From assembly GCF_000711725.1 (NCBI RefSeq), contig NZ_JONP01000007.1, forward strand, positions 1-64,000: a stretch of 64,000 nt of DNA. Reading direction: 5' to 3'. The notes beneath the pieces are model-generated. The model did no database searches. It was given only the letters and a program-made list of their open reading frames with translations, and was not told the origin of the DNA. This DNA is from Roseomonas aerilata DSM 19363 (lineage in GTDB: Bacteria > Pseudomonadota > Alphaproteobacteria > Acetobacterales > Acetobacteraceae). Below are positions 1 through 64,000 of the stretch, piece after piece; position 1 is the stretch's first letter; every line of letters starts with the position of its first letter. Position numbers and translations under genes: made by a program.

Positions 1-33
1 GAATTCATTCTCTCCCCCCGGGGTCGCCGGTGC
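1..33 (-). repeat. FHR-0, partial four-hairpin repeat (A end only)
   Basis: The window opens inside the A palindrome of the repeat family: its right half (GAATTC then ATTCTCTCCCCCC) is followed by GGGGTCGCCGGTG, which resembles the terminal inverted repeat. It abuts the stop codon of the hydrolase at 44-865. The rest of the copy lies outside the window. Confidence 0.75.
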
Positions 34-43
34 CGACCGGCCT

Positions 44-865
44 TCAGGCCTGGAGAAAAGCGAGGAGGTCCGCGTTCAGCCGGTCCTTCTCGGTAAAGAA
101 CAGGCCGTGGGCCGCGCCGCCGTACTCCACCAGCTTAGCCCCGGTGATCAGGCGGGCCGCCGCGCGGCCGGAGACGTCGATCGGCACGGTCTGGTCGGCG
201 TCGCCGTGGATGACGAGGGTCGGCACCGTGAAGGCGCGCATATCCGCGCGGAAATCGGTTTCGGAGAAGGCGCGCACGCAGTCCACGGTCGCCTTGGGGG
301 AGGCCTGCAGGGCGAGGCCGAGCGCCCATTGCTGGATCTCGTTCGTGACGGTGAAATTCAGCATTCCCGCGCCGAAGAAGGCCTTGCCGAAGGTGGCGAG
401 GAAGTGCGGGCGGTCCGCCAGCAGGCCCGCGACGATGCCGTCGAACACCTCTCGCGGCACGCCCTCATCGTGGCCGGGGACCTTGAGCAGGTAGGGCGTG
501 ACGGCGCTGACGAGAACGGCCTTGGCCACGCGCGTGCTGCCGTGGCGGGCGAGGTAGCGCGCGACTTCGCCGCCGCCCATGGAGAAGCCGACGAGGGTGG
601 CGCCCTGGAGGTCTAGTTCGTCCATCAGCGCGGCCAGGTCGTCGGATAGGGTATCGTAGTCGTAGCCGGAGTAGGGCTTGGCGCTCTCGCCGAAGCCACG
701 GCGGTCGTAGGCGATGACGCGGTAGCCCTGGGCCGCGAGGAACATCGCCTGGTATTCCCACATGGCGCCGCTGAGCGGCCAGCCGTGGATGAGGACCACG
801 GGCTTGCCGGTGCCCCAGTCGGTGTAGTGGAGGGCGACGTCGTCGCGCGTCTTCACGAAGGGCAT
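44..865 (-). CDS. Alpha/beta hydrolase, non-heme chloroperoxidase-like
   Basis: A 273-residue cytosolic alpha/beta-fold hydrolase of the non-heme chloroperoxidase/esterase group; the substrate cannot be predicted. Visible motifs are the oxyanion HGWP (about residues 27-30), nucleophile elbow GFSMGG with Ser95, a late Asp in the HGDAD stretch and a C-terminal His in GGAAHG, giving a complete Ser-Asp-His triad. The start at 865 (MPFVKTRDD) has GGAG just upstream; a longer reading to 1000 adds a low-complexity tail and was not chosen. It is divergent from the ene-reductase at 1147, and the 281 bp between them must hold both promoters. The 3' end abuts a repeat copy. Confidence 0.88.
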   Translation of the reverse strand: MPFVKTRDDVALHYTDWGTGKPVVLIHGWPLSGAMWEYQAMFLAAQGYRVIAYDRRGFGESAKPYSGYDYDTLSDDLAALMDELDLQGATLVGFSMGGGEVARYLARHGSTRVAKAVLVSAVTPYLLKVPGHDEGVPREVFDGIVAGLLADRPHFLATFGKAFFGAGMLNFTVTNEIQQWALGLALQASPKATVDCVRAFSETDFRADMRAFTVPTLVIHGDADQTVPIDVSGRAAARLITGAKLVEYGGAAHGLFFTEKDRLNADLLAFLQA

Positions 866-1146
866 TGGCTTCTCCGGGGGGTGTGGCCGGAGCGGAACGG
901 TCCGTTTCGCGGGTTGGTTGCTGCCGGGCGTGCCCGCCCTGCCCGGCTGGGAACGCGCGCCGGAAGCCATGCTCATGCAACCGCGTTTGCTGCACTGCAC
1001 ATGGCAGCCATGCGGCCGCCCGTCCCCAATCCCGGCGCCGAGGCACCAGATGCCCCCCGAGCGCCGCGCCCCACGGCGAAGCCGACCCGTGGGCCCAGGC
1101 GGCCCGCGTCCCGCAGCCAGCTTCCTCGACCCTTCAAGGAACGAGC

Positions 1147-2241
1147 ATGACCAACCCCGCCGAAAGCCCGCTTTTCACCCCCACCAAGGTCGGCGCCATC
1201 GAGCTTGCGAACCGCGTGGCGATGGCGCCGCTGACCCGCAGCCGCGCCGTCGCGGGCGACGTGCCCCGGCCCTCCGCCGCCACCTACTACGCGCAGCGCG
1301 CGGGCGCGGGGCTGATCATCTCCGAGGCGACGCAGATCTCCCAGCAGGGCAAGGGCTACGCCTTCACGCCGGGCATCCATTCCGAGGAGCAGCTGGCCGG
1401 CTGGCGGCCGGTGACGGAGGCGGTGCACAAGGCCGGCGGGCGCATCGTCGCGCAGCTCTGGCATGTCGGGCGCATCTCCCACCCCGACCTGCAGCCGGGG
1501 AACGCGCTGCCCGTCGCGCCCTCCGCGATCACGCCCAAGGGCCAGGCTTTCACCGAGACGGGCTTCAAGCCGCATGTCGAGCCGCGCGCGCTGGAGGCCG
1601 GGGAGCTTCTGGGCATCGTCGCCGACTACGTGCGCGCCGCGCGCAATGCGCTGGCCGCCGGCTTCGACGGCGTGGAGATCCATGCGGCCAACGGCTACCT
1701 CCTCGACCAGTTCCTGCGGAACGGCAGCAACAAGCGCACGGACCGCTACGGCGGCAGCATCGAGAACCGCGCGCGCCTGACGCTCGAGGTGACGCAGGCG
1801 GTGGTGGACGCGATCGGCGCGGACCGGACGGGCATCCGCCTCTCCCCCGTGACGCCCGCCAACGACGCCAGCGACAGCGACCCCGCGCCGCTGTTCCGGC
1901 ACGTCGTGGAGGCGCTGGCGGGCTTCAACCTCGCCTATCTCCACATGATCGAGGGCGCGACGGGCGGGCCGCGCGACGTGGTGCCGGGCTTCGACTTCAT
2001 GGCGCTCAAGCGCGCCTTCCGCGGGCCCTACATGGCGAATAACGGCTACGACTTCGCCCTCGCCGACGCGGCCATCCGCGAGGGGCGGGCGGACCTCGTC
2101 GCCTTCGGGCGGCCCTTCATCGCCAACCCGGATCTCGTGCAGCGCATGAAGACCGGCGCGGCCCTCGCGACGCCGGACAAGGCGACGTTCTACGGCGGGG
2201 ACGAGCACGGGTACACGGATTACCCGGCGCTGGCGGCCTGA
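1147..2241 (+). CDS. Old yellow enzyme family ene-reductase (NemA-like)
   Basis: A 364-residue FMN-dependent NAD(P)H oxidoreductase that would reduce activated C=C bonds (enones, maleimides, nitro compounds) in the cytoplasm. The TIM barrel is full length. The substrate-binding His179/Asn182 pair is visible in EIHAANGYL, followed by the family stretch DQFLRNGSNKRTDRYGG and the C-terminal phosphate-binding FGRPFIANPDL. AAGGA precedes ATG 1147 at good spacing. NemA-type genes often respond to electrophile stress through a neighbouring TetR repressor, but none is visible here. The divergent hydrolase may share the promoter region. The specific substrate is unknown. Confidence 0.92.
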   Translation: MTNPAESPLFTPTKVGAIELANRVAMAPLTRSRAVAGDVPRPSAATYYAQRAGAGLIISEATQISQQGKGYAFTPGIHSEEQLAGWRPVTEAVHKAGGRIVAQLWHVGRISHPDLQPGNALPVAPSAITPKGQAFTETGFKPHVEPRALEAGELLGIVADYVRAARNALAAGFDGVEIHAANGYLLDQFLRNGSNKRTDRYGGSIENRARLTLEVTQAVVDAIGADRTGIRLSPVTPANDASDSDPAPLFRHVVEALAGFNLAYLHMIEGATGGPRDVVPGFDFMALKRAFRGPYMANNGYDFALADAAIREGRADLVAFGRPFIANPDLVQRMKTGAALATPDKATFYGGDEHGYTDYPALAA

Positions 2242-2253
2242 TCGGGCCGGCTC

Positions 2254-2468
2254 TGGCGACTCCGGGGGAGAGAATGAATTCTCTCCCCCAGACCCCCACT
2301 CATCTTTTTCTCTCTGTTGGAAATACTGGTTGGCCGGTGCGCCTCGGGTCTTGGACCCGAGGCGACTGCATGTTCAGGAAGGTTCCGCGACAGCCAGACG
2401 GGGGTCCAGGGGCCTCAGGCTCCTGGCGGGAGAGGTCCGGAGAGGGCAGAGCCCTCTCTGGTCACTCC
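2254..2468 (+). repeat. FHR-1, four-hairpin repeat, A-to-F orientation
   Basis: Palindrome A at 2264-2289 (12-bp arms, loop GA) is followed by CATCTTTTTCT, palindrome C at 2341-2363 (GCCTCGGGTC-N3-GACCCGAGGC), spacer GGTTCCGCGACAGCCAG, imperfect palindrome E at 2406-2426, and F at 2439-2460. It fills the gap between two convergent stop codons. The TCA that is the stop of the MFS gene (TGA on its strand, 2462-2464) lies in the terminal GGTCAC of the element. Confidence 0.9.
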
Positions 2469-3661
2469 GCAGGCCGTCCCCTCGCTGAAAGAGCGACCCG
2501 GAACGCCACCTGTCCGACCAGCGCGGCCCCGGCCATAACGAGGGCCGCCGAGAGGGCAGCGTGGGACCCGAGGCCGGCGAGGGCGGAGCAGACCGCGCCG
2601 ACGCTCATCTGCACGAAGCCGTAGAGGCCCGAGGCGGAGCCGACGACGCGCGGGTTCACGCCGATCGCCTGCCCGAGGGCGGAGGGTCCGCCGACGCCCG
2701 TGCAGATGGTGAAGGCGAACATGCAGCCCATTGCCCAGCCGACCGTGAGGCCGCCCGAGAGCACCACGGCCAGGAGGAGAAGGGCGGAGGCAAGGCTGGC
2801 GGCGCCGGCCCAGCGCAGCACGCCGTCGAGCGAGGCGCGGCCGATGACGCGGCTGGCCAGCGCGTTGCCGAGGGAGATGCCGATGACGAGGATGGCGAGG
2901 TAGATTCCGACCTCGTGCTCCGGCCGGCCGAGGTCGCGGAAGATAAAGGGTGCGGCGCTGAAGAAGGCGTAGGCCGCCGTGGTCATGCAGCCGCCGAGCA
3001 GGGCGTAGCCGAGGAAGACGGGCGAGACCGCGAGGCGCGCGTAGTCCCGCATGATGGTGGCGGCCGCGAGGCCGGTGGAGCGGCCGGTTTCCGGCAGGAG
3101 GCGCCAGGTGAAGGCGAGGTTGGCGAGGCCGAGCGCGCAGAGCAGCAGCAGCACCACGCGCCAGCCGGCGGTGGCCGCGACCGCCGCGCCGACGAGGGGC
3201 GCGAGGCCGGGGCCGGCGGTGACCATCAGGTTCAGGAGCGCGAGCCGGCGCGCGGCCTCCTTCGCGGCGGAGGTGTCTCGCACGATGGCCCGCGCCAGGA
3301 CCACACCGGAGCAGCCGCCGAGTGCCTGGAAGAGCCGCGCGACGACGAGGGTGCCGGCGTCGGGCGCGAGGCCGGCGAGCAGGCCCGCCACCGTGTAGAG
3401 GCCGAGGCCCGCCATCAGCACGGGGCGGCGCCCGAAGCGGTCCGCCAGCGGGCCGTAGAAGGGTTGGCCGAGCGCGAGGCCGAGCACGTAGAGGCTGACG
3501 GTGAGCTGCATGGCGCCGGGGGAGCCGCCCAGCGCCTCGGCCGCCTGGGGCAGGGCGGGGACGAAGATGTACATCCCGACCGTGCCGCTGAAGGTGATGG
3601 AGGCGAGGAGCCAGAGGGGCACCCGGACTGGCGCGGGCTCGGCGAGCGGGGTCTCGCTCAT
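2462..3661 (-). CDS. MFS drug-resistance exporter, Bcr/CflA type
   Basis: A 399-residue, 12-helix major facilitator superfamily antiporter of the DHA1 Bcr/CflA group, predicted to export drugs or small metabolites across the inner membrane using the proton gradient. The signature loop between helices 2 and 3, GPLADRFGRRP, is at about residues 70-80, and helix 5 carries the motif-C-like GPGLAPLVG. The start gives a short cytosolic N terminus (MSETPLAEP). It is divergent from grpE, in the position where many genomes carry hrcA, so no HrcA repressor gene is adjacent here. The specific substrate is not inferable. Confidence 0.88.
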   Translation of the reverse strand: MSETPLAEPAPVRVPLWLLASITFSGTVGMYIFVPALPQAAEALGGSPGAMQLTVSLYVLGLALGQPFYGPLADRFGRRPVLMAGLGLYTVAGLLAGLAPDAGTLVVARLFQALGGCSGVVLARAIVRDTSAAKEAARRLALLNLMVTAGPGLAPLVGAAVAATAGWRVVLLLLCALGLANLAFTWRLLPETGRSTGLAAATIMRDYARLAVSPVFLGYALLGGCMTTAAYAFFSAAPFIFRDLGRPEHEVGIYLAILVIGISLGNALASRVIGRASLDGVLRWAGAASLASALLLLAVVLSGGLTVGWAMGCMFAFTICTGVGGPSALGQAIGVNPRVVGSASGLYGFVQMSVGAVCSALAGLGSHAALSAALVMAGAALVGQVAFRVALSARGRPAE

Positions 3662-3893
3662 GCGGGGTGGCCGGGCCGGGGGGCGGCGATGGGGTGGGGC
3701 GGGGCCGGGCGGGGGCCGGGGGGGGCGAAGGGTGGCAAGGCGTCGGAAAAGCTACGCCCCGGGATGCTGCGCCGCAACACGCCTTGGCGCACCGGCTTGT
3801 CCCGCCGCCCACCGGCCCCTAGGTGATGCGCCGATACGCGCCGCCCCGAGGGCGCCCCCGCGCAGCCCCTGAAGGGCCAGGAAAGAACGATTG

Positions 3894-4448
3894 ATGAGCG
3901 ATACCCCGACCGACGCGAAGCCGAACGAGAACGAGGTCCCCGGCGCCGATGCCGCGGCCCAGGCTGCTCCGAACAACGCCGCCGAGGCGCCGGACCTCGC
4001 GGCCGAGCTGAACGCCATGCGCGACAAGTGGCTGCGCGCCGAGGCCGAGATGCAGAACCTGCGCAACCGCCACAAGCGGGAGCTGGAGGACGCGCGGAAC
4101 TACGCCGTGACGAAGTTCGCCCGCGACGTGGCGGACGCGGCCGAGAACCTCCGCCGCGGCCTCGATGCCCTGCCGGCGGCCGAGGGCGAGGACGGGCCCA
4201 TCGCGAAGCTGCGTGGCGGCTTCGAGGGGGTGGAGCGCGCCTTCATCGCCATGCTGGAGCGCCACGGCGTGAAGGCCGAGGACCCCAAGGGCAAGCCCTT
4301 CGACCCCGAGCTGCACCAGGCGATGGCCGAGCAGCCCGCGCCCGAGGGGGTGGAGCCCGGCACCGTCATCACGGCCTGGACGCCGGCCTGGACGATCAAC
4401 GGGCGGCTTCTGAAGCCGGCCATGGTGGTCGTTGCAGGGAAGGGCTGA
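3894..4448 (+). CDS. grpE: Nucleotide exchange factor GrpE
   Basis: A 184-residue co-chaperone that releases ADP from DnaK. It has an acidic, disordered N terminus (about 1-30), a long coiled coil (about 35-80, AELNAMRDKWLRAEAEMQNLRNR split across heptads) and the C-terminal beta domain with GVKAEDPKGKPFDPELHQAM and a terminal LLKPAMVVV. TTG 3891 and ATG 3894 are adjacent; ATG 3894 with AGGAAAG about 8 nt upstream was preferred. It lies 194 bp ahead of dnaK in the same direction with a hairpin in between, so dnaK probably also has its own promoter. Confidence 0.96.
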   Translation: MSDTPTDAKPNENEVPGADAAAQAAPNNAAEAPDLAAELNAMRDKWLRAEAEMQNLRNRHKRELEDARNYAVTKFARDVADAAENLRRGLDALPAAEGEDGPIAKLRGGFEGVERAFIAMLERHGVKAEDPKGKPFDPELHQAMAEQPAPEGVEPGTVITAWTPAWTINGRLLKPAMVVVAGKG

Positions 4449-4454
4449 GCTTAG

Positions 4455-4476
4455 GGGGGAAGAAGTGCCTTCCCCC
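4455..4476 (+). terminator. Hairpin after grpE
   Basis: GGGGGAAG and CTTCCCCC form a perfect 8-bp stem with loop AAGTGC a few bases after the grpE stop. There is no U tract, so this may attenuate rather than stop transcription. It resembles a shortened palindrome A of the FHR family and could be a decayed solo copy. Confidence 0.5.
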
Positions 4477-4557
4477 GTTCTGATTCACCCAGGACAGGGT
4501 CTTGTCCCGCGCCCCACCCCTGAATACATCCGGGTCTGGACGGGCCAGCCCCGCCCA

Positions 4558-4582
4558 CCCCATCCGATTTGAGACAATGGGG
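4558..4582. promoter_or_regulatory. Inverted repeat upstream of dnaK
   Basis: CCCCAT (4558-4563) and ATGGGG (4577-4582) form an inverted repeat about 60 bp before the dnaK start. It could be an operator or part of a heat-shock promoter (CCCCAT resembles a sigma-32 -10 element), but I could not find a matching CTTGAA-type -35 at the right distance. Confidence 0.3.
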
Positions 4583-4642
4583 CCGCGCACGGTGCCTCGA
4601 AGCATGGGCCGTGCCCCGGCCGCCGCGAAGGAGAAGTAACGG

Positions 4643-6604
<1,962 letters not shown>

Positions 6605-6625
6605 TCGGCCCCGCGGCAACAGAGG

Positions 6626-6667
6626 GCGCCCGGCATCGCGACACGCGGGCCGGGCGCTTCTTTTTTG
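6626..6667 (+). terminator. Intrinsic terminator after dnaK
   Basis: GCGCCCGG (6626-6633) pairs with CCGGGCGC (6650-6657), followed immediately by TTCTTTTTT. This is a classical Rho-independent terminator 20 bp after the dnaK stop; dnaJ would then depend on read-through or on its own promoter in 6668-6726. Confidence 0.88.
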
Positions 6668-6726
6668 TGGCACCCACCCCAACGCAACCCTACAGGGCCT
6701 AGCGAGAGCCCCGCACGGGAACAGAA

Positions 6727-7872
6727 ATGGCCAAGCGTGATTACTACGAGGTGCTGGGCGTCGCCCGGGACGTGAACGAGGACGGCTTGAAGAAGGCCTT
6801 CCGCAAGCTCGCCATGCAGCACCACCCCGACCGCAACCCCGGCGACAAGGCGGCCGAGGCGAAGTTCAAGGAGGCCAACGAGGCCTACGACGTCCTCAAG
6901 GACGCCGAGAAGCGCGCCGCCTACGACCGCTACGGCCATGCCGCCTTCGAGGGCGGCGGTGGTGGCGGCGGTGGCGGGCCCTTCGGCGGCTTCGCCGGTG
7001 GCGGGTTCGAGGACATCTTCGAGCAGATGTTCGGCAACCTGAACGCGCGCGGCGGGCGGGGCCAGCAGAACAGCGGCCGCGGCTCCGACCTCCGCACCGA
7101 GGTGACGATCGGGCTGGAGGAGGCCTTCGCGGGCACCAAGACCACCATCCGCGTCCCGTCCTCCGTCACCTGCGACAACTGCGCGGGCACGGGGGCCGAG
7201 GGCGGCAAGGCGCAGACCGACACCTGCGGCACCTGCAAGGGCGCCGGCAAGGTACGGGCGCAGTCCGGCTTCTTCCTGGTGGAGCGCAGCTGCCCCACCT
7301 GCGGCGGCACGGGCCGCATCATCAAGAACCCCTGCAAGGTCTGCCAGGGCGCCGGGCGGGTGGAGCGCGAGCGCAACCTCAGCGTCACCATCCCCGCGGG
7401 CGTCGAGGAGGGCACGCGCATCCGCCTGGCCGGCGAGGGCGAGGCCGGGCTGCGCGGCGCACCGCCGGGCGACCTCTACGTCGATATCGGCATCCGCCCC
7501 CACCCGATCTTCCAGCGGGAGGGGAACAACATCTTCATCCGCGTGCCGCTTCGCATGACGCAGGCGGCGCTCGGTGGCGCGGTGGAGGTGCCGAGCATCG
7601 ATGGCGGCCGCGCGCGCGTCTCCATCCCCTCCGGCACGCAGGCGGGGGACCAGTTCCGGCTGCGGGGCAAGGGGTTCTCGATCCTGCGCAGCGCGGCGCG
7701 GGGGGACATGTACGTGCAGGTCTCCGTCGAGACGCCGCAGAACCTGACGGCGAAGCAGCGCGAGCTGCTGGAGCAGTTCGAGGCGGAAGCGACGTCGGAC
7801 AGCCGGACGAGCCCGGAGAGCGAGGGGTTCTTCTCCCGCGTGAAGGAGTTCTGGGACGGGCTGGGGCGGTAA
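6727..7872 (+). CDS. dnaJ: Co-chaperone DnaJ (Hsp40)
   Basis: A 381-residue type I J-protein that stimulates DnaK ATP hydrolysis and delivers substrates. The J domain (1-70) carries HPD at 33-35; a long Gly/Phe region with a polyglycine run follows (about 75-110). The zinc domain has four CxxCxGxG repeats ([32 protein letters not shown]). The C-terminal substrate-binding domains are full length. ATG 6727 follows ACGGGAACAGAA. It is the last gene of the chaperone cluster; a solo A palindrome of the FHR family sits 17 bp after its stop. Confidence 0.97.
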
Positions 7873-7917
7873 GGCTCCGGTGGCTTCCGGGGGAGAGAAG
7901 ATGTTCTCTCCCCCGCC
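7873..7917 (+). repeat. Solo A end of the FHR family
   Basis: GGCTCCGGTGGC, similar to the terminal inverted repeat of other copies, is followed by a perfect palindrome A at 7889-7914 (GGGGGAGAGAA, loop GATG, TTCTCTCCCCC). None of the C, E or F palindromes follows. It probably serves as the dnaJ terminator hairpin, though no U tract is present. Confidence 0.7.
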
Positions 7918-7942
7918 TCGCTCGGCGCAGGTTTTCGGTTCG

Positions 7943-7965
7943 GCGCCGAGGTTGCTCCTCGGCGC
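7943..7965. terminator. Hairpin in the dnaJ-oxidase gap
   Basis: GCGCCGAG (7943-7950) and CTCGGCGC (7958-7965) form a perfect 8-bp stem. There is no T tract. It is a possible transcript-end structure after dnaJ. Confidence 0.4.
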
Positions 7966-8110
7966 GGACGGCGGCGCGGCCGCCCTCGACATTTTCGCGC
8001 CGGATGAGCATTAACCCGCCCCGAACGCGTCATTCCCGCGGCGGCGGGAAGGATGCCCCGAGAAGCAGGATGCAGGCTTCCAGGCCCGCAGGATGGAGCC
8101 AGCCGACGCC

Positions 8111-9571
<1,461 letters not shown>

Positions 9572-9607
9572 TCTCCGCTCCGCAACGACACCCCCAGAGG
9601 AAACGCC

Positions 9608-10585
9608 GTGAACCGCCGCCTGCTGCTCGGAACCGCCCTTGGCTCCGCCGTCCTGCCCTTCGTCGTCCGTGCGCAAGGAGGCAACTGGCCCCTGCGGCCC
9701 GTCCGCATGATCGTGCCCTATCCGCCGGGCGGCGCGACCGACGTGATCGCGCGCATCTACGCGGACCACATGGGGCAGACGCTGGGCCAGCCGGTCGTCA
9801 TCGAGAACCGGCCGGGCGCCAGCGGGAATATCGGCATCGACGCCGTGGCGAAAGCGGCGCCGGACGGCTACACGGTCGGCGCCGGCACGGTGTCCAACTT
9901 CTCGATCAACCAGTACCTCTACAAGTCCGTGCCCTACGACATCGAGCGCGACCTGCGGCCGATCGCGCTCGGCTGGGAGTTCCCGAACATCGCGGTGGTG
10001 GCCCCGAACAAGGTGCCGTCGACGACGCTGCAGGAATTCATCGCCTGGGCGAAGTCCCGGCGTGGGGGGATCACCTACGGCTCCACCGGCGTCGGCACCA
10101 CCACGCACCTGTCCTCCGCCATGCTGTTCTCCCGCCTCGGGATCGAGGCGGTGCACGTGCCCTATCGCGGCGCGGCGCAGATCCAGCCCGCGCTGCTGAG
10201 CGGCGACATCGACTTCGCGATCGACGGCGTCGCGTCCTACCAGGCGCTGGTGGAGGCCGGGCAGATCCGCGCATTGGCCGTGACGAGTGCCGAGCGCTGG
10301 CCCACCCTGCCCGCCATTCCCACCATGGCGGAAGCGGGGATCGACGGCTTCGTCGTCACCGTCTGGGGCGGCTTCGTCGCCCCGGCCGCGACGCCCGACA
10401 GCGTGGTGGAGCGGCTGAACGGTGCCCTCAAGGCGACGGTGGACGACACCGCGCAGCGGGAGCGCTTCGCCCGCGTGGGCGCCAAGCCGATCTGGACCAC
10501 CGCGTCCGACGCCACGGCCCGCGCCGCGCGCGAGCGGCCGATGTGGCGCGAGACGATCGAGAAGTCCGGCGCCTCCGCCGACTGA
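9608..10585 (+). CDS. Bug/TctC-family tripartite tricarboxylate receptor
   Basis: A 325-residue periplasmic solute-binding protein of the Bug (TctC) family, which binds carboxylates or related small molecules. A signal peptide is visible (MNRRLLLGTALGSAVLPFVVRAQ, split by the Arg-rich start). Family landmarks are WPLRPVRMIVPYPPGGATD, ENRPGASGNIG and the late GSTGVGTTTHL. The start is GTG 9608 with GAGG ahead. No TctA/TctB membrane genes are in the window, which is common for orphan Bug proteins. It sits 36 bp after the FAD oxidase, so they may be co-transcribed. Confidence 0.9.
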   Translation: MNRRLLLGTALGSAVLPFVVRAQGGNWPLRPVRMIVPYPPGGATDVIARIYADHMGQTLGQPVVIENRPGASGNIGIDAVAKAAPDGYTVGAGTVSNFSINQYLYKSVPYDIERDLRPIALGWEFPNIAVVAPNKVPSTTLQEFIAWAKSRRGGITYGSTGVGTTTHLSSAMLFSRLGIEAVHVPYRGAAQIQPALLSGDIDFAIDGVASYQALVEAGQIRALAVTSAERWPTLPAIPTMAEAGIDGFVVTVWGGFVAPAATPDSVVERLNGALKATVDDTAQRERFARVGAKPIWTTASDATARAARERPMWRETIEKSGASAD

Positions 10586-10593
10586 GCGGCGCG

Positions 10594-10619
10594 CCGGCGC
10601 CCGGTTCCCCGGGCGCCGG
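10594..10619. terminator. Perfect GC hairpin between convergent genes
   Basis: CCGGCGCCCGG (10594-10604) and CCGGGCGCCGG (10609-10619) form a perfect 11-bp stem with a 4-nt loop TTCC, between the Bug gene stop and the gshB stop. It is symmetrical, so it could end transcripts from both sides. No T tract. Confidence 0.65.
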
Positions 10620-10628
10620 AGGGGCGCG

Positions 10629-11576
10629 TCAGCGCTTCGCCTCGATGCAGTCCCAGATCGCGCGCTCGAGGTGCACGCCGTCGAAGCGGGCGATTTCCTG
10701 CAATCCGGTCGGCGAGGTGACGTTGATTTCCGTGAGGTAGCCGCCGATCACGTCGATGCCCACGAAGATCATGCCGCGCGCCTTCAGTTCCGGGCCGATG
10801 GCGGCGCAGATCTCGCGCTCGCGGTCGGTCAGCGTGGTTTGCACGGCCTTCCCGCCGACATGCATGTTGGAGCGCGCTTCGCCTTCCGCGGGCACGCGGT
10901 TGATGGCGCCCATGGCCTCGCCGTCCACGAGGATGATGCGCTTGTCGCCCTGCCGCACGGCGGGCACGTATTTCTGGATGACCAGCGGCTCGCGCGAGCG
11001 CTCGGTGAACATCTCGATGAGCGAGTTGAGGTTGCTGTCGTCCGGTTTCATGTGAAACACCCCGGCGCCGCCGTTGCCGAAGAGGGGCTTCACGATGATG
11101 TCGCCGTGCTTCTCGCGGAAGCGCGCGATGAGGCGGCGGTCGGCGGTCACCAGGGTTTCCGGCATCAGCTCCGGGAAGTGGGTGACGAAGAGCTTTTCGG
11201 GCGCGTTGCGGACGCTGGCGGGGTCGTTCACCACCAGCACCTCCGGGTGGATGTGCTCGAGGATGTGGGTGGCGGTGATGTAGGCCATGTCGAAGGGCGG
11301 GTCCTGGCGCATCAGCACCACGTCGGCGTCGCGGCCGAGGTCGAGTTCCACCTCGGGGCCGAAGGTGAAGTGGTTGCCCTTCTCCCGCCGGACCTCGACC
11401 GGGTGGGCCCAGGCGGTCACGCGGCCGCCGGCCAGCGCGAGGTCGCGCACGTGGTAGTGCCAGAGGGCGTGGCCGCGCGCCTGCGCCTCCAGCATGAGGG
11501 CGAAGGTGCTGTCGCCCTCGATCCCGATGCTCTCCATCGGGTCCATCTGCACCGCTACCCGCAGGGTCTTCGCCAT
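10629..11576 (-). CDS. gshB: Glutathione synthetase
   Basis: A 315-residue ATP-grasp ligase joining gamma-glutamylcysteine and glycine, the last step of glutathione synthesis, in the cytosol. It shows the N-terminal [11 protein letters not shown], the ATP-grasp lysine loop [25 protein letters not shown] and the C-terminal metal-binding EINVTSPTG. The start at 11576 (MAKTLRVAV) follows AGCAGGACCC on its strand; the longer reading to 11657 is proline-rich and not family-like. It is divergent from aroE. A parS-like palindrome lies inside the gene at 11044-11059. Confidence 0.95.
11044..11059. promoter_or_regulatory. Candidate parS-like site in gshB
   Basis: GGTTTCATGTGAAACA matches the 16-bp bacterial parS consensus (TGTTTCACGTGAAACA) at 14 of 16 positions and keeps the GTTTCA/TGAAAC arms. 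The central CATG instead of CACG weakens it. It lies about 5 kb left of the predicted origin. Confidence 0.35.
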
Positions 11577-11685
11577 GGGTCCTGCTTCTCCGTCGATCGA
11601 GGCGCCTTGGTCGCATCCTGCGGGCGACGGCGCCAGAGGGGGGGACTGCCCTGACATCCCGCGGCGCGGCCGCTATGTCAGGGGG

Positions 11686-12546
11686 ATGGAGCCCCTTCGC
11701 ACCCTCACCGGCAAGACGCGCCTGGCCGGCATCCTCGGCCATCCCGTGTCGCATTCGCGCTCGCCCCGGCTGCACGGCTTCTGGCTGGCGCGGCACAGGA
11801 TCGACGGGGCCTACCTGCCCCTGCCGGTGGAGCCCGCGCGCTTCGAGGCGGCGCTGCGCGCGTTGCCGGCGCTGGGCTTCGCGGGGGCGAACGTCACCAT
11901 TCCCCACAAGGAGACGGCGATGGCCGTCTGCGACGTGCTGGCGGAGGACGCGCGGCGGATGGGCGCGGTGAACACCCTCGTCTTCCGCGAGGACGGGCGC
12001 ATCGAGGGCTGGAACACGGACGGCTGGGGCTTCCTGGAGAACCTGCGGGAGGCGGCGCCGGGCTGGCGGGCGGAGGCGGGGCCAGCGGTGATCCTCGGCG
12101 CCGGGGGCGGGGCGCGGGCGGTGGCGCATACCCTGCTCTCCGCCGGCTGCCCTCGACTGACGTTGGTCAACCGCGGCCGCGCCCGCGCCGATGCCCTGGC
12201 GCGCGAGCTTTCGGAGCACGGTGCGGCGGTCGAGGTGGCGGACCAGCCGCCGCTGGAGGACGCGGCGCTGCTGGTGAACACGACAAGCCAGGGAATGCAG
12301 GGCCAGCCGCCACTGGCGCTGGACCTCTCACCCCTGCCGGCGGGCGCGGTGGTAGCGGACCTTGTGTATGTGCCGCTGGAGACGCCGCTTCTCGCCGCCG
12401 CGCGGGCGCGCGGCCTGGTGGCGGTGGACGGGCTGGGGATGCTGCTGCACCAGGGCCGCCGCGGCTTCGAGGCCTGGTTCGGCACCATGCCGGTGGTGGA
12501 CGCGGCGCTGCGCGACTTCGTCGCCTCCGACATCCCCCGCACATGA
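11686..12546 (+). CDS. aroE: Shikimate dehydrogenase
   Basis: A 286-residue NADP-dependent enzyme reducing 3-dehydroshikimate to shikimate in aromatic amino acid synthesis. The substrate site SHSRSPRLH (22-30) and catalytic Lys75 in NVTIPHKE are present. The Rossmann loop GAGGGARAV and C-terminal DGLGMLLHQG are intact. The upstream sequence is a G run touching the ATG, so the start is slightly uncertain. coaE begins 10 bp downstream; aroE-coaE-dnaQ is a conserved alphaproteobacterial set near the origin. Confidence 0.95.
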   Translation: MEPLRTLTGKTRLAGILGHPVSHSRSPRLHGFWLARHRIDGAYLPLPVEPARFEAALRALPALGFAGANVTIPHKETAMAVCDVLAEDARRMGAVNTLVFREDGRIEGWNTDGWGFLENLREAAPGWRAEAGPAVILGAGGGARAVAHTLLSAGCPRLTLVNRGRARADALARELSEHGAAVEVADQPPLEDAALLVNTTSQGMQGQPPLALDLSPLPAGAVVADLVYVPLETPLLAAARARGLVAVDGLGMLLHQGRRGFEAWFGTMPVVDAALRDFVASDIPRT

Positions 12547-12556
12547 AGCACTGCGC

Positions 12557-13153
12557 ATGAAAATCTGGGCGCTGACCGGCGGGATCGGCATGGGCAAGTC
12601 CACCGCCACCGCCACGCTGCGGCGCCACCGCATTCCCGTCTTCGACGCGGACGCCGCCGTGCACCGGCTGCAAGGGCCGGGCGGAGCGGCCGTGCGCCCC
12701 ATCGCCGCCGCCTTCCCCGGCACCACCCGCCCCACGCCGCGCGGCCCGATGGTGGACCGGGAGGCGCTGCGCCGCGTCGTGCTGAGCGACCCAGCCGCGC
12801 TGCGGCGGCTGGAGGCGATCGTCCACCCGCTCGTTCGCCGCGAGGAAGGGCGCTTCCTCGCCCGCGCACGGCGCCGCGGCGCGCGGCTGGCCGTGCTCGA
12901 CGTGCCGCTGCTCTTCGAAACCGGCGGCGAGCGGCGGGCCGATGCCGTGATCGTCGTCACCGCGCCGCCCGCCATCCAGCGCGCCCGCGTGCTCCGCCGC
13001 CGCGGCATGACGGAGGAGCGGCTGCGCGCCATCCTCGCCCGCCAGGTGCCGGACAGCCTGCGCCGCCGCCGCGCCGACCACCTCATCCAGACCGGCCTCT
13101 CCCGCCACCATGCTCAGCGGAGCATGCGGCGGCTGCTGGCGGATCAAGGCTGA
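12557..13153 (+). CDS. coaE: Dephospho-CoA kinase
   Basis: A 198-residue P-loop kinase phosphorylating dephospho-CoA, the last step of coenzyme A synthesis. Walker A is GGIGMGKST (8-16), with FDADAAVHRL and the conserved LDVPLLFETG in the lid region. It starts 10 bp after aroE and is surely co-transcribed. The length is typical. The C-terminal half is very Arg-rich. Confidence 0.94.
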   Translation: MKIWALTGGIGMGKSTATATLRRHRIPVFDADAAVHRLQGPGGAAVRPIAAAFPGTTRPTPRGPMVDREALRRVVLSDPAALRRLEAIVHPLVRREEGRFLARARRRGARLAVLDVPLLFETGGERRADAVIVVTAPPAIQRARVLRRRGMTEERLRAILARQVPDSLRRRRADHLIQTGLSRHHAQRSMRRLLADQG

Positions 13154-13180
13154 GGGGCAGGCGCCCAGCGGTGGCCAGCC

Positions 13181-13378
13181 ATGCGCCGGTACCGTTGGCC
13201 CGGAGGCCCCTCCGTCACCATCTCCCTGTCACCCTCTGCTGAGGGAAAACAAGGGATTAAGATAGTGCTTACGACCATGTTCCTCATCGTCCTGGCCGGC
13301 CTGACGGCGGCCAATGTCGCGGCGCGGGTGGCCCTGGATCACGCCCCGATCCGCGTTCCCGTGACCGGCCGCGACTGA
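13181..13378 (+). CDS. Possible small membrane protein
   Basis: A 65-residue open frame between coaE and dnaQ, not recognised. Its second half could form one membrane helix (MFLIVLAGLTAANVAARVAL) and might start at the internal ATG 13277, giving about 34 residues. There is no clear ribosome site. The rest of the 341-bp gap shows no other signal apart from a GC-rich stretch ahead of dnaQ. Confidence 0.28.
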   Translation: MRRYRWPGGPSVTISLSPSAEGKQGIKIVLTTMFLIVLAGLTAANVAARVALDHAPIRVPVTGRD

Positions 13379-13494
13379 TCCGACCGGCCTCCCGCCTGCC
13401 CAGGGTTCCCCGTGGGAGCCCTGACGGGCGGAGCTGCGGCGGCGGCCGGGAGAAGACCCTTCGGCCGCCGCCCCAACTCCCCTAAACTCCGCCC

Positions 13495-14184
13495 ATGACC
13501 CGCGCCCTCATCCTCGACACCGAGACCACCGGCCTCGACCCCGCCACCGGCGACCGCGTGCTGGAAGTGGCGGCGATCGAGGTGGTGAACCTCATGCCGA
13601 CCGGCCGCTCCTTCCACCGCCTGATCAACCCCGAGCGCGACGTGCCTCCGGAGGCGACGAAGGTGCACAGCTTCACCGCCGCCATGCTGGCCGATAAGCC
13701 GCTCTTCGCCGAGATCCTGCCGGAGCTCCTCGACTTCCTCGGCGACGATCCCGTCATCGCGCACAACGCGCCCTTCGACTTCAACTTCCTCGACCACGAG
13801 TTCGACCGCTGCGGCACGCCGCGCATCGACCGCAGCCGCATGGTCGATACGCTGGTCATGGCGAAGAAGCGCTTCCCCGGCCTGCCCAACTCGCTCGACG
13901 CCCTCTGCCGCCGCTTCGGCATCGACCTCTCGGCGCGCACGACCCACAACGCGCTGCTCGACGTGCAGCTCCTCGGCCAGGTTTACCTGGAACTGATGGG
14001 TGGCAAGCAGCCGGGCCTGGAACTGGCGACCAGCATCGGCGCCCGCTCCGGCCTCATCGCCACCAGCGGACCCACCATCCGGACCCCGCGCCCTATCGTG
14101 CCGAGCGCCGAAGATCTGGAACGCCACGCGGCCTTCGTCGCGAAGCTGAAGGAGCCGGTCTGGGCGACGATCGAGGAGGGGTAG
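13495..14184 (+). CDS. dnaQ: DNA polymerase III epsilon subunit (3'-5' exonuclease)
   Basis: A 229-residue DEDDh exonuclease that proofreads for the replicative polymerase. Exo I is LDTETTGLD with Asp8/Glu10; Exo II is HNAPFDFNFLDHEF; Exo III is HNALLDVQLL. The C-terminal tail that binds the alpha subunit is present. It is downstream of coaE in the same direction, and its stop is directly followed by repeat FHR-2, across which it meets maf head-on. In related genomes ppsR, maf, aroE, coaE and dnaQ read in one direction. Confidence 0.95.
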   Translation: MTRALILDTETTGLDPATGDRVLEVAAIEVVNLMPTGRSFHRLINPERDVPPEATKVHSFTAAMLADKPLFAEILPELLDFLGDDPVIAHNAPFDFNFLDHEFDRCGTPRIDRSRMVDTLVMAKKRFPGLPNSLDALCRRFGIDLSARTTHNALLDVQLLGQVYLELMGGKQPGLELATSIGARSGLIATSGPTIRTPRPIVPSAEDLERHAAFVAKLKEPVWATIEEG

Positions 14185-14399
14185 CGCTGGTGGCCCCCGG
14201 AGAGGGCTCCGCCCTCTCCGGACCTCTCCCGCCAAGGGCCTGAGGCCCTTGGATCCCCATCTGTGGGCCCTTTCCTGATCATGCAGTCGCCTCGGGTCAT
14301 CGACCCGAGGCGCACCGGCCGTCCAGTATTCCCAACTCGAAGAAAAAGATGAGTGGGGGTCTGGGGGAGAGAATTCTTTCTCTCCCCCAGGGTCACCCG
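14185..14399 (-). repeat. FHR-2, four-hairpin repeat, F-to-A orientation
   Basis: Order on the plus strand: terminal repeat GCGCTGGTGGCC (14184-14195), F 14199-14219, E 14232-14252 (CCAAGGGCC-TGA-GGCCCTTGG, perfect), C 14289-14311, linker GAAAAAGATGAGTGGGGG, A 14363-14388, then GGGTCACCCGCGC. It fills the whole gap between the convergent dnaQ and maf stops; the terminal TCA is the maf stop codon on the minus strand. Confidence 0.93.
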
Positions 14400-15010
14400 C
14401 GCAGAACCTCGTGCTGCCGCAGGAATCCCAGCAGGGCCAGGAGCGGCAGCCCGAGGATGGCCGCGTGCTCGCCGTCCACGCGGTCGAAGAGGTGCACGCC
14501 CGGTCCTTCCAGGCGGTAGGCGCCCACGCTTTCCGTCACGCGATCGCCCTCCAGCGAGAGGTAGGCGTCGAGGAAGGCATCGGAGAAGGGGCGCATGGTC
14601 AGGCGCGGCGTGGCGACGTGCTGCCAGATGCGTTCGCCGCCGCGCCAACACAGCACGGCGGTGACGAGCTGGTGGGTCCCGCCGCGCAGGGCCTGGAGGT
14701 GGGCGCGGGCGCCGGCGGGGTTCTCGGGCTTGTCGAACCAGCGGTCGCCGAGAACGAGGATTTGGTCGCAGCCGATGACGAGGGCCTCGGGCCGGCGGGC
14801 GGCGATGCGCCGGGCCTTCGCCTCGGCCAGCATCAGGGCGGCGTCGGCGGCGGGGAAGCCCTCGGCCTTGGCGCTCTCCTTGATGGAGGCCTCGTCCACG
14901 GCGGCGGCGAGGGCTTCGAAGCGCAGGCCGGCGGCGTCAAGCAGGGCGCGGCGGGCGGAGGAGGCGCTGGCGAGAACCAGGGCCGGGGTTTCGGCCTGAA
15001 GCGCGCTCAT
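14393..15010 (-). CDS. maf: Maf-type nucleoside triphosphate pyrophosphatase
   Basis: A 205-residue Maf/HAM1-fold house-cleaning enzyme that hydrolyses noncanonical or methylated dNTP/NTPs. It opens with the family motif [14 protein letters not shown] and has the catalytic Asp region [18 protein letters not shown] and the SVGAYRLEG loop. The ATG overlaps the ppsR stop by 4 nt, so the pair is translationally coupled. It reads toward dnaQ and ends in the FHR-2 repeat. Confidence 0.93.
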
Positions 15011-15882
15011 CGGGCGGGCGGCCCCTGGTTGGCGCCGTGCGGCGTGCCGGGGGGCGCCGTGCGCGCGTGCCAGGCCTCCATGAGCTGGAGGACGGTCGCG
15101 GCGGTTTCCTCGATGCTGCGGCGGGTCACGTCGATCACCGGCCAGCCGCGGGCGGTGCAGAGGCGGCGGGCGGCGAGGATCTCGGCCTTTACCGCCTCGG
15201 GGTCCACGTAGTCCGTCGCGTCCTGCCGCACGCCGCCGGTGCCGATGAGCTTCAGCCGGTGGCGGCGGATTTCCAGCAGCGCGTTCACCTCGATCGTCAG
15301 GCCGATGACGGGGCAGGGCGGGTTGTTCAGCTCCACCGGCAGGGGGGCGCCGGGCACGATGGGCACGTTGGCCGCCTTGATGCCGCGGTTGGCGAGATAG
15401 AAGCAGGTGGGCGTCTTACTGCTGCGGGAGACGCCGACGAGGCAGGCATCGGCCTCGGCGATCCCGGCGGTGCCCTGGCCGTCGTCATGCGCGAGGACGT
15501 AGTGCATGGCGTCGATGCGGCGGAAGTAGTCTGCGTCCAGCACGTGCTGGGCGGCGCGCTTCTCCTTCGCGGCCTCGCCGATCTCGCGCTGGAGGAGGTC
15601 GAGCGTCTGGTCGAGCACCGAGAGGCTGGTGACACCGAGGCGGGTGCAGAACTCCTCCAGGCTGTGGCGCAGCGACTTGTCGGCCAGCGTGAAGCAGACC
15701 GGGCCCGGCTCGGCCTGGATGCCTTCCAGCACCTGCTCGAGCTGGAAGCGGGAGCGCACGAGGAACCAGCGGTGCTGGATCACATGCGGGTCCTCGAAGC
15801 GCGCGAGGGTCGCGCGGGACATCGAGTTGAGGGTTTCCCCCGTGCTGTCGGAGACGAGGTGGAGGTTGATGGTGCGGGGCAT
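15007..15882 (-). CDS. Pyruvate, phosphate dikinase regulatory protein (kinase/phosphorylase)
   Basis: A 291-residue member of the PPSR/DUF299 family, a bifunctional ADP-dependent kinase and Pi-dependent pyrophosphorylase that switches pyruvate phosphate dikinase or PEP synthase. The P-loop-like motif [10 protein letters not shown] is at 150-159; the start [17 protein letters not shown] is canonical. It is the homologue of the first gene next to the origin in Caulobacter and Rickettsia. Its 5' end faces the predicted oriC, with hemE on the other side. Confidence 0.93.
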
Positions 15883-16216
15883 GTCGGCGGCAACCTAGCC
15901 CAAGCGCGGCCCCGCTGGGGAGGACGCGACTCACGAGGGTGAGTCCTGGGGATGAATTCTGACCTTCCGGGGCGCGCCATGAGTCACGGGGGCGGTGAGT
16001 CACGACTCACGCCACCCGGGATAGAATCGCGCTGTAAGGGCTCGAGTCATCCGGAGCGAGTCACCGACTCGCCTCCGATTGCCGAGTCGCCACGCCTTCC
16101 AGCCTGTGGAAAACCCTCGGGATGAAATGCGCCGCCCGCTGCGTCCACAGGACTCACAGGCATCAACCCCTCACCTCATCCTTTCTAAGAATCCTAATTA
16201 GAGAGAAAGAGGGGCC
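15883..16216. other. Predicted chromosomal replication origin (oriC)
   Basis: This 334-bp gene-free gap lies between ppsR and hemE, the pair known to flank the origin in Caulobacter and Rickettsia. It contains 12 GANTC sites (the CcrM methylation target): at 15928, 15941, 15981, 15997, 16004, 16024, 16044, 16058, 16066, 16084, 16151 and 16189. About one would be expected at this GC content. TGTGGAAAA at 16105-16113 matches a DnaA box in reverse, and TCCACA at 16144-16149 is a partial one. The end (16170-16215) is strikingly AT-rich with CTAATTAG, a plausible unwinding region and hemE promoter. Genes are transcribed away on both sides. Inferred from sequence and context only. Confidence 0.8.
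16105..16113 (-). promoter_or_regulatory. DnaA-box match in predicted oriC
   Basis: TGTGGAAAA fits the relaxed DnaA box (TTWTNCACA read on the opposite strand). It lies inside the GANTC-rich gap between ppsR and hemE, which raises the chance that it is functional. Confidence 0.5.
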
Positions 16217-17266
16217 ATGGACCCCGCGGATAAGCCCTTCCTGAGAGCCCTGGCCGGCGAGGCCGTCTGGCCGCCGCCGATCTGGCTGATGCGCCAGGCG
16301 GGGCGCTACCTGCCCGAGTACCGCGCGACGAAGGAGAAGGCGGGCGGCTTCCTCGAGCTCTGCCTCAACCCCGAGCTCTCGGCCGAGGTCACCTTCCAGC
16401 CGCTGCGCCGCTTCCCGATGGACGCGGCCATCCTCTTCACCGACCTGCCGATGCTGCCCTGGGCCATGGGGCAGGGGCTGCGCTACGGGCAGGGCGGCAA
16501 CGACGGGGTGGGGCCCATCCTGGAGCCCGTGTGCGACGCCGCCGGACTCGCCGCCCTTCGCCCGGGGAACGCCGCCCGCCGCGCGGCCCCGATCATGGAG
16601 ACGGTCTCCCGCATCCGCGCCGGGCTGGAGAGGGACCACCCGGGCACCGCCCTGATCGGCTTCGCGGGCGCCCCCTGGACGGTCGCCTGCTACATGATCG
16701 ACGGCCGCGGCGGTCACGGCTTCCCCGTCGCGCGCGGGATGGCGGAGGACGACCCCGCTTTCCTCGAATCCCTCTTCGAGATCCTCATCGAGGCGGCCGA
16801 GCACTACCTCGTCGCCCAGGCCGAGGCCGGGGCGGAGGCGCTGATGCTCTTCGACTCCTGGGCCGGCCTCCTCCCGCCCGAGGGCTTCGAGCGCTGGGTG
16901 CTGGACCCCACCATCGTCCTCACCGCACGCCTTCGCGCCCGCCTGGGGCCGGATTTCCCCCTCATCGGCTTCCCCCGCCTCGCCGGGGACGGCATCCCCG
17001 CCTACGCGGCGCGCGCGGGCGTCAACGCGGTGGGGCTGGACGAGACGGTGGACCTCACCGGCCCGCTGCCGGAGGGCGTCACCCTCCAGGGCAACCTCGA
17101 CTCCCGCACCCTCGTGGCCGGCGGGGAGGCGCTGCAGGAGGCCACGGCCCACATCCTCGACGCGATGCGCGGGCGGCCCTTCGTGTTCAACCTCGGGCAC
17201 GGGATCACGCCGGATACGCCGATCGAGCACGTGGCGGCGCTGGTGGAACGGGTGCATCGGGGATAG
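16217..17266 (+). CDS. hemE: Uroporphyrinogen decarboxylase
   Basis: A 349-residue heme-pathway enzyme converting uroporphyrinogen III to coproporphyrinogen III in the cytosol. The signature PPIWLMRQAGRYLPEYR (about 20-36), the aspartate region DAAILFTDLPMLPWAMG, GFAGAPWTVACYMI and the C-terminal FNLGHGITPDTP are all present. ATG 16217 follows AAAGAGGGG. It is the first gene to the right of the predicted origin. hemH and hemJ, which usually follow soon after, lie about 16 kb away behind an accessory block. Confidence 0.97.
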   Translation: MDPADKPFLRALAGEAVWPPPIWLMRQAGRYLPEYRATKEKAGGFLELCLNPELSAEVTFQPLRRFPMDAAILFTDLPMLPWAMGQGLRYGQGGNDGVGPILEPVCDAAGLAALRPGNAARRAAPIMETVSRIRAGLERDHPGTALIGFAGAPWTVACYMIDGRGGHGFPVARGMAEDDPAFLESLFEILIEAAEHYLVAQAEAGAEALMLFDSWAGLLPPEGFERWVLDPTIVLTARLRARLGPDFPLIGFPRLAGDGIPAYAARAGVNAVGLDETVDLTGPLPEGVTLQGNLDSRTLVAGGEALQEATAHILDAMRGRPFVFNLGHGITPDTPIEHVAALVERVHRG

Positions 17267-17270
17267 GGCC

Positions 17271-17545
17271 GGCGCTGGTGGCCCCGGGGAGAGGAAGAGG
17301 GAATTCTTCCTCTCCCCGGACCCCTCACCATCATCTTTTTCCTCGAATTTGAGTGGCTTAGGGGCCTGTGCGCCTTGGGTCGTGGACCCGAGGCGACTGC
17401 ACGCGCAGGAAAGGCACCTGGAAGGACCCGGCCTTTGGTCATCGTATCCGCGACAGCCAGATGGGGATCCAAGGGCCTCAGGCCCTTGGCGGATCCGAGG
17501 CACTGCCTCGGATGTCCGGAGAGGGAGGAGCCCTCTCCCGGAGCC
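17271..17545 (+). repeat. FHR-3, four-hairpin repeat with extra palindrome G (long A subtype)
   Basis: The terminal repeat GGCGCTGGTGGCC (17271-17283) is followed by long palindrome A (17284-17319, arms GGGGAGAGGAAGA), CATCATCTTTTT, C 17372-17394 (one mismatch), a longer spacer with an insert absent from short copies, E 17469-17489 (perfect), G 17494-17512 (TCCGAGGCA-N-TGCCTCGGA) and F 17518-17538. It lies between tandem genes hemE and the SDR; nothing else is visible in this 358-bp gap. Confidence 0.9.
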
Positions 17546-17624
17546 GCCCGAGCCGACAGCCCCCTGATTGACACTCGCGCCCCCGCCGGGAAGCCTCCCG
17601 CCCCGTAAGGAAGAGGAAGCGCCC

Positions 17625-18413
17625 ATGGATCTCGCCCTGCGCGGTCGCCGCGCCGTCGTGACCGGCGGTTCCCTCGGCATCGGCCGGGCGATCGCGCGGG
17701 AGCTGGCGGCGGAGGGCGTGGCCGTCGCCATCGTCGCCCGCGACGCGGCGCGGCTGGAGGCGGCGGCGCGCGCCCTCGCGGATGAGACGGGGGGAACCGT
17801 CATCCCCCTCCCCGCCGATCTCTCGGCCGCCGAAGGCGCGGAGGCGGCGATGGAGGCCGCGAGGAACGCCCTCGGCGGCGTCGATATCCTCGTGAACAAC
17901 GCGGGCGCGACGCCGATGGGCCGCATCGGCGACACGCCGGACGCCACCTGGGCGAAGTCGATCAACCTCAAGCTCATGGGCTATGCCCGCTGCGCGCGGG
18001 CGCTGACGCCGGCGATGCGCGAGCGTCGCTGGGGGCGCGTGATCAACATCATCGGCCGCTCCGGCCACCAGCCGCGGGCGAACTACATCGTCGGTAGCTC
18101 GGTGAACGCCTCGCTGCTCGCCTTCACCCACGCGCTGGCGCAGGAATGCGCCCCGGACAACGTGCTGGTGACGGGCGTGAACCCCGGGCCCATCCAGACC
18201 CCCCGCTGGGACACGCTGACGGCCCAGGGCGCCGCCGACACCGGCCGCAGCGCGGAGGCCGAGAACCGGGCGGCCGTGGAGAGCACCGCCCTAGGCCGCC
18301 TCGGCACGCCGGAGGAGGTGGCGGGGCTGATTGCCTTCCTCTGCTCCGACCGGGCGGGCTACATCACCGGCACGATGATCGATGTGGATGGCGGCGGCAC
18401 ACGCTGCATCTAG
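17625..18413 (+). CDS. SDR-family oxidoreductase with atypical active site
   Basis: A 262-residue short-chain dehydrogenase/reductase-like protein. The Rossmann start VTGGSLGIGRAIA (12-24) and NNAG (91-94) are intact, so NAD(P) binding is likely. The active-site tyrosine is Tyr154, but the lysine expected four residues later is Ser158 (YIVGS), and no serine stands 12-13 residues before it. A subgroup of SDRs shares this altered motif; the reaction, if any, is unknown. ATG 17625 follows GGAAGAGGAAGC. It stands alone between the FHR-3 repeat and the convergent sensor kinase. Confidence 0.8.
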   Translation: MDLALRGRRAVVTGGSLGIGRAIARELAAEGVAVAIVARDAARLEAAARALADETGGTVIPLPADLSAAEGAEAAMEAARNALGGVDILVNNAGATPMGRIGDTPDATWAKSINLKLMGYARCARALTPAMRERRWGRVINIIGRSGHQPRANYIVGSSVNASLLAFTHALAQECAPDNVLVTGVNPGPIQTPRWDTLTAQGAADTGRSAEAENRAAVESTALGRLGTPEEVAGLIAFLCSDRAGYITGTMIDVDGGGTRCI

Positions 18414-18448
18414 GCCGCGGCGCTGCCGGCCATGTGGACGCCCGGTCC

Positions 18449-20935
18449 TTACCCGGCCGAGGTGAGGCTGGTCAGGCGGTCCGCCAGATCCGAGCCGAGC
18501 ACGGGCTTGCGCAGGAGGGAGAAGTTCTGCGTCATGGCCCCCTCCAGCGCGAGCGGCACGCCGTCCTCGGCATTGCCGGTCAGCAGGACGGTGGGAATGG
18601 ATGCTCGCCGCTTCCTGACGGCGCGGATGAGTTCGAGCCCGTTCATGCCGGGCATGTTGAGGTCGGTGACAAGCGCATCCACCATGCCCGCCCGGTCCAG
18701 CAGCGACAGCGCTTCCTCGGCACCCCGGGCGGGCAGCACCTCGTAGCCCTCGTCCTCCAGCTCGGTGACAAGCACCTCCCGCACGACATCCTCGTCCTCG
18801 ACGAGAAGGACCAGGGGCTTCCGGGCCACCGGATGCTCGCCCGCCTCCTCCGCGCGGGCATCGCCCGGACTTGCGGCCGCACCCCTCGCCGGCTCCCTTA
18901 CCGGCTCATTCACGGGCTCCTTCACCGGGAACCACAGGAACACGGTCGTCCCCTCGCCCAGCCTGCTCTCGATGGCCAGGGCGCCGCCGGACTGTTCCAC
19001 AAAGCCCCTGGCCATCGCCAGGCCCAGCCCGTTGCCCTCGCCGCGGCCCTTCGTGGTGAAGAACGGCTCGGCCGCGCGCGCAAGCGTCTTGCCGTCCATG
19101 CCGACGCCGGTATCGGTCACGGCCAGGCGGATATACCCGCCTGGCTGCAGCCCGCCCGGCGCCGCCCGCCCGGCGATGGTTTCCGCACTGGCGGCGAAGG
19201 TCAGTGATCCACCCCCCTGCATGGCGTCACGCGCATTCGTGGCCAGGTTCACCAGCACCGTCTCGAGCTGGCCCCTGTCGGCGAGCAGCCACGGGAAGGG
19301 CGAAGGCACGACGACACGGACCGCGATATGCGATCCCAGCGTGTGGGACAGGATTTCCTGCAACCCCGCGAAGAGCGCGGCGACGTCGATGGGCTCGGCC
19401 CTGAGGTCGCTCTGCTGCGCGAAGGCGAGAAGCCGGCGTGTCACGGAGGTGCCGCGCGCCGATGCCTTCAGGATCAGCCGGGCGAAGCGGCGCACCGCCT
19501 CCGGATCGGCCGCGCGCCGGTCGATCGTCGCCGCGCAGCCTGTCGTCGCCTGCAGCACATTGTTGAAGTCGTGCGCGATCCCGCCGGCGAGCTGGCCGAG
19601 CGCCTGCATGCGCTGCGCGAGGGCGGCCTTGGCCTGGGCCTCCTCCCGTGCGGAGACCTCCGCCTCGACCCGGGCCTGAAGTTCCTCGTTCAGTCGCCGA
19701 AGGTCCGCCTGGGCCCTGTCCCGCTCCGCGCTCGAAACCCGCAGGTTAGCGGCCGCCTCCGCGAGCGACGCGGAGACCCCGTTCACCTCCAGTATCGAGG
19801 TCGAGACCGGGGAAAGCGGGGCCGCGCGCCCCACTTCGCGGGTCATGGAGCTGAGCACCCCGATCGCATACGCGAGCTGCCGGGCGTAGAGCAGCGTCGC
19901 GGCGGCCGACAGTCCCAGCCCGATCAGGCCTACCCAGCCGAAATAGCGCATGGACTGCCGGAGCGGCGCGCTCAGCATGGCTTCCGGCACGCCGGTCGCG
20001 ACGCGCCAGCCCCAGCCCGGCAGACGGACATAGGCGCCCCATACGGGCACGCCGGCGACATTCACGCTGCGCACGCTTCCCTCCGCGGCCGTGACGTTCG
20101 CCCGCAGGGCCGGGTTGGCCAGTTGCCCGACGAAGCGGTCGTGCTCCGCGGAGCGCGCGACGATCCGGTCCTGCCGGTCGAGGATGGAAACCACCCATCC
20201 CGGCGCCGTCCGGTCACCCGAGAGAAGCGAGGTCAGGCGCTGCGCCCGCACGGCGATGTTGAGGGCGAAGACCACCTCGCCATCCCGCATGACCGGGGCA
20301 TCGAGAAGCACATAGGGCTGTCGGTCCGTCGTGCCGACATACAGGTCCGAGACACAGGGCGCCCCCGTCCTGAACACGCACTCGTCCGCCGCCAGGACAG
20401 CCGGGGCCGCCGTGACCGGAAGCGGCGTTCCGAATGGGAACAAGGTATTGATCAGCTGCTGTCCCGAACGGTCGCGCATGACGATGGCGCCGCCCGGCGG
20501 CGCCATCTGCGCCGCCTGCTCGTGGAACCGCCGGAGGTCGCCGTCCTGGATGGCCGGCGAGGTGGCGAGGGCCTTGAGGATCCCGCTGTAGCTGGCGAGC
20601 TCGCGATCCAGGTCGAAGGCCAGGTTGCGCGTGACCAGGATCGTCTGGTGCTCGTACTCGCGGCGCGCCTGCTGAACCGCGACCCAGCCAGCCAGGCCGA
20701 GAAGGCAAAGCAGGGGAACGATGATCGAAAGGGCGAAGACGGCGAGATGCGCCCGGACCGAAAGGACGAGCCGCGCCGGGCGTTCAGGTGCAGCGATGGT
20801 GGAATTCCCCCATGTCGACCGGTCCTGCTTACGACGCGGAGGTGCCCCCTTACTCTCCGCGCCAGGCCGCGATCCATGTCTGTTCGTATTCGTTCCGGTC
20901 AAGCCCTGGTGAGGGATTCCTGCTTTGCCCGACAT
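18449..20935 (-). CDS. Hybrid sensor histidine kinase/response regulator
   Basis: About 828 residues, an inner-membrane sensor. A basic N-terminal tail precedes helix 1 (about 62-86); a periplasmic double-Cache-like sensing region (about 90-330) with one Cys pair follows, then helix 2 (about 332-352), a coiled-coil linker, HisKA with GGIAHDFNNV (His455), an HATPase domain (N, G1, G2 boxes ending GNGLGLAMARGFVEQSGG) and a C-terminal receiver whose phospho-acceptor Asp is in VTDLNMPG. No partner DNA-binding regulator is adjacent, so output may go through the receiver to an unlinked phosphotransferase. The start is uncertain: 20935 or 21061, neither with a good ribosome site. Confidence 0.85.
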   Translation of the reverse strand: MSGKAGIPHQGLTGTNTNRHGSRPGAESKGAPPRRKQDRSTWGNSTIAAPERPARLVLSVRAHLAVFALSIIVPLLCLLGLAGWVAVQQARREYEHQTILVTRNLAFDLDRELASYSGILKALATSPAIQDGDLRRFHEQAAQMAPPGGAIVMRDRSGQQLINTLFPFGTPLPVTAAPAVLAADECVFRTGAPCVSDLYVGTTDRQPYVLLDAPVMRDGEVVFALNIAVRAQRLTSLLSGDRTAPGWVVSILDRQDRIVARSAEHDRFVGQLANPALRANVTAAEGSVRSVNVAGVPVWGAYVRLPGWGWRVATGVPEAMLSAPLRQSMRYFGWVGLIGLGLSAAATLLYARQLAYAIGVLSSMTREVGRAAPLSPVSTSILEVNGVSASLAEAAANLRVSSAERDRAQADLRRLNEELQARVEAEVSAREEAQAKAALAQRMQALGQLAGGIAHDFNNVLQATTGCAATIDRRAADPEAVRRFARLILKASARGTSVTRRLLAFAQQSDLRAEPIDVAALFAGLQEILSHTLGSHIAVRVVVPSPFPWLLADRGQLETVLVNLATNARDAMQGGGSLTFAASAETIAGRAAPGGLQPGGYIRLAVTDTGVGMDGKTLARAAEPFFTTKGRGEGNGLGLAMARGFVEQSGGALAIESRLGEGTTVFLWFPVKEPVNEPVREPARGAAASPGDARAEEAGEHPVARKPLVLLVEDEDVVREVLVTELEDEGYEVLPARGAEEALSLLDRAGMVDALVTDLNMPGMNGLELIRAVRKRRASIPTVLLTGNAEDGVPLALEGAMTQNFSLLRKPVLGSDLADRLTSLTSAG

Positions 20936-21193
20936 GAGGCGGCCCACCCGGGCGTTGAGGCGCGAAGCCTGGGAAGCGTGCCGGATTTCCCGGCCCGTGC
21001 TTGTCAGGAAGGCTGCCCTGGTGAACATCTCCGTGCCCGGGCCGGGGCCGTCCCCGCGCAACTGCCCGCTGCCTGCCCCTGGCCACGGGCCTCACTATGG
21101 GCCCTGGGCGCGGAGCCGCAGGCGGGCACCCCCGCATGCCGCTTCCGCCTGCCGCCCCTATCCCACCGCGGCGTCCGCCGCCCCGAGGATCCC

Positions 21194-21991
21194 ATGCCCG
21201 ACTTCGAGAGCGCCCCCGGCGTCACCCTCCACTACACGGTGGACGACTTCACCGATCCCTGGACGCCGGCGCCCACCGTCATCCTCCTCCATGGCCTGGC
21301 GGAGAGCGGGGAGGCCTTCCGCGCCTTCGTGCCCTACCTCGCCCGACGGCACCGCGTGGTGCGCCTCGACAACCGCGGCTACGGCCGCTCCCCGGCGCTG
21401 CCCGCCGATCATCCCTGGCGCTTCGACAGCCTGGTTGCGGACGTGGTTGCGCTGATCCGCCACCTCGGGATCGAGCGCGCGCATCTCGTTGGCGGGAAGA
21501 TCGGCGGCACCATCGCGCTGGCCACCGCCGCACGGCACCCGGAACTGGTGGGGCGGCTGGCCGTGCTCGGGGGCCCGGCCTCGCTGACGGGCATGATCAC
21601 CCGCACCCCCGCCTGGCGCGCCCAGATCGCGGCCGAGGGCGTGCGCCCCTGGGTGCGCGCCTCCAATGCCGGCCGCCTGGGCACGCGGATGAGCCCCGCC
21701 CAGTTGCAATGGTGGGAGGACCTGATGTCCGGCACCGCCGCCTCCACGCTGGAGGGCTTCCTCCAGATGGTGCCGACGGTGGACGTGACGGCGGAGGTGG
21801 AGCGCATCCGCGCCCCCACCCTCGTGGTCACCACCACCGGCAGCGGCCTCGGCTCGGCGGACGAGGTGCGCGCCTGGCAGGAGCGCATCCCGGACTCCCG
21901 CCTCGTCGTGCTGGAGAACGACTCCTACCACGTCGCCGCCTCCGACCCCGACGAGACGGCGGCGCTGGTGCGGGACTTTCTGGCGGAATGA
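21194..21991 (+). CDS. Alpha/beta-hydrolase-fold protein lacking the nucleophile serine
   Basis: A 265-residue alpha/beta-hydrolase-fold protein. The oxyanion HGLAESG and strand/turn RLDNRGYGRS are normal, and a late His (NDSYHVA) is present. At the nucleophile elbow the sequence reads LVGGKIGG, so Lys102 stands where GxSxG needs Ser. Either it uses other chemistry or it is not a hydrolase. Its stop overlaps the start of the next gene (ATGA), so it is coupled to the GFA-family protein. The start 21194 follows CCGAGGATCCC. Function unknown. Confidence 0.82.
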   Translation: MPDFESAPGVTLHYTVDDFTDPWTPAPTVILLHGLAESGEAFRAFVPYLARRHRVVRLDNRGYGRSPALPADHPWRFDSLVADVVALIRHLGIERAHLVGGKIGGTIALATAARHPELVGRLAVLGGPASLTGMITRTPAWRAQIAAEGVRPWVRASNAGRLGTRMSPAQLQWWEDLMSGTAASTLEGFLQMVPTVDVTAEVERIRAPTLVVTTTGSGLGSADEVRAWQERIPDSRLVVLENDSYHVAASDPDETAALVRDFLAE

Positions 21992-22398
21992 GCGCCCCTC
22001 TCACGGGCCGCTGCCTCTGCGGCGCCGTGCGCTTCACCCTCGCCACGCGGCCCCTCGCTGCGCGCGCCTGCTGGTGCCGGACCTGCCAGTACCTCTCCTC
22101 CGGCAACGCCTCCGTCGGCGCCATCTTCCGCCGTGCCGACCTCACCCTCACCGGCGAGACGGCCGAGTTCACCAGCGCGGCCGACAGCGGCACCCCCGTC
22201 CGCCGCCGCTTCTGCCCCCGCTGCGGCACGCCCCTCTTCGCCGAGGCGCCCAACGCGCCGGACCTCCTCCTCGTGCGGGCGGGGGCGCTGGACGATCCGG
22301 AAGCGGCCCGGCCGGAGCGCACCATCTGGACCCGCTCCGCGCCCGCCTGGGGGCTGATCGACCCGGGGCTGCCGTGCTGCGAGGGGCAGCCTTCCTGA
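21988..22398 (+). CDS. GFA-family (CENP-V/Gfa) zinc protein
   Basis: A 136-residue small zinc-binding protein of the glutathione-dependent formaldehyde-activating (Gfa/CENP-V) fold. Metal ligands are visible in GRCLCGAVRF, the ARACWCRTCQ segment and FCPRCGTPLF. Most members have unknown substrates; true formaldehyde-glutathione adduct activity is only shown for a few. It overlaps the upstream alpha/beta protein by 4 nt, implying linked function. Confidence 0.9.
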   Translation: MSAPLTGRCLCGAVRFTLATRPLAARACWCRTCQYLSSGNASVGAIFRRADLTLTGETAEFTSAADSGTPVRRRFCPRCGTPLFAEAPNAPDLLLVRAGALDDPEAARPERTIWTRSAPAWGLIDPGLPCCEGQPS

Positions 22399-22401
22399 TC
22401 G

Positions 22402-22637
22402 GGCGGCGCGGGCTGCCCCGGGGAGAGGAAGAAGGAATTCTTCCTCTCCCCGGCCCCCTCTCCATCATCTTTTTCTTCGAATTTGAACGGTCCTGCGGCC
22501 TGTGCGCCTCGGGTCGTGGACCCGAGGCGACGGAACGATCAGGAAGGTTCCGCGACAGCCAGACGGGGGTCCAGGGGCCTCAGGCCCTTGGCGGGTGAGG
22601 TTTGGAGAGGGCGGCGCCCTCTCCAAGGCCACCAGCG
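22402..22637 (+). repeat. FHR-4, four-hairpin repeat, A-to-F (long A subtype)
   Basis: Palindrome A 22418-22453 with a central GAATTC, then CATCATCTTTTTC, C 22506-22528 (perfect), spacer GGTTCCGCGACAGCCAG, E 22571-22591 (one mismatch), F 22604-22624 (GGAGAGGGC-GGC-GCCCTCTCC) and the terminal repeat GGCCACCAGCG at 22627-22637. It separates two tandem genes. Confidence 0.92.
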
Positions 22638-22691
22638 TATCCGGAAGCCTGCGCCAGTGCTTCGGTCACCCCATATCCAGGCGGCCACCCC

Positions 22692-23597
22692 ATGCCCCTG
22701 ACCCTCCCCCGCCCCTTGCAGTATTGGACCGAGGCGACCGCCGCCGCCCTCCTGCACCCGCCCGGCGCCTCGCCGACCGATTTTGCCGAACCCGCTGGCG
22801 AGGCGGCGCTGGCGGCGGCGGATTCCGTCGCCTGGCGGGTCTTCAAGAACCCGGTCGCGCTCTTCGTCGGCGGGGTGGCGGCGGTCATCCTGGAACTGGC
22901 CGAGCCGCGCGTCCGCACCGGCGTCTGGGAGCACACGGGCTTCCGCGAGGATCCGCTCGGGCGGCTCCAGCGCACCGGGCTTGCCGCCATGGTCACGGTC
23001 TATGGCCCGCGGAGCGTGGCGGAGCGGATGATCGCCCGCATCGTCCGCGCCCATGAGGCGGTGCGGGGCCATACGCCTTCCGGCGAGCCCTACCACGCCA
23101 ACGACCCGGAACTGCTGCGCTGGGTGCAGGCCACCGCCGCCTTCGGCTTCGGCGAGGCCTATAGCCGCTACGTCCGCCCGCTCTCCGGCGAGAGCTTCGA
23201 CCAGCTGCTGGCGGAGGGCGCCCCCGCCGCAGAGCTCTACGGCGCGGAGGGCGTGCCGACCTCGCGCGCCGGGCTGGCGGCGCTGTTCGATGCCACGAGG
23301 CCGCGTCTCGAGCCCTCCCCCATCCTCGCGGAGTTCCTGCGGATCATGCGCCGCGCCCCGGTTCTGCCGGTGCCGCTGCGGCTGCTGCAGGGCCTGCTGG
23401 TGCGCGCCGCCGTGGACCTTCTCCCCGAACCCGACCGCCGCCGCCTTGGCCTCCTCGCCGAAGGCCTGCGGCCCTGGGAGAGGCCGCTCCTCCGCGCCAT
23501 GGGGCGTCTCGCGGACCGGCTTGTGCTGCGGAACGGCCCCGCGGTCCGCGCCTGTCTCCGTCTCGGCCTGCCCGCGGATTACCTCTACGGCCGCTGA
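22692..23597 (+). CDS. Oxygenase MpaB-family (DUF2236) protein
   Basis: A 301-residue protein of the DUF2236/MpaB family, related to latex-clearing and mycophenolic-acid pathway oxygenases that probably bind heme. Family features are the N-terminal WRVFKNPVALFVGGVAAVILELAEPRV (two pieces), HTGFREDPLGRLQRT and LLRWVQATAAFGFGEAY. The start ATG 22692 has a weak ribosome site; the frame is open farther upstream but runs into the FHR-4 repeat. The substrate is unknown. Confidence 0.8.
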   Translation: MPLTLPRPLQYWTEATAAALLHPPGASPTDFAEPAGEAALAAADSVAWRVFKNPVALFVGGVAAVILELAEPRVRTGVWEHTGFREDPLGRLQRTGLAAMVTVYGPRSVAERMIARIVRAHEAVRGHTPSGEPYHANDPELLRWVQATAAFGFGEAYSRYVRPLSGESFDQLLAEGAPAAELYGAEGVPTSRAGLAALFDATRPRLEPSPILAEFLRIMRRAPVLPVPLRLLQGLLVRAAVDLLPEPDRRRLGLLAEGLRPWERPLLRAMGRLADRLVLRNGPAVRACLRLGLPADYLYGR

Positions 23598-23697
23598 TCC
23601 GTTGCCAAGAAGGGACGGCGGCAACATCTCCTGGGGCAGCCTGCCCGCTCCGAGCCCCATGGCGGGGCGCGGCGGCGGCACCGGAACACAGCCCTGC

Positions 23698-24459
23698 ATG
23701 ACGCGACCTCCCGCCTCTCTCGCGCCCGCCCTCCTCCTGGCCGCGGCCCTCTCCGCCTGCGCGGCGCCCCTGCCGGGCATCGGGCCCGGCTCGAAGCGGG
23801 AGGCCGTGGATGTGACCGCCGCGCCCTGGCGCTCCCTCGGCCTGGTGGAGACCGCGGCGGGCGGCCGCTGCACCGGCGCGCTCGTCAGCCCCAACACCGT
23901 CCTCACCGCCGCGCACTGCCTCATCGACCCGCGCACCACCCAGCCCGTCCCGGCCGGCGCGGTGCGCTTCACCCTCGCCGCCTCCCCGACCGGCGGCACG
24001 GGACAGGCGCGGGCCTTCCAGGCGGTCATCGGGCCCAACTTCTCCGTCGCGCCCGGACCCCGCCCCGACCCGAAGGCGCCGCCCGATTCTGATTGGGCCA
24101 TCCTGATGCTGGATCAGCCCATCGCCGCCCCCTCCCTCGCCCTCTCGCTGGAAGCTGGCTACCTCCTGCCGGGCACCGCCCTCGCCTTCGGCGGCTACCA
24201 GGCGGACCGCGATCTGGAGATGGTGGCCGACACCGCCTGCGCCGTGGCTGGCTACGCCCGCGATCCCGCCGGGCACGTCATGCTCCACCACTCCTGCGCG
24301 GGCACGGTCGGCGCCAGCGGCGGGCCCCTCCTCGCGCGGCTGCCCAACGGCGGCTGGGTGGTGGCAGGGATCGGGTCGCTCGCGGAAGGCGGCGTCACCG
24401 GGGGATGGGCGGTGCCGACCGCCTCGATCGCGCGGGTGGCGCTGAGCGGCCGGCGCTGA
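23698..24459 (+). CDS. Trypsin-like serine protease, putative lipoprotein
   Basis: A 253-residue chymotrypsin-fold protease. The signal peptide ends in a lipobox (LSAC, Cys21), so it is probably anchored in a membrane and faces the periplasm. The triad is complete: His73 in VLTAAHC, Asp132 in SDWAILML and Ser207 in GASGGPLL. Further Cys residues can form disulfides. It starts 100 bp after the MpaB gene and ends just before repeat FHR-5. The substrate is unknown. Confidence 0.88.
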   Translation: MTRPPASLAPALLLAAALSACAAPLPGIGPGSKREAVDVTAAPWRSLGLVETAAGGRCTGALVSPNTVLTAAHCLIDPRTTQPVPAGAVRFTLAASPTGGTGQARAFQAVIGPNFSVAPGPRPDPKAPPDSDWAILMLDQPIAAPSLALSLEAGYLLPGTALAFGGYQADRDLEMVADTACAVAGYARDPAGHVMLHHSCAGTVGASGGPLLARLPNGGWVVAGIGSLAEGGVTGGWAVPTASIARVALSGRR

Positions 24460-24464
24460 CGACC

Positions 24465-24666
24465 CTAGGGGAGGAAGAAGGACTTCTTCCTCCCCCAGAC
24501 CCCCTCCATCATCTTTTTCGAGTTGAAGATGCTTGGCGGCCGGTGCGCCTCGGGTCATGGACCCGAGGCGACGACCCACAAAGGAAGGTTCCGCGACAGC
24601 CAGAAAGAGAAAGATGAGGGAGGGTCCAGGGAGGGAGAATTCCTTCTCCCTCCCTGGAGTCACCAA
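24465..24666 (+). repeat. FHR-5, chimeric repeat with an A palindrome at both ends
   Basis: Left palindrome A 24468-24495 (13-bp arms GGGGAGGAAGAAG; the central GAATTC has become GACTTC), then CATCATCTTTTTC, C 24547-24569 and spacer GGTTCCGCGACAGCCAG. Instead of E and F, it continues with AAAGATGAGGGAGGGTCC and an inverted second A at 24626-24657 (arms CCAGGGAGGGAGAA). It looks like a recombinant of two oppositely oriented copies. It lies between convergent genes. Confidence 0.85.
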
Positions 24667-24675
24667 AGCCGTCCG

Positions 24676-26331
24676 CTAAGGACCCCCACCGGGCCAGCAA
24701 GGCGGCGAGACGCCCGGCGCCGGCACGAGGCGAAGGATCGGATCCCGCATCCAGGCCTGGAGGGCGGGTTCCGGCCAGGGCGCGATGTAGTGGGCCCAGT
24801 CCGTCGAATCCTCGAAGACCGATTGCCGCGCGGCCTCGGGGAAGGAGCAATGGGTGCTCGCCGCCCAGGGCCGGTGGGTGACGAGAAGGCTGCCCTCCAT
24901 CGCCGAGCCCGCGGTGCCGAGAACCACGCAGGCCAGCAGCACCCGCCGCGCCCATTGGCGGCGACGGTCCGGCGCGGGCGCCAGCAGGGCGGTGCCGGCC
25001 ACCACCGCGAGCACCGCCAGCGGCACCATGCCGCCCCGCGCCGTCATCTCGTTGCCCGGCCCGAAGACATAGCCTGGCAGCACGCAGAGGATGGCAGTGG
25101 AGAAGCCCAGCAGCCGGCTGCGGAGAAGGAGGGCGGAGGGCACCGCCCAGCACAGCACCTCCACCACCAGGAACAGCGCCCAGACGCCGAGGGAGCGCGC
25201 CCAAGGGTGGACGGTGAGCAGGAAGCCGTGCGGCACCGCCGACGACCCCGCGACAAGGTAGAGGCAGACCGGCACCGCGAGCGCCAGGGAGACGAGGTTC
25301 GGGAGGGCGGGGATGGCCGAGAGCACGGCGCGCCAGCCCTGGCGCAGCGCCATGAAGCCGCCGAGCAGCGCGGCGCCGGCGGCCGAGACCGGGCTCCAGA
25401 AGGCCGCGCCGACGACGAGAGGCCCGAGGCCGCGCAGGAAGGCCGGGTTCGACCCGTGGCGCATCAGCAGCAGCGCCGGCAGCCAGGCCGGCAGCGCGTG
25501 GTTGGGCACCCAGAGCAGCGCGGTGACATGGCCGGAATACTGGAAGAAGCGCGGCCACCACTCGCCGCCACGCCCCCAGCTGCCGAAGATCCCGGCGCCG
25601 AAGGTCCCGTCGAGATACATGTTCGGCAGGATGTCGAGCCCGCCGAAGACCACGAACAGGCCGGCGAGGAGGGCGAAGGCCCCCCGCCGCCCGGGCGCGA
25701 CCCGCTGCGCGACCGAGCGCAGCAGCATCAGCAGCAGGCCGAGCCCGAGGCCGGTCCAGGCCCAGAGCGCCGCCTCCGCCGCCCGCAGCCCCGCCAGGCG
25801 CCCGAGCAGCCCGGCCGGCGTGTAATAGCCGAGCGGCGCGCGCAGCAGCCAGTTCTCGCCGCTCTCCGCGTGCTGGTGGACCACGGGCCAGGGGCCGGTG
25901 GAGAGATCGTGCAGCACCGCGTCCCGGATCTGCCAGTCAGCGGCGCTGTAGACGAGGTGGTGCGCCCCGCTCGCCCCCGCCCAGAGCAGGCCAAGCGCGA
26001 GCAGCAGCAGCGTCCGCCCCTTGGGCAGGGGCCACCCGCCCCGCCAGCCCGGCAGGCGCGCGATCGCCAGCAGCCCCGCCACGACAGCGATGGCACCCAG
26101 CCACGGCACCGCCCAGCCGCCGAGGAACACGAGGCTCGGCACGAGCATGTAGATCGTGACCGCGAGGGAGAGCCCGTCCGGCGACGCCTGCCCGAGCAGC
26201 GCGTCGAGGTCCGGCCGGGCCGCATTGCGACCCAGTGCCGGGAAACTCTCGTCGGTCGCCGCGGGCGAGGCCGGAGGGGGCACCCTGCGCGCGCCATCGC
26301 CTGTCAGCTGGCCGCCTTCCATGCGCGGCAT
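24676..26331 (-). CDS. Multi-spanning membrane protein, unrecognised
   Basis: A 551-residue integral membrane protein with about ten or more predicted helices. I do not recognise the family. The first extracytoplasmic loop after helix 2-3 carries HHLVYSAADWQIRDAVLHDL, and a long soluble-looking C-terminal segment (about the last 70 residues) follows the final helix. Polytopic architecture with an acidic first loop resembles GT-C-type glycosyltransferases, and the divergent neighbours are glycan genes, so a role in glycan assembly is possible but unproven. The start may be 26331 or 26322. It ends next to FHR-5. Confidence 0.7.
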   Translation of the reverse strand: MPRMEGGQLTGDGARRVPPPASPAATDESFPALGRNAARPDLDALLGQASPDGLSLAVTIYMLVPSLVFLGGWAVPWLGAIAVVAGLLAIARLPGWRGGWPLPKGRTLLLLALGLLWAGASGAHHLVYSAADWQIRDAVLHDLSTGPWPVVHQHAESGENWLLRAPLGYYTPAGLLGRLAGLRAAEAALWAWTGLGLGLLLMLLRSVAQRVAPGRRGAFALLAGLFVVFGGLDILPNMYLDGTFGAGIFGSWGRGGEWWPRFFQYSGHVTALLWVPNHALPAWLPALLLMRHGSNPAFLRGLGPLVVGAAFWSPVSAAGAALLGGFMALRQGWRAVLSAIPALPNLVSLALAVPVCLYLVAGSSAVPHGFLLTVHPWARSLGVWALFLVVEVLCWAVPSALLLRSRLLGFSTAILCVLPGYVFGPGNEMTARGGMVPLAVLAVVAGTALLAPAPDRRRQWARRVLLACVVLGTAGSAMEGSLLVTHRPWAASTHCSFPEAARQSVFEDSTDWAHYIAPWPEPALQAWMRDPILRLVPAPGVSPPCWPGGGP

Positions 26332-26843
26332 ATCGCACGCGGCGCGCCGTGGAACCAGCCGCGGCGGCACCGGGCGCGGCGCGTGTCAGCACGGTGAAAG
26401 CGGCACCCGCGCGGCCTCTCACGCGAACTTGCGCGGGGCGGCGCCGAGGGCAAGGCGGATGTCGGCGCGGCCGCGTAACATAGGTTAGGTGGAACGCAAG
26501 CCGCTGCCGATAAGCACGGGAAATGCTCCGTCACGAACACGCCGAACGCGAAGCGCAGGATCTTTGCGCAACGCGTGAAGGTCTTGCGCGCGGTTTCCCG
26601 CGCAGCCCTCGCGCACTCTCGTATTCGTCATCGACAATGGCGGCGCGTGCCACAGTTTTGCCAAGCGCAACCGCTTCATTCGCTGCCATCCGGGCACGAA
26701 AGGCCAAGACCGCGACGCGTGCTGCATCGCAGCGCCGCGACGCGCGTTAAGCCGTCACCCCGACAGGTGACCGATCGACCGAGCCGGGGCTGCGGGCATG
26801 CTGAAAGGCGGGCCCAACCCCGTAAAGAGGAAGGACTCAGCCC
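26332..26843. other. 512-bp intergenic region, no gene recognised
   Basis: The gap between the divergent membrane protein and the glycosyltransferase. No convincing coding frame, tRNA or repeat is visible. It is less GC-rich than its surroundings (for example the AACATAGGTTAGGTGG stretch near 26477), consistent with promoters for both directions or an unrecognised RNA. Confidence 0.4.
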
Positions 26844-28037
26844 ATTTCCGTCGCCCCCGCCGGTGCGCAAGCGCCACTGCTTCTCTGCCTCTCGCATCTC
26901 CGTTGGGATTTCGTGTTCCAGCGCCCGCAGCATCTCCTCTCTCGCGCGGCGAAGTCGCACCGCGTGGTCTTCTTCGAGGAGCCGATCCGCAAGCCGGCCG
27001 CGCCCGACCTGCCGCGCCTGGAACGCCACATGACGCCGAGCGGCGTCGAGGTCGCGGTGCCGATCCTGCCCGAAGGCATGGACGAGGCCGCGAGCGACGA
27101 TGCGCAGCGCGCGCTGCTGGACGGCCTGCTCGCCGGCCAGCGCCCGGACATCGCCTGGTACTACACGCCGATGTCGCTCGGCTTCACGACGCACCTGAAC
27201 CCGGTCGTCACCGTCTATGACTGCATGGACGAGCTCTCGGCTTTCCGCGGCGCTTCGCCCCAGCTCACGCTGCGCGAGCGGCGGCTGCTGCGCCAGGCGG
27301 ATGTCGTCTTCACCGGCGGGCGCTCGCTCTATGAGGCGAAGCTCGGCCTGCACCCGCGCGTGCACCTCTTCACCTCGGGCGTCGATTCCGCGCATTTCGC
27401 GAAGTCCCGCGAGCTGCGCGCCTCCGGCGCGCCCGAGCCCGCGGACCAGGCGAACATCCCGCACCCGCGCATCGGCTGGTTCGGCGTGGTGGACGAGCGC
27501 ATGGACCTCGGGCTGCTCGACGCCGCCGCGGCGCTGCGCCCGGACTGGTCCTTCGTGATGATCGGCCCCGTGGTGAAGATCGACCCCGCGAGCTGCCCGA
27601 AGCGCCCCAACATCCACTGGCTGGGCGGGCGCAAGATGGACGAGCTTCCCGCCTATCTCGCGGGCTGGGACTGCGGCTTCATGAACTTCGCGCTCAACGA
27701 GAGCACGCGCTTCATCTCGCCGACGAAGACCCCCGAATACCTCGCCGCCGGCGTGCCGGTGGTCTCCACGCCCATCAAGGACGTGGTGCGCTCCTGGGGC
27801 GCGGAAGGCCTCGTCGAGATCGCGTCCAGCGCCGAAGAGGCGGTTGCCGCGATGGAGACGGCCATGTCGCGCCCGCGCGAATCCTGGCTGCCCAAGGCCG
27901 ATCGCCTTCTCGCCCAGGGTTCCTGGGACTCCATCTGGTCCAGCATGCACGAACTTCTCCGCCAGGCCGCGGCGACGAAGGTTGCCGGCGACGGATCCCT
28001 CAATTCCCGCGCGGTCGCGAGTCCGAACCATGTTTGA
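26844..28037 (+). CDS. Glycosyltransferase, probably started at ATT
   Basis: About 397 residues, a cytosolic GT-B-like glycosyltransferase of the family that begins LRWDFVxQRPQH; it would transfer a sugar in extracellular or surface glycan synthesis. The conserved opening LRWDFVFQRPQH is at 19-30 and the C-terminal donor region has SPTKTPEYLAAGVPVVSTP. The conserved opening lies upstream of the first usual start codon (GTG 26913), and an in-frame TAA at 26828 limits extension. Between them the only codon well placed behind AGGAAGG is ATT 26844. Either ATT initiates or a base error hides the start. The last 8 nt overlap the mutase gene. Confidence 0.78.
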   Translation: MSVAPAGAQAPLLLCLSHLRWDFVFQRPQHLLSRAAKSHRVVFFEEPIRKPAAPDLPRLERHMTPSGVEVAVPILPEGMDEAASDDAQRALLDGLLAGQRPDIAWYYTPMSLGFTTHLNPVVTVYDCMDELSAFRGASPQLTLRERRLLRQADVVFTGGRSLYEAKLGLHPRVHLFTSGVDSAHFAKSRELRASGAPEPADQANIPHPRIGWFGVVDERMDLGLLDAAAALRPDWSFVMIGPVVKIDPASCPKRPNIHWLGGRKMDELPAYLAGWDCGFMNFALNESTRFISPTKTPEYLAAGVPVVSTPIKDVVRSWGAEGLVEIASSAEEAVAAMETAMSRPRESWLPKADRLLAQGSWDSIWSSMHELLRQAAATKVAGDGSLNSRAVASPNHV

Positions 28038-29181
28038 TTGGCTGATCGTCGGTGCCGGCTTCGCCGGCGCCACCCTTGCTGAGCGCATCGCCACCGTGCG
28101 CGGCGAGCGCGTTCTCGTCGTGGACCGCCGCGACCACATCGGCGGCAACGCCTATGACGAGCAGGATGCCGCCGGCATCCTGATGCACCGCTACGGCCCG
28201 CACATCTTCCACACGAACTCGGACGCGGTGTTCTCGCACCTGTCGCGCTTCACCAAGTGGCGCGCCTACGAGCACCGCGTGCTGGCGAAGCTGGCCGACG
28301 GCAAGCTCGTTCCCATGCCGATCAACCGCACGACGGTGAACCGCATGAACGACCTCTCCCTCACGACGGAGGACGAGGTCGAGGCCTTCTTCAACGCGCG
28401 CGCCGAGGCCGTGCCGGAGATCCGCTCCTCCGAGGACGTCGTCGTCTCCCGCGTCGGGCGCGAGCTCTACGAGACCTTCTTCCGCGGCTACACCAGGAAG
28501 CAATGGGGCCTGGATCCGTCGGAGCTCGACAAGTCCGTCACCTCCCGCGTGCCGACGCGCGCGAACACGGACGACCGCTACTTCACCGACACGCACCAGT
28601 TCATGCCGCTCGATGGCTACACCGCCATGTTCAAGCGCATGCTGGACCACCCGAACATCACGGTCCTCACCGGCACCGACTACCGCGACATCAAGGGCAA
28701 GGTGCCCTTCCGCCGCATGGTCTGGACCGGCCCGGTGGACGAGTATTTCGACTTCCGCTTCGGCAAGCTCCCCTATCGCAGCCTCACCTTCAAGCACGAG
28801 ACGCTGGAGCAGGAGTGGTACCAGCCGGTCGGCACGGTGAACTACCCGGGCGAGGAGGTGCCCTACACGCGCATCTCCGAGTACAAGCACCTCACTGGCC
28901 AGGTGAACGGGAAGACCACCATCACCACCGAGTTCCCCTCGGCCGAGGGCGACCCCTACTACCCCGTGCCGCGGCCGGAGAACGCGGAGCTCTACAAGCG
29001 CTACGAGGCGCTGGCGGACGCGACCGAGGACGTGTGGTTCGTCGGCCGCCTCGCGACCTACCGCTACTACAACATGGACCAGGTCGTGGCGCAGGCGCTG
29101 GCCACCTTCCGCCGCATCGAGACAGGCGTGCCGCAGCGTTCGGCCAACGACGCGACGGGCCTCGTCGCGACGGGGGCCTGA
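28030..29181 (+). CDS. glf: UDP-galactopyranose mutase
   Basis: A 383-residue FAD enzyme converting UDP-galactopyranose to UDP-galactofuranose. The FAD Rossmann motif VGAGFAGATLAE (7-18), VDRRDHIGGNAYDE, RYGPHIFHT, the active-site FRGYTRKQWG and the C-terminal flavin contact YRYYNMDQVVAQAL are complete. It overlaps the upstream glycosyltransferase by 8 nt and is followed 7 bp later by a glycosidase, so the three form one operon. It implies a galactofuranose-containing glycan. A related mutase using another sugar cannot be excluded. Confidence 0.93.
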   Translation: MFDWLIVGAGFAGATLAERIATVRGERVLVVDRRDHIGGNAYDEQDAAGILMHRYGPHIFHTNSDAVFSHLSRFTKWRAYEHRVLAKLADGKLVPMPINRTTVNRMNDLSLTTEDEVEAFFNARAEAVPEIRSSEDVVVSRVGRELYETFFRGYTRKQWGLDPSELDKSVTSRVPTRANTDDRYFTDTHQFMPLDGYTAMFKRMLDHPNITVLTGTDYRDIKGKVPFRRMVWTGPVDEYFDFRFGKLPYRSLTFKHETLEQEWYQPVGTVNYPGEEVPYTRISEYKHLTGQVNGKTTITTEFPSAEGDPYYPVPRPENAELYKRYEALADATEDVWFVGRLATYRYYNMDQVVAQALATFRRIETGVPQRSANDATGLVATGA

Positions 29182-29188
29182 ACGGGGA

Positions 29189-30475
29189 ATGGCGGAGTCC
29201 TCAACGCCCCATTCCCGCGTCTCGCCGAGCTTCTCGCCCAGCTTCTTCATGGGCGGGTTCGAGTGCTCGACGCACCGGCGGGACGACGGCAAGCGCCTCG
29301 ACCTCATCGCCTCCACCCGCCATGACCTCCTGGCGGAAGTGGACTACGAGGCGCTCGCCGCGCACGGCATCCGCGGCGCGCGGGACGGCGCCCGCTGGCA
29401 CCTGATCGAGCGCATTCCCGGCCATTACGACTGGTCGCCGGTGCTGCCGCTCATCCGGGCCGCGAAGAAGGCCGGCGTGCGCGTGGCCTGGGATGTCTGC
29501 CACTATGGGCATCCCGACCATGTCAGCCCGATGGAGAACGGCTTCGCCGAGGCGCTCTCGCGCTTCGCCGCGGCCTTCGCCCGCCTGCTGCTGGAGGAGG
29601 AGGGCGAGCCCCCGATCCTCTGCCCGGTGAACGAGATCTCCTTCTGGGCCTGGGCCGCCGGCGATGTCGGCTACTTCAACCCCGGCCGCCGGCACTGGGG
29701 CGGGGAGATGAAGGCGCGCCTCGTCGCCGCCTCCATCGCCGCCGGCCGCGCGGCGCGGGAAGCCGTCCCCGGCACGCGCCTGATCGCCGTGGACCCGATC
29801 ATCAACGTGATCGCGGAAACGGGTGATGATCCGCGCCACGCGGAGGAGCACCACGAATCCCAGTGGCACGCCTGGGAGGGTCTGCTCGGCCGCGCCATGC
29901 CGGAGCTCGGCGGCACGCCCGACGGCTTCGACTTCATGGGCGTGAACTACTACTGGAACAACCAGTTCGTGCGCGAGGGCGACCGCGGCTACACCGTCAA
30001 GATCGACGACCCGCGCCACCGGCCGCTGCGCGACCTGCTGGCCGAGGCCTATGCCCGCGTCGGGCGCCCCATGATCATGGCGGAGACGAGCATCGAGGGC
30101 ACCCCCCGCGCCACCTGGCTCCGCTACGTCTGCGACGAGGTGCGCGCCGCCATGCGCGCGGGCGTGCCGATCGGCGGCATCTGCCTCTACCCCGTCGTCT
30201 CGCATCTCGGCTGGGACAACGACCGCTACTGCCCGAACGGCCTGTTCGAGATGCAGCCGGTCCGCGGCCGCCGGCCGGTGGACCAGCCGCTGGCCAAGGA
30301 ACTCGCGCGCCAGACGGCCCTCTTCGAGGCCTTCCTGCGCGGCGAGGACGTGCCCGAGGAACCCGACGCCGCCGCCGCCTTCTCGGCCGCCTGGGAACAC
30401 TCCGAAACCGTCCGCCTCTCCGCGGGCGCGGAGGAGGAGCGCGTGTCGCACGAGGTGAGCGCGAGCGAGCACTGA
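29189..30475 (+). CDS. Family-1-like (clan A) glycoside hydrolase
   Basis: A 428-residue TIM-barrel glycosidase-like protein resembling GH1 beta-glycosidases. The acid/base Glu149 is in CPVNEIS and the probable nucleophile Glu299 in MIMAETS, both at the usual strand ends; WDVCHYGHPDH and the aromatic GVNYYWNN are also typical of clan A. There is no signal peptide, so it is cytosolic. Its position as third gene after the glycosyltransferase and UDP-galactopyranose mutase is unusual and suggests a synthetic or editing role in the same glycan pathway. The substrate is unknown. Confidence 0.8.
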   Translation: MAESSTPHSRVSPSFSPSFFMGGFECSTHRRDDGKRLDLIASTRHDLLAEVDYEALAAHGIRGARDGARWHLIERIPGHYDWSPVLPLIRAAKKAGVRVAWDVCHYGHPDHVSPMENGFAEALSRFAAAFARLLLEEEGEPPILCPVNEISFWAWAAGDVGYFNPGRRHWGGEMKARLVAASIAAGRAAREAVPGTRLIAVDPIINVIAETGDDPRHAEEHHESQWHAWEGLLGRAMPELGGTPDGFDFMGVNYYWNNQFVREGDRGYTVKIDDPRHRPLRDLLAEAYARVGRPMIMAETSIEGTPRATWLRYVCDEVRAAMRAGVPIGGICLYPVVSHLGWDNDRYCPNGLFEMQPVRGRRPVDQPLAKELARQTALFEAFLRGEDVPEEPDAAAAFSAAWEHSETVRLSAGAEEERVSHEVSASEH

Positions 30476-30476
30476 C

Positions 30477-30690
30477 CGGGGCTGCTGGAGAGGGCTCAGC
30501 CCTCTCCAGCCAAGGGCCTGAGGCCCTTGGATCCCCGTCTGGCTGTCGCGCAACCTTCCTGAACGTGCAGCCGCCTCGGGTCATCGACCCGAGGCGCACC
30601 GACTACTCAGTGTCTCCAACAGATAGAAAAAGATGAGTGGGGGTCCGGGGGAGAGAATTCGTTCTCTCCCCCGGGGGCCACAAGCGCCGC
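30477..30690 (-). repeat. FHR-6, four-hairpin repeat, F-to-A orientation
   Basis: F 30487-30507 (GGAGAGGGC-TCA-GCCCTCTCC), E 30510-30530 (perfect), C 30573-30595 (perfect), linker AGAAAAAGATGAGTGGGGG, A 30647-30672 and the terminal GGCCACAAGCGCC. It starts within a few bases of the glycosidase stop and ends just before the stop of the convergent Bug gene. Confidence 0.93.
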
Positions 30691-30691
30691 C

Positions 30692-31675
30692 CTACCCCGC
30701 CTGAGCCCCCGAAGCCCGGATCACCCGCGTCCAGGTCGCGCGCTCCCGCGCCATGAACTCCCCGAAGGCATCCCCGGCCAGCGCGCCCGGCTCCGCCCCC
30801 GTGGCCGCCAGCTTCGCGCGCAGCCCCGCGTCGGAAAGCGCTTCCGTCACCAGTCCCTCCACCCGCGCACGGAGGGCGGCCGGCATGGCCGCCGGCCCGG
30901 CCAGCCCGAACCAGGCCTCGGCCTCAAAGCCCGGCAGCCCGGCCTCGGCCATCGTCGGCACCTCCGGCAGGGCGGCGGCCCGGCGCGCGCCCGCGACGGC
31001 CAGCGCCTTCACCCGACCGTCGCGCACCTGCGGCAGCACAGCCGGCAGGTTGTCGAACATTATGCCGATCTGCCCGCCCACGAGGTCCGTCATGGCCGGC
31101 GCCGCGCCGCGGTAGGGCACGTGGACGATGTCGATCCCGGCCATGCTGCGGAACAGCTCCCCCGCCAGGTGGTTCGTGCTGCCGTTGCCGGAGGAGCCGA
31201 AGGCGATCCGCCCCGGCTGCGCCTTGGCCAGCGCGATCAGCCCGGCCACGTCCCGCACGGGCGTTTCCGGCCCCGCCATCAGCACGATCGGCACCGTCGC
31301 GACCAGGGCCAGCGGCGCGAAGTCGCGCTCCGCGACATAGGGCATGGAGGGGAAGAGGGCATTGTTGATCGTCAGCGGCCCCGGTGCGGTCAGCAGCAGG
31401 GTGGTTCCGTCCGGCGCCGCCTTGGCCACGCTGTCGGCGCCCACGTTGCCGCCGGCGCCCGAGCGGTTCTCGACCACCCAGGGCTGGCCCGTGCGCTCGC
31501 GCAGCACCTCGCAGAGCAGCCGCGCCACGATGTCGTTCGAGCCGCCGGGCGGGAAGGGCACCACCACCCGCACCGGCCGGTCCGGCCAGGCGGCGTGGGT
31601 CGCCCCTTGGGCCACCGCCCCCTTCGCGGCACCGGCCGCCAGCGCCATCCCCAGAACACCGCGCCGTCCGAACAT
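30692..31675 (-). CDS. Bug/TctC-family periplasmic receptor
   Basis: A 327-residue extracytoplasmic binding protein of the Bug family, the second in the window. A twin-arginine-like signal (MFGRRGVLGMALAAGAAKG) precedes WPDRPVRVVVPFPPGGSND, ENRSGAGGNVG and the ligand-loop GSSGNGSTNHL. The start at 31675 has GGGGAGG upstream; the extra N-terminal frame to 31852 is a repeat-derived stretch and was rejected. It carries no adjacent TctAB genes. Its ligand is unknown. Confidence 0.88.
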   Translation of the reverse strand: MFGRRGVLGMALAAGAAKGAVAQGATHAAWPDRPVRVVVPFPPGGSNDIVARLLCEVLRERTGQPWVVENRSGAGGNVGADSVAKAAPDGTTLLLTAPGPLTINNALFPSMPYVAERDFAPLALVATVPIVLMAGPETPVRDVAGLIALAKAQPGRIAFGSSGNGSTNHLAGELFRSMAGIDIVHVPYRGAAPAMTDLVGGQIGIMFDNLPAVLPQVRDGRVKALAVAGARRAAALPEVPTMAEAGLPGFEAEAWFGLAGPAAMPAALRARVEGLVTEALSDAGLRAKLAATGAEPGALAGDAFGEFMARERATWTRVIRASGAQAG

Positions 31676-31728
31676 GCGCGCCTCCCCGTCATTGTTTGTG
31701 GCGAGACTGCCGCCGCCCCTGCCGGAGA

Positions 31729-31792
31729 GGCAAGCGCGCGGGCTTGCCGCCGGGGGCAGCGCGCAAGCCTTCTGCCGGGGCAGCGCGCAAGC
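31729..31792. repeat. Short hairpin and direct repeats
   Basis: A 7-bp-stem hairpin (GGCAAGC/GCTTGCC, 31729-31748) is followed by two direct copies of GCCGGGGCAGCGCGCAAGC (31749-31768 with one extra G, and 31774-31792). They lie between divergent genes, upstream of both the Bug receptor and the lipoprotein hydrolase, where a regulator might bind. Confidence 0.6.
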
Positions 31793-31863
31793 TTGCTGCC
31801 GAGCGAACGACGTTGCGTAACAGGCATGGACGGCACCCATTGCCGCGCCCACATCCTCCGCCG

Positions 31864-32886
31864 ATGCCTACCGGTCCCTTTCTGCGCGGCCGCGCCTCGC
31901 GCCGGGCGCTCCTCGCCCTGCCGCTCGGCGCCTGCACGCCCCAGGTCATCCCCGCCGGCCCGCCCCAGGCCGAGCCCGCCCTGGCCGAGGACGCGCTGAC
32001 CATGGAGGACGGCGCGCGCCTGCCGCTGCGCGCCTGGCTGCCCGCCGCCCCGCCGCGCGCCGTCCTGCTCTGCCTGCACGGCTTCAACGACAGCCGGAAC
32101 TTCATGAGCGAGCCCGCAGCCGCGCTGAACGCCGCCGGCCTCGCCCTCTACGCCTATGATCAACGCGGCTTCGGGGGGGCACCGCACCGGGGCGTCTGGC
32201 CCGGCGCGGACACGCTCGCGGCCGACGCCGCCACCGCCGCCCGCCTCCTCAAGGCCCGCCATCCCGGCGTCCCGCTCATCCTCCTCGGCGAGAGCATGGG
32301 CGGCGCCGTCCTCCTCCTCGCGGCCACCAGGCCGAACCCGCCGCCGGCCGCGGGCTACGTCCTCCTCGCCCCCGCCGTCTGGGGGCGCGCGACCATGCCG
32401 GGGATCATCACCGGCCTTCTCGATGTCCTCACCCACCTCGTGCCGCGCGTCGCCGTCGCCTCGGGCGTGCCGGGCATCGTGCCCACTGACAACATGACCG
32501 CCCTCCGCCGCATGGCGCGCGACCCGCTGACCATCCGCGAAACCCGCGTGGACACCACCTCCGGCCTCATCGACCTCATGGACGATGCCCTGGCCGCCGC
32601 CCCCCGCCTCGGCCCCGCCATGCCGCCCGTCCTGCTGGTCTATGGCGGCCGGGACCAGCTCGTGCCCCCCGTCGCCACCCGCGCGCTGCTGGACCGCATC
32701 CCCGCGGAGGCGCCCGCCCGCGTGGCCTACTACGCGGCCATCCACCACATGCCGCTCCGCGACCTCGGCGCCGGCGCGGTCATCGGCGACATCCTTGCTT
32801 GGATCGACAACCCCGCGGTGCCGCTTCCCTCGGGGGCGGACCGTACGGGACTTGCCTGGAGGACGGCGCCTCTTCCAGCCTGGTAG
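31864..32886 (+). CDS. Alpha/beta hydrolase lipoprotein (monoacylglycerol lipase-like)
   Basis: A 340-residue serine hydrolase of the lysophospholipase/monoacylglycerol lipase group. The N terminus has a lipobox-like LPLGAC, suggesting a membrane-anchored periplasmic protein. HGFNDSRN provides the oxyanion hole, LLGESMGG the nucleophile Ser, a late GGRDQLVP the Asp and IHHMPLRD the His. The start ATG 31864 has little ribosome-site support. Its stop is followed directly by FHR-7. The lipid substrate is a guess from the family. Confidence 0.84.
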   Translation: MPTGPFLRGRASRRALLALPLGACTPQVIPAGPPQAEPALAEDALTMEDGARLPLRAWLPAAPPRAVLLCLHGFNDSRNFMSEPAAALNAAGLALYAYDQRGFGGAPHRGVWPGADTLAADAATAARLLKARHPGVPLILLGESMGGAVLLLAATRPNPPPAAGYVLLAPAVWGRATMPGIITGLLDVLTHLVPRVAVASGVPGIVPTDNMTALRRMARDPLTIRETRVDTTSGLIDLMDDALAAAPRLGPAMPPVLLVYGGRDQLVPPVATRALLDRIPAEAPARVAYYAAIHHMPLRDLGAGAVIGDILAWIDNPAVPLPSGADRTGLAWRTAPLPAW

Positions 32887-33104
32887 GGCCAGAGAGGGCT
32901 CCGCCCTCTCTGGCCCTCTCCCGCCAAGGGCCTGATGCCCCTGGACCCCCATCTGGCTGTCGCGGAACCTTCCCGAACAAGCCGTCGCCTCGGGTCCACG
33001 ATCCGAGGCGCACCGATCGCCCAGCATCTCCAATCGATAGAAAAAGATGAGAGGGGGTCCGGGGGAGAGAATTCTTTCTCTCCCCAGGGGCCACAAGCGC
33101 CAGC
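32887..33104 (-). repeat. FHR-7, four-hairpin repeat, F-to-A orientation
   Basis: F 32889-32913 (CCAGAGAGGGC-N3-GCCCTCTCTGG), E 32924-32944 (mismatched), C 32987-33009 (one mismatch), linker GAAAAAGATGAGAGGGGG, A 33061-33085 and terminal GGGGCCACAAGCGCC. It lies between tandem genes: F touches the hydrolase stop and A lies about 80 bp ahead of hemH. Confidence 0.92.
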
Positions 33105-33166
33105 CGACCCCGCAAAAGCGCCCCCGCCCCTTGACCCCGCCCCTCGCGGTGGCATGTGGCGGCATC

Positions 33167-34318
33167 ATGAGCATCGCCGCCCCTGTCGCGCCCGCCTCGA
33201 CCATTCCCAGACCGGGGGCTGGCCGGCGGAAGGTCGCCGTGGTGCTGTTCAACCTCGGCGGTCCGGATAGTCCCGAGGCGGTGCGGCCCTTCCTGACGAA
33301 CCTCTTCACCGATCCGGCGATCCTGCGCTTCCCAGCGATCTTCCGCATCCCCTTCGGCCGCCTGATCGCCGCCCGCCGCACGAAGGCCGCGACGGAGAAC
33401 TACGCGATCCTCGGCGGCAAGTCCCCGCTGCGGGAACTGACCGAGGAGCAGGCCGCCGCGCTCGAGGCCTCGTTGCGCGGGGCGGGGATGGAGGCGCGCT
33501 GCTTCGTCGCCATGCGCTACTGGCACCCCTTCACCGAGGCCGCGCTGCGCGACGTCATGGCCTGGGCGCCGGACGAGGTGGTGCTGGTGCCCCTCTACCC
33601 GCAGTTCAGCACGACGACGACGGGCAGCAGCCTCACTGTCTGGCACGAGGCCGCGCGGAAGGCGGGCTTCGCCGTGCCGACCACCACGCTCTGCTGCTGG
33701 CACTCCGACGAGGGCTTCGCCGAGGCCACCGCCGCCATCGTCCGCCGCGCCTGGGACGAGGCGCGCGCGGCGGTGCCGGAGGGTACGAAGCTCCGCCTGC
33801 TGTTCAGCGCCCACGGGCTGCCGGAGACGATCGTCAAGCAGGGCGACCCCTACCAGTGGCAGGTGGAGCGCTCCGTCGCGGCCGTCATGGCCGCGCTCGA
33901 TGACCCCGCCATCGAGCACGGCCTCTGCTACCAGTCCCGCGTCACCCCGCAGAAATGGCTTGGCCCGAGCGCGGAGGAGGCGATCGAGCACGCGGGCAAG
34001 GAGGGGGTGGCGCTGCTCGTCTGCCCCATCGCCTTCGTCTCGGAGCATTCGGAGACCCTCGTGGAACTCGACGTGGAATACCGCGAACTCGCGCACAAGG
34101 TCGGCGTGCCCGCCTATTTCCGCGTGCCCGCGCAGAACAGCGATGCCGGCTTCATCGCCTCCCTCGCCGCCCTCGTCCGCCGCGCACGCGACGAGACCCG
34201 TGGCTCGCGCGATGCCGCGGGCGGGAAGCTCTGCTCCTTCGCCGGCGGGCGGCAATGCCCGAAGCAGCACAAGGGCTGCCCCCACACCGCTGCCCAGCCG
34301 CTGCGGGTGGAGGCATGA
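33167..34318 (+). CDS. hemH: Ferrochelatase
   Basis: A 383-residue enzyme inserting Fe2+ into protoporphyrin IX, the last step of heme synthesis. Key elements are VLFNLGGPDSPEAV, the active-site His in LLFSAHGLPETI and the acidic FVSEHSETLVELD. The C terminus holds CSFAGGRQCPKQHKGC, three cysteines of the kind that bind a [2Fe-2S] cluster in some alphaproteobacterial ferrochelatases. The start at 33167 lies downstream of FHR-7, whose A palindrome would sit in the promoter region or leader. It overlaps the HAD gene by 4 nt. Confidence 0.95.
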   Translation: MSIAAPVAPASTIPRPGAGRRKVAVVLFNLGGPDSPEAVRPFLTNLFTDPAILRFPAIFRIPFGRLIAARRTKAATENYAILGGKSPLRELTEEQAAALEASLRGAGMEARCFVAMRYWHPFTEAALRDVMAWAPDEVVLVPLYPQFSTTTTGSSLTVWHEAARKAGFAVPTTTLCCWHSDEGFAEATAAIVRRAWDEARAAVPEGTKLRLLFSAHGLPETIVKQGDPYQWQVERSVAAVMAALDDPAIEHGLCYQSRVTPQKWLGPSAEEAIEHAGKEGVALLVCPIAFVSEHSETLVELDVEYRELAHKVGVPAYFRVPAQNSDAGFIASLAALVRRARDETRGSRDAAGGKLCSFAGGRQCPKQHKGCPHTAAQPLRVEA

Positions 34319-34995
34319 GCGCCGCCCTCCGCCCCGCCGCCGTCCTCTTCGACTGCGACGGCGTGCTGGCCGACAGCGAGGCGGTCGCCAACGGCGCCAT
34401 CGCCGACGACCTGACCGAGCGCGGCTGGCCCATGACCATGGAGGAGGCCAAGGCCCTCTTCATGGGAACCGCGCTGCCCGACATCCGCGCCCGCATCGAA
34501 GGCCACTTCGGCACCCCCCTAGCGCCGGACTGGGAGGAGAGCGTGGTGGGCCGCATCGTCGCCCGCTACGCCACCGGCGACCTCTCGCCCATCCGCGGCG
34601 CCCAGGCGGCGGTGGAGGCGGTGGCGGCCGCCGGCATCCGCATGGCCGTCGCCTCCAATTCCGGCCGGGCCGAACTCCGCAGCAAGGCCGCCATCCTCCC
34701 CTTCTTCCACCACTTCGAGGGCCGCCTCCTCTGCTTCGAGGACGTGGCGCGGCCCAAGCCCTGGCCCGACCTCTACCTCGCCGCCGCGAAGCTCGTCGGT
34801 GCCGATCCGCGCGACTGCGTGGTGGTGGAGGACAGCATCGCCGGCGCCCGCGCGGGCCTCGCCGCCGGCTGCCGGGTGCTCGGCTTCGCGCAGGAAACAC
34901 CGGAAGCCGGCCTGCGCGCCGCGGGCGTGACGGAGATCTTCCACGACCACGCCGAACTCCCGGCCCTGCTCGGCATCGGCAGGATGGCCGCGTGA
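34315..34995 (+). CDS. HAD-superfamily phosphatase
   Basis: A 226-residue haloacid dehalogenase-type phosphatase of the phosphoglycolate/beta-phosphoglucomutase-like group. Motif I is LFDCDGVLADSE (Asp13/Asp15), motif II ASNSGRAE, motif III lysine in RPKPWPDLYL and motif IV VVVEDSIAGARAG. It is coupled to hemH (ATGA overlap) and to hemJ (GTGA overlap), an insertion into the heme operon. The substrate is unknown; phosphoglycolate from DNA repair or photorespiration is one option. Confidence 0.9.
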   Translation: MSAALRPAAVLFDCDGVLADSEAVANGAIADDLTERGWPMTMEEAKALFMGTALPDIRARIEGHFGTPLAPDWEESVVGRIVARYATGDLSPIRGAQAAVEAVAAAGIRMAVASNSGRAELRSKAAILPFFHHFEGRLLCFEDVARPKPWPDLYLAAAKLVGADPRDCVVVEDSIAGARAGLAAGCRVLGFAQETPEAGLRAAGVTEIFHDHAELPALLGIGRMAA

Positions 34996-35444
34996 CCATC
35001 CCCTGGCTCGCCGATCTCTACCCCTGGACCAAGGCGCTGCACCTCATCGCGGTCTTCGCCTGGATGGCCGGGATGTTCTACCTGCCCCGTCTCTACGTGT
35101 ACCACTCCACCGTCCCCGTCGGCGGAGAGGCCTCCGAACTCCTCAAGGTGATGGAACGCCGCCTGCTCCGCGCCATCATCAACCCCGCCATGGCCGCCGC
35201 CTGGCTGCTCGGCATCACCCTCGTGCTCACCCCCGGTATCGTCGACTGGCACGCCGGCTGGTGGCACGGAAAAATGGCCGGCTTCCTCGGCATGAGCGCC
35301 TTCCACGGCACCCTGGCCGCCGCCCGCAAGGGCTTCGCCCGCGACGAACGACCGAAGACGGAACGCTACTGGCGCATCGCCAACGAGGTGCCGACGCTCC
35401 TGCTGATCCTCATCGTGATCATGGTGATCGTAAAGCCATTCTAG
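34992..35444 (+). CDS. hemJ: Protoporphyrinogen IX oxidase HemJ
   Basis: A 150-residue, four-helix inner-membrane protein of the HemJ/UPF0093 family that oxidises protoporphyrinogen IX to protoporphyrin IX. The conserved N-terminal His in KALHLIAVFAWMAGMFYLPRLYVYH and the middle Lys/His region WHGKMAGFLGMSAFHG are present. It starts with GTG overlapping the HAD stop. With hemH two genes upstream, the operon covers the last two heme steps. The typical alphaproteobacterial order hemE-hemH-hemJ-rho is interrupted here by accessory genes. Confidence 0.9.
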   Translation: MTIPWLADLYPWTKALHLIAVFAWMAGMFYLPRLYVYHSTVPVGGEASELLKVMERRLLRAIINPAMAAAWLLGITLVLTPGIVDWHAGWWHGKMAGFLGMSAFHGTLAAARKGFARDERPKTERYWRIANEVPTLLLILIVIMVIVKPF

Positions 35445-35657
35445 GGCCGGTTCTCTGGAGAGGGCGCTGCCCTCTCCAGGCCTCTCCCGCCAAGGGCCTG
35501 AGGCCCCTGGACCCCCATCTGTCAGCTCTTCCTGAACATGCAGTCGCCTCGGGTCCACGACCCGAGGCGCACCGTCCACCCAGTATTCGCAACTCGAAGA
35601 AAAAGATGAGTGGGGGTCTGGGGGAGAGAATTCATTCTCTCCCCCAGAGTCACCCGC
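35445..35657 (-). repeat. FHR-8, four-hairpin repeat, F-to-A orientation
   Basis: F 35457-35477, E 35490-35510 (one mismatch), C 35546-35568 (perfect), linker GAAGAAAAAGATGAGTGGGG, A 35620-35645 (perfect, 12-bp arms, GAATTC near the centre), terminal GAGTCACCCGC. It fills the gap between the hemJ stop and the stop of the convergent CDC48 gene. Confidence 0.93.
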
Positions 35658-35660
35658 ACC

Positions 35661-37934
35661 TCACTCCGAGGAACCGAGCGCGAACCCGATCCGCCGCCGT
35701 TCCGTCGGCCCTTGCTGCTTCAGCTTGTTCCGCAGTTCCTCGTATTCCCGCTCCATCTCCGGCGTAACGGAAGCGCGCCCTTCGGCGAGGGCCTTCTCGA
35801 ACTCCGCCTGCCCGATCACCTGCGTCTCGAGATTCTGCCGAAGTGCCATCAGCCCCGCGCGGCGCACGATGTCGCCGAGGTCCGCGCCGGTATGCCCTTC
35901 GGTGCGGCGGGCGATCTCCTCCAGCTTCACGTCCTCCGCCAACGGCATCCCTTTCGTCTGGATGCGCAGGATGTTCAGCCGCCCCGCCTCGTCCGGCACC
36001 GGCACGTAGACGAGTTCGTCGAAGCGCCCCGGGCGAAGCAGCGCGGGATCGAGGAGGTTCGGGCGGTTTGTGGCGCCGATGACGACGACGCTCTGCAGTT
36101 CCTCCAGCCCGTCCATCTCGGCGAGGATGGTATTCACCACCCGCTCCGTCACCGCGGGTTCGCCGAGGCCGCCGCCGCCGCGCGCGGGCACGAGGCTGTC
36201 GATCTCGTCGATGAAGATGACGGTGGGCGCCACCTGCCGCGCGCGGGCGAAGAGGCGGCTCACCTGCTGCTCGGATTCGCCGTACCACTTGGAGAGAAGG
36301 TCGGAGGACTTTGTCGCGATGAAGTTCGCGTTCGCCTCCCGCGCCACCGCCTTCGCCATCAGCGTCTTGCCCGTGCCCGGCGGGCCGAACAGGAGAAAAC
36401 CCTTGGCGGGGCGGATGCCGAGGCGGCGGAAGGCCTCGGGATGCTTCAGCGGCAGCTCGATGCCCTCGCGAAGCTGCTCGCGCGCCGACTGCACGCCACC
36501 GATATCCTCCCAGGTGACGTTGGGCACCTGGATCATGATCTCGCGCAGCGCGGAGGGTTGGATGCGCTTCAGCGCGTTCTCGAAGTCGCCGCGGCAGACC
36601 TGCATCGCGTCCAGCACCTCGGCCGGGATGCCCTCGCGCAGGTTGACCTTGGGCAGCACGCGGCGGACGGAATCCATCGCCGCCTCCCGCGCCAGCGCCG
36701 AGAGATCGGCGCCGACGAAGCCGTAGGTCGTGCGCGCCAGCGCGTCGAGGTCCACGTCATCGGCCAGCGGCATGCCGCGCGTGTGGATCGCCAGCACCTG
36801 GCGGCGGCCATCCTGGTCCGGCACGCCGATGATGATCTCGCGGTCGAAGCGCCCGGGGCGGCGCAGCGCCTCGTCGAGCGCGTCCACGCGGTTGGTCGCG
36901 GCGATAACGACCACGTTCTGCCGCGGCTCCAGCCCGTCGAGCAGCGTCAGCAGCTGCGCCACCACGCGCCGCTCCACCTCGCCGCGCGCGTCCTCGCGCT
37001 TGGGCGCGATGCTGTCGATCTCGTCGATGAAGATGATCGAGGGCGCGCGCTTGCCGGCCTCCTGGAAGATGTCGCGCAGGCGCTGCTCGCTCTCGCCGTA
37101 ATGGCTGCCCATGATCTCGGGCCCGGCGATGCTGAAGAACGACGCCTCGGATTCGTTCGCGACCGCCTTCGCCAGCAGCGTCTTCCCCGTGCCCGGCGGG
37201 CCGTGAAGGATCACGCCCTTCGGCGGATCGATCCCGAGGCGCTGGAACAGCTCCGGGTGGCGCAGCGGCAGCTCCACCATCTCGCGCACCTGGTCCACGG
37301 CGTCGCCCATGCCGCCGATGTCGTCATAGGTGACGTCGGCGCGCCGCGTCTCCTTCGGCTCCACATATTCGGGCAGCAGCTCTACCTCGGTCTCGGGCCC
37401 GACGCGCACGATGCCCTTCGGCGTGGTGCCGACGACGAGAAGCCGGATCTCCTGCAGCGCATAGGCCTGCTGCTGCATGAAGCCGCGCAGCGGCTCCTCC
37501 CGCCCGCCGCCCGGCCGCTGGTAGACGGAGGTGGAAACCACGTCCCCGGCCATCAGAGCCCGCCCCATGAAGGTGCGCCGCAGCGCCTCGCCCGAACCGG
37601 AGAGGCGAAGGTTCTTCTGCGCGGGCGCCAGCGTCACGCGCGTGGCCGTGCGTGCCCCGGCCTGGCGGATCTCGATCCGCTCCCCGGCCGTCACGCCCGC
37701 ATTCGCGCGCTGCAACCCGTCGAGGCGGATGATCTCGAGGTCCTCGTCCTCCGGGGAGGGTGGCAGGGCGAGCGCCGCCGTGTGGCGCTGCCCGATGATC
37801 TCCAGCGCGTCGCCCTGCTGCACGCCGAGCGTCTGCATCACCTTGCGGCTCACCCGCGCGACGCCCTTGCCGACATCCTCCGGCCGCGCATTCGCGACCT
37901 GCACCTGCGTGCCCTTGCTGTCTGCCTCGCTCAT
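35661..37934 (-). CDS. CDC48/VAT-type AAA ATPase
   Basis: A 757-residue double-ring unfoldase with the archaeal VAT/Cdc48 layout: N-terminal double-psi barrel and four-stranded domain (about 1-190), then D1 and D2 AAA modules. Walker A motifs GPPGTGKT are at 245-252 and 517-524, Walker B FIDEID follows each, and both second-region-of-homology segments ([13 protein letters not shown]) are intact. It lacks the eukaryotic C-terminal partner motif. It would extract or unfold proteins for an unidentified protease or chaperone. It is rare in bacteria; acquisition from archaea is plausible. It faces hemJ across FHR-8. Confidence 0.93.
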
Positions 37935-38204
37935 CCCGCCCTCGCTTCACAGGTTGTGACCATGATGCCCCCCGTGAAGGCGAGCGCGGTTTGAACGCGC
38001 GCGGGGACGCTTCGAAGGCATGGCGGAATCGGCGGGCAGCCCCGAACTTCCCTGATGCCATCATAGGTTATCGAAAACGCCCGACCCCCGCGCCGGTCCG
38101 CCTCATGGTGGCCGAAACCGGGCGAACACCGTCATGCGCCCGCCGGAATGGGGGTCATGATGGGGGATGAAAGGCCGGGGTGGTCCCGGCTCAGAGGTCC
38201 CGCG

Positions 38205-38459
38205 ATGAAGCGCACAATCCTCGGCCTGATGGTCGCCCTCGGCACCCTCTCCTCCATCCCAGGGGCGATGGCGCAGGGATACGGCTACGGCTACGGCGGC
38301 TACGCCGAGGCCCGGCCGGACTGGGGATGGCAGCGCCATGAGGAATGGCGCCAGCGCCGTGAGTTCTGGCGCCACCGGCGCGAGATGGACGAGCGCCGCG
38401 CCTACGAGGCCGGCCGGCGTGATGCCTGGGCGCGGCAGAACGGCTGGGGATATCGTTAG
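38205..38459 (+). CDS. Small secreted Tyr/Gly- and Arg-rich protein
   Basis: 84 residues. A clear signal peptide (MKRTILGLMVALGTLSSIPGAMAQ in two pieces) is followed by a GYGYGYGGYAEARPDWGW segment and an Arg/Trp-rich tail (RQRREFWRHRREMDERRAYEAGRRD). The function is not recognised; it resembles small periplasmic proteins with repeated Gly-Tyr motifs. The start ATG 38205 follows AGAGGTCCC. It lies alone between the CDC48 gene and the FHR-9 repeat. Confidence 0.65.
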   Translation: MKRTILGLMVALGTLSSIPGAMAQGYGYGYGGYAEARPDWGWQRHEEWRQRREFWRHRREMDERRAYEAGRRDAWARQNGWGYR

Positions 38460-38670
38460 CCTCGCCAGAGAGGGCTCTGCCCTCTCCGGCACCTCACCCG
38501 CCAAGGGCCTGAGGCCCCTGGACCCCCATCTGACGCCCTTCCTGAAGGTGCAGTCGCCTCGGGTCATCGACCCGAGGCGCACCAACCGCCGATCCGCCCA
38601 AACAGATAGAAAAAGATGAGAGGGGGTCCGGGGGAGAGAATTCTTTCTCTCCCCCGGGGCCACAAGCGCC
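38460..38670 (-). repeat. FHR-9, four-hairpin repeat, F-to-A orientation
   Basis: F 38467-38487, E 38501-38521 (one mismatch), C 38556-38578 (perfect), linker GAAAAAGATGAGAGGGGG, A 38630-38655 and terminal GGGGCCACAAGCGCC ending at 38670, where its last base is the first base of the reverse-strand stop (CTA) of the transglycosylase gene. Confidence 0.93.
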
Positions 38671-39413
38671 TACCGGAACACCCCCGTCGGCGCCCCCGGC
38701 ATCACCAGCCCCCCGCCGTCATAGGCACGCAGCGAGGGATCGTCCGCCATCCCCGAGGTATAGAGGGCGGCCGTGCTGAAGGGCCCGTTCGCCGCTACCT
38801 CCGTGCCCAGCGCCGGCGTGACGCTCGCGACGTAGTTGATGGTCTCGTCCGGCAGGATCTTCGCGCCGGCCAGGTAGGCCGCCACCCGGTCCGGCCCCGC
38901 GTTGTAGGCGGCCGCGAAGCCCGGCGCGCCGAAGCGGTCGTACATCTCCCGGATATAGGCCGCGCCCGCCAGGATGTTGTCGCGCGGCTCGTAGGGATCG
39001 GGCCCGAGGGCGTAGCGCGCCCGCAGGATGTCGTAGGTCCGCGGCATGACCTGCATCAGCCCCATGGCCCCCACGGGCGAGGTGATGGGCATCCCGTTGC
39101 CGTCATAGGGCCGCCCGCCGCTCTCCTGGCGCATGATGGCGCGCAGCCAGCGCTCCGGCACGCCGAAGCGGGCGGAGGCCTCGCTCAGATGCGGCCCCCA
39201 GGGGTCCTCCGGCGGGCCCGGCACGGCATAGCGGGTGGCCGCCACCGCCCGGTAGGCCACGGCCTCCGCGCGAGAGGCATTGAGGTCGTAGCCATAGTCC
39301 CCATTGCCGTCATAGCCGCGCCGCCCATCCCAGGCGGTGCCTCCCGGCGCGGCGCAGGCGGCCAGCGCGGCGGCGAGAAGGAGGGAGAGAAGGGCAGGGG
39401 TGCGTCTTGGCAT
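38670..39413 (-). CDS. Lytic transglycosylase (SLT family) lipoprotein
   Basis: A 247-residue peptidoglycan-cleaving enzyme. The signal peptide has a lipobox (LAAC, Cys20), placing it in the periplasm on the outer membrane. The SLT domain has the catalytic Glu97 in IMRQESGG, SPVGAMGLMQVMPRT, the NILAGAAYI stretch and AYNAGPDRV. It would produce 1,6-anhydromuropeptides during wall remodelling. Divergent from the Nudix gene; ends in FHR-9. Confidence 0.92.
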   Translation of the reverse strand: MPRRTPALLSLLLAAALAACAAPGGTAWDGRRGYDGNGDYGYDLNASRAEAVAYRAVAATRYAVPGPPEDPWGPHLSEASARFGVPERWLRAIMRQESGGRPYDGNGMPITSPVGAMGLMQVMPRTYDILRARYALGPDPYEPRDNILAGAAYIREMYDRFGAPGFAAAYNAGPDRVAAYLAGAKILPDETINYVASVTPALGTEVAANGPFSTAALYTSGMADDPSLRAYDGGGLVMPGAPTGVFR

Positions 39414-39573
39414 GGGCAGGGACCGGCAGAGCCCTCATCCTGCCAGAACGGCGCCCGCCGGGCAGCGCGATTCCGCACGCCGCCCGCGGAAGGAGCCGCG
39501 CCGTGGCCCAACGCCAACAGCACCGCCGCGTTCCCCTCCGCATCGCCCCAGGGTGGGCGGGGAGAAGATGACC

Positions 39574-40146
39574 ATGAGCGAGGAAGAAGCACAGGGGGTC
39601 CGCATCCTGGCGCGCGAGACCCTTTCGAAGGGCCATTACCGGCTGGAGAAGGTCACCTACACCCAGGGCGGCGAGCGGCAGGAGCGGGAGGTCTACCATA
39701 ACCGCACCGGCGCCGCCGTGCTGCCGCTGGATCCCACCCGCGGCACGGTCCTGCTCGTCCGCCAGCTCCGCATCCCCGCCCTCGTGAACGGCGACGGGCC
39801 GATGCTGGTCGAGGCCTGCGCCGGCGTGGTGGAGGAGGGCGACGACCCCGCCGCGACCGCCGAGCGCGAGGCCGGGGAGGAACTCGGCTGCCGCCTCCGC
39901 GCCCTGCGCCGCGTCTTCACGCTCTATCCCAGCCCCGGCGCCTGCGCCGAGCGCCTGCACCTCTTCACCGCCGAGTACCGCCCGGAGGACCGCACCGGCG
40001 GGGGCGGCGGCCTGGCGGAGGAGGGCGAGCGGATCGAGGTGCTGGAACTCCCCCTCGCCGAGGCCTGGGCCATGGCGGAGGCCGGCGGCATCATCGACGC
40101 GAAGACCATCCTCCTGCTGCAACATCTCCGGCTGGGCGCTGCTTGA
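39574..40146 (+). CDS. Nudix hydrolase, GDP-mannose/ADP-ribose pyrophosphatase-like
   Basis: A 190-residue Nudix enzyme of the NudK/ADP-sugar group. The Nudix box runs from GVVEEGDDPAATAEREAGEELG (split), with the catalytic REAGEELG core; LVEACAG and YPSPGACAERLHLF are typical of the subgroup. It hydrolyses nucleoside diphosphate sugars in the cytosol. ATG 39568 and 39574 are both possible; 39574 has GGGGAG about 9 nt ahead. It lies upstream of rho with a promoter between. Confidence 0.88.
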   Translation: MSEEEAQGVRILARETLSKGHYRLEKVTYTQGGERQEREVYHNRTGAAVLPLDPTRGTVLLVRQLRIPALVNGDGPMLVEACAGVVEEGDDPAATAEREAGEELGCRLRALRRVFTLYPSPGACAERLHLFTAEYRPEDRTGGGGGLAEEGERIEVLELPLAEAWAMAEAGGIIDAKTILLLQHLRLGAA

Positions 40147-40175
40147 ACTCGCGCCCAATTTTTCCCATCTACGGC

Positions 40176-40205
40176 TTGACGCGCGGCTGCGCAGCCCCTT
40201 AGGGT
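40176..40205 (+). promoter_or_regulatory. Putative promoter of rho
   Basis: TTGACG (40176-40181) and TAGGGT (40200-40205) are separated by 18 bp in the 224-bp gap before rho. It would give a leader of about 160 nt, long enough for the autoregulation known for rho leaders in other bacteria. Predicted from sequence only. Confidence 0.45.
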
Positions 40206-40370
40206 TCTGGCCGGTGCAAGCGCCAGGGGCCCGTGGGCTCCGCCGGCCGCGCCACCGCCCCGTGCATCGCCATCGGAATCCCGCCGCCCGGCGGAGGGCC
40301 CGGTCCATCCGGCCTCTATCCAGGTTCCGCGCACCCTCTCCCCCTCGGCCCCGCCGATCGAGACCACTGA

Positions 40371-41645
40371 ATGCACCTTTCCGAACTGAAGGCCAAAAGC
40401 CCTGGCGACCTGCTCGCCTTCGCGGAGGAGGTCGGCGTCGAGAACGCCTCCTCGCTCCGCAAGCAGGACATGATGTTCGCCATCCTGAAAACGCTGGCGG
40501 AGAACGACCAGGCGATCCACGGGGACGGCACGCTCGAAATCCTGTCGGACGGCTTCGGTTACCTGCGGAACCCGCAGTCGAACTTCCTGCCGGGGCCGGA
40601 CGACATCTATGTCTCCCCCGCCCAGGTCCGCCGCTTCGCGCTGCGCACCGGCGACACGGTGGAGGGCCAGATCAGGGCGCCGAAGGACGGCGAGCGCTAC
40701 TTCGCCCTCCTCAAGGTCAACACGGTGAACTTCGAGCCGCCCGAGGCGGTCCGCCACCGCGTGAACTTCGACAATCTCACGCCGCTCTACCCCACCCGCC
40801 GCCTGCGGATGGAGAACGCCGAGGTCGAGAGCGTCGGCAAGGGCCCGACGAAGGACAACACCCACCGGGTGATCGATCTCATCGCGCCGATCGGCATGGG
40901 CCAGCGCGCCCTGATCGTCGCGCCGCCGCGCACCGGCAAGACGGTGATGCTGCAGAACATCGCCAAGTCCATCTCCGCCAACCACCCCGACGTCTTCCTC
41001 ATCGTGCTGCTCATCGACGAGCGGCCTGAGGAAGTCACGGACATGGCCCGCACCGTCCGCGGCGAGGTCGTCGCCTCCACCTTCGACGAGCCCGCGACGC
41101 GCCACGTGCAGGTCACGGAAATGGTGCTCGAGAAGGCCAAGCGCCTGGTGGAGCACAAGCGCGACGTGGTCGTGCTGCTGGACTCCATCACCCGCCTCGG
41201 CCGCGCCTACAACTCGGTCGTGCCCTCCTCGGGCAAGGTGCTGACGGGCGGCGTGGACGCCAACGCCCTGCAGCGCCCGAAGCGCTTCTTCGGCGCCGCC
41301 CGCAACATCGAGGAAGGCGGCAGCCTCACCATCATCGCGACCGCGCTGATCGACACCGGCAGCCGCATGGACGAGGTGATCTTCGAGGAGTTCAAGGGCA
41401 CTGGTAACTCCGAGATCATTCTCGACCGCAAGCTCTCGGACAAGCGCGTCTTCCCCGCCATCGACATCACCAAGTCCGGCACCCGCAAGGAGGAGGTCCT
41501 GGTGGACCGCGCCGAGCTGTCGAAGATGTGGGTGCTGCGCCGCATCCTGAACCCGATGGGCACGCAGGACGCGATGGAGTTCCTGCTGGACAAGCTGAAG
41601 TACAGCAAGACCAACCAGGACTTCTTCGACGCGATGAACACCTGA
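40371..41645 (+). CDS. rho: Transcription termination factor Rho
   Basis: A 424-residue hexameric RNA helicase. The N-terminal Rho domain, the RNA-binding cold-shock-like fold (about 50-125, with GFGYLRNP), Walker A APPRTGKT (184-191), Walker [12 protein letters not shown] and the R-loop/arginine finger region are intact. The gene belongs to the hemE-hemH-hemJ-rho-mnmE origin-proximal block. Its 3' side carries repeat FHR-10 and then a hairpin terminator. Confidence 0.97.
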
Positions 41646-41670
41646 GGCGACGGGGTGGGATCAGTCCCGC

Positions 41671-41909
41671 CTCGCGGCCTTGGAGAGGGCAGAGCCCTCT
41701 CCGCGCGTCCGAGGCAGTGCCTCGGACCCCGCCAAGCCTGAGGCTCCTGGACCTGCATCTGGCTGTCGCGGAACCTTCCTGAACACGCAGTCGCCTCGGG
41801 TCATCGACCCGAGGCGCACCGGCCGCCGAACAATCCAAACAGATAGAAAAAAATGAGTGGGGGTCCGGGGGAGAGAATTCTTTCTCTCCCCCGGAGGCCA
41901 CCAGCGCCA
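41671..41909 (-). repeat. FHR-10, four-hairpin repeat with palindrome G
   Basis: F 41682-41702, G 41707-41727 (GTCCGAGGCA-G-TGCCTCGGAC), E 41732-41750 (shortened by two bases), C 41793-41815 (perfect), linker GAAAAAAATGAGTGGGGG, A 41867-41892 and terminal GGCCACCAGCGCC (41896-41908). It lies between rho and a convergent small gene. Confidence 0.92.
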
Positions 41910-41921
41910 AGCTCAACAGCA

Positions 41922-41958
41922 AAGGGGCCTGTCCCGGTCATCCCGGAACAGGCCCCTT
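41922..41958. terminator. Bidirectional hairpin between rho and the secreted protein gene
   Basis: AAGGGGCCTGT (41922-41932) pairs with ACAGGCCCCTT (41948-41958), a perfect 11-bp stem; CTTCTTC follows on the plus strand and TTTGCTGTT on the minus strand. It could serve either gene. Confidence 0.7.
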
Positions 41959-41991
41959 CTTCATATCAGCCCTCCGAGGAGGGGGCGCCTA

Positions 41992-42258
41992 TCAGCCGCC
42001 CGAGCCGCCCTGCTGCGAGGGGGCCTGGATGCCCTGCGTGCCCGTCTGCGGGCTCGGGGGCCCACCGGCCGGTCCCGGCGCCATCGGCGAGGCAGCGGCG
42101 CCGGGCACGCCAGCGCCCTGGTCCACGGTCACGCCGCCGGGCGCGCGGGCCGTCGGGGCGGTGGAGACGGAGGGCTGCGGCGCCGGCGACTGCGCGAAGG
42201 CGGCGGGCGCGGCGATCAGGCCGGCGGCGAGAGCGAGGGCAAGGCTGGTCTTCTTCAT
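41992..42258 (-). CDS. Small secreted Pro/Ala/Gly-rich protein
   Basis: 88 residues. The signal peptide (MKKTSLALALAAGLIAAPAAFAQ in sequence) is textbook and the start has GGAG just upstream. The mature part (about 65 residues) is low-complexity Pro/Gly/Gln-rich with no recognisable motif and ends GGSGG. The function is unknown. Divergent from the GNAT gene. Confidence 0.72.
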   Translation of the reverse strand: MKKTSLALALAAGLIAAPAAFAQSPAPQPSVSTAPTARAPGGVTVDQGAGVPGAAASPMAPGPAGGPPSPQTGTQGIQAPSQQGGSGG

Positions 42259-42381
42259 CTTTTTCTCCAGTTCGGTTGCGGTCTGCGAGGGAGCAACGCG
42301 CCCTTCCGACCCCGGTTTCCCGCCACGCCTCCATCGGCCAGGATTGTTCCTGGCGACTGGCCGGGCGGCACAGGAGGCGGA

Positions 42382-43116
42382 ATGGCGGAAACGATGGCGG
42401 ATATCGCGGCGCTGGAACGGGCGGCGCTGAACGCGGTGCCGGCGCCGCGCGTCACGTGGGAGGGCGGCTTCGTCGTCCGCGCGTTCCTCGGCGGCACCGG
42501 ACGCGCGAACGCCGCCTGCTCGCTCGACCCGCGGGAGGATCCGGGCCTGGAGGCACGGGTCGCGCGGATCGAGGTGCATTACGCACGCCTTGGCCTGCCC
42601 TGCCGCTTCCGTTCCACCCCCCTGGATCCGCCCGGCCTCGCTCCCCTGCTGCTGGACCGCGGCTACGACGAGGCGGAGGGCGCGGTGGTCATGCAGGCCG
42701 CGCTCCCCCCGGCGGAGGACCCAGCCGCGCGCTGGCTCGCCGGCCCCGAGCCCGAATGGCTGTCGGTCCTCGCCACCGTCGAGTACCAGGGTGCCGCCCG
42801 ACAGGCGGAGAAGGAGGGCGCCGTGCCCCTGCTCGCCCGCCCCGCCACCTGGCTCATCCTGCGGGAGGGCGGTTCGGCCGCCGCCTGCGGCCACGCGGTG
42901 GCGGACGGCGAGCTCTGCGGCCTCGCCGTGCGGCCGGAACGCCGACGGCAAGGTTGGGGCCGCCGCTTGCTCGGCGCCCTCGCTGGCTGGGGCGCTGGGC
43001 AGGGGGCCACCACCTGCTGGCTCCAGGTCGCGCCCGGCAACACCGCCGCGCGCCGCATCTACGCCGCGGCCGGCTTCGAGGAGGCCTACCGCTACCGCTA
43101 CTTCGTCAGGGCGTAG
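42382..43116 (+). CDS. GNAT-family N-acetyltransferase
   Basis: A 244-residue acetyl-CoA-dependent transferase. The C-terminal GNAT core is clear: LCGLAVRPERRRQGWGRRLL (motif A, in two pieces) and the beta-bulge/helix NTAARRIYAAAGFEEAYRYRYF. The N-terminal half is a diverged second GNAT-like unit. ATG 42382 follows CAGGAGGCGG. The acceptor is unknown. It stands alone between two convergent or divergent neighbours. Confidence 0.87.
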   Translation: MAETMADIAALERAALNAVPAPRVTWEGGFVVRAFLGGTGRANAACSLDPREDPGLEARVARIEVHYARLGLPCRFRSTPLDPPGLAPLLLDRGYDEAEGAVVMQAALPPAEDPAARWLAGPEPEWLSVLATVEYQGAARQAEKEGAVPLLARPATWLILREGGSAAACGHAVADGELCGLAVRPERRRQGWGRRLLGALAGWGAGQGATTCWLQVAPGNTAARRIYAAAGFEEAYRYRYFVRA

Positions 43117-43174
43117 GCGGCGTCAGAACAGGAAATTTTCCGGCCTTCGTGGAACGGCGAACTGGCCGGAAAAC

Positions 43175-44149
43175 TTACGGCAAAAGAATGGTGCTGCCGG
43201 TGGTCTTGCGCGCCTCAAGTGCGATATGCGCCTCGGCCGCGTCGCGCAGCGCGTATTTCTGCCGCACCTCGATCTTCACCTTGCCGCTGCTCACGACATC
43301 GAACAGGTCCGCCGCCATGGCCAGCAGGTCCGCCCGCTTGGCCGTGTGCGTCGCCAGCGTCGGGCGCGTGACGAAGAGACTCCCCTTCGCCGCGAGGATG
43401 CCGAGATCCACCCCGGTCACCGGCCCGGAAGCATTGCCGTAGGAGACGAGCAGCCCGAAGGGCGCGAGGCAGTCGAGCGAGGCCTCGAAGGTGTCGCGCC
43501 CGACGCTGTCATAGACCACCGGCAGCCGCGCCCCGCGCGTGATCTCGCTTACCCGCGCCGGCAGGTCCTCGCCCTGCAGGATCACGTGGTCGCAGCCATG
43601 CGCCCGCGCCAGCTCCGCCTTCGCCTCCGTGCCGACGGTGCCGATCACGGTGGCGCCGAGCGCCTTCGCCCATTGAACGAGGATCAGCCCCACGCCGCCC
43701 GCTGCCGCGTGCACAAGGATCGTCTCCCCCGCCTGCACCTTGTAGGTCCGCCGCAGCAGGTACTGCGCCGTCAGCCCCTGCAGCATCATCGCCCCGGCCG
43801 TCTCGAAGGGGATGCTGTCGGGCAACTTCACGAGCACGTCCGCGCGGATCGTGCGCGCCTCGGCATAGGCGCCGATCGGGCCCATGGCATAGGCCACGCG
43901 GTCGCCCGGCTTCAGGTCCTCCACGCCCTCGCCCACGGTCTCCACGGTGCCAGCCGCCTCCATCCCGATCACCGCGGGCATGGAGGGCGCCTTGTAGAGC
44001 CCCGTGCGGAAGTACACGTCGATGAAGTTCAGCCCTACCGCGGCGTGGCGGATGAGCACCTCGCCCGGCTTGGGCGCGGGGAGGGGCACCTCCTCCCAGA
44101 CGAGCTTCTCCGGCCCACCGGGCTCGTGCAGGCGGATCGCGTGGTTCAT
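43175..44149 (-). CDS. NAD(P)H:quinone oxidoreductase (zeta-crystallin type)
   Basis: A 324-residue zinc-free MDR enzyme that reduces quinones by one or two electrons. The N-terminal GroES-like domain has VGLNFIDVYFRTGLY, the nucleotide loop is HAAAGGVGLILVQWAKALGA, and NASGPV follows in the second domain. No zinc-binding cysteines are seen, as expected for this branch. The start overlaps the last 4 nt of the methyltransferase gene, so the two are coupled. No matching operon role is obvious. Confidence 0.92.
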   Translation of the reverse strand: MNHAIRLHEPGGPEKLVWEEVPLPAPKPGEVLIRHAAVGLNFIDVYFRTGLYKAPSMPAVIGMEAAGTVETVGEGVEDLKPGDRVAYAMGPIGAYAEARTIRADVLVKLPDSIPFETAGAMMLQGLTAQYLLRRTYKVQAGETILVHAAAGGVGLILVQWAKALGATVIGTVGTEAKAELARAHGCDHVILQGEDLPARVSEITRGARLPVVYDSVGRDTFEASLDCLAPFGLLVSYGNASGPVTGVDLGILAAKGSLFVTRPTLATHTAKRADLLAMAADLFDVVSSGKVKIEVRQKYALRDAAEAHIALEARKTTGSTILLP

Positions 44150-44688
44150 CGGCGGGGTTCCTGGGGCGCTCGGTCTCGGCGCTCTTCTTGCGGGATGGAG
44201 AGGGCGTCGTCCAGCAGGTCCGCGCCCGCCGGCCGGGGAGCGCGGGTGCGGCGCTCGAGCGCGAGAAGCCAGCGCTTCGTCGCCAGCCCGTCCCCGCCCG
44301 AATAGCCGCCGATCGACCCGCCCGCGCCGATCACCCGGTGGCACGGAATGATGATCGGCAGCGGGTTGGCCCCGTTCGCCCCGCCCACCGCGCGGGACGC
44401 CGTGCCCAGCTCCCGCGCCAGTTCCGCATAGGACCGTGTCTCTCCGTGCGGGATGGCGAGGAGTGCCGCCCAGACCCTCTGCCGGAAGGGGCTGCCCATG
44501 GGGTTCAGCGGCAGATCGAAGCCGGTCCGCAGCCCGTCCATGTAGTCCTGCAGCTGGTCGGCCGCGCGCCGCAGCAGCGGCGTCTCCTCCTGGTCCCGTC
44601 CTCGTCCCCAGTCGAGGGCGACGAGCGCACCGTCCTCCTCCGAGAGGGTTAGAGGACCGAGGGGGGTGTGAAGGGAGATCTGGGGCAT
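44146..44688 (-). CDS. ogt: Methylated-DNA-protein cysteine methyltransferase
   Basis: A 180-residue suicidal DNA repair protein that removes O6-alkyl groups from guanine. The active site is IIIPCHRVI with Cys116, preceded by the DNA-binding segment GTASRAVGGANGANPLP and the helix-turn-helix SYAELAREL. The C-terminal tail (about 30 residues after the core) is extra and charged. The start at 44688 is preceded by AAGGGAG on its strand. It overlaps the quinone oxidoreductase start by 4 nt. Confidence 0.92.
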   Translation of the reverse strand: MPQISLHTPLGPLTLSEEDGALVALDWGRGRDQEETPLLRRAADQLQDYMDGLRTGFDLPLNPMGSPFRQRVWAALLAIPHGETRSYAELARELGTASRAVGGANGANPLPIIIPCHRVIGAGGSIGGYSGGDGLATKRWLLALERRTRAPRPAGADLLDDALSIPQEERRDRAPQEPRR

Positions 44689-44842
44689 GGCGGGCCTGGC
44701 CCCATTCCTCGGTCCGGACGGGCCACCCGTCAAGCGTTCTGCACCGCCCGACGGAAACCGCGCGCCGACACCTCGCACCCGGCACGCGCGCCCTCTACAT
44801 CATGGCGAAGCGCTCTCCTCCTGCCGCACGAGAAAACCTGCC

Positions 44843-45229
44843 TTGCCTGACGACCTGCCCGGCTCCGTTTCACGTGAAACGGCGCAGGACCCCCCGCCCT
44901 GGTTCCGCATCCATCTCTTCGCCTGCACCAACCGCCGGCCCGAGGGGCACCGCCGCGGCTCCTGCGCCGCCCGCGGGGGCGAGGGCCTGCGCGACTACAT
45001 GAAGGCCCGCGCGAAGGAAATGGGCCTGCCCGGCATCCGCGTGAACAGCGCCGGTTGCCTGGACCGCTGCGAGTTCGGCCCCGTCATCGTCATCTACCCA
45101 GAGGGCGTCTGGTACCGCGCCGAGACGCGGGACGACGTCGACGAGATCCTCACCACCCATGTCCGCGACGGCGGCCGCGTCTCCCGCCTGATGCTCACCG
45201 AAAAGGACGTCCCGTCCCCCAAGGGCTGA
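44843..45229 (+). CDS. Thioredoxin-like [2Fe-2S] ferredoxin, TTG start
   Basis: A 128-residue small (2Fe-2S) ferredoxin of the thioredoxin-like NuoE/Shethna type. Cluster ligands are Cys28, Cys41, Cys72 and Cys76 (FACTNRRPEG, GSCAARGG, AGCLDRCEFGP). The only in-frame start that gives the family length is TTG 44843 (MPDDLPGSVSRETAQ). The residues VSRET are encoded by a complete parS palindrome. It lies 9 bp upstream of mnmE, so it is probably co-transcribed. The electron partner is unknown. Confidence 0.82.
   Translation: MPDDLPGSVSRETAQDPPPWFRIHLFACTNRRPEGHRRGSCAARGGEGLRDYMKARAKEMGLPGIRVNSAGCLDRCEFGPVIVIYPEGVWYRAETRDDVDEILTTHVRDGGRVSRLMLTEKDVPSPKG
44866..44881. promoter_or_regulatory. parS site (perfect palindrome)
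   Basis: CGTTTCACGTGAAACG is a perfect 16-bp palindrome matching the parS consensus core GTTTCACGTGAAAC, the ParB nucleation sequence. It is embedded in the coding sequence of the ferredoxin gene, about 5 kb from parAB and about 29 kb from the predicted origin. Confidence 0.92.
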
Positions 45230-45238
45230 CGCTCCACC

Positions 45239-46537
45239 GTGGACACCATCTTCGCCCTCGCCACCGCGCCAGGCCGCGCGGCCATCGCCGTGCTGCGCCT
45301 CTCCGGCCCCGCCACGTCGGCCATCCTCTCCGCCCTCTGCCGGCGTCCGCCCACTCCCCGCCGCGCCTCCCTCCGCCGCCTCCGCGACGCGGCCGGCGCG
45401 GTGCTGGACGAAGCCCTCGTTCTCCACTTCCCCGGCCCTGCCTCCTACACCGGCGAGGATTCGGCCGAGCTTCACCTCCACGGTTCCCCCGCCGTGGTGG
45501 AGACCGTCGGCGCAGCCCTGGTCGCCCTCGGCGCCCGCCCCGCCGAGCCCGGCGAGTTCACCCGCCGCGCCGTCCTCAACGGCCGCATGGACCTCACCGC
45601 CGCCGAGGGCGTCATCGACCTCGTGGAGGCCGAAACCGCCGCCCAGGCCGCCCAGGCCTTGCGGCTGGCCGGGGGTGGCCTGCACACCCTTGCCGAGGAC
45701 TGGGCCGCCCGCCTCACGACTCTCCTCGCCCGCCAGGAGGCCCTCATCGAGTTCGAGGACGAGGATCTCCCCGCCCCCCTCGAATCCGCCCTCTCCCCCG
45801 ACCTCACCCGCCTCGCCGCCGAACTCGCCACCCGCCTTGCCGAGGACGCCGGTGCCGAGCGCGTCCGTACCGGCCTCGACATCGCCATCCTCGGCGCCCC
45901 CAACGCCGGCAAGTCCTCCCTCCTGAACGCCCTCACCGGCCGGGAGGCCGCCATTGTCTCCGCCCGCGCCGGCACCACCCGCGACATCGTGGAGGCCCGC
46001 CTCGTCCTCGCCGGCCTCCCCGCCACCCTCGCCGATACCGCCGGCCTGCGAGAGGCCGGCGACGAGATCGAGGCCGAGGGCGTCCGCCGCGCCCTTCACC
46101 GCGGCGAGGGCGCCGACATCGTCCTCGCCGTCCTCCCCTGCGACGCCCCGCCCGACGAGCCCACCCTTGCTCTGCTCTCCCGCCGCCCCTGCCTTCTCGT
46201 CGCGTCGAAGACCGATCTCGGCCCCCCGCCGCTGCCGGATGCCATCCCCGTCTCCGCCCATACCGGCGCCGGGCTCCACACCCTCCGCGCCCGCTTGGAG
46301 GCGGAGGCCGCCGCCCTCGCCCCCCGCTCCGCCGCCGCCCTCCTCACCCGCCCGCGCCACCGCGCGATCCTCACCGACACCCTTCGCTGGCTTCGCGAGG
46401 CCGAGGCAGCCCCACTCCCGGAACTCCGCGCCGACGCCCTGCGCGAAGCCCTCCGCGCTCTCGGCCGCCTCACCGGCAAGGTCGGTGCCGAGGATATCCT
46501 CGACCGCCTTTTCGCCGAGTTCTGCATCGGCAAGTAG
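45239..46537 (+). CDS. mnmE: tRNA modification GTPase MnmE
   Basis: A 432-residue GTPase that, with MnmG, installs the 5-carboxymethylaminomethyl group on wobble uridine of tRNAs. The N-terminal folate-binding domain, a helical domain and an inserted G domain (GAPNAGKSSLLN, TTRDI, DTAGLRE, SKTD) are present, and the C terminus is the catalytic CIGK. It starts with GTG 45239, 9 bp after the ferredoxin gene. mnmG follows 45 bp downstream. Confidence 0.96.
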   Translation: MDTIFALATAPGRAAIAVLRLSGPATSAILSALCRRPPTPRRASLRRLRDAAGAVLDEALVLHFPGPASYTGEDSAELHLHGSPAVVETVGAALVALGARPAEPGEFTRRAVLNGRMDLTAAEGVIDLVEAETAAQAAQALRLAGGGLHTLAEDWAARLTTLLARQEALIEFEDEDLPAPLESALSPDLTRLAAELATRLAEDAGAERVRTGLDIAILGAPNAGKSSLLNALTGREAAIVSARAGTTRDIVEARLVLAGLPATLADTAGLREAGDEIEAEGVRRALHRGEGADIVLAVLPCDAPPDEPTLALLSRRPCLLVASKTDLGPPPLPDAIPVSAHTGAGLHTLRARLEAEAAALAPRSAAALLTRPRHRAILTDTLRWLREAEAAPLPELRADALREALRALGRLTGKVGAEDILDRLFAEFCIGK

Positions 46538-46582
46538 CCGCGCCGACTACCCGCGCGCCTCCCGCGGCGGTATAGGCGCCCC

Positions 46583-48451
46583 ATGGTTCCCCTCTTCGAC
46601 GTCGTGGTGGTGGGCGGCGGCCATGCCGGCGCGGAGGCCGCCGCCGCCGCCGCCCGCTGCGGCGCCCGCACCCTGCTCATCACCCACCGCCTGGACGCGC
46701 TGGGCGAGATGTCCTGCAACCCCGCCATTGGCGGCGTGGGCAAGGGTCACCTGGTGCGCGAGGTGGACGCGCTGGACGGCCTCATGGCCCGCGCCGCCGA
46801 CGCGGCCGGCATCCACTTCAAGCTCCTCAACCGCAGCAAGGGCCCCGCCGTCCGCGGCCCCCGCGCCCAGGCCGACCGCCGCCTCTACCGCGCCGCCATC
46901 CGCGCCCTCCTGGAGGCCACCCCCAACCTGACCCTTCGCGAGGCCGCGGTCGAAGCCCTGGAGCGCGCCCCCGACGGCGCCATCGCCGCGGTCCTCACCG
47001 CCGATGGCACGCGCATCCCCTGCGGCGCCGTCGTCGTCACCGCCGGCACCTTCCTGCACGGCGAAATCCATCTCGGCCCCGAGCGCCACCCCGCCGGCCG
47101 CCACGGCGACCCCGCCTCCATCGGCCTCGCCCAATCCCTCGCCGCCCTCGGTCTCCCCGTCCGGCGCCTGAAGACTGGCACGCCCCCGCGCCTGGACGGC
47201 CGCACCATCGATTGGGCCGCCCTCGAGCCCCAGCCCGGCGACGACCCCGCCGAACCCCTCTCCTGGATGACGGAGCGCATCACCGGACCGCAGCTCGCCT
47301 GCGCCATCACCGCCACCACGCCCGCCACCCACGCCATCATCCGCGCCAACCTCGGCCGCGCCCCGATCCACAGCGGCCAGATCAGGGGTCCCGGCCCGCG
47401 CTACTGCCCCTCCATCGAGGACAAGGTCGTCCGCTTCGCCGAGCGCGAGCGCCACCAGATCTTCCTCGAGCCCGAGGGCCTCGACGATCCCACCGTCTAC
47501 CCCAACGGCATCTCCACCAGCCTCCCTCGCGACGTGCAGGAGGCGGTGATCGCCAGCATCCCCGGCCTCGAGCGCGCCCGCATCCTCCGCCACGGCTACG
47601 CTATCGAGTACGACCACCTCGACCCCCGCGCCCTCCGCCCGTGCCTGGAGGTCCGCAGCGTCCCCCGCCTCTTCCTCGCCGGCCAGGTGAACGGCACCAC
47701 CGGCTACGAGGAAGCCGCGGCCCAGGGCCTGCTCGCCGGCATCAACGCCGCCCACCGCGCCGCCGGCGGCGAGGAGCCCCGCATCCTGCTCCGCACCGAG
47801 GCCTATGCCGGCGTGCTGGTGGACGACCTCACCACCCAGGGCGTCACCGAGCCCTATCGCATGCTCACCGCCCGCGCCGAGCACCGCCTGCGCCTGCGCG
47901 CCGACAACGCCACCCTTCGTCTGACCGAGACCGGTATCGCCTGGGGCTGCGTCGGCCCCGAGCGCGCCAGCCGCCATCGCGCCTTCGCTGCCGCTGTCAC
48001 CGAAGCCCTCGCCCGTGCCCGGTCCGAGATCACCACCCCGGCTGCCCTCGCCGCCGCCGGCCTCGCCGTGAACCAGGACGGCATCCCCCGCTCCCTGCTC
48101 GACGTCCTCAGTCTTCCGGCCGCCGCCAGCCCCGCCCTCGAAACCGCCTTCCCCTGGCTCCACGACCTCGCCCCCGGCGTCCGCGCCCAGCTCGAAGCCG
48201 AAGCCCTTTACGCTCCCTACCTCTCCCGCCAGGCCGCCGAGTTCGCCGCCCTTGAGCGCGAGGAACGCCTCCCTATCCCTGACGCCATCGACTTCGCCGC
48301 CATCGCCGGCCTGTCCACCGAGATGCGCCAGCGCCTCGATGCCGCGCGTCCAGCCACCCTCGGCTCCGCCGGTCGCGTCCCCGGGGTCACCCCCGCTGCC
48401 CTCGTCGCCCTTGCTGGCCATCTCCGCCGTAGCGGAGCCCCCGCCCGGTGA
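46583..48451 (+). CDS. mnmG: tRNA modification FAD enzyme MnmG (GidA)
   Basis: A 622-residue FAD- and folate-dependent partner of MnmE in tRNA wobble uridine modification. The FAD motif VVGGGHAGAEAAAAAARCG starts at residue 7; the signature GPRYCPSIEDKVVRF and YEEAAAQGLLAGINA are present, and the C-terminal helical domain binds MnmE and tRNA. The GTG of rsmG overlaps the stop. The order mnmE-mnmG-rsmG-parA-parB is the ancestral one near bacterial origins. Confidence 0.97.
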   Translation: MVPLFDVVVVGGGHAGAEAAAAAARCGARTLLITHRLDALGEMSCNPAIGGVGKGHLVREVDALDGLMARAADAAGIHFKLLNRSKGPAVRGPRAQADRRLYRAAIRALLEATPNLTLREAAVEALERAPDGAIAAVLTADGTRIPCGAVVVTAGTFLHGEIHLGPERHPAGRHGDPASIGLAQSLAALGLPVRRLKTGTPPRLDGRTIDWAALEPQPGDDPAEPLSWMTERITGPQLACAITATTPATHAIIRANLGRAPIHSGQIRGPGPRYCPSIEDKVVRFAERERHQIFLEPEGLDDPTVYPNGISTSLPRDVQEAVIASIPGLERARILRHGYAIEYDHLDPRALRPCLEVRSVPRLFLAGQVNGTTGYEEAAAQGLLAGINAAHRAAGGEEPRILLRTEAYAGVLVDDLTTQGVTEPYRMLTARAEHRLRLRADNATLRLTETGIAWGCVGPERASRHRAFAAAVTEALARARSEITTPAALAAAGLAVNQDGIPRSLLDVLSLPAAASPALETAFPWLHDLAPGVRAQLEAEALYAPYLSRQAAEFAALEREERLPIPDAIDFAAIAGLSTEMRQRLDAARPATLGSAGRVPGVTPAALVALAGHLRRSGAPAR

Positions 48452-49053
48452 TCACCCCGCCCATCGCTGTTTCACGTGAAACGGGGGAACGGCTCGAAGC
48501 CTTCCTCGCCCTCTTTCTCCGTTGGAACGCCCGCATCAACCTTGTCGCCGAGCGCGATCCCGAAACCCTGCGCCAGCGCCACATCGCGGACTCCCTCCAA
48601 CTCCTCCCCTTGCTGCCCGAGGGCACCGAGCCCGCCGCCGACCTCGGAACCGGTGGCGGCTTCCCCGGGCTGATCCTCGCCCTCGCTGACACCGCCCGCC
48701 CTTGGCACCTCATCGAATCCGACAAGCGCAAGGCGGCCTTCCTCCTCACCGCCTCCGCCGAACTCGGCCTCACCCACGTCACCGTCCACAACGAGCGCAT
48801 CGAGAACACCGTCCTCCCGCCCCTTGCCCTCCTCACCGCCCGCGCCCTCGCCCCGCTCACCCTCCTCCTTGTCCATGCCGCCCGCCTTCTCTCCTCGAAC
48901 GGCGTTGTCCTCTTTCCCAAGGGCCGCAACGCCGAAGCCGAGTTGACCGCCGCTCAGGCGGACTGGACAATGGAGGTCGCGCGCTTCGGGAGCCGCACCG
49001 AGCCGGGTGCCACCATCCTCCGCATCACAGGAATTCACCGTGCCGGGCCCTGA
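48448..49053 (+). CDS. rsmG: 16S rRNA m7G527 methyltransferase RsmG (GidB)
   Basis: A 201-residue SAM-dependent methyltransferase of the small-subunit rRNA. The SAM motif ADLGTGGGFPGLILA and the following LIESDKRKAAFL acidic loop are intact. The start is GTG 48448, overlapping the mnmG stop. The N terminus reads AVSRETGE because a parS site lies in the gene. parA begins inside the last 14 nt. Confidence 0.95.
   Translation: MITPPIAVSRETGERLEAFLALFLRWNARINLVAERDPETLRQRHIADSLQLLPLLPEGTEPAADLGTGGGFPGLILALADTARPWHLIESDKRKAAFLLTASAELGLTHVTVHNERIENTVLPPLALLTARALAPLTLLLVHAARLLSSNGVVLFPKGRNAEAELTAAQADWTMEVARFGSRTEPGATILRITGIHRAGP
48468..48483. promoter_or_regulatory. parS site inside rsmG
   Basis: TGTTTCACGTGAAACG matches the canonical parS at 15 of 16 positions. 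It encodes the VSRET residues at the start of RsmG and lies about 570 bp from parA. ParB would load here to spread over the origin region. Confidence 0.95.
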
Positions 49054-49876
49054 CCGCCCCCTCGCGCCCCGCGCCAAAACCTCTGGTCCGCGCCGCATCG
49101 CGCTCGCCAACCAGAAGGGCGGCGTCGGCAAGACCACCACGGCCATCAACATGGCCACCGCCCTATCCACCACGAAGCGCGTGCTGCTGCTCGACCTCGA
49201 CCCGCAGGGCAACGCCTCCACCGGCCTCGGCGTGCCCCGCAATGAGCGCGGGGAGGGATCCTACGCCCTTCTCGTCGGCGACCGCTCGCTCGGCGAGCTT
49301 ATCCGCCCGAGCAAGATCCCGGGCCTCGACCTCCTCCCCGCCGACAACGATCTCGCCGGCGCCGAGATCGAGATGGTCGGCATGGAGGACCGCGAGCGCC
49401 GCCTCGCCCAGGCGCTGGACCGCGACCCCGCGACCCTCTCCCGCTACGACTACGTCCTGATGGACTGCCCGCCCTCGCTTGGCCTGCTCACGCTGAACGC
49501 CCTCGTCGCCGCCCAGTCCGTGCTCGTGCCGCTGCAGACCGAGTTCTTCGCGCTCGAGGGCATCTCCCAGATGACCCGCACGGTGGACCGGGTGAAGCGC
49601 CTCAACCCCGGCCTCAGCCTGGACGGCATCGTCCTGACCATGTTCGATCGCCGCAACAACCTCTCCGAGCTCGTCGCTCGCGACGTGCGCAGCTTCTTCA
49701 AGGACCGGGTGTACGACACCGTGATCCCCCGCAACATCCGCGTCTCCGAGGCGCCCTCGCACGGCCTGCCCGTGCTGCTCTACGACGTCCGCTCCGCCGG
49801 CGCCCAGGCCTACATCCAGCTCGCCGCCGAACTCCTCCGCCGCGATCGCGCCCGCTCAAAGGAGCGCGCCGCATGA
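49040..49876 (+). CDS. parA: Chromosome partitioning ATPase ParA (Soj)
   Basis: A 278-residue Walker-type partition ATPase that moves origin regions apart. The deviant Walker A is NQKGGVGKTTTAIN (25-38), Walker A' is VLLLDLDPQGNAS and Walker B is YVLMDCPPSLG. The GTG 49040 start has AGGAATTCACC just ahead and overlaps rsmG by 14 nt; the longer start at 49007 is less likely. It is coupled to parB by an ATGA overlap. Confidence 0.96.
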   Translation: MPGPDRPLAPRAKTSGPRRIALANQKGGVGKTTTAINMATALSTTKRVLLLDLDPQGNASTGLGVPRNERGEGSYALLVGDRSLGELIRPSKIPGLDLLPADNDLAGAEIEMVGMEDRERRLAQALDRDPATLSRYDYVLMDCPPSLGLLTLNALVAAQSVLVPLQTEFFALEGISQMTRTVDRVKRLNPGLSLDGIVLTMFDRRNNLSELVARDVRSFFKDRVYDTVIPRNIRVSEAPSHGLPVLLYDVRSAGAQAYIQLAAELLRRDRARSKERAA

Positions 49877-50715
49877 GCCGCAAGCCCGTCCGCCTCGGCA
49901 TGGGCCTCTCCGCCCTTCTCGGAGACGACCCCGCCCCCAGCACCGCCGCCGCCCCGCAGACCCTGCCGATCGAATCCCTCGAACCTGGCCCCTTCCAGCC
50001 GCGCGGCCCCATGGACCCCGAGGCCCTGGCTGAACTCACCGCCTCCATCCAGGAGCACGGCGTCCTCCAGCCTATCCTCGTCCGCCCCAAGCCGAACGCC
50101 CCCGGCACCTACCAGATCATCGGCGGCGAGCGCCGCTGGCGCGCCGCCCAGGGCGCCCGCCTGCACGAGGTCCCCGTCGTCGTCCGCGACATGGACGATC
50201 GCGCCGCCATGGCCGCCGGCCTCGTCGAGAACCTCCAGCGCGAGGACCTGAACGCCCTTGAGGAAGCCGAGGGCTACCGCCGCCTGACGGAGGAATTCGG
50301 CCTCAAGCCCGAGGCCCTCGGCAATGCCGTCGGCAAGAGCCGCAGCCACGTCGCCAACACCATGCGCCTCCTGGCCCTCCCGAACGGCGTCCGCTCCATG
50401 CTTGGCCGCGGCAGCCTCACCGCCGGCCACGCCCGTGCCCTCCTCACGGCGCCGGACCCCCTCCGCCTTGCCGAGCTCGTCGTCACCCGCGGCCTGAACG
50501 TCCGCCAGACGGAAGCCCTCGCCGCCGCCGCCGACCGCCCCCGCAGCGCCGCCCGCCACCAGGATCCTGAGACCCGCGCCCTTGAACGCGAGCTCACCGA
50601 ACGCCTCGGCCTGCGCGTCTCCATCGAGCACCGCGGCAAGGCCGGACGCGTCACCGTCGCCTACCGCGACCTCGACCAGCTCGACGGATTGGTGCGCCTA
50701 CTCCACGGCCGGTAG
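49873..50715 (+). CDS. parB: Chromosome partitioning CTPase/DNA-binding protein ParB
   Basis: A 280-residue ParB that binds parS and spreads by CTP-dependent clamping. The N terminus shows MSRKPVRLGMGLSALLGDD; the CTP pocket motif IIGGERRWRAA, the helix-turn-helix around LGNAVGKSRSHVANTMRLL and a C-terminal dimer domain follow. Its targets are the parS sites at 44866 and 48468. The stop is directly followed by repeat FHR-11. Confidence 0.96.
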   Translation: MSRKPVRLGMGLSALLGDDPAPSTAAAPQTLPIESLEPGPFQPRGPMDPEALAELTASIQEHGVLQPILVRPKPNAPGTYQIIGGERRWRAAQGARLHEVPVVVRDMDDRAAMAAGLVENLQREDLNALEEAEGYRRLTEEFGLKPEALGNAVGKSRSHVANTMRLLALPNGVRSMLGRGSLTAGHARALLTAPDPLRLAELVVTRGLNVRQTEALAAAADRPRSAARHQDPETRALERELTERLGLRVSIEHRGKAGRVTVAYRDLDQLDGLVRLLHGR

Positions 50716-50934
50716 CTGGAGAGGGCTCCGCCCTCTCCAGACATCCGAGGCAGTGCCTCGGATCCGCCAAGATCCTGAGGCCCCTGGACCCGCATCTGTC
50801 CGCCCATCCTGAACATGCAGTCGCCTCGGGTTACCGACCCGAGACGCACCGCCCGCCGAACCACTCAAATAGATAGAAAAAGATGAGAGGGGGCCTGGGG
50901 GAGAGAATTCATTCTCTCCCCCGGATTCACCCGC
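50716..50934 (-). repeat. FHR-11, four-hairpin repeat with palindrome G
   Basis: F 50718-50738, G 50744-50762 (TCCGAGGCA-G-TGCCTCGGA), E 50767-50787 (imperfect), C 50823-50845 (two changes), linker GAAAAAGATGAGAGGGGG, A 50897-50922 (perfect) and terminal GGATTCACCCGCGC, which contains the reverse-strand stop codon of the convergent hydantoinase gene (50927-50929). It starts three bases after the parB stop. Confidence 0.93.
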
Positions 50935-53900
50935 GCGACCCCCGGTCGCCCACAGCCCCAAACCCGCCCCCGGTAGGCGTCACGATCGTCACCGCCTCCC
51001 CCGCCCGCAGCGCCGACCGCGCGCAGCCCGGAAGCACCTCGTCCGACCCATCCAGCCGCCGCACCAGGTTCCGCCCCAGCTCCCCTGGCTCGCCGCCGAA
51101 CAGCCCCGGCGGCGGCACCTCGCGATGGCCCGAGAGGATGGCCACCTCCATATCCTCCAGAAACCGGATTGTCCGCCGCGTCCCATCCCCCGCGTTCCAC
51201 TGCCCACGCCCGCCCGAACCAGAGCGGAGGGAAAACTCCTCCAGCACCACAGGAAAGCGCGTCTCCAGGATTTCGGGATCGGTCAGGCGGGAGTTGGTCA
51301 TGTGCGTCTGCACCCCCGGCACGCCATCGAACCCCTCGCCGGCGGGCGCACCGGAGCAGATGGTCTCGTAATACTGGTAGGTGCTGTTCCCGAAGGTAAG
51401 GTTGTTCATCGTACTCTGCGCCGGCGCCAGCGAGCCCACCGCCGCCAGCAACGCGCTCGTCACCGCCTGCGACACCTCCACGTTCCCGGCCACGACTGCC
51501 GCCGGCCACTGCGGCGAGAGCATCGAGGCCTCCGGCACCACGATCCGGATCGGCCGCAGGCACCCCGCGTTCATCGGGATGTCGGAGTCCACCAGCAGCC
51601 GGAAGCAGTAGAGCACCGCCGCCCGCGTCACCGGCCGCGGCGCGTTGAAGTTGTCGGGCTGCTGCGGCGAGGTCCCGGTGAAGTCCACCACCGCCTCCCG
51701 CGCCGCCCGGTCCACCGCGATCCGCACCCGCACGCGCCGGCCGCTATCCATCGCGTAATCGAAGGAAGCGCTCTCCGGCAGCCGGTCCAGCACGCGGCGC
51801 ACGCTCTCCGCCGCGTTGTCCTGCACGTGCTGCATATAGGCGTGCACCACATCCGCCCCGAAATTCGCGACCGCCCGCAGCAGCTCCGCCGCCCCCCGCG
51901 CATTCGCCGCCACCTGCGCCTTCAGGTCCGCGATGTTCTGCGGCGGGTTGCGCGCGGGGTACTTGGCCCCCGTCAGCAGCGCCAGCGCCGCCTCCTCGCG
52001 GAACCGCCCGCCCTCCACCAGCAGCAGGTTGTCGATGTAGACCCCCTCCTGCTCGATGGTCGTCGCGTCCGGCGACATCGAGCCCGGCGCCGTCCCCCCG
52101 ACATCCGCGTGATGCCCGCGCGAGGCCACCCAGAAGATCAGCCGCCCCCCATCATCGAAAACGGGCGTGCAGACCGTGATGTCGGGGAGGTGCGTCCCGC
52201 CATTGTAGGGTGCGTTGATCGCCCACACGTCCCCCGGCCGAGGGTTCGGATTGGCCCGGATCACGCTCTCCACGCTCCCGTCCATCGAGCCCAGATGCAC
52301 GGGGATATGCGGCGCATTCGACACCAGCCCGCCCGCCGCATCAAAGACCGCGCAGGAGAAGTCCAGCCGCTCCTTGATGTTCACCGAACTGGCCGTGTTC
52401 TGCAGCGCCACCCCCATCTGCTCGGCGATGGAGCGGAAGAGATTGTTGAAGATCTCCAGCATGACCGGGTCCGCCGCCGTCCCCAGCGCCGCCGCGCGCG
52501 GCAGCGGCTCCACCCGGTCCAGCACCAGGTGGTCTCCCGCCGTCAGCACCGCCGACCAGCCGGGCTCCACCACCACGGTCTGGTTCGCCTCGATGATCAG
52601 CGCCGGCCCCGCCACCGCGACGCCGGGCCGCAGCGCCTCCCGCCGATAAGCCGCCGCCTCGTGCCAGTCGCCGCCCGAGAAGAGCCGCGTCTGCCGCAGC
52701 GGCTCCACCGCTCCCTCACCGGCAACGGCCGCCCGCTCCGGCGCCGCCGCCCCCCCGCCGGCTGCCTCCGCCACCGCCGCCTCGATCACCACCGCCCGAG
52801 AGGGATCGATGAAGCCGAAGCGCGCCAGATGCGCCGCCTCGAACCCCTCGCGCAGCGCCGCCGCCCGCAGCCCGCCCGCGCTCACCGCCGCCTCGCCCGC
52901 CAGCTCCAGCGCCGGCACCTCCAACGGCGTATCCGTCCCCGCGTAGCGCAGCAGCAGCGCGATCCGGGTGGAGAGCGCCCCCGCCGCCACGCCCTGCCCG
53001 AGCACCTCCGCCCGCGCCTCGCCCGCGAGTGCGGCCAGCGCCGGCTCCGCCCCCACCAGCGCCTCGTCGGAGAGCGGCAGATCAAGCGTTCGCTGCCGGA
53101 GCGACCGGATATCCGCCAGCCCCATCCCATAGGCCGAGAGCAACCCGGAGAAGGGGTGGATCAGCACCCGCGTCATCGCCAGCGCATCCGCCACCAGACA
53201 GGCGTGCTGCCCCGAGGCGCCCCCGAAAGCATTCAGCACATAGCGCGTGATGTCGTAGCCCCGCTGGACGGATATCGTCTTGATCGCCTCCGCCATCCCG
53301 GCCACCGCGATCCGCAGCGCCCCGTCCGCCACCGCCTCCGGGCTGCGGCCGCCCCCCATCTCCGCCGCCAGCGCCTCGAACCCCGCCCGCACCGCCGCCA
53401 CGTCCAGCGGCTGGTCCTGCCCCGGCCCGAAGATCGCGGGGAAGAGGTCCGGCACCAGCTTGCCCGTCATGACGTTGCAGTCGGTCACGGTCAGCGGCCC
53501 GCCGCGCCGGTAGCAGGCGGGCCCGGGATCCGCCCCCGCGCTCTCCGGCCCCACCCGCAGCCGCCCGTCGGCGTAGCGCACGATGCTCCCGCCCCCGGCG
53601 GCCACGGTGTGCACGAGCATCATCGGCGCGCGCATCCGAACGCCCGCCACCTCCGTCTCCTGCGCCCGCTCGAACTGCCCGGCGTAATGCGCCACGTCCG
53701 TGGAGGTGCCGCCCATATCGAAGCCGATCACCCGCTCGAACCCGGCCTCCGCCCCCGTCCGCGCCAGCGCCACCACGCCCCCCGCCGGGCCGGAGAGGAT
53801 CGCGTCCCGCCCCTGGAACAGCGAGGCCGCCGTCAGCCCGCCGGCGGAGGTCATGAACATCACCCGCGCCCCCGTCCGCGCGATGTCCAGTTCCTCCTCC

Positions 53901-54577
53901 ACCTGCGCGACGTAGCGCCGCAGCACCGGCGAGAGATAGGCGTCCACCACCGTCGTATCGCCGCGCCCCACCAGCTTGATCAGCGGCCCCACCTCATGGC
54001 TCGCCGAGACCTGTTCGAACCCCATCCCGCGCGCCATGGCCGCCGCGGCCGCCTCATGCGCCGGGTGCTTCCAGGAATGCAGGAACACGATGGCCAGCGA
54101 CCGGAACCCCGCCGCTCGCAGCCCCTCCAGCACCGCGCGCAGCTCCCCCTTGTCGAGCGCCGCCTCCACCGTGCCGTCCGCCCGCACCCGCTCCCCCACC
54201 TCCTCCACCCGCGCGTAGAGAAGGGAGGGCTTCACCACCCGCCGCGCGAAGATGTCGCCGCGCGCCTGATGCCCGATCGCCAGCGCGTCCCGGAACCCGC
54301 GCGTGGTCACCAGCGCCGTGCGCTCGCCCTTCCGCTCCAGCAGCGCGTTGGTGGCCACCGTCGTGCCCATCCGCACCTCTCCCACCGCCCCCGCGGGGAT
54401 CGGCGCCCCCGCGGGCAGGCCGAGATGCAGCCGGATGCCGTGCACCGCCGCGTCCCGGTAGGCCCCCGGATTCTCCGAAAGCACCTTTCGCGCGTGCAGC
54501 CGCCCCGCCGGATCGCGCCCGATCACATCGGTGAAGGTGCCGCCGCGATCGACCCAGAAGTCCCAGGAAGGCTGCAT
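50927..54577 (-). CDS. Hydantoinase/5-oxoprolinase A-B fusion
   Basis: A 1216-residue cytosolic ATP-dependent amide-ring hydrolase of the N-methylhydantoinase/5-oxoprolinase family. The N-terminal HyuA-like half (about 1-680) begins [18 protein letters not shown] and has [14 protein letters not shown]; the HyuB-like half (about 700-1210) starts [20 protein letters not shown] and includes [15 protein letters not shown] and TSALLAAVG. Both halves look complete, so the enzyme could work alone. The substrate could be 5-oxoproline or a hydantoin. It is 101 bp downstream of the convergent-free dihydropyrimidinase gene and probably co-transcribed with it. Confidence 0.92.
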
Positions 54578-54678
54578 GGAAAACCGCCTCTACAGAGCAT
54601 GAACAGAAGGAAGGAACCCGGACGCCCGCCAGGGCGACCCTGTCCGGAAATCCGCAAGAAAGGGGCCGGAACGCCGCG

Positions 54679-56067
54679 TCAGAGGGGCCGGGAAGGGCGC
54701 GGCAGCCACTGCCCGGAACCGGGCGCGGCCCGCACCACCCCGTCCCGCATCACCACCTCGCCCCGCCGGATCGTCACCACCGGCCAGCCCGTCACCGCCA
54801 TCCCCTCATAAGGCGTGTAGTCGATGGCGTGCTGCATCAGCGCATTGGTGATCGTCACCTCGCGCTCCGGGTCCCAGAGCACGAGGTCCGCGTCGCTCCC
54901 CACCGCGATCACCCCCTTGCGCGGGTAGAGGTTCGCGATCCGCGCCGGGTTCTCCGCCACCAGCCGTGCGAAGGCCGGCAGGTCGATCCGCCCCTTCGAC
55001 ACCCCCTCCGAGAAGACCAGCGGCAGCCGTGCCGCCAACCCCGGAATCCCGTTCGGAATGGCGTCGAAGGCGGCGTCGCGCCCGTTCTTCGCCTTCCCCC
55101 GGTCCCCCTCGTAGGAGAAGCCGCAGTGGTCGGAGGTCACGACATCCAGCACCCCCCGCCGCAGCATCCCCCAGATCCCCTCATGGTCCGCCGCCGTCCG
55201 CGGCGCCGGGCTGCACATGAACTTCGCGCCCTCGAAGCCCGGCCGGTCCATGTCGTCCGCCGTCAGGGTGAAATACTGCGGGCAGGTCTCGCCCTTCACC
55301 GGCAGCCCTCGCGCCTGGGCCCGCGCGATCTCCTCCGCCACGTCGGCGCAGGAGACGTGGAAGATGTGCAGCGGCTGTCCCACCAGCTCCGCCAGCGCTA
55401 TCGCCCGCGCCGTCGCCTCCCGCTCCACCACGGGCGGGCGCGACACCGCGTGGTACTTCGGCGCCGTGCAGCCCGCCGCCAGCAGCGTGCGCGTGGCCAG
55501 ATTGATGGCGGCGTAGTTCTCGCAGTGCACATGCACCATCAGCCCGTTCTGCCGCGCCACCTGCAGCACGCGCAGGAAACCGGCATCGTCCAGGTGCAGC
55601 GCGTCGTAGGTCAGGAAGGCCTTCAGGCTCCCCACCCCGTCCGCCACCAGCGCCGGCACCTCCGCCATGGCGGCGTCGGAGGGATCGGCGACGATCTGGT
55701 GGAAGCCGTAGTCGATCATCGCCCGCCCGGCCCGCCCCCGCGCCGCCCGGTGCTGCTCGATCAGCCCGCCGCCCTTGAACTGCGGCGTATGCGCGACGAC
55801 CGAGGTGGTGCCGCCCGCGAAGGCCGAGCGCGAGGCGCTCTCCCAGCTCTCCTCCTGGAACCCGCCCTCCGGGAATGGCTCCTCGATATGACAATGGGTG
55901 TCCACGCCCCCCGGCAGCACCAGCAGCCCGTCCGCCCTCACCACCTCGGCCGCGTCCTCGATCCGCTCCGCGATGGTGGCGATCCGCCCGCCCGAAACAC
56001 CGATATCGCAGCGGACCACCGCCCAGCCGAGGACGGCCATGCCGCCCCGGACCGCCAGATCATGCAT
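54679..56067 (-). CDS. Dihydropyrimidinase/hydantoinase-type amidohydrolase
   Basis: A 462-residue metal-dependent amidohydrolase that opens cyclic amides such as dihydrouracil or hydantoins. Metal ligands are DTHCH (His58, His60), the carbamylated lysine is Lys149 in GSLKAFLTYD, further His are in VHVHCEN and IFHVSC, and the Asp is in VTSDHCG. Expected binuclear zinc site is complete. It lies upstream of the oxoprolinase fusion on the same strand, consistent with catabolism of one ring compound. ATG 56067 has no good ribosome site; MAVLGWA (residue 10) is an alternative start. Confidence 0.92.
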   Translation of the reverse strand: MHDLAVRGGMAVLGWAVVRCDIGVSGGRIATIAERIEDAAEVVRADGLLVLPGGVDTHCHIEEPFPEGGFQEESWESASRSAFAGGTTSVVAHTPQFKGGGLIEQHRAARGRAGRAMIDYGFHQIVADPSDAAMAEVPALVADGVGSLKAFLTYDALHLDDAGFLRVLQVARQNGLMVHVHCENYAAINLATRTLLAAGCTAPKYHAVSRPPVVEREATARAIALAELVGQPLHIFHVSCADVAEEIARAQARGLPVKGETCPQYFTLTADDMDRPGFEGAKFMCSPAPRTAADHEGIWGMLRRGVLDVVTSDHCGFSYEGDRGKAKNGRDAAFDAIPNGIPGLAARLPLVFSEGVSKGRIDLPAFARLVAENPARIANLYPRKGVIAVGSDADLVLWDPEREVTITNALMQHAIDYTPYEGMAVTGWPVVTIRRGEVVMRDGVVRAAPGSGQWLPRPSRPL

Positions 56068-56147
56068 GCAGGCAAACCCCTGTAATCCTGGGGCACAGGT
56101 TAGGTCGGCGGGCCGCCGCCGTCAGCCCTACCGCTGGGCCGGATCGG

Positions 56148-56924
56148 TTAGCACCGTCGGGAGAACAGCCGGCGCCGGACCAGCACCAGCCCGGCAAGTG
56201 CGAGGCCGAAAAGCCCGAGCGAGGCTGGCTCGGGGATCGGCACCACTTGCACCGCCGCCAGAAAGCCAGGGCTGGTCGCGAGGAAGAACGATGCCGTTTG
56301 TGGAAACGGACCAGGATAGACACTCGCCCGCGCAGCGATGCCTGCCCCCGCGCCACCGACCGTTGCCGTAATCACCAGTGTCTCGGAGAAAAGCGAGCCA
56401 GACAGTGTGGGATAGCTCTGGATCTCGCCCGAACGATCGGAGGCCCCGCTCGTGTGGCTCCGCAAGGCAACGAGCTCGCCCTTCCCGAAGGCTGCGTTAT
56501 CCCCGTCGGCGTAGCTGCTCATCGTCAGGTCGCGGATCAGCGGCGATCCCGTCAGGAACTCGGAGTTGAACAGGCTGCCCACGCCCAGATAGGCCGTGCC
56601 GGGATAACGGTTGATGAGGTCGGTGACACTGATCTCCAGTCTGAGACTGTGCTCGACCGCGAAGCTGCCCGTGCTGCTGATAGCCAGGTTCCACAGGGAG
56701 ATCGCACCATTCGTCGTATTGCGATACTGCGGCGAGAGCGACCCCAGAAAACTGAAATTGCTGCTGCTGCCGCTGATCACCACCGCGCTCCCCGCTGCCG
56801 TGGTCGCGACATTCGGCACGAACACGCCATCCTGGAACATCCGCACGGAAAGCTCCGGCGCCGCTTCGGCCCGGGAGCCCGTCATCGCGGCGAACAGCGC
56901 CGCCACCAGCAAGAGCATCCGCAT
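56148..56924 (-). CDS. PEP-CTERM sorting-domain protein
   Basis: A 258-residue secreted protein. A signal peptide (MRMLLLVAALFAAMTGSRAEA in the N-terminal start) and a C-terminal sorting tail are visible: PIPEPASLGLFGLALAGLVLVRRRLF, i.e. the PEP motif, one helix and a basic stop. Such proteins are cut by exosortase and exported to the envelope or biofilm. The middle, about 190 residues, is Ser/Thr/Asn-rich and unrecognised. No exosortase gene is in the window. The start may lie at 56924 or 56918. Confidence 0.85.
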   Translation of the reverse strand: MRMLLLVAALFAAMTGSRAEAAPELSVRMFQDGVFVPNVATTAAGSAVVISGSSSNFSFLGSLSPQYRNTTNGAISLWNLAISSTGSFAVEHSLRLEISVTDLINRYPGTAYLGVGSLFNSEFLTGSPLIRDLTMSSYADGDNAAFGKGELVALRSHTSGASDRSGEIQSYPTLSGSLFSETLVITATVGGAGAGIAARASVYPGPFPQTASFFLATSPGFLAAVQVVPIPEPASLGLFGLALAGLVLVRRRLFSRRC

Positions 56925-57092
56925 GCATCGGCCCGTCGGAAAGGGGTTGAGATCGCAGGACAGCGATCCCTTCCGCTGCCACAGGGGCAATGAACCGGTG
57001 AACCGCTCCGGCCAAGCTTAGCATCGTTCCGGATTCGTTAATAACCCATTGTGAATACTGTCGAAATCGTGACGATCTCCCTCGGCGCCCCG

Positions 57093-57773
57093 TCACCCCT
57101 CCGGATGCGGCAGCTCCATCTCCCCCCGCGTCCCGTCCTGGATGCGGTACAGCGCCATCGTGCCCTCGTGCAGCTCCGCCAGCGAGCGCAGCAGCCCCAG
57201 CCCCTCGCCCCCGTCGCGCGCCCCGGCATAGCCCCAGCCGTCATCCTCCACGACCAGCCGCGTGACCCCGGCCCCGCTGAGAAGCCGCACCCGCACATGG
57301 CCCAGCAGCCGCGCGTGCAGCCCGTGCTTCACCGCGTTCCCCACCATCTCGTGCGCCGCCCGAAGCAGCGTGCCGCGCAGCGCCGGCGGGCACTCGCCCT
57401 CCACGGTCACCTCAAGCCGCAGCACCTGGTCGGGATCGGCCATCAGCTCGAGCGTCGTCTCGCAGACGCTCCGCAACCGGTCCTCCATGCCACCCGGCGC
57501 GCGCGTCATCCCGAACAGCGCGTCGGAGAGCGAGACACTCAGCATCACGCGCCGCTCCAGCTCCTCCATCACGCGCTGCCCGCCGCGCGCCTCCTGCAGC
57601 CCCCGCACCTTGGAGACCTCGGCCAGCACCCGCTGCAACGCGTTCTTCGTGTGGTGCCGCAGCAGCCGTACGGAGATCGCTTCCGCCGCCGGCGAGGCAT
57701 CCTGCGGCACGGAAGACCAGGGCGCATCCTGGGCAGCGGACTGGGGCAGGGGGCGGTGGGCAAGAAGCGTCAT
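57093..57773 (-). CDS. Sensor histidine kinase, soluble
   Basis: A 226-residue cytosolic histidine kinase. The putative phosphoacceptor is in LLRHHTKNALQRV (His40 or His41), as in HWE/HisKA_2-like kinases, and the HATPase domain has the N box LLRAAHEMVGNAVKHGL (about 137-153) and the G box DDGWGYAG. No sensor or membrane domain is present, so input must come through another protein. The start at 57773 (MTLLAHRP) is divergent from the DUF6502-like gene across two operator palindromes. No response regulator gene is adjacent. Confidence 0.85.
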   Translation of the reverse strand: MTLLAHRPLPQSAAQDAPWSSVPQDASPAAEAISVRLLRHHTKNALQRVLAEVSKVRGLQEARGGQRVMEELERRVMLSVSLSDALFGMTRAPGGMEDRLRSVCETTLELMADPDQVLRLEVTVEGECPPALRGTLLRAAHEMVGNAVKHGLHARLLGHVRVRLLSGAGVTRLVVEDDGWGYAGARDGGEGLGLLRSLAELHEGTMALYRIQDGTRGEMELPHPEG

Positions 57774-57820
57774 GACAGGGGATCCCCGAACTGGGCCTTT
57801 CGGCTCGGCCGGGATGCTAT

Positions 57821-57837
57821 GTGGGAAAATTTCCCAC
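57821..57837. promoter_or_regulatory. Operator palindrome 1
   Basis: GTGGGAAAATTTCCCAC is a perfect 17-bp palindrome in the divergent promoter of the kinase and the DUF6502-like operon. Its AT-rich centre stands out in this GC-rich DNA. Confidence 0.8.
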
Positions 57838-57848
57838 GTCAACCCGGT

Positions 57849-57865
57849 GTGGGACTTTTTCCCAC
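57849..57865. promoter_or_regulatory. Operator palindrome 2
   Basis: GTGGGACTTTTTCCCAC shares both arms (GTGGGA/TCCCAC) with palindrome 1 and lies 28 bp from it centre to centre, suggesting two sites for one dimeric regulator between the divergent genes. Confidence 0.75.
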
Positions 57866-57909
57866 ATTCCACCCGTGGTAGACCCGTCCCAGCCCCTTTC
57901 CCGGTCCCG

Positions 57910-58761
57910 ATGCCCGCTCCCCAACCCGTCCCGGCTCCCCCGCCCGCGGAGGCCCTGCTCCGCCCGCTGCGCCGCCTCCTGCGGCCGCTCGTGCGCCTGC
58001 TGATCCGCGCCGGCCTCACCTTCCCGGTCGTCGCCGACCTCCTGCGCGGCCTCTATGTCGAGGTCGCCGCCGGCCTCGCCGAGGACGCCCGCGCCCGCAC
58101 CGACAGCCGCCTCAGCCTCCTCACGGGCGTCCACCGCAAGGAACTCCGCCGCCTGCGCGAGGCCCCCATCCCGCTCGAGGAGGTGCCCTCCGTCATCACC
58201 GTCGGCAGCCAGATCGCCGGCCGCTGGCTCGGCCTGCCCGCCTACACGGACGAGGAGGGCCATCCCCTGCCGCTCACCCGCGCCGCCTTCGACACGCTGG
58301 TCACGTCCGTCACCACCGACCTCCGCCCGCGCACCGTCCTCGACAACTGGGTGGAGGCCGGCCTCGTCACCGTGGAGGAGGACGAGCGCGTGCGCCTGAA
58401 CCGCAGCGCCTATCTCCCCAACCGCCACATCGAGGGGCAGCTCTTCTACTTCGCCCGGAACCTCCACGATCACCTGGCCGCCGCCGCGGCCAACATCTCC
58501 GCCGCCGGCGACCCGCCCTTCCTCGACCGCAGCCTCCACTACGACCGCCTCCGCCCCGAGGCCGCCGCCCGCCTGGAAGCCGCAGGGCGGGAGGGCGCCC
58601 AGCGCCTCCTCCTCGACCTCAACCGCCTCGCCCTCTCCCTGCTCGAGGAGGGCGAGGCGGAGCCCGGAACCCCCACCCGCCGCGTGAACCTCGGCATCTA
58701 CCTCTACCTCGAGGACGAGCCCCTCCGCCCGGCGGCCACCCCCGGCACGGCCGCCCCATGA
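57910..58761 (+). CDS. DUF6502-like protein
   Basis: A 283-residue protein that I match tentatively to the DUF6502 family; the function is unknown. The N-terminal LLRPLRRLLRPLVRLLIRAGLTFPVVADLLRGLYVEVA has a basic amphipathic helical stretch, then a helix-turn-helix-like segment RLSLLTGVHRKELRRLREAP, and the rest is helical and acidic. This arrangement looks like a DNA- or RNA-binding regulator. ATG 57910 has a weak ribosome site. It overlaps the downstream gene by 4 nt (ATGA), so the two are coupled. Confidence 0.7.
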   Translation: MPAPQPVPAPPPAEALLRPLRRLLRPLVRLLIRAGLTFPVVADLLRGLYVEVAAGLAEDARARTDSRLSLLTGVHRKELRRLREAPIPLEEVPSVITVGSQIAGRWLGLPAYTDEEGHPLPLTRAAFDTLVTSVTTDLRPRTVLDNWVEAGLVTVEEDERVRLNRSAYLPNRHIEGQLFYFARNLHDHLAAAAANISAAGDPPFLDRSLHYDRLRPEAAARLEAAGREGAQRLLLDLNRLALSLLEEGEAEPGTPTRRVNLGIYLYLEDEPLRPAATPGTAAP

Positions 58762-60059
58762 GCCGCCCGCTCCCCGCCCTCGCGGCCCTGGCCCTGCTGG
58801 CCGCCTGCGCCGCCCCGCGCCCCAGCCCCACCGTCCCGCCGCGCGCCACCGCGGCCTGCCACGCCGGCCCCGACGACGGCCCGCCCCCCACCACCCTGGC
58901 CGAGGGCGACCGCGGCATCGGCGGCACGGGCATCACCGCGACCGAGGCCGCGCCCCCCGTCATCCTCGCCTCCGCCGAGGGCGATCGCGGCATCGGCGGC
59001 ACCGGAATCAGCAGCACCCGAATCAGCAGCACCGGAATCAACAGCCCAGGAAGCAACAGCCCGGGAAGCAACAGCCCGGGCATCGGCAACACGCGCACCG
59101 GCATCGTCGGCGTCGTCACCGGCTTCGGCAGCATCTGCGTCAACGGCCTGCACGTGGACTACGACCCCGCCCAGCCCGTCGCCTTCATGGACGGCGCGGC
59201 CACGCCCGCGGCGCTCCGCGTCGGCCAGGTCGTCGTCGTCGAGGCCGAGGGCGGGGACACCGCCCTCCGCGCCCGCCGCATCGCCGTCCGCCACGAGCTC
59301 GCCGGCACGGTCGAGGCGGTGGAGGAAGGCGCGCTCCGCATCGCCGGCCAGCGCGTCGCCACTGCCGGCGCCCTTCCCGCGAACCGCCGCTGGCGCGTGG
59401 GAGAGGCGGTGCTCGTCAGCGGCCTCCGCACCCCCGACGGCACCCTCACCGCCACCCGCATCGACCCCCGCGCGCCCGAGGCCCCCAGCCTCGTCCTCGG
59501 CCGCCTCTCGCGCCCGGACACCCCCGCCGGCAGGGCCCGGATCGGCAGCCTGCCCCTCCTCGTCCGCCCCGACCTCGTCCTGCCGCCGGACGGCCCCGTC
59601 ATCGCCCGCGGCCGCATCGAGAACGGCCTCCTCCTCGCCGACGAGGTCGAGCCAGACCGCCTGATGCGCGACCCCCCCGCCTATCTCGGCACCCCCCGCG
59701 TGCTGATGGAGGCCGAGATCGGCTTCGGCGACGACCTCCTCCTCCTCGGCCCGGCCCTCGCCCTTCCCGGCAGGCCGGGGTCCCTCGCGCCCGGCCGCCA
59801 CGTCATCGAACTCCACGGCGGCCCGGGCCGCACCCTCTCCGTCACCGGAACCACCCCCATCCCGGCCGGCACCCAGCCCTTCGCCCCCTTCGGCGAGCGC
59901 GCCCCCATGCCCGACCGCCGCTTCGAAACCCGCCGCGGCATGGAGCGCGGCCCCGGCGGCTGGTCGCCCACCGCCCGCGCCCCCGGCCCCACCGCGCGCC
60001 GCACCGAGCCCGGAGCCGGCCGGCCCACCGACGGAGGTCCGCCGCGGCGGGGGCGCTAA
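58758..60059 (+). CDS. DUF5666-like secreted lipoprotein
   Basis: A 433-residue exported protein. The signal ends in a lipobox (LLAACAA). Two copies of EGDRGIGGTGI lie near residues 50 and 74, followed by a run of five-residue repeats ending about residue 112, then repeated beta-type domains of the DUF5666 kind (TGFGSICVNGLHVDYD, VVVVEAEGG). The C-terminal tail is Pro/Arg-rich. The function is unknown. It is coupled to the DUF6502-like gene; these two families often occur together, as far as I know. The repeat tract may vary in length. Confidence 0.75.
   Translation: MSRPLPALAALALLAACAAPRPSPTVPPRATAACHAGPDDGPPPTTLAEGDRGIGGTGITATEAAPPVILASAEGDRGIGGTGISSTRISSTGINSPGSNSPGSNSPGIGNTRTGIVGVVTGFGSICVNGLHVDYDPAQPVAFMDGAATPAALRVGQVVVVEAEGGDTALRARRIAVRHELAGTVEAVEEGALRIAGQRVATAGALPANRRWRVGEAVLVSGLRTPDGTLTATRIDPRAPEAPSLVLGRLSRPDTPAGRARIGSLPLLVRPDLVLPPDGPVIARGRIENGLLLADEVEPDRLMRDPPAYLGTPRVLMEAEIGFGDDLLLLGPALALPGRPGSLAPGRHVIELHGGPGRTLSVTGTTPIPAGTQPFAPFGERAPMPDRRFETRRGMERGPGGWSPTARAPGPTARRTEPGAGRPTDGGPPRRGR
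59004..59093. repeat. 15-bp tandem repeat, six units, in frame
   Basis: Six successive 15-bp units of the type GGAATCAGCAGCACC, two of them identical (59049-59063 and 59064-59078), encode pentapeptides ISST-R, ISST-G, INSP-G, SNSP-G, SNSP-G, IGNT-R inside the DUF5666-like protein. Copy-number change would keep the frame. Confidence 0.85.
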
Positions 60060-60075
60060 GCCCTTGCCGGGGCAG

Positions 60076-60330
60076 GGCAGCGCTGGCGGCATCGGGAAGA
60101 GCGAAAAGGAATTCCTCCTCTCCCCGAACCCCTCACCATCGTCCTCTTCGAGCTCGATCTGTTCACCGGCCAGCGCGCCTCGGATCATCGACCCGCGGCG
60201 ACGGCCCCTTCAGGAAAGTTTGGCGGCAGCCAGACGGGGGCCAGGGTTGGACCTACAGGTCCAACCCTGGCCCCTCGCGGGGTCCGAGGCACTGCCCCGG
60301 GCATCCGGAAAAGGCGGCGCCCACTCCAGC
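60076..60330 (+). repeat. FHR-12, decayed or diverged four-hairpin repeat
   Basis: Recognisable parts: CAGCGCTGGCGGC (terminal repeat), a damaged A around GGAATTCCTCCTCTCCCC, CATCGTCCTCTTC, C 60177-60199 (two changes), spacer GGCAGCCAGACGGGGG, then in place of E a different perfect palindrome 60241-60270 (CCAGGGTTGGACCT, 14-bp arms), a broken G (TCCGAGGCACTGCCCCGG) and a degenerate F (60307-60327). It follows the DUF5666-like gene. Confidence 0.7.
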
Positions 60331-60354
60331 CGCCCCCGGCAACCACCCCTCGTA

Positions 60355-60528
60355 TCAGGGGTTCCCTTCCCCCGACCGGTCCCGCCACTGCGGCCGCCGC
60401 GCCGCATCCGCTCGCAACCAGAGAAGAGCATCCCGCAGGAACCGCCGGCCCGGCCCGCCGCGCATCCGCCACGCCACCAGCAGCGCGGTGGTCATGCTCA
60501 TCAGCCACGAAGGGGAGGCGATCCTCAT
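60355..60528 (-). CDS. Possible small basic protein
   Basis: A 57-residue open frame on the minus strand (MRIASPSWLMSMTTALL..., then an Arg-rich tail RMRGGPGRRFLRDALLWL). Not recognised; it has one hydrophobic segment. Support is only that the gap between 60330 and 60680 would otherwise be empty and that an AT-rich operator region lies just upstream. The ribosome site is weak. Confidence 0.3.
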   Translation of the reverse strand: MRIASPSWLMSMTTALLVAWRMRGGPGRRFLRDALLWLRADAARRPQWRDRSGEGNP

Positions 60529-60568
60529 GATCTGTTCCGGTTCAGAAGGGCCGTTCTTCGGCCGCACC

Positions 60569-60601
60569 GTATTACAATACGCTTACGGATCGTTCACGTA
60601 A
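60569..60601. promoter_or_regulatory. AT-rich operator/promoter region with two inverted repeats
   Basis: GTATTACAATAC (60569-60580) and TTACG-N9-CGTAA (60583-60601) are neighbouring palindromes in an AT-rich stretch that continues to 60640 (CTTTTTTAAACATG). They lie upstream of the phosphoesterase gene and may bind a dimeric regulator. Confidence 0.6.
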
Positions 60602-60679
60602 ATCGCGATGATGTGAGCTTTTTTAAACATGCGCCCACCCCGCCGCCCACCGACCCCCGAGAGCCCCGGATCGGACCCC

Positions 60680-61177
60680 ATGCCCACCTGGTTCACCGCC
60701 GACACCCATTTCGGCCACGGCTCGCTCCGCGCCCTCCTGCGCCGACCCTTCCCGACCATCGCCGCCATGGACACGGCCCTCGCCGAGGCCTGGAACAGCG
60801 CCGTCTCACCGGATGACGAGATCTGGCACCTCGGAGACTTCGCCGTGGGCCACAAGGACCCCGCCGCCCTCCTCGCCGCCCTCAACGGCACGAAGCACCT
60901 CGTCGCCGGCAACAACGACCCGCCAGAAATCCGCGCGCTCCCCGGCTGGGCCAGCGTCCGCGACCTCGTGGAACTCGACGTGGAAGGCCAGCGCCTGGTC
61001 CTCTGCCACTACCCGCTCCGCAGCTGGAACGGGCAGGGCCGCGGCGCCCTGAACCTCCACGGCCACAGCCACGGCCGCCTCAAGCCGCTCACCCGCCAGT
61101 TCGACGTGGGCGTGGACCCCCGCGGCTACCGGCCCGTCCGCCTCACGGACCTCCGTCCACCCCGCGCCGCCGCATGA
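60680..61177 (+). CDS. Metallophosphoesterase
   Basis: A 165-residue calcineurin-like phosphoesterase, single domain. All metal motifs are in order: ADTHFGH (Asp8, His10), GDFAVG, GNNDPP, CHYPL and the final GHSHGRL. The substrate is unknown; similar short proteins act on cyclic or bis-phosphorylated nucleotides. The start ATG 60680 follows GGATCGGACCCC. It overlaps the ABC exporter gene by 4 nt (ATGA), so they form one transcription unit. Confidence 0.88.
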   Translation: MPTWFTADTHFGHGSLRALLRRPFPTIAAMDTALAEAWNSAVSPDDEIWHLGDFAVGHKDPAALLAALNGTKHLVAGNNDPPEIRALPGWASVRDLVELDVEGQRLVLCHYPLRSWNGQGRGALNLHGHSHGRLKPLTRQFDVGVDPRGYRPVRLTDLRPPRAAA

Positions 61178-62955
61178 ACGGCAAGCCCGCCGGCCCCGGC
61201 CGGCTCCCCGCCCTGCGGATCATGCTGCCCCTGCTTCGCCCCCACGCCGCCCGGGTCGCCGGCGCCGTGCTCGCCATGGGCACCGCCGCCGGCCTGCTCC
61301 TCGTCCTCGGCCAGGGCCTCCGCCACATCGTGGACGACGGCTTCGCCGGACGGGACGGCGTCTCCAGCCTCGACGGCCACGCGCTCACGGTCCTCGCCCT
61401 CGTCGCCCTCCTCGCCGCCAGCACCGCCGCGCGCTTCTACCTCGTCTCCTGGCTCGGGGAGCGCGTCGGCGCCGCGCTCCGCCGCCAGGTCTTCGCCCAC
61501 GCTCTCCGCCTGCCCCCCTCGCACTACGAGCAGCACCGCACCGGCGACGTGCTCACCCTCCTCACCGCGGATACCGAGATCCTCCGCAACCTCGTCGGCT
61601 CCGCCGTCTCCCAGTGGCTCCGCGCCCTCGTCACCGCCCTCGGCGCGCTCACCATGCTCTTCGTCACCAGCCCCCGCCTTGCCCTGCTGGTGATCGCCGT
61701 CACCCCCCTGATCGTCGTCCCCCTGGTCGTCTTCGGCCGCCGGGAACGCCGCCTCAGCCGCGTCGCCCAGGAACGCGTCGCCGACCTCGGCGCCCAGGCC
61801 GAGGAAACCCTCAACGCCATGGCCACCGTCCAGGCCCATGTCCACGAGCCCGCCGACCTCACCGGCTTCACCGAGCGGGCGGAGGAAAGCGTCGCCGCCT
61901 CCCTCGCCCGTGTCCGCGTCCGCGCCCGCCTCCTCTTCAGCATCATCCTCCTCGGCTTCGGCGCCATCACCCTCAGCCTCTGGGTCGGCGGGCGGGAGGT
62001 CCTGGCCGGCCAGCTCACCGGCGGCCAGCTCTCCGCCTTCATCTTCTACGCCGTCCTCGTCGCCACCTCCGTCACCTCGCTCTCCGAACTCTGGAGCGAG
62101 GTGCAGCGCGCCGGCGGCGCCGCCGAGCGCGTCCACGACTTCTTCGAGACCGTCCCCGCCATCCGCCCGCCCGCGAACCCCCGCCCGCTCCCCGTCGCCC
62201 ACCCGAAGGGCAGCCCCATCGGCCGCCTCGCCTTCGAGAACGTCCGCCTCCACTATCCCAGCCGCCCCGACCGCCCGGCGCTGGACGGCGTCACCCTCTC
62301 CGTCGAGCCCGGCGAGACCGTCGCCCTCGTCGGCCCCTCCGGCGCCGGCAAGACCACCCTCTTCCAGCTCGCCCTCCGCTTCCGCGATCCCGACAGCGGC
62401 CGCGTCACCCTCGACGGGATCGACCTGCGCGACGCCGACCCCGCCGCCCTCCGCGCCCGCATCGGCCTCGTGCCGCAAGACCCCGTCATCTTCGGCGCGG
62501 ACGTGCGCGACAACATCCGCTACGGCCGCCCCGACGCCACCGAGGCCGAGATCCGCGCGGCCGCCGAGGCCGCCGACGCCGCCGGCTTCATTGAGGCCAT
62601 GCCCGCCGGCTACGGCACCTTCCTCGGCGAGAAGGGCGTCCGCCTCTCCGGCGGGCAGCGACAGCGCATCGCCATCGCCCGCGCCGTGTTGCGCGACCCG
62701 CCCCTCCTCCTCCTCGACGAGGCCACCAGCGCGCTGGACGCCGAGAGCGAGGCCGCCGTTCAGGCCGCCCTCGCGCGCCTCTCCCGCGGCCGCGCCGTCC
62801 TCGTCATCGCCCACCGCCTCGCCACCGTCCGACGCGCGGATCGCATCATCGTTCTGGAGGCCGGCCGCGTCGTCGCGGAAGGCACCCACGACCGCCTGGT
62901 CGAGGAAGGCGGCCTCTACGCCCGGCTGGCCCGGCTCCAGTTCGCGGCGGGGTAG
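61174..62955 (+). CDS. ABC exporter (fused membrane and ATPase, MsbA-like)
   Basis: A 593-residue half-transporter. Six helices in about residues 20-310, then a nucleotide-binding domain from about 350: Walker A GPSGAGKTT (387-395), Q loop QDPVIF, ABC signature RLSGGQRQRIAIARA, Walker B LLLLDEATSALD and the switch His in VIAHRLATV. It would homodimerise and export a lipid, drug or peptide. The coupled phosphoesterase upstream may be functionally linked, but no substrate can be inferred. The stop is 5 bp from the left end of repeat FHR-13. Confidence 0.92.
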   Translation: MNGKPAGPGRLPALRIMLPLLRPHAARVAGAVLAMGTAAGLLLVLGQGLRHIVDDGFAGRDGVSSLDGHALTVLALVALLAASTAARFYLVSWLGERVGAALRRQVFAHALRLPPSHYEQHRTGDVLTLLTADTEILRNLVGSAVSQWLRALVTALGALTMLFVTSPRLALLVIAVTPLIVVPLVVFGRRERRLSRVAQERVADLGAQAEETLNAMATVQAHVHEPADLTGFTERAEESVAASLARVRVRARLLFSIILLGFGAITLSLWVGGREVLAGQLTGGQLSAFIFYAVLVATSVTSLSELWSEVQRAGGAAERVHDFFETVPAIRPPANPRPLPVAHPKGSPIGRLAFENVRLHYPSRPDRPALDGVTLSVEPGETVALVGPSGAGKTTLFQLALRFRDPDSGRVTLDGIDLRDADPAALRARIGLVPQDPVIFGADVRDNIRYGRPDATEAEIRAAAEAADAAGFIEAMPAGYGTFLGEKGVRLSGGQRQRIAIARAVLRDPPLLLLDEATSALDAESEAAVQAALARLSRGRAVLVIAHRLATVRRADRIIVLEAGRVVAEGTHDRLVEEGGLYARLARLQFAAG

Positions 62956-62960
62956 TGGCC

Positions 62961-63228
62961 GACGCCGGTGGCCCTGGGGAGAGGAAGAAGGAATTCTTCC
63001 TCTCCCCAGACCCCTCTCCATCATCTTCTTCTTCAAGTTTGGATTGCTGAGCGGCCGGTGCGCCTCGGGTCCACGACCCGAGGCGACGACACGCGCAGGA
63101 AGGCCGCCGCTGAAAGCGCCGGCCTCCAATCACCGCATCCACGACAGTCAGATGGGATCCAAGGGCCTCAGGCCCTTGGCAGGTGAGGTCTGGAGAGGGC
63201 AGCGCCCTCTCCAGCGGCCACCGGCGCC
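62961..63228 (+). repeat. FHR-13, four-hairpin repeat with matching terminal inverted repeats
   Basis: The left end GACGCCGGTGGCC (62961-62973) and the right end GGCCACCGGCGCC (63217-63229 read on the plus strand) are inverted copies, sharing the 11 bp CGCCGGTGGCC exactly. Inside are A 62976-63007, CATCATCTTCTTCTTC, C 63062-63084 (perfect), a long spacer, E 63159-63179 (perfect) and F 63192-63212. It fills the gap between two convergent stop codons. Confidence 0.92.
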
Positions 63229-63231
63229 GCC

Positions 63232-64000
63232 CTACCCCGCGCTGAGCGGCAGCGCGACGTTGACGGCCACGTAGCCGAGCGCCGCCACCGCCACCGTCAC
63301 CCGGTCGAAGCCGCGGGAGAGTTCCTTGTCCCCCCGGATCGACCACAGGTAGATCGAGGCGATCGTCGCGATCAGCGAGAAGAAGATCGTGAACAGCCCG
63401 AGGAAGGTCACGTACTCCACCAGCCCGAACTGCCCGGAGGAGGGGATCAGCGACCCCGCGAGGTAGGAGTTCGCCACCGCGCCGAAATACGACCCCGCGA
63501 CCATCGAGAAGCGCGGCCCTGCATCCGAGGCCCGCAGCCCGAAGCTCGCGAAGCACAGCGCCATGCCCGCGAAGAGCCCGATGAAAACCTTGAAGTAGAC
63601 GCCCATCCCCGTGCGCGCGATGCCCACGCCATAGGTGTACATGCTGAAGGTCCGGTTCCCCGCCGCCGCCCGCGGATCCCCGTAGGAGGTGCGGTAGGTA
63701 TGCGCCTTCACCACCTGCGCCGCCCGGTTCGCGACCGTGTAGCCCGAGATCTTCACGCGCGAGCTGATCCCGGCCGCCGGGTCCGCCACGTAGCGCAAGG
63801 CGGAGGCGTCCAGCCGCGCGTCCTCCATGTAGAGGTTCAGCTGGTGGCTGTCGCGCGGCACCCGGGTCGTGTTGAAGAACTTCGTCATCCGCGCGGTCAC
63901 GCGGTAGCGCTGGTAGTTCGTTCCGTCCGGCCCGTAATACTCGTCCTGCACCTCCTTGCGGGTGATGCTGCCGTCCACCAGCCGGAAGTTCGCCCCCGGG
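63232..64000 (-). CDS. Putative pentameric ligand-gated ion channel (partial)
   Basis: 256 residues of the C-terminal part; the frame continues beyond the window edge, so the N terminus is missing. It has an extracellular beta-rich end with RVPRDSHQLNLYMED, similar in place to the conserved loop of pLGICs, then four membrane helices: YFKVFIGLFAGMALCFASF, RFSMVAGSYFGAVANSYL, EYVTFLGLFTIFFSLIATIASIYLW (split here) and FDRVTVAVAALGYVAVNV. Helix 2-3 spacing with SLIPSSGQF matches bacterial channel relatives as I remember them. It is an inner-membrane protein; the ligand is unknown. It faces the ABC exporter across FHR-13. Confidence 0.62.
   Translation of the reverse strand, partial: PGANFRLVDGSITRKEVQDEYYGPDGTNYQRYRVTARMTKFFNTTRVPRDSHQLNLYMEDARLDASALRYVADPAAGISSRVKISGYTVANRAAQVVKAHTYRTSYGDPRAAAGNRTFSMYTYGVGIARTGMGVYFKVFIGLFAGMALCFASFGLRASDAGPRFSMVAGSYFGAVANSYLAGSLIPSSGQFGLVEYVTFLGLFTIFFSLIATIASIYLWSIRGDKELSRGFDRVTVAVAALGYVAVNVALPLSAG

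Follow-up and report, generated by a model that had tools for sequence, protein, structure and literature searches.

Four-hairpin intergenic repeats behind stop codons in Roseomonas aerilata: paired arms, spread by insertion and a possible role at mRNA 3' ends

The window, by which we mean the whole stretch of 64,000 nucleotides that was analyzed, raises the question of what the hairpin-rich sequence that recurs behind its genes is and why it stays there. A preliminary description had proposed a family of ordered palindromes with conserved spacers, occurring in both orientations in 13 full or nearly full copies and two partial ones, and the name used for the family is four-hairpin intergenic repeat (FHR). 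The family is real. The palindromes A-C-E-(G)-F and their spacers were located as described, and a covariance model built from 11 of the window copies found 13 copies at 82-236 bits on both strands (Table 1), namely, the 11 used for building, the mosaic copy c6 and the decayed copy c13. An A hairpin alone and an A-like fragment are also present. In the 6.43-Mb genome, which groups with Roseomonas/Pararoseomonas, FHR occupies about 141 distinct places with a best E value of 1e-68, and although a match is built in for the members of the model, this is not so for the remaining copies in the genome; the FHR matches are not chance.

Form of the repeat and covariation of its arms

FHR is a hairpin-rich, apparently non-coding sequence of about 200 bases, the copies being about 190-260 nt long with numerous indels. 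Hairpins form a mosaic among the copies, as seen in c6, in the G slot and in the inserts behind A, and a longer type of A arm is common. Copy c6 matches the model on both strands because its order is A-spacer-C-spacer followed by an inverted spacer and A in place of the E-F half. Outside A and F there are degenerate inverted motifs, read by eye as about GGCGCTGGTGRC ... GYCACCAGCGCC, and therefore the FHR unit extends beyond A..F.

Table 1. FHR copies and neighboring features in the window
Feature	Position	Strand	Bits	Remarks
A-like fragment	1-22		16.5
FHR c1	2260..2461	+	236.5	convergent; A towards + gene 1147-2241, F towards - gene 2462-3661
A-type hairpin alone	7888..7915	+	21	model positions 4-31 only; after stop of gene 6727-7872
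FHR c3	14197..14392	-	228.3	convergent junction 14184/14393
FHR c4	17281..17540	+	181.5	G hairpin and ~33-nt insert; tandem; 15 nt past stop of gene 16217-17266
FHR c5	22415..22626	+	215	tandem, after gene 21988-22398; empty in G009
FHR c6	24463..24657	+	122.6 (+), 69 (-)	mosaic; convergent
FHR c7	30485..30676	-	221.1	convergent junction 30475/30692; empty (83 bp) in G009
FHR c8	32889..33090	-	223.6	tandem; 3 nt past stop of gene 31864-32886
FHR c9	35455..35649	-	225.4	convergent junction 35444/35661
FHR c10	38465..38659	-	216.9	convergent, via + gene ending ~6 nt before (found in one of two gene callings); - gene 38670-39413 behind; empty (31 bp) in G009
FHR c11	41680..41896	-	205.7	G hairpin; 35 nt past stop of rho (40371-41645); empty (24 bp) in G009
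parS-like site	48468..48483	+		1 mismatch to the parS consensus
parA and parB	49040..50715	+		Pfam AAA_31/CbiA (ParA type), ParB_N, HTH_ParB, ParB_C
FHR c12	50716..50926	-	198	G hairpin; spans whole gap from parB stop (50715) to hydantoinase stop (50927); empty (18 bp) in G009
FHR c13	60089..60300	+	82	decayed; tandem
FHR c14	62971..63214	+	195.6	~33-nt insert; convergent junction 62955/63232; in G009 an element of another subfamily (compared through KE2513)

Several known identities were rejected. No Rfam family passed its gathering threshold in the window; one FHR copy gave 34 matches at E <= 5, each under its family's threshold and mostly to microRNA models, the best being mir-14 with 27.9 of 53 bits, and a known RNA family was discarded on this ground. 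A phage or plasmid element was discarded because phages gave no match and plasmids one partial match, over the A region, when one copy (c1) was the query, and the exact C-hairpin pattern had no match in IMG/VR. A C-pattern match in Phenylobacterium (L152), outside the group, is not complementary and was taken as chance. The literature searched describes no such repeat family for Roseomonas or Acetobacteraceae, as the preliminary description had supposed.

FHR is structured and its arms covary between species, both of which had been suspected. Folding of copy c9 gave z-scores of -5.6 and -7.3 for its two strands, and in 47 copies from seven genomes 97.0% of 2013 stem cells are paired. Two-sided changes occur in 18 of the 45 pairs of this set compared to 7.3 +/- 1.6 in shuffles (0/500), and the C-stem quadruplets, which have four main variants, are perfectly complementary in 104 of 118 cases. 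When 34 copies were paired with their orthologues in the sister species KE2513, stem sites differed by 7.5% and spacer sites by 17.3%. Among the differing stem pairs 81 are paired in both orthologues, 68 with one-sided and 13 with two-sided changes, the latter against 8.3 expected if the changes were independent, while in 111 at least one orthologue has the pair broken; therefore, compensation is weak within this species pair. The shape of FHR is kept as though it were of importance. The flanks of 81 copies have a complementarity of 5.69, with 4.49 for letter-shuffled flanks and 5.44 +/- 0.17 for flanks permuted between copies. A covarying terminal helix was rejected because the complementarity is not above that of permuted copies, and the flanks would rather be a conserved inverted motif. 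A long-range helix of GACCCCC with GGGGGTC was present in single FHR folds and, judged by eye, does not covary.

Position behind stop codons and history of the sites

Junctions were counted in 417 kb of the R. aerilata genome, with genes from a purpose-made codon-usage caller. Of the 64 convergent junctions 37 hold FHR, compared to 17 of 213 tandem and 3 of 64 divergent ones. This enrichment at gene 3' ends agrees with the preliminary description, and among the convergent junctions with a length of 180-300 bp FHR is present in 28 of 31. Of the FHR-free intergenic bases 9.0% are in convergent gaps, versus 64.9% of the occupied junctions (p 4e-25). The median distance from FHR edge to stop in convergent pairs is 17 nt, and in tandem pairs FHR lies 19 nt from the upstream stop and 173 nt from the next start; in the window, eight of the 13 copies are between convergent genes and five in tandem pairs. 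These results show that FHR sits directly downstream of stop codons, most of all where two genes converge. Preference for certain targets, or purging, could by itself have produced this placement. Within a genome region one repeated, structured sequence makes up the majority of the longer convergent junctions, and the FHR junctions are natural replicates for the 3'-end needs of convergent genes.

The family was thought to be mobile, and over genus time it is. In the diverged relative G009 eight of 13 mapped FHR junctions are short empty sites of 18-83 bp, and in KE2513 every one of the 43 junctions that could be mapped holds FHR in matching orientation, at a flank identity of about 94%. Therefore, FHR spread by insertion and then stayed, and the empty sites show that the insertion took place in an ancestor of R. 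aerilata and its sister species. In the KE2513 comparison no more than 17 of the 34 copies have their orthologue as best match, and 5 of the 34 orthologue pairs differ in A type, as conversion, or a burst not long before the species split, would leave them. When R. aerilata junctions were compared with R. rosea or P. baculiformis, 2 of 7 comparisons were occupied, most of the compared loci having been picked for holding FHR. Weak FHR matches are found in 74 of 150 Acetobacteraceae genomes.

A possible role at RNA 3' ends and its rivals

Our tentative explanation, held with somewhat less than even confidence, is that FHR is an inserted and then retained two-sided RNA 3'-end element that lies behind stops and is selected for paired arms. 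It would be one lineage's version of a composite hairpin element group of Acetobacteraceae, the version that spread by insertion through the genome of an ancestor of R. aerilata and its sister. Acting in both directions, it would give each converging mRNA a stable GC-rich hairpin about 17 nt past the stop, A on one side and F on the other, with further hairpins behind. These hairpins may block 3'-to-5' exonucleases after termination, which would probably be Rho-dependent, and FHR may keep the two converging transcription units apart. Selection would keep the arms paired and the positions in place while spacers drift and modules are swapped between copies.

A two-sided transcription end, which had been suggested earlier, was not borne out. 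No T-run was seen directly behind FHR stems, and a terminator scan of 28000-44000 put none of its three sites in the five FHR copies of that region, a result of limited sensitivity because the T-run hairpin behind rho escaped the scan as well. This hairpin, which is found behind rho in relatives too, is kept downstream of c11; with the old rho terminator still in place, termination at rho does not require FHR. Intrinsic terminators are, like FHR, GC-rich hairpins behind a stop codon, but FHR has no T-run next to its stems, is a repeated family and was inserted upstream of the rho terminator.

A somewhat less likely reading is that FHR is MITE-like and selfish and plays no part for the host, its copies moved by some transposase with insertion preferring gene ends and its stems conserved by the need of movement or by homogenization through gene conversion. 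The inverted end motifs, the empty sites in G009, the lineage-specific sites seen against R. rosea or P. baculiformis and the mismatched orthologues and A types all agree with this. On the other hand, no gain or loss was seen in the 43 junctions mapped in KE2513, the stems are constrained, and the occupied junctions are concentrated in the class that holds 9% of intergenic sequence. Nor was a target-site duplication seen, the empty-site genomes being too diverged to reveal one.

Protection of mRNA does not explain why FHR clusters near the origin in the closed relative G012, where 126 of 141 matches lie <1 Mb from parS versus 51.6 expected. The clustering is strong in G012 and less so in two other chromosomes, G002 (32 of 40 versus 18.5 expected) and G013 (53 of 105 versus 39.4). 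In R. aerilata the contig of the window (C7), where the parS-like site marks the origin region next to parAB, and its neighbor C13 are among the FHR-densest, and an FHR-poor contig is colinear with 5.15 Mb of G012. These observations favor an element of chromosome architecture in the origin half, a DNA palindrome to which a nucleoid protein, a topoisomerase or an SMC-related factor binds and which takes up supercoils between convergent genes. We nevertheless consider it unlikely. FHR loci on contigs C5 and C10 correspond to G012 samples that are origin-distal, so that a single FHR zone for all species is not fully borne out; G013 has no excess within 0.5 Mb of parS (22 versus 19.7 expected); and conserved gene content may account for the bias, as PMC3733652 states for the GTAG repeats of S. 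maltophilia and P. syringae. We also give little credence to a family-wide system of hairpin cassettes, put together anew in each lineage from exchangeable stem modules, which would colonize origin-half convergent junctions and insulate transcription and topology on both sides. Given the strong parS clustering of a single closed chromosome, it can be asked and tested whether spread or retention of mobile repeats is position-dependent.

Comparison with known repeat systems

The preliminary description had likened FHR to REP/BIME, and that it is an ordinary family of this kind moved by a RAYT is very improbable. According to PMC3733652, REPs are palindromic and intergenic and lie for the most part 3' of coding regions, where neighboring genes converge or point the same way; their super-families have a palindrome of 20-40 nt that bears a GTAG or CGTC tag, and the CGTC REPs, with an 8-9-bp stem, a 4-5-nt loop and a tail that is mostly CCA, are missing in Acetobacteraceae. 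FHR is like REP/BIME and CGTC REPs in being palindromic, intergenic, 3' of genes and mosaic. It differs in that 4-5 ordered hairpins make up a unit of about 190-260 nt, and its consensus, compared by eye with the published description, has no GTAG or CGTC tag, stems of 9-16 bp and loops of 3-4 nt. BIMEs are alternating REP units; FHR is a mosaic of hairpins, but its units are not REPs. The RAYT/Y1 tyrosine transposase goes with GTAG REPs, and none is known for CGTC REPs. Y1/RAYT (PF01797) was found in none of 15 genomes of the genus, compared to 5 of 14 control genomes. Since two defining features, tag and transposase, fail, REP/RAYT identity was rejected.

ERIC and Correia (NEMIS) MITEs are non-coding, about 100-250 nt, intergenic and mobile over species time, and FHR resembles them in kind, size, location and mobility; it differs by its weak end repeats, by several hairpins that stand apart from each other and in that no target duplication is known for it. 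BOX/RUP of Streptococcus pneumoniae is a composite of structured units in which an optional unit is present or absent. The composite build and the optional unit are like those of FHR, while the convergent placement and the order of hairpins are FHR's own. FHR is REP/BOX-like but not REP, and we read it as a new family of mobile, then retained, elements that would act at mRNA 3' ends on both sides.

Structure and pairing of the repeat family

R1, the covariance model of the four-hairpin repeat (FHR), was built from 11 window copies (alignment A2; 202 positions, 44 pairs). It matched 13 copies in the window and, when the best 150 of 6866 first-look candidates from the 6.43-Mb genome were scored, gave 148 matches at E <= 1e-3. 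After 7 opposite-strand rows of the same copy were removed by hand count, about 141 distinct places were left among these best 150 of 6866, of which about 135 scored more than 50 bits. Among the same candidates, contigs C7 (which carries the window), C13, C8, C5, C22 and the right part of C2 were FHR-dense and C1 was sparse, with 5 rows per 599 kb; by profile search C13 (25 per 160 kb) was slightly denser than C7 (36 per 257 kb). The structured repeat family proposed in the preliminary description was confirmed.

That description had also noted arms that stay paired while N3 and loop bases vary, and arm covariation was supported. In alignment A3 (47 copies from seven genomes; 49 were picked at <88% identity and two omitted), 97.0% of 2013 cells were paired as against 93.2% in shuffles, and 18 of 45 pairs had two-sided changes as against 7.3 +/- 1.6 in shuffles, controls in which copy kinship persists. 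Pairing fell to 41-59% when the partner was slid out of register. Among 118 occurrences of the C stem, 104 showed perfect complementarity at its four free positions, a count from which copy kinship is not removed. The variants were chiefly CGGG, GAGG, CCGG and CGGC; several variants occur side by side in R. rosea and in P. indoligenes, and P. baculiformis has 16 CCGG and 1 CGGG.

A3 columns 46-81 and 281-341 contain small hairpins in optional slots that vary between orthologous copies, and at the c10 and c11 junctions of the sister species KE2513 these hairpins are unlike those of the orthologue, as if single small hairpins were exchangeable units. The mosaic copy c6 is close to symmetric, with an inverted spacer and an A hairpin in place of E-F on its right side, which is a sign of module exchange.

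Placement at gene 3' ends

Genes on C7 and C13 (343 genes, 417 kb) are provisional calls from a codon-usage caller made for this analysis. By these calls, FHR was present in 37 of the 64 junctions between convergent genes on the two contigs, in 17 of the 213 tandem ones and in 3 of the 64 divergent ones, and the proposed enrichment at 3' ends therefore stands. There, 57 of the 58 copies above 30 bits lay inside a junction, the remaining one being at a contig start, and convergent gaps made up 9.0% of FHR-free intergenic sequence as against 64.9% of occupied junctions. The median distance from FHR edge to stop was 17 nt in convergent pairs; in tandem pairs the medians were 19 nt after the upstream stop and 173 nt ahead of the next start, with 11 A-proximal and 6 F-proximal cases. 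The median convergent gap was 229 bp in the dense contigs versus 26 bp in 360 kb of own DNA picked because it had no FHR hits. In that 360 kb none of 42 convergent gaps measured 180-300 bp, and some longer ones contained a hairpin with a T-run.

Behind the stop codon of rho, a gene identified by Pfam Rho_N and Rho_RNA_bind, comes copy c11, followed by a hairpin with a T-run. Such a hairpin is close behind rho also in G009, a diverged relative, and in other relatives. Since it is retained behind c11, FHR was inserted ahead of a terminator and did not replace one.

Insertion and retention of copies

G009 flanks are 74-95% identical to those of the own genome. In 158 kb of G009 a profile of own copies found no copy and a broader profile found one, and R1 gave three weak matches in the whole genome. 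Own-type FHR was absent from all 13 own junctions mapped in G009: 8 are gaps of 18-83 bp, including C7:79414, which aligns poorly on one side, and the other five contain 778-1928 bp. Thus, the mobility claimed earlier is borne out as an insertion history. G009 has its own multi-hairpin subfamily, seen by eye at four convergent junctions of the G009 contig, including that of c14. In R. rosea and P. baculiformis the junction was occupied in 2 of 7 comparisons.

KE2513 flanks are about 94% identical. On the one contig taken, 43 of 61 own copies were mappable and 18 were not, and all 43 had an occupied, co-oriented junction. The orthologue was the best match in only 17 of 34 full-copy pairs. Mean identity in these pairs was 90.3% to the orthologue versus 87.8% to non-orthologues; the A type was unlike in 5 pairs, and 3 pairs differed in the G hairpin. 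Differing sites amounted to 7.5% in stems (223/2973) versus 17.3% in spacers (620/3583). Of the changed stem pairs, 81 still paired in the two orthologous copies, and 111 were broken in one or both. Positions are thus stable, and the copies look like either a fresh burst before the split or the product of exchange between sites. One FHR on C7 is split: about 1 kb separates A, C and a portion of E from an F hairpin. This stretch contains a 270-aa ORF, presumably of phytanoyl-CoA-dioxygenase type. In KE2513 this FHR is whole.

Coordinates of features on C7
Feature	Position	Strand	Description
c6	window 24463-24657		mosaic copy
CDC48/p97-type protein	window 35661-37934	-	two AAA stretches and CDC48 N-terminal domains (Pfam)
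parS-like site	window 48468		marks origin region
mnmE, mnmG, rsmG, parA, parB	window
c14	window 62971-63214		FHR copy
Split FHR	C7:81430-82660 (L192:17430-18660)		interrupted before F

Distribution and interpretation

G012, a relative with a closed chromosome, has its parS-like site at 1.657 Mb; in 20 samples the prevailing GGGNAGGG direction flips near it and again at 4.5-4.8 Mb. Within 1 Mb of this site lie 126 of 141 de-duplicated matches (150 scored), with 51.6 expected without regard to core-gene content. On the same reckoning, among the matches listed on main contigs, the counts were 32 of 40 versus 18.5 in G002 (of 60 matches) and 53 of 105 versus 39.4 in G013, which has another subfamily (of 137; within 0.5 Mb, 22 versus 19.7). 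FHR-poor C1 is colinear with G012 at 5.15 Mb and FHR-poor left C2 corresponds to 5.3 Mb; stretches of C13 and right C2 correspond to 1.7 and 1.4 Mb. In contrast, the loci with FHR on C5 and C10 correspond to 3.08 and 5.04 Mb.

Among the matches listed from named genomes, 104 of 105 stretches with the C-hairpin pattern were from Roseomonas or Pararoseomonas, the group to which the own genome probably belongs, and one from Phenylobacterium. All 14 further genomes of the genus matched R1, as did 3 of the 9 other genera of the family in the same draw; the 16 genomes of other families gave no match. When 150 Acetobacteraceae genomes (three of the genus) were drawn, with 16 candidates scored per genome and stricter filters, 74 matched, representing 51 of 102 genera; outside the genus no listed match exceeded 77 bits. 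The 137 matches in G013 were weak and many were about 130 bases long. By eye, several of ten loci from other genera have a symmetric hairpin-hairpin-centre-hairpin-hairpin order, and one of them, G135, carries a C-type hairpin whose arms are different but paired. Loci L050, L266 and L268 (G013) and L270-L275 (other genera) are distinct subfamilies, symmetric and multi-hairpin, similar in design to FHR.

From the anatomy (stable stems close behind both stops, no T-run and constrained arms) we infer a two-sided action of the hairpins on RNA, in 3'-end protection or in separation of convergent transcripts. The main rival to this RNA role is selfish spread of FHR with a target preference.

A literature search that reached few subscription papers found no description of FHR. 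A word search of PMC2267715 gave no match for Acetobacter, Gluconobacter or Rhodospirillum. As for known repeats, a REP survey reports that CGTC REPs are missing in Acetobacteraceae (PMC3733652).
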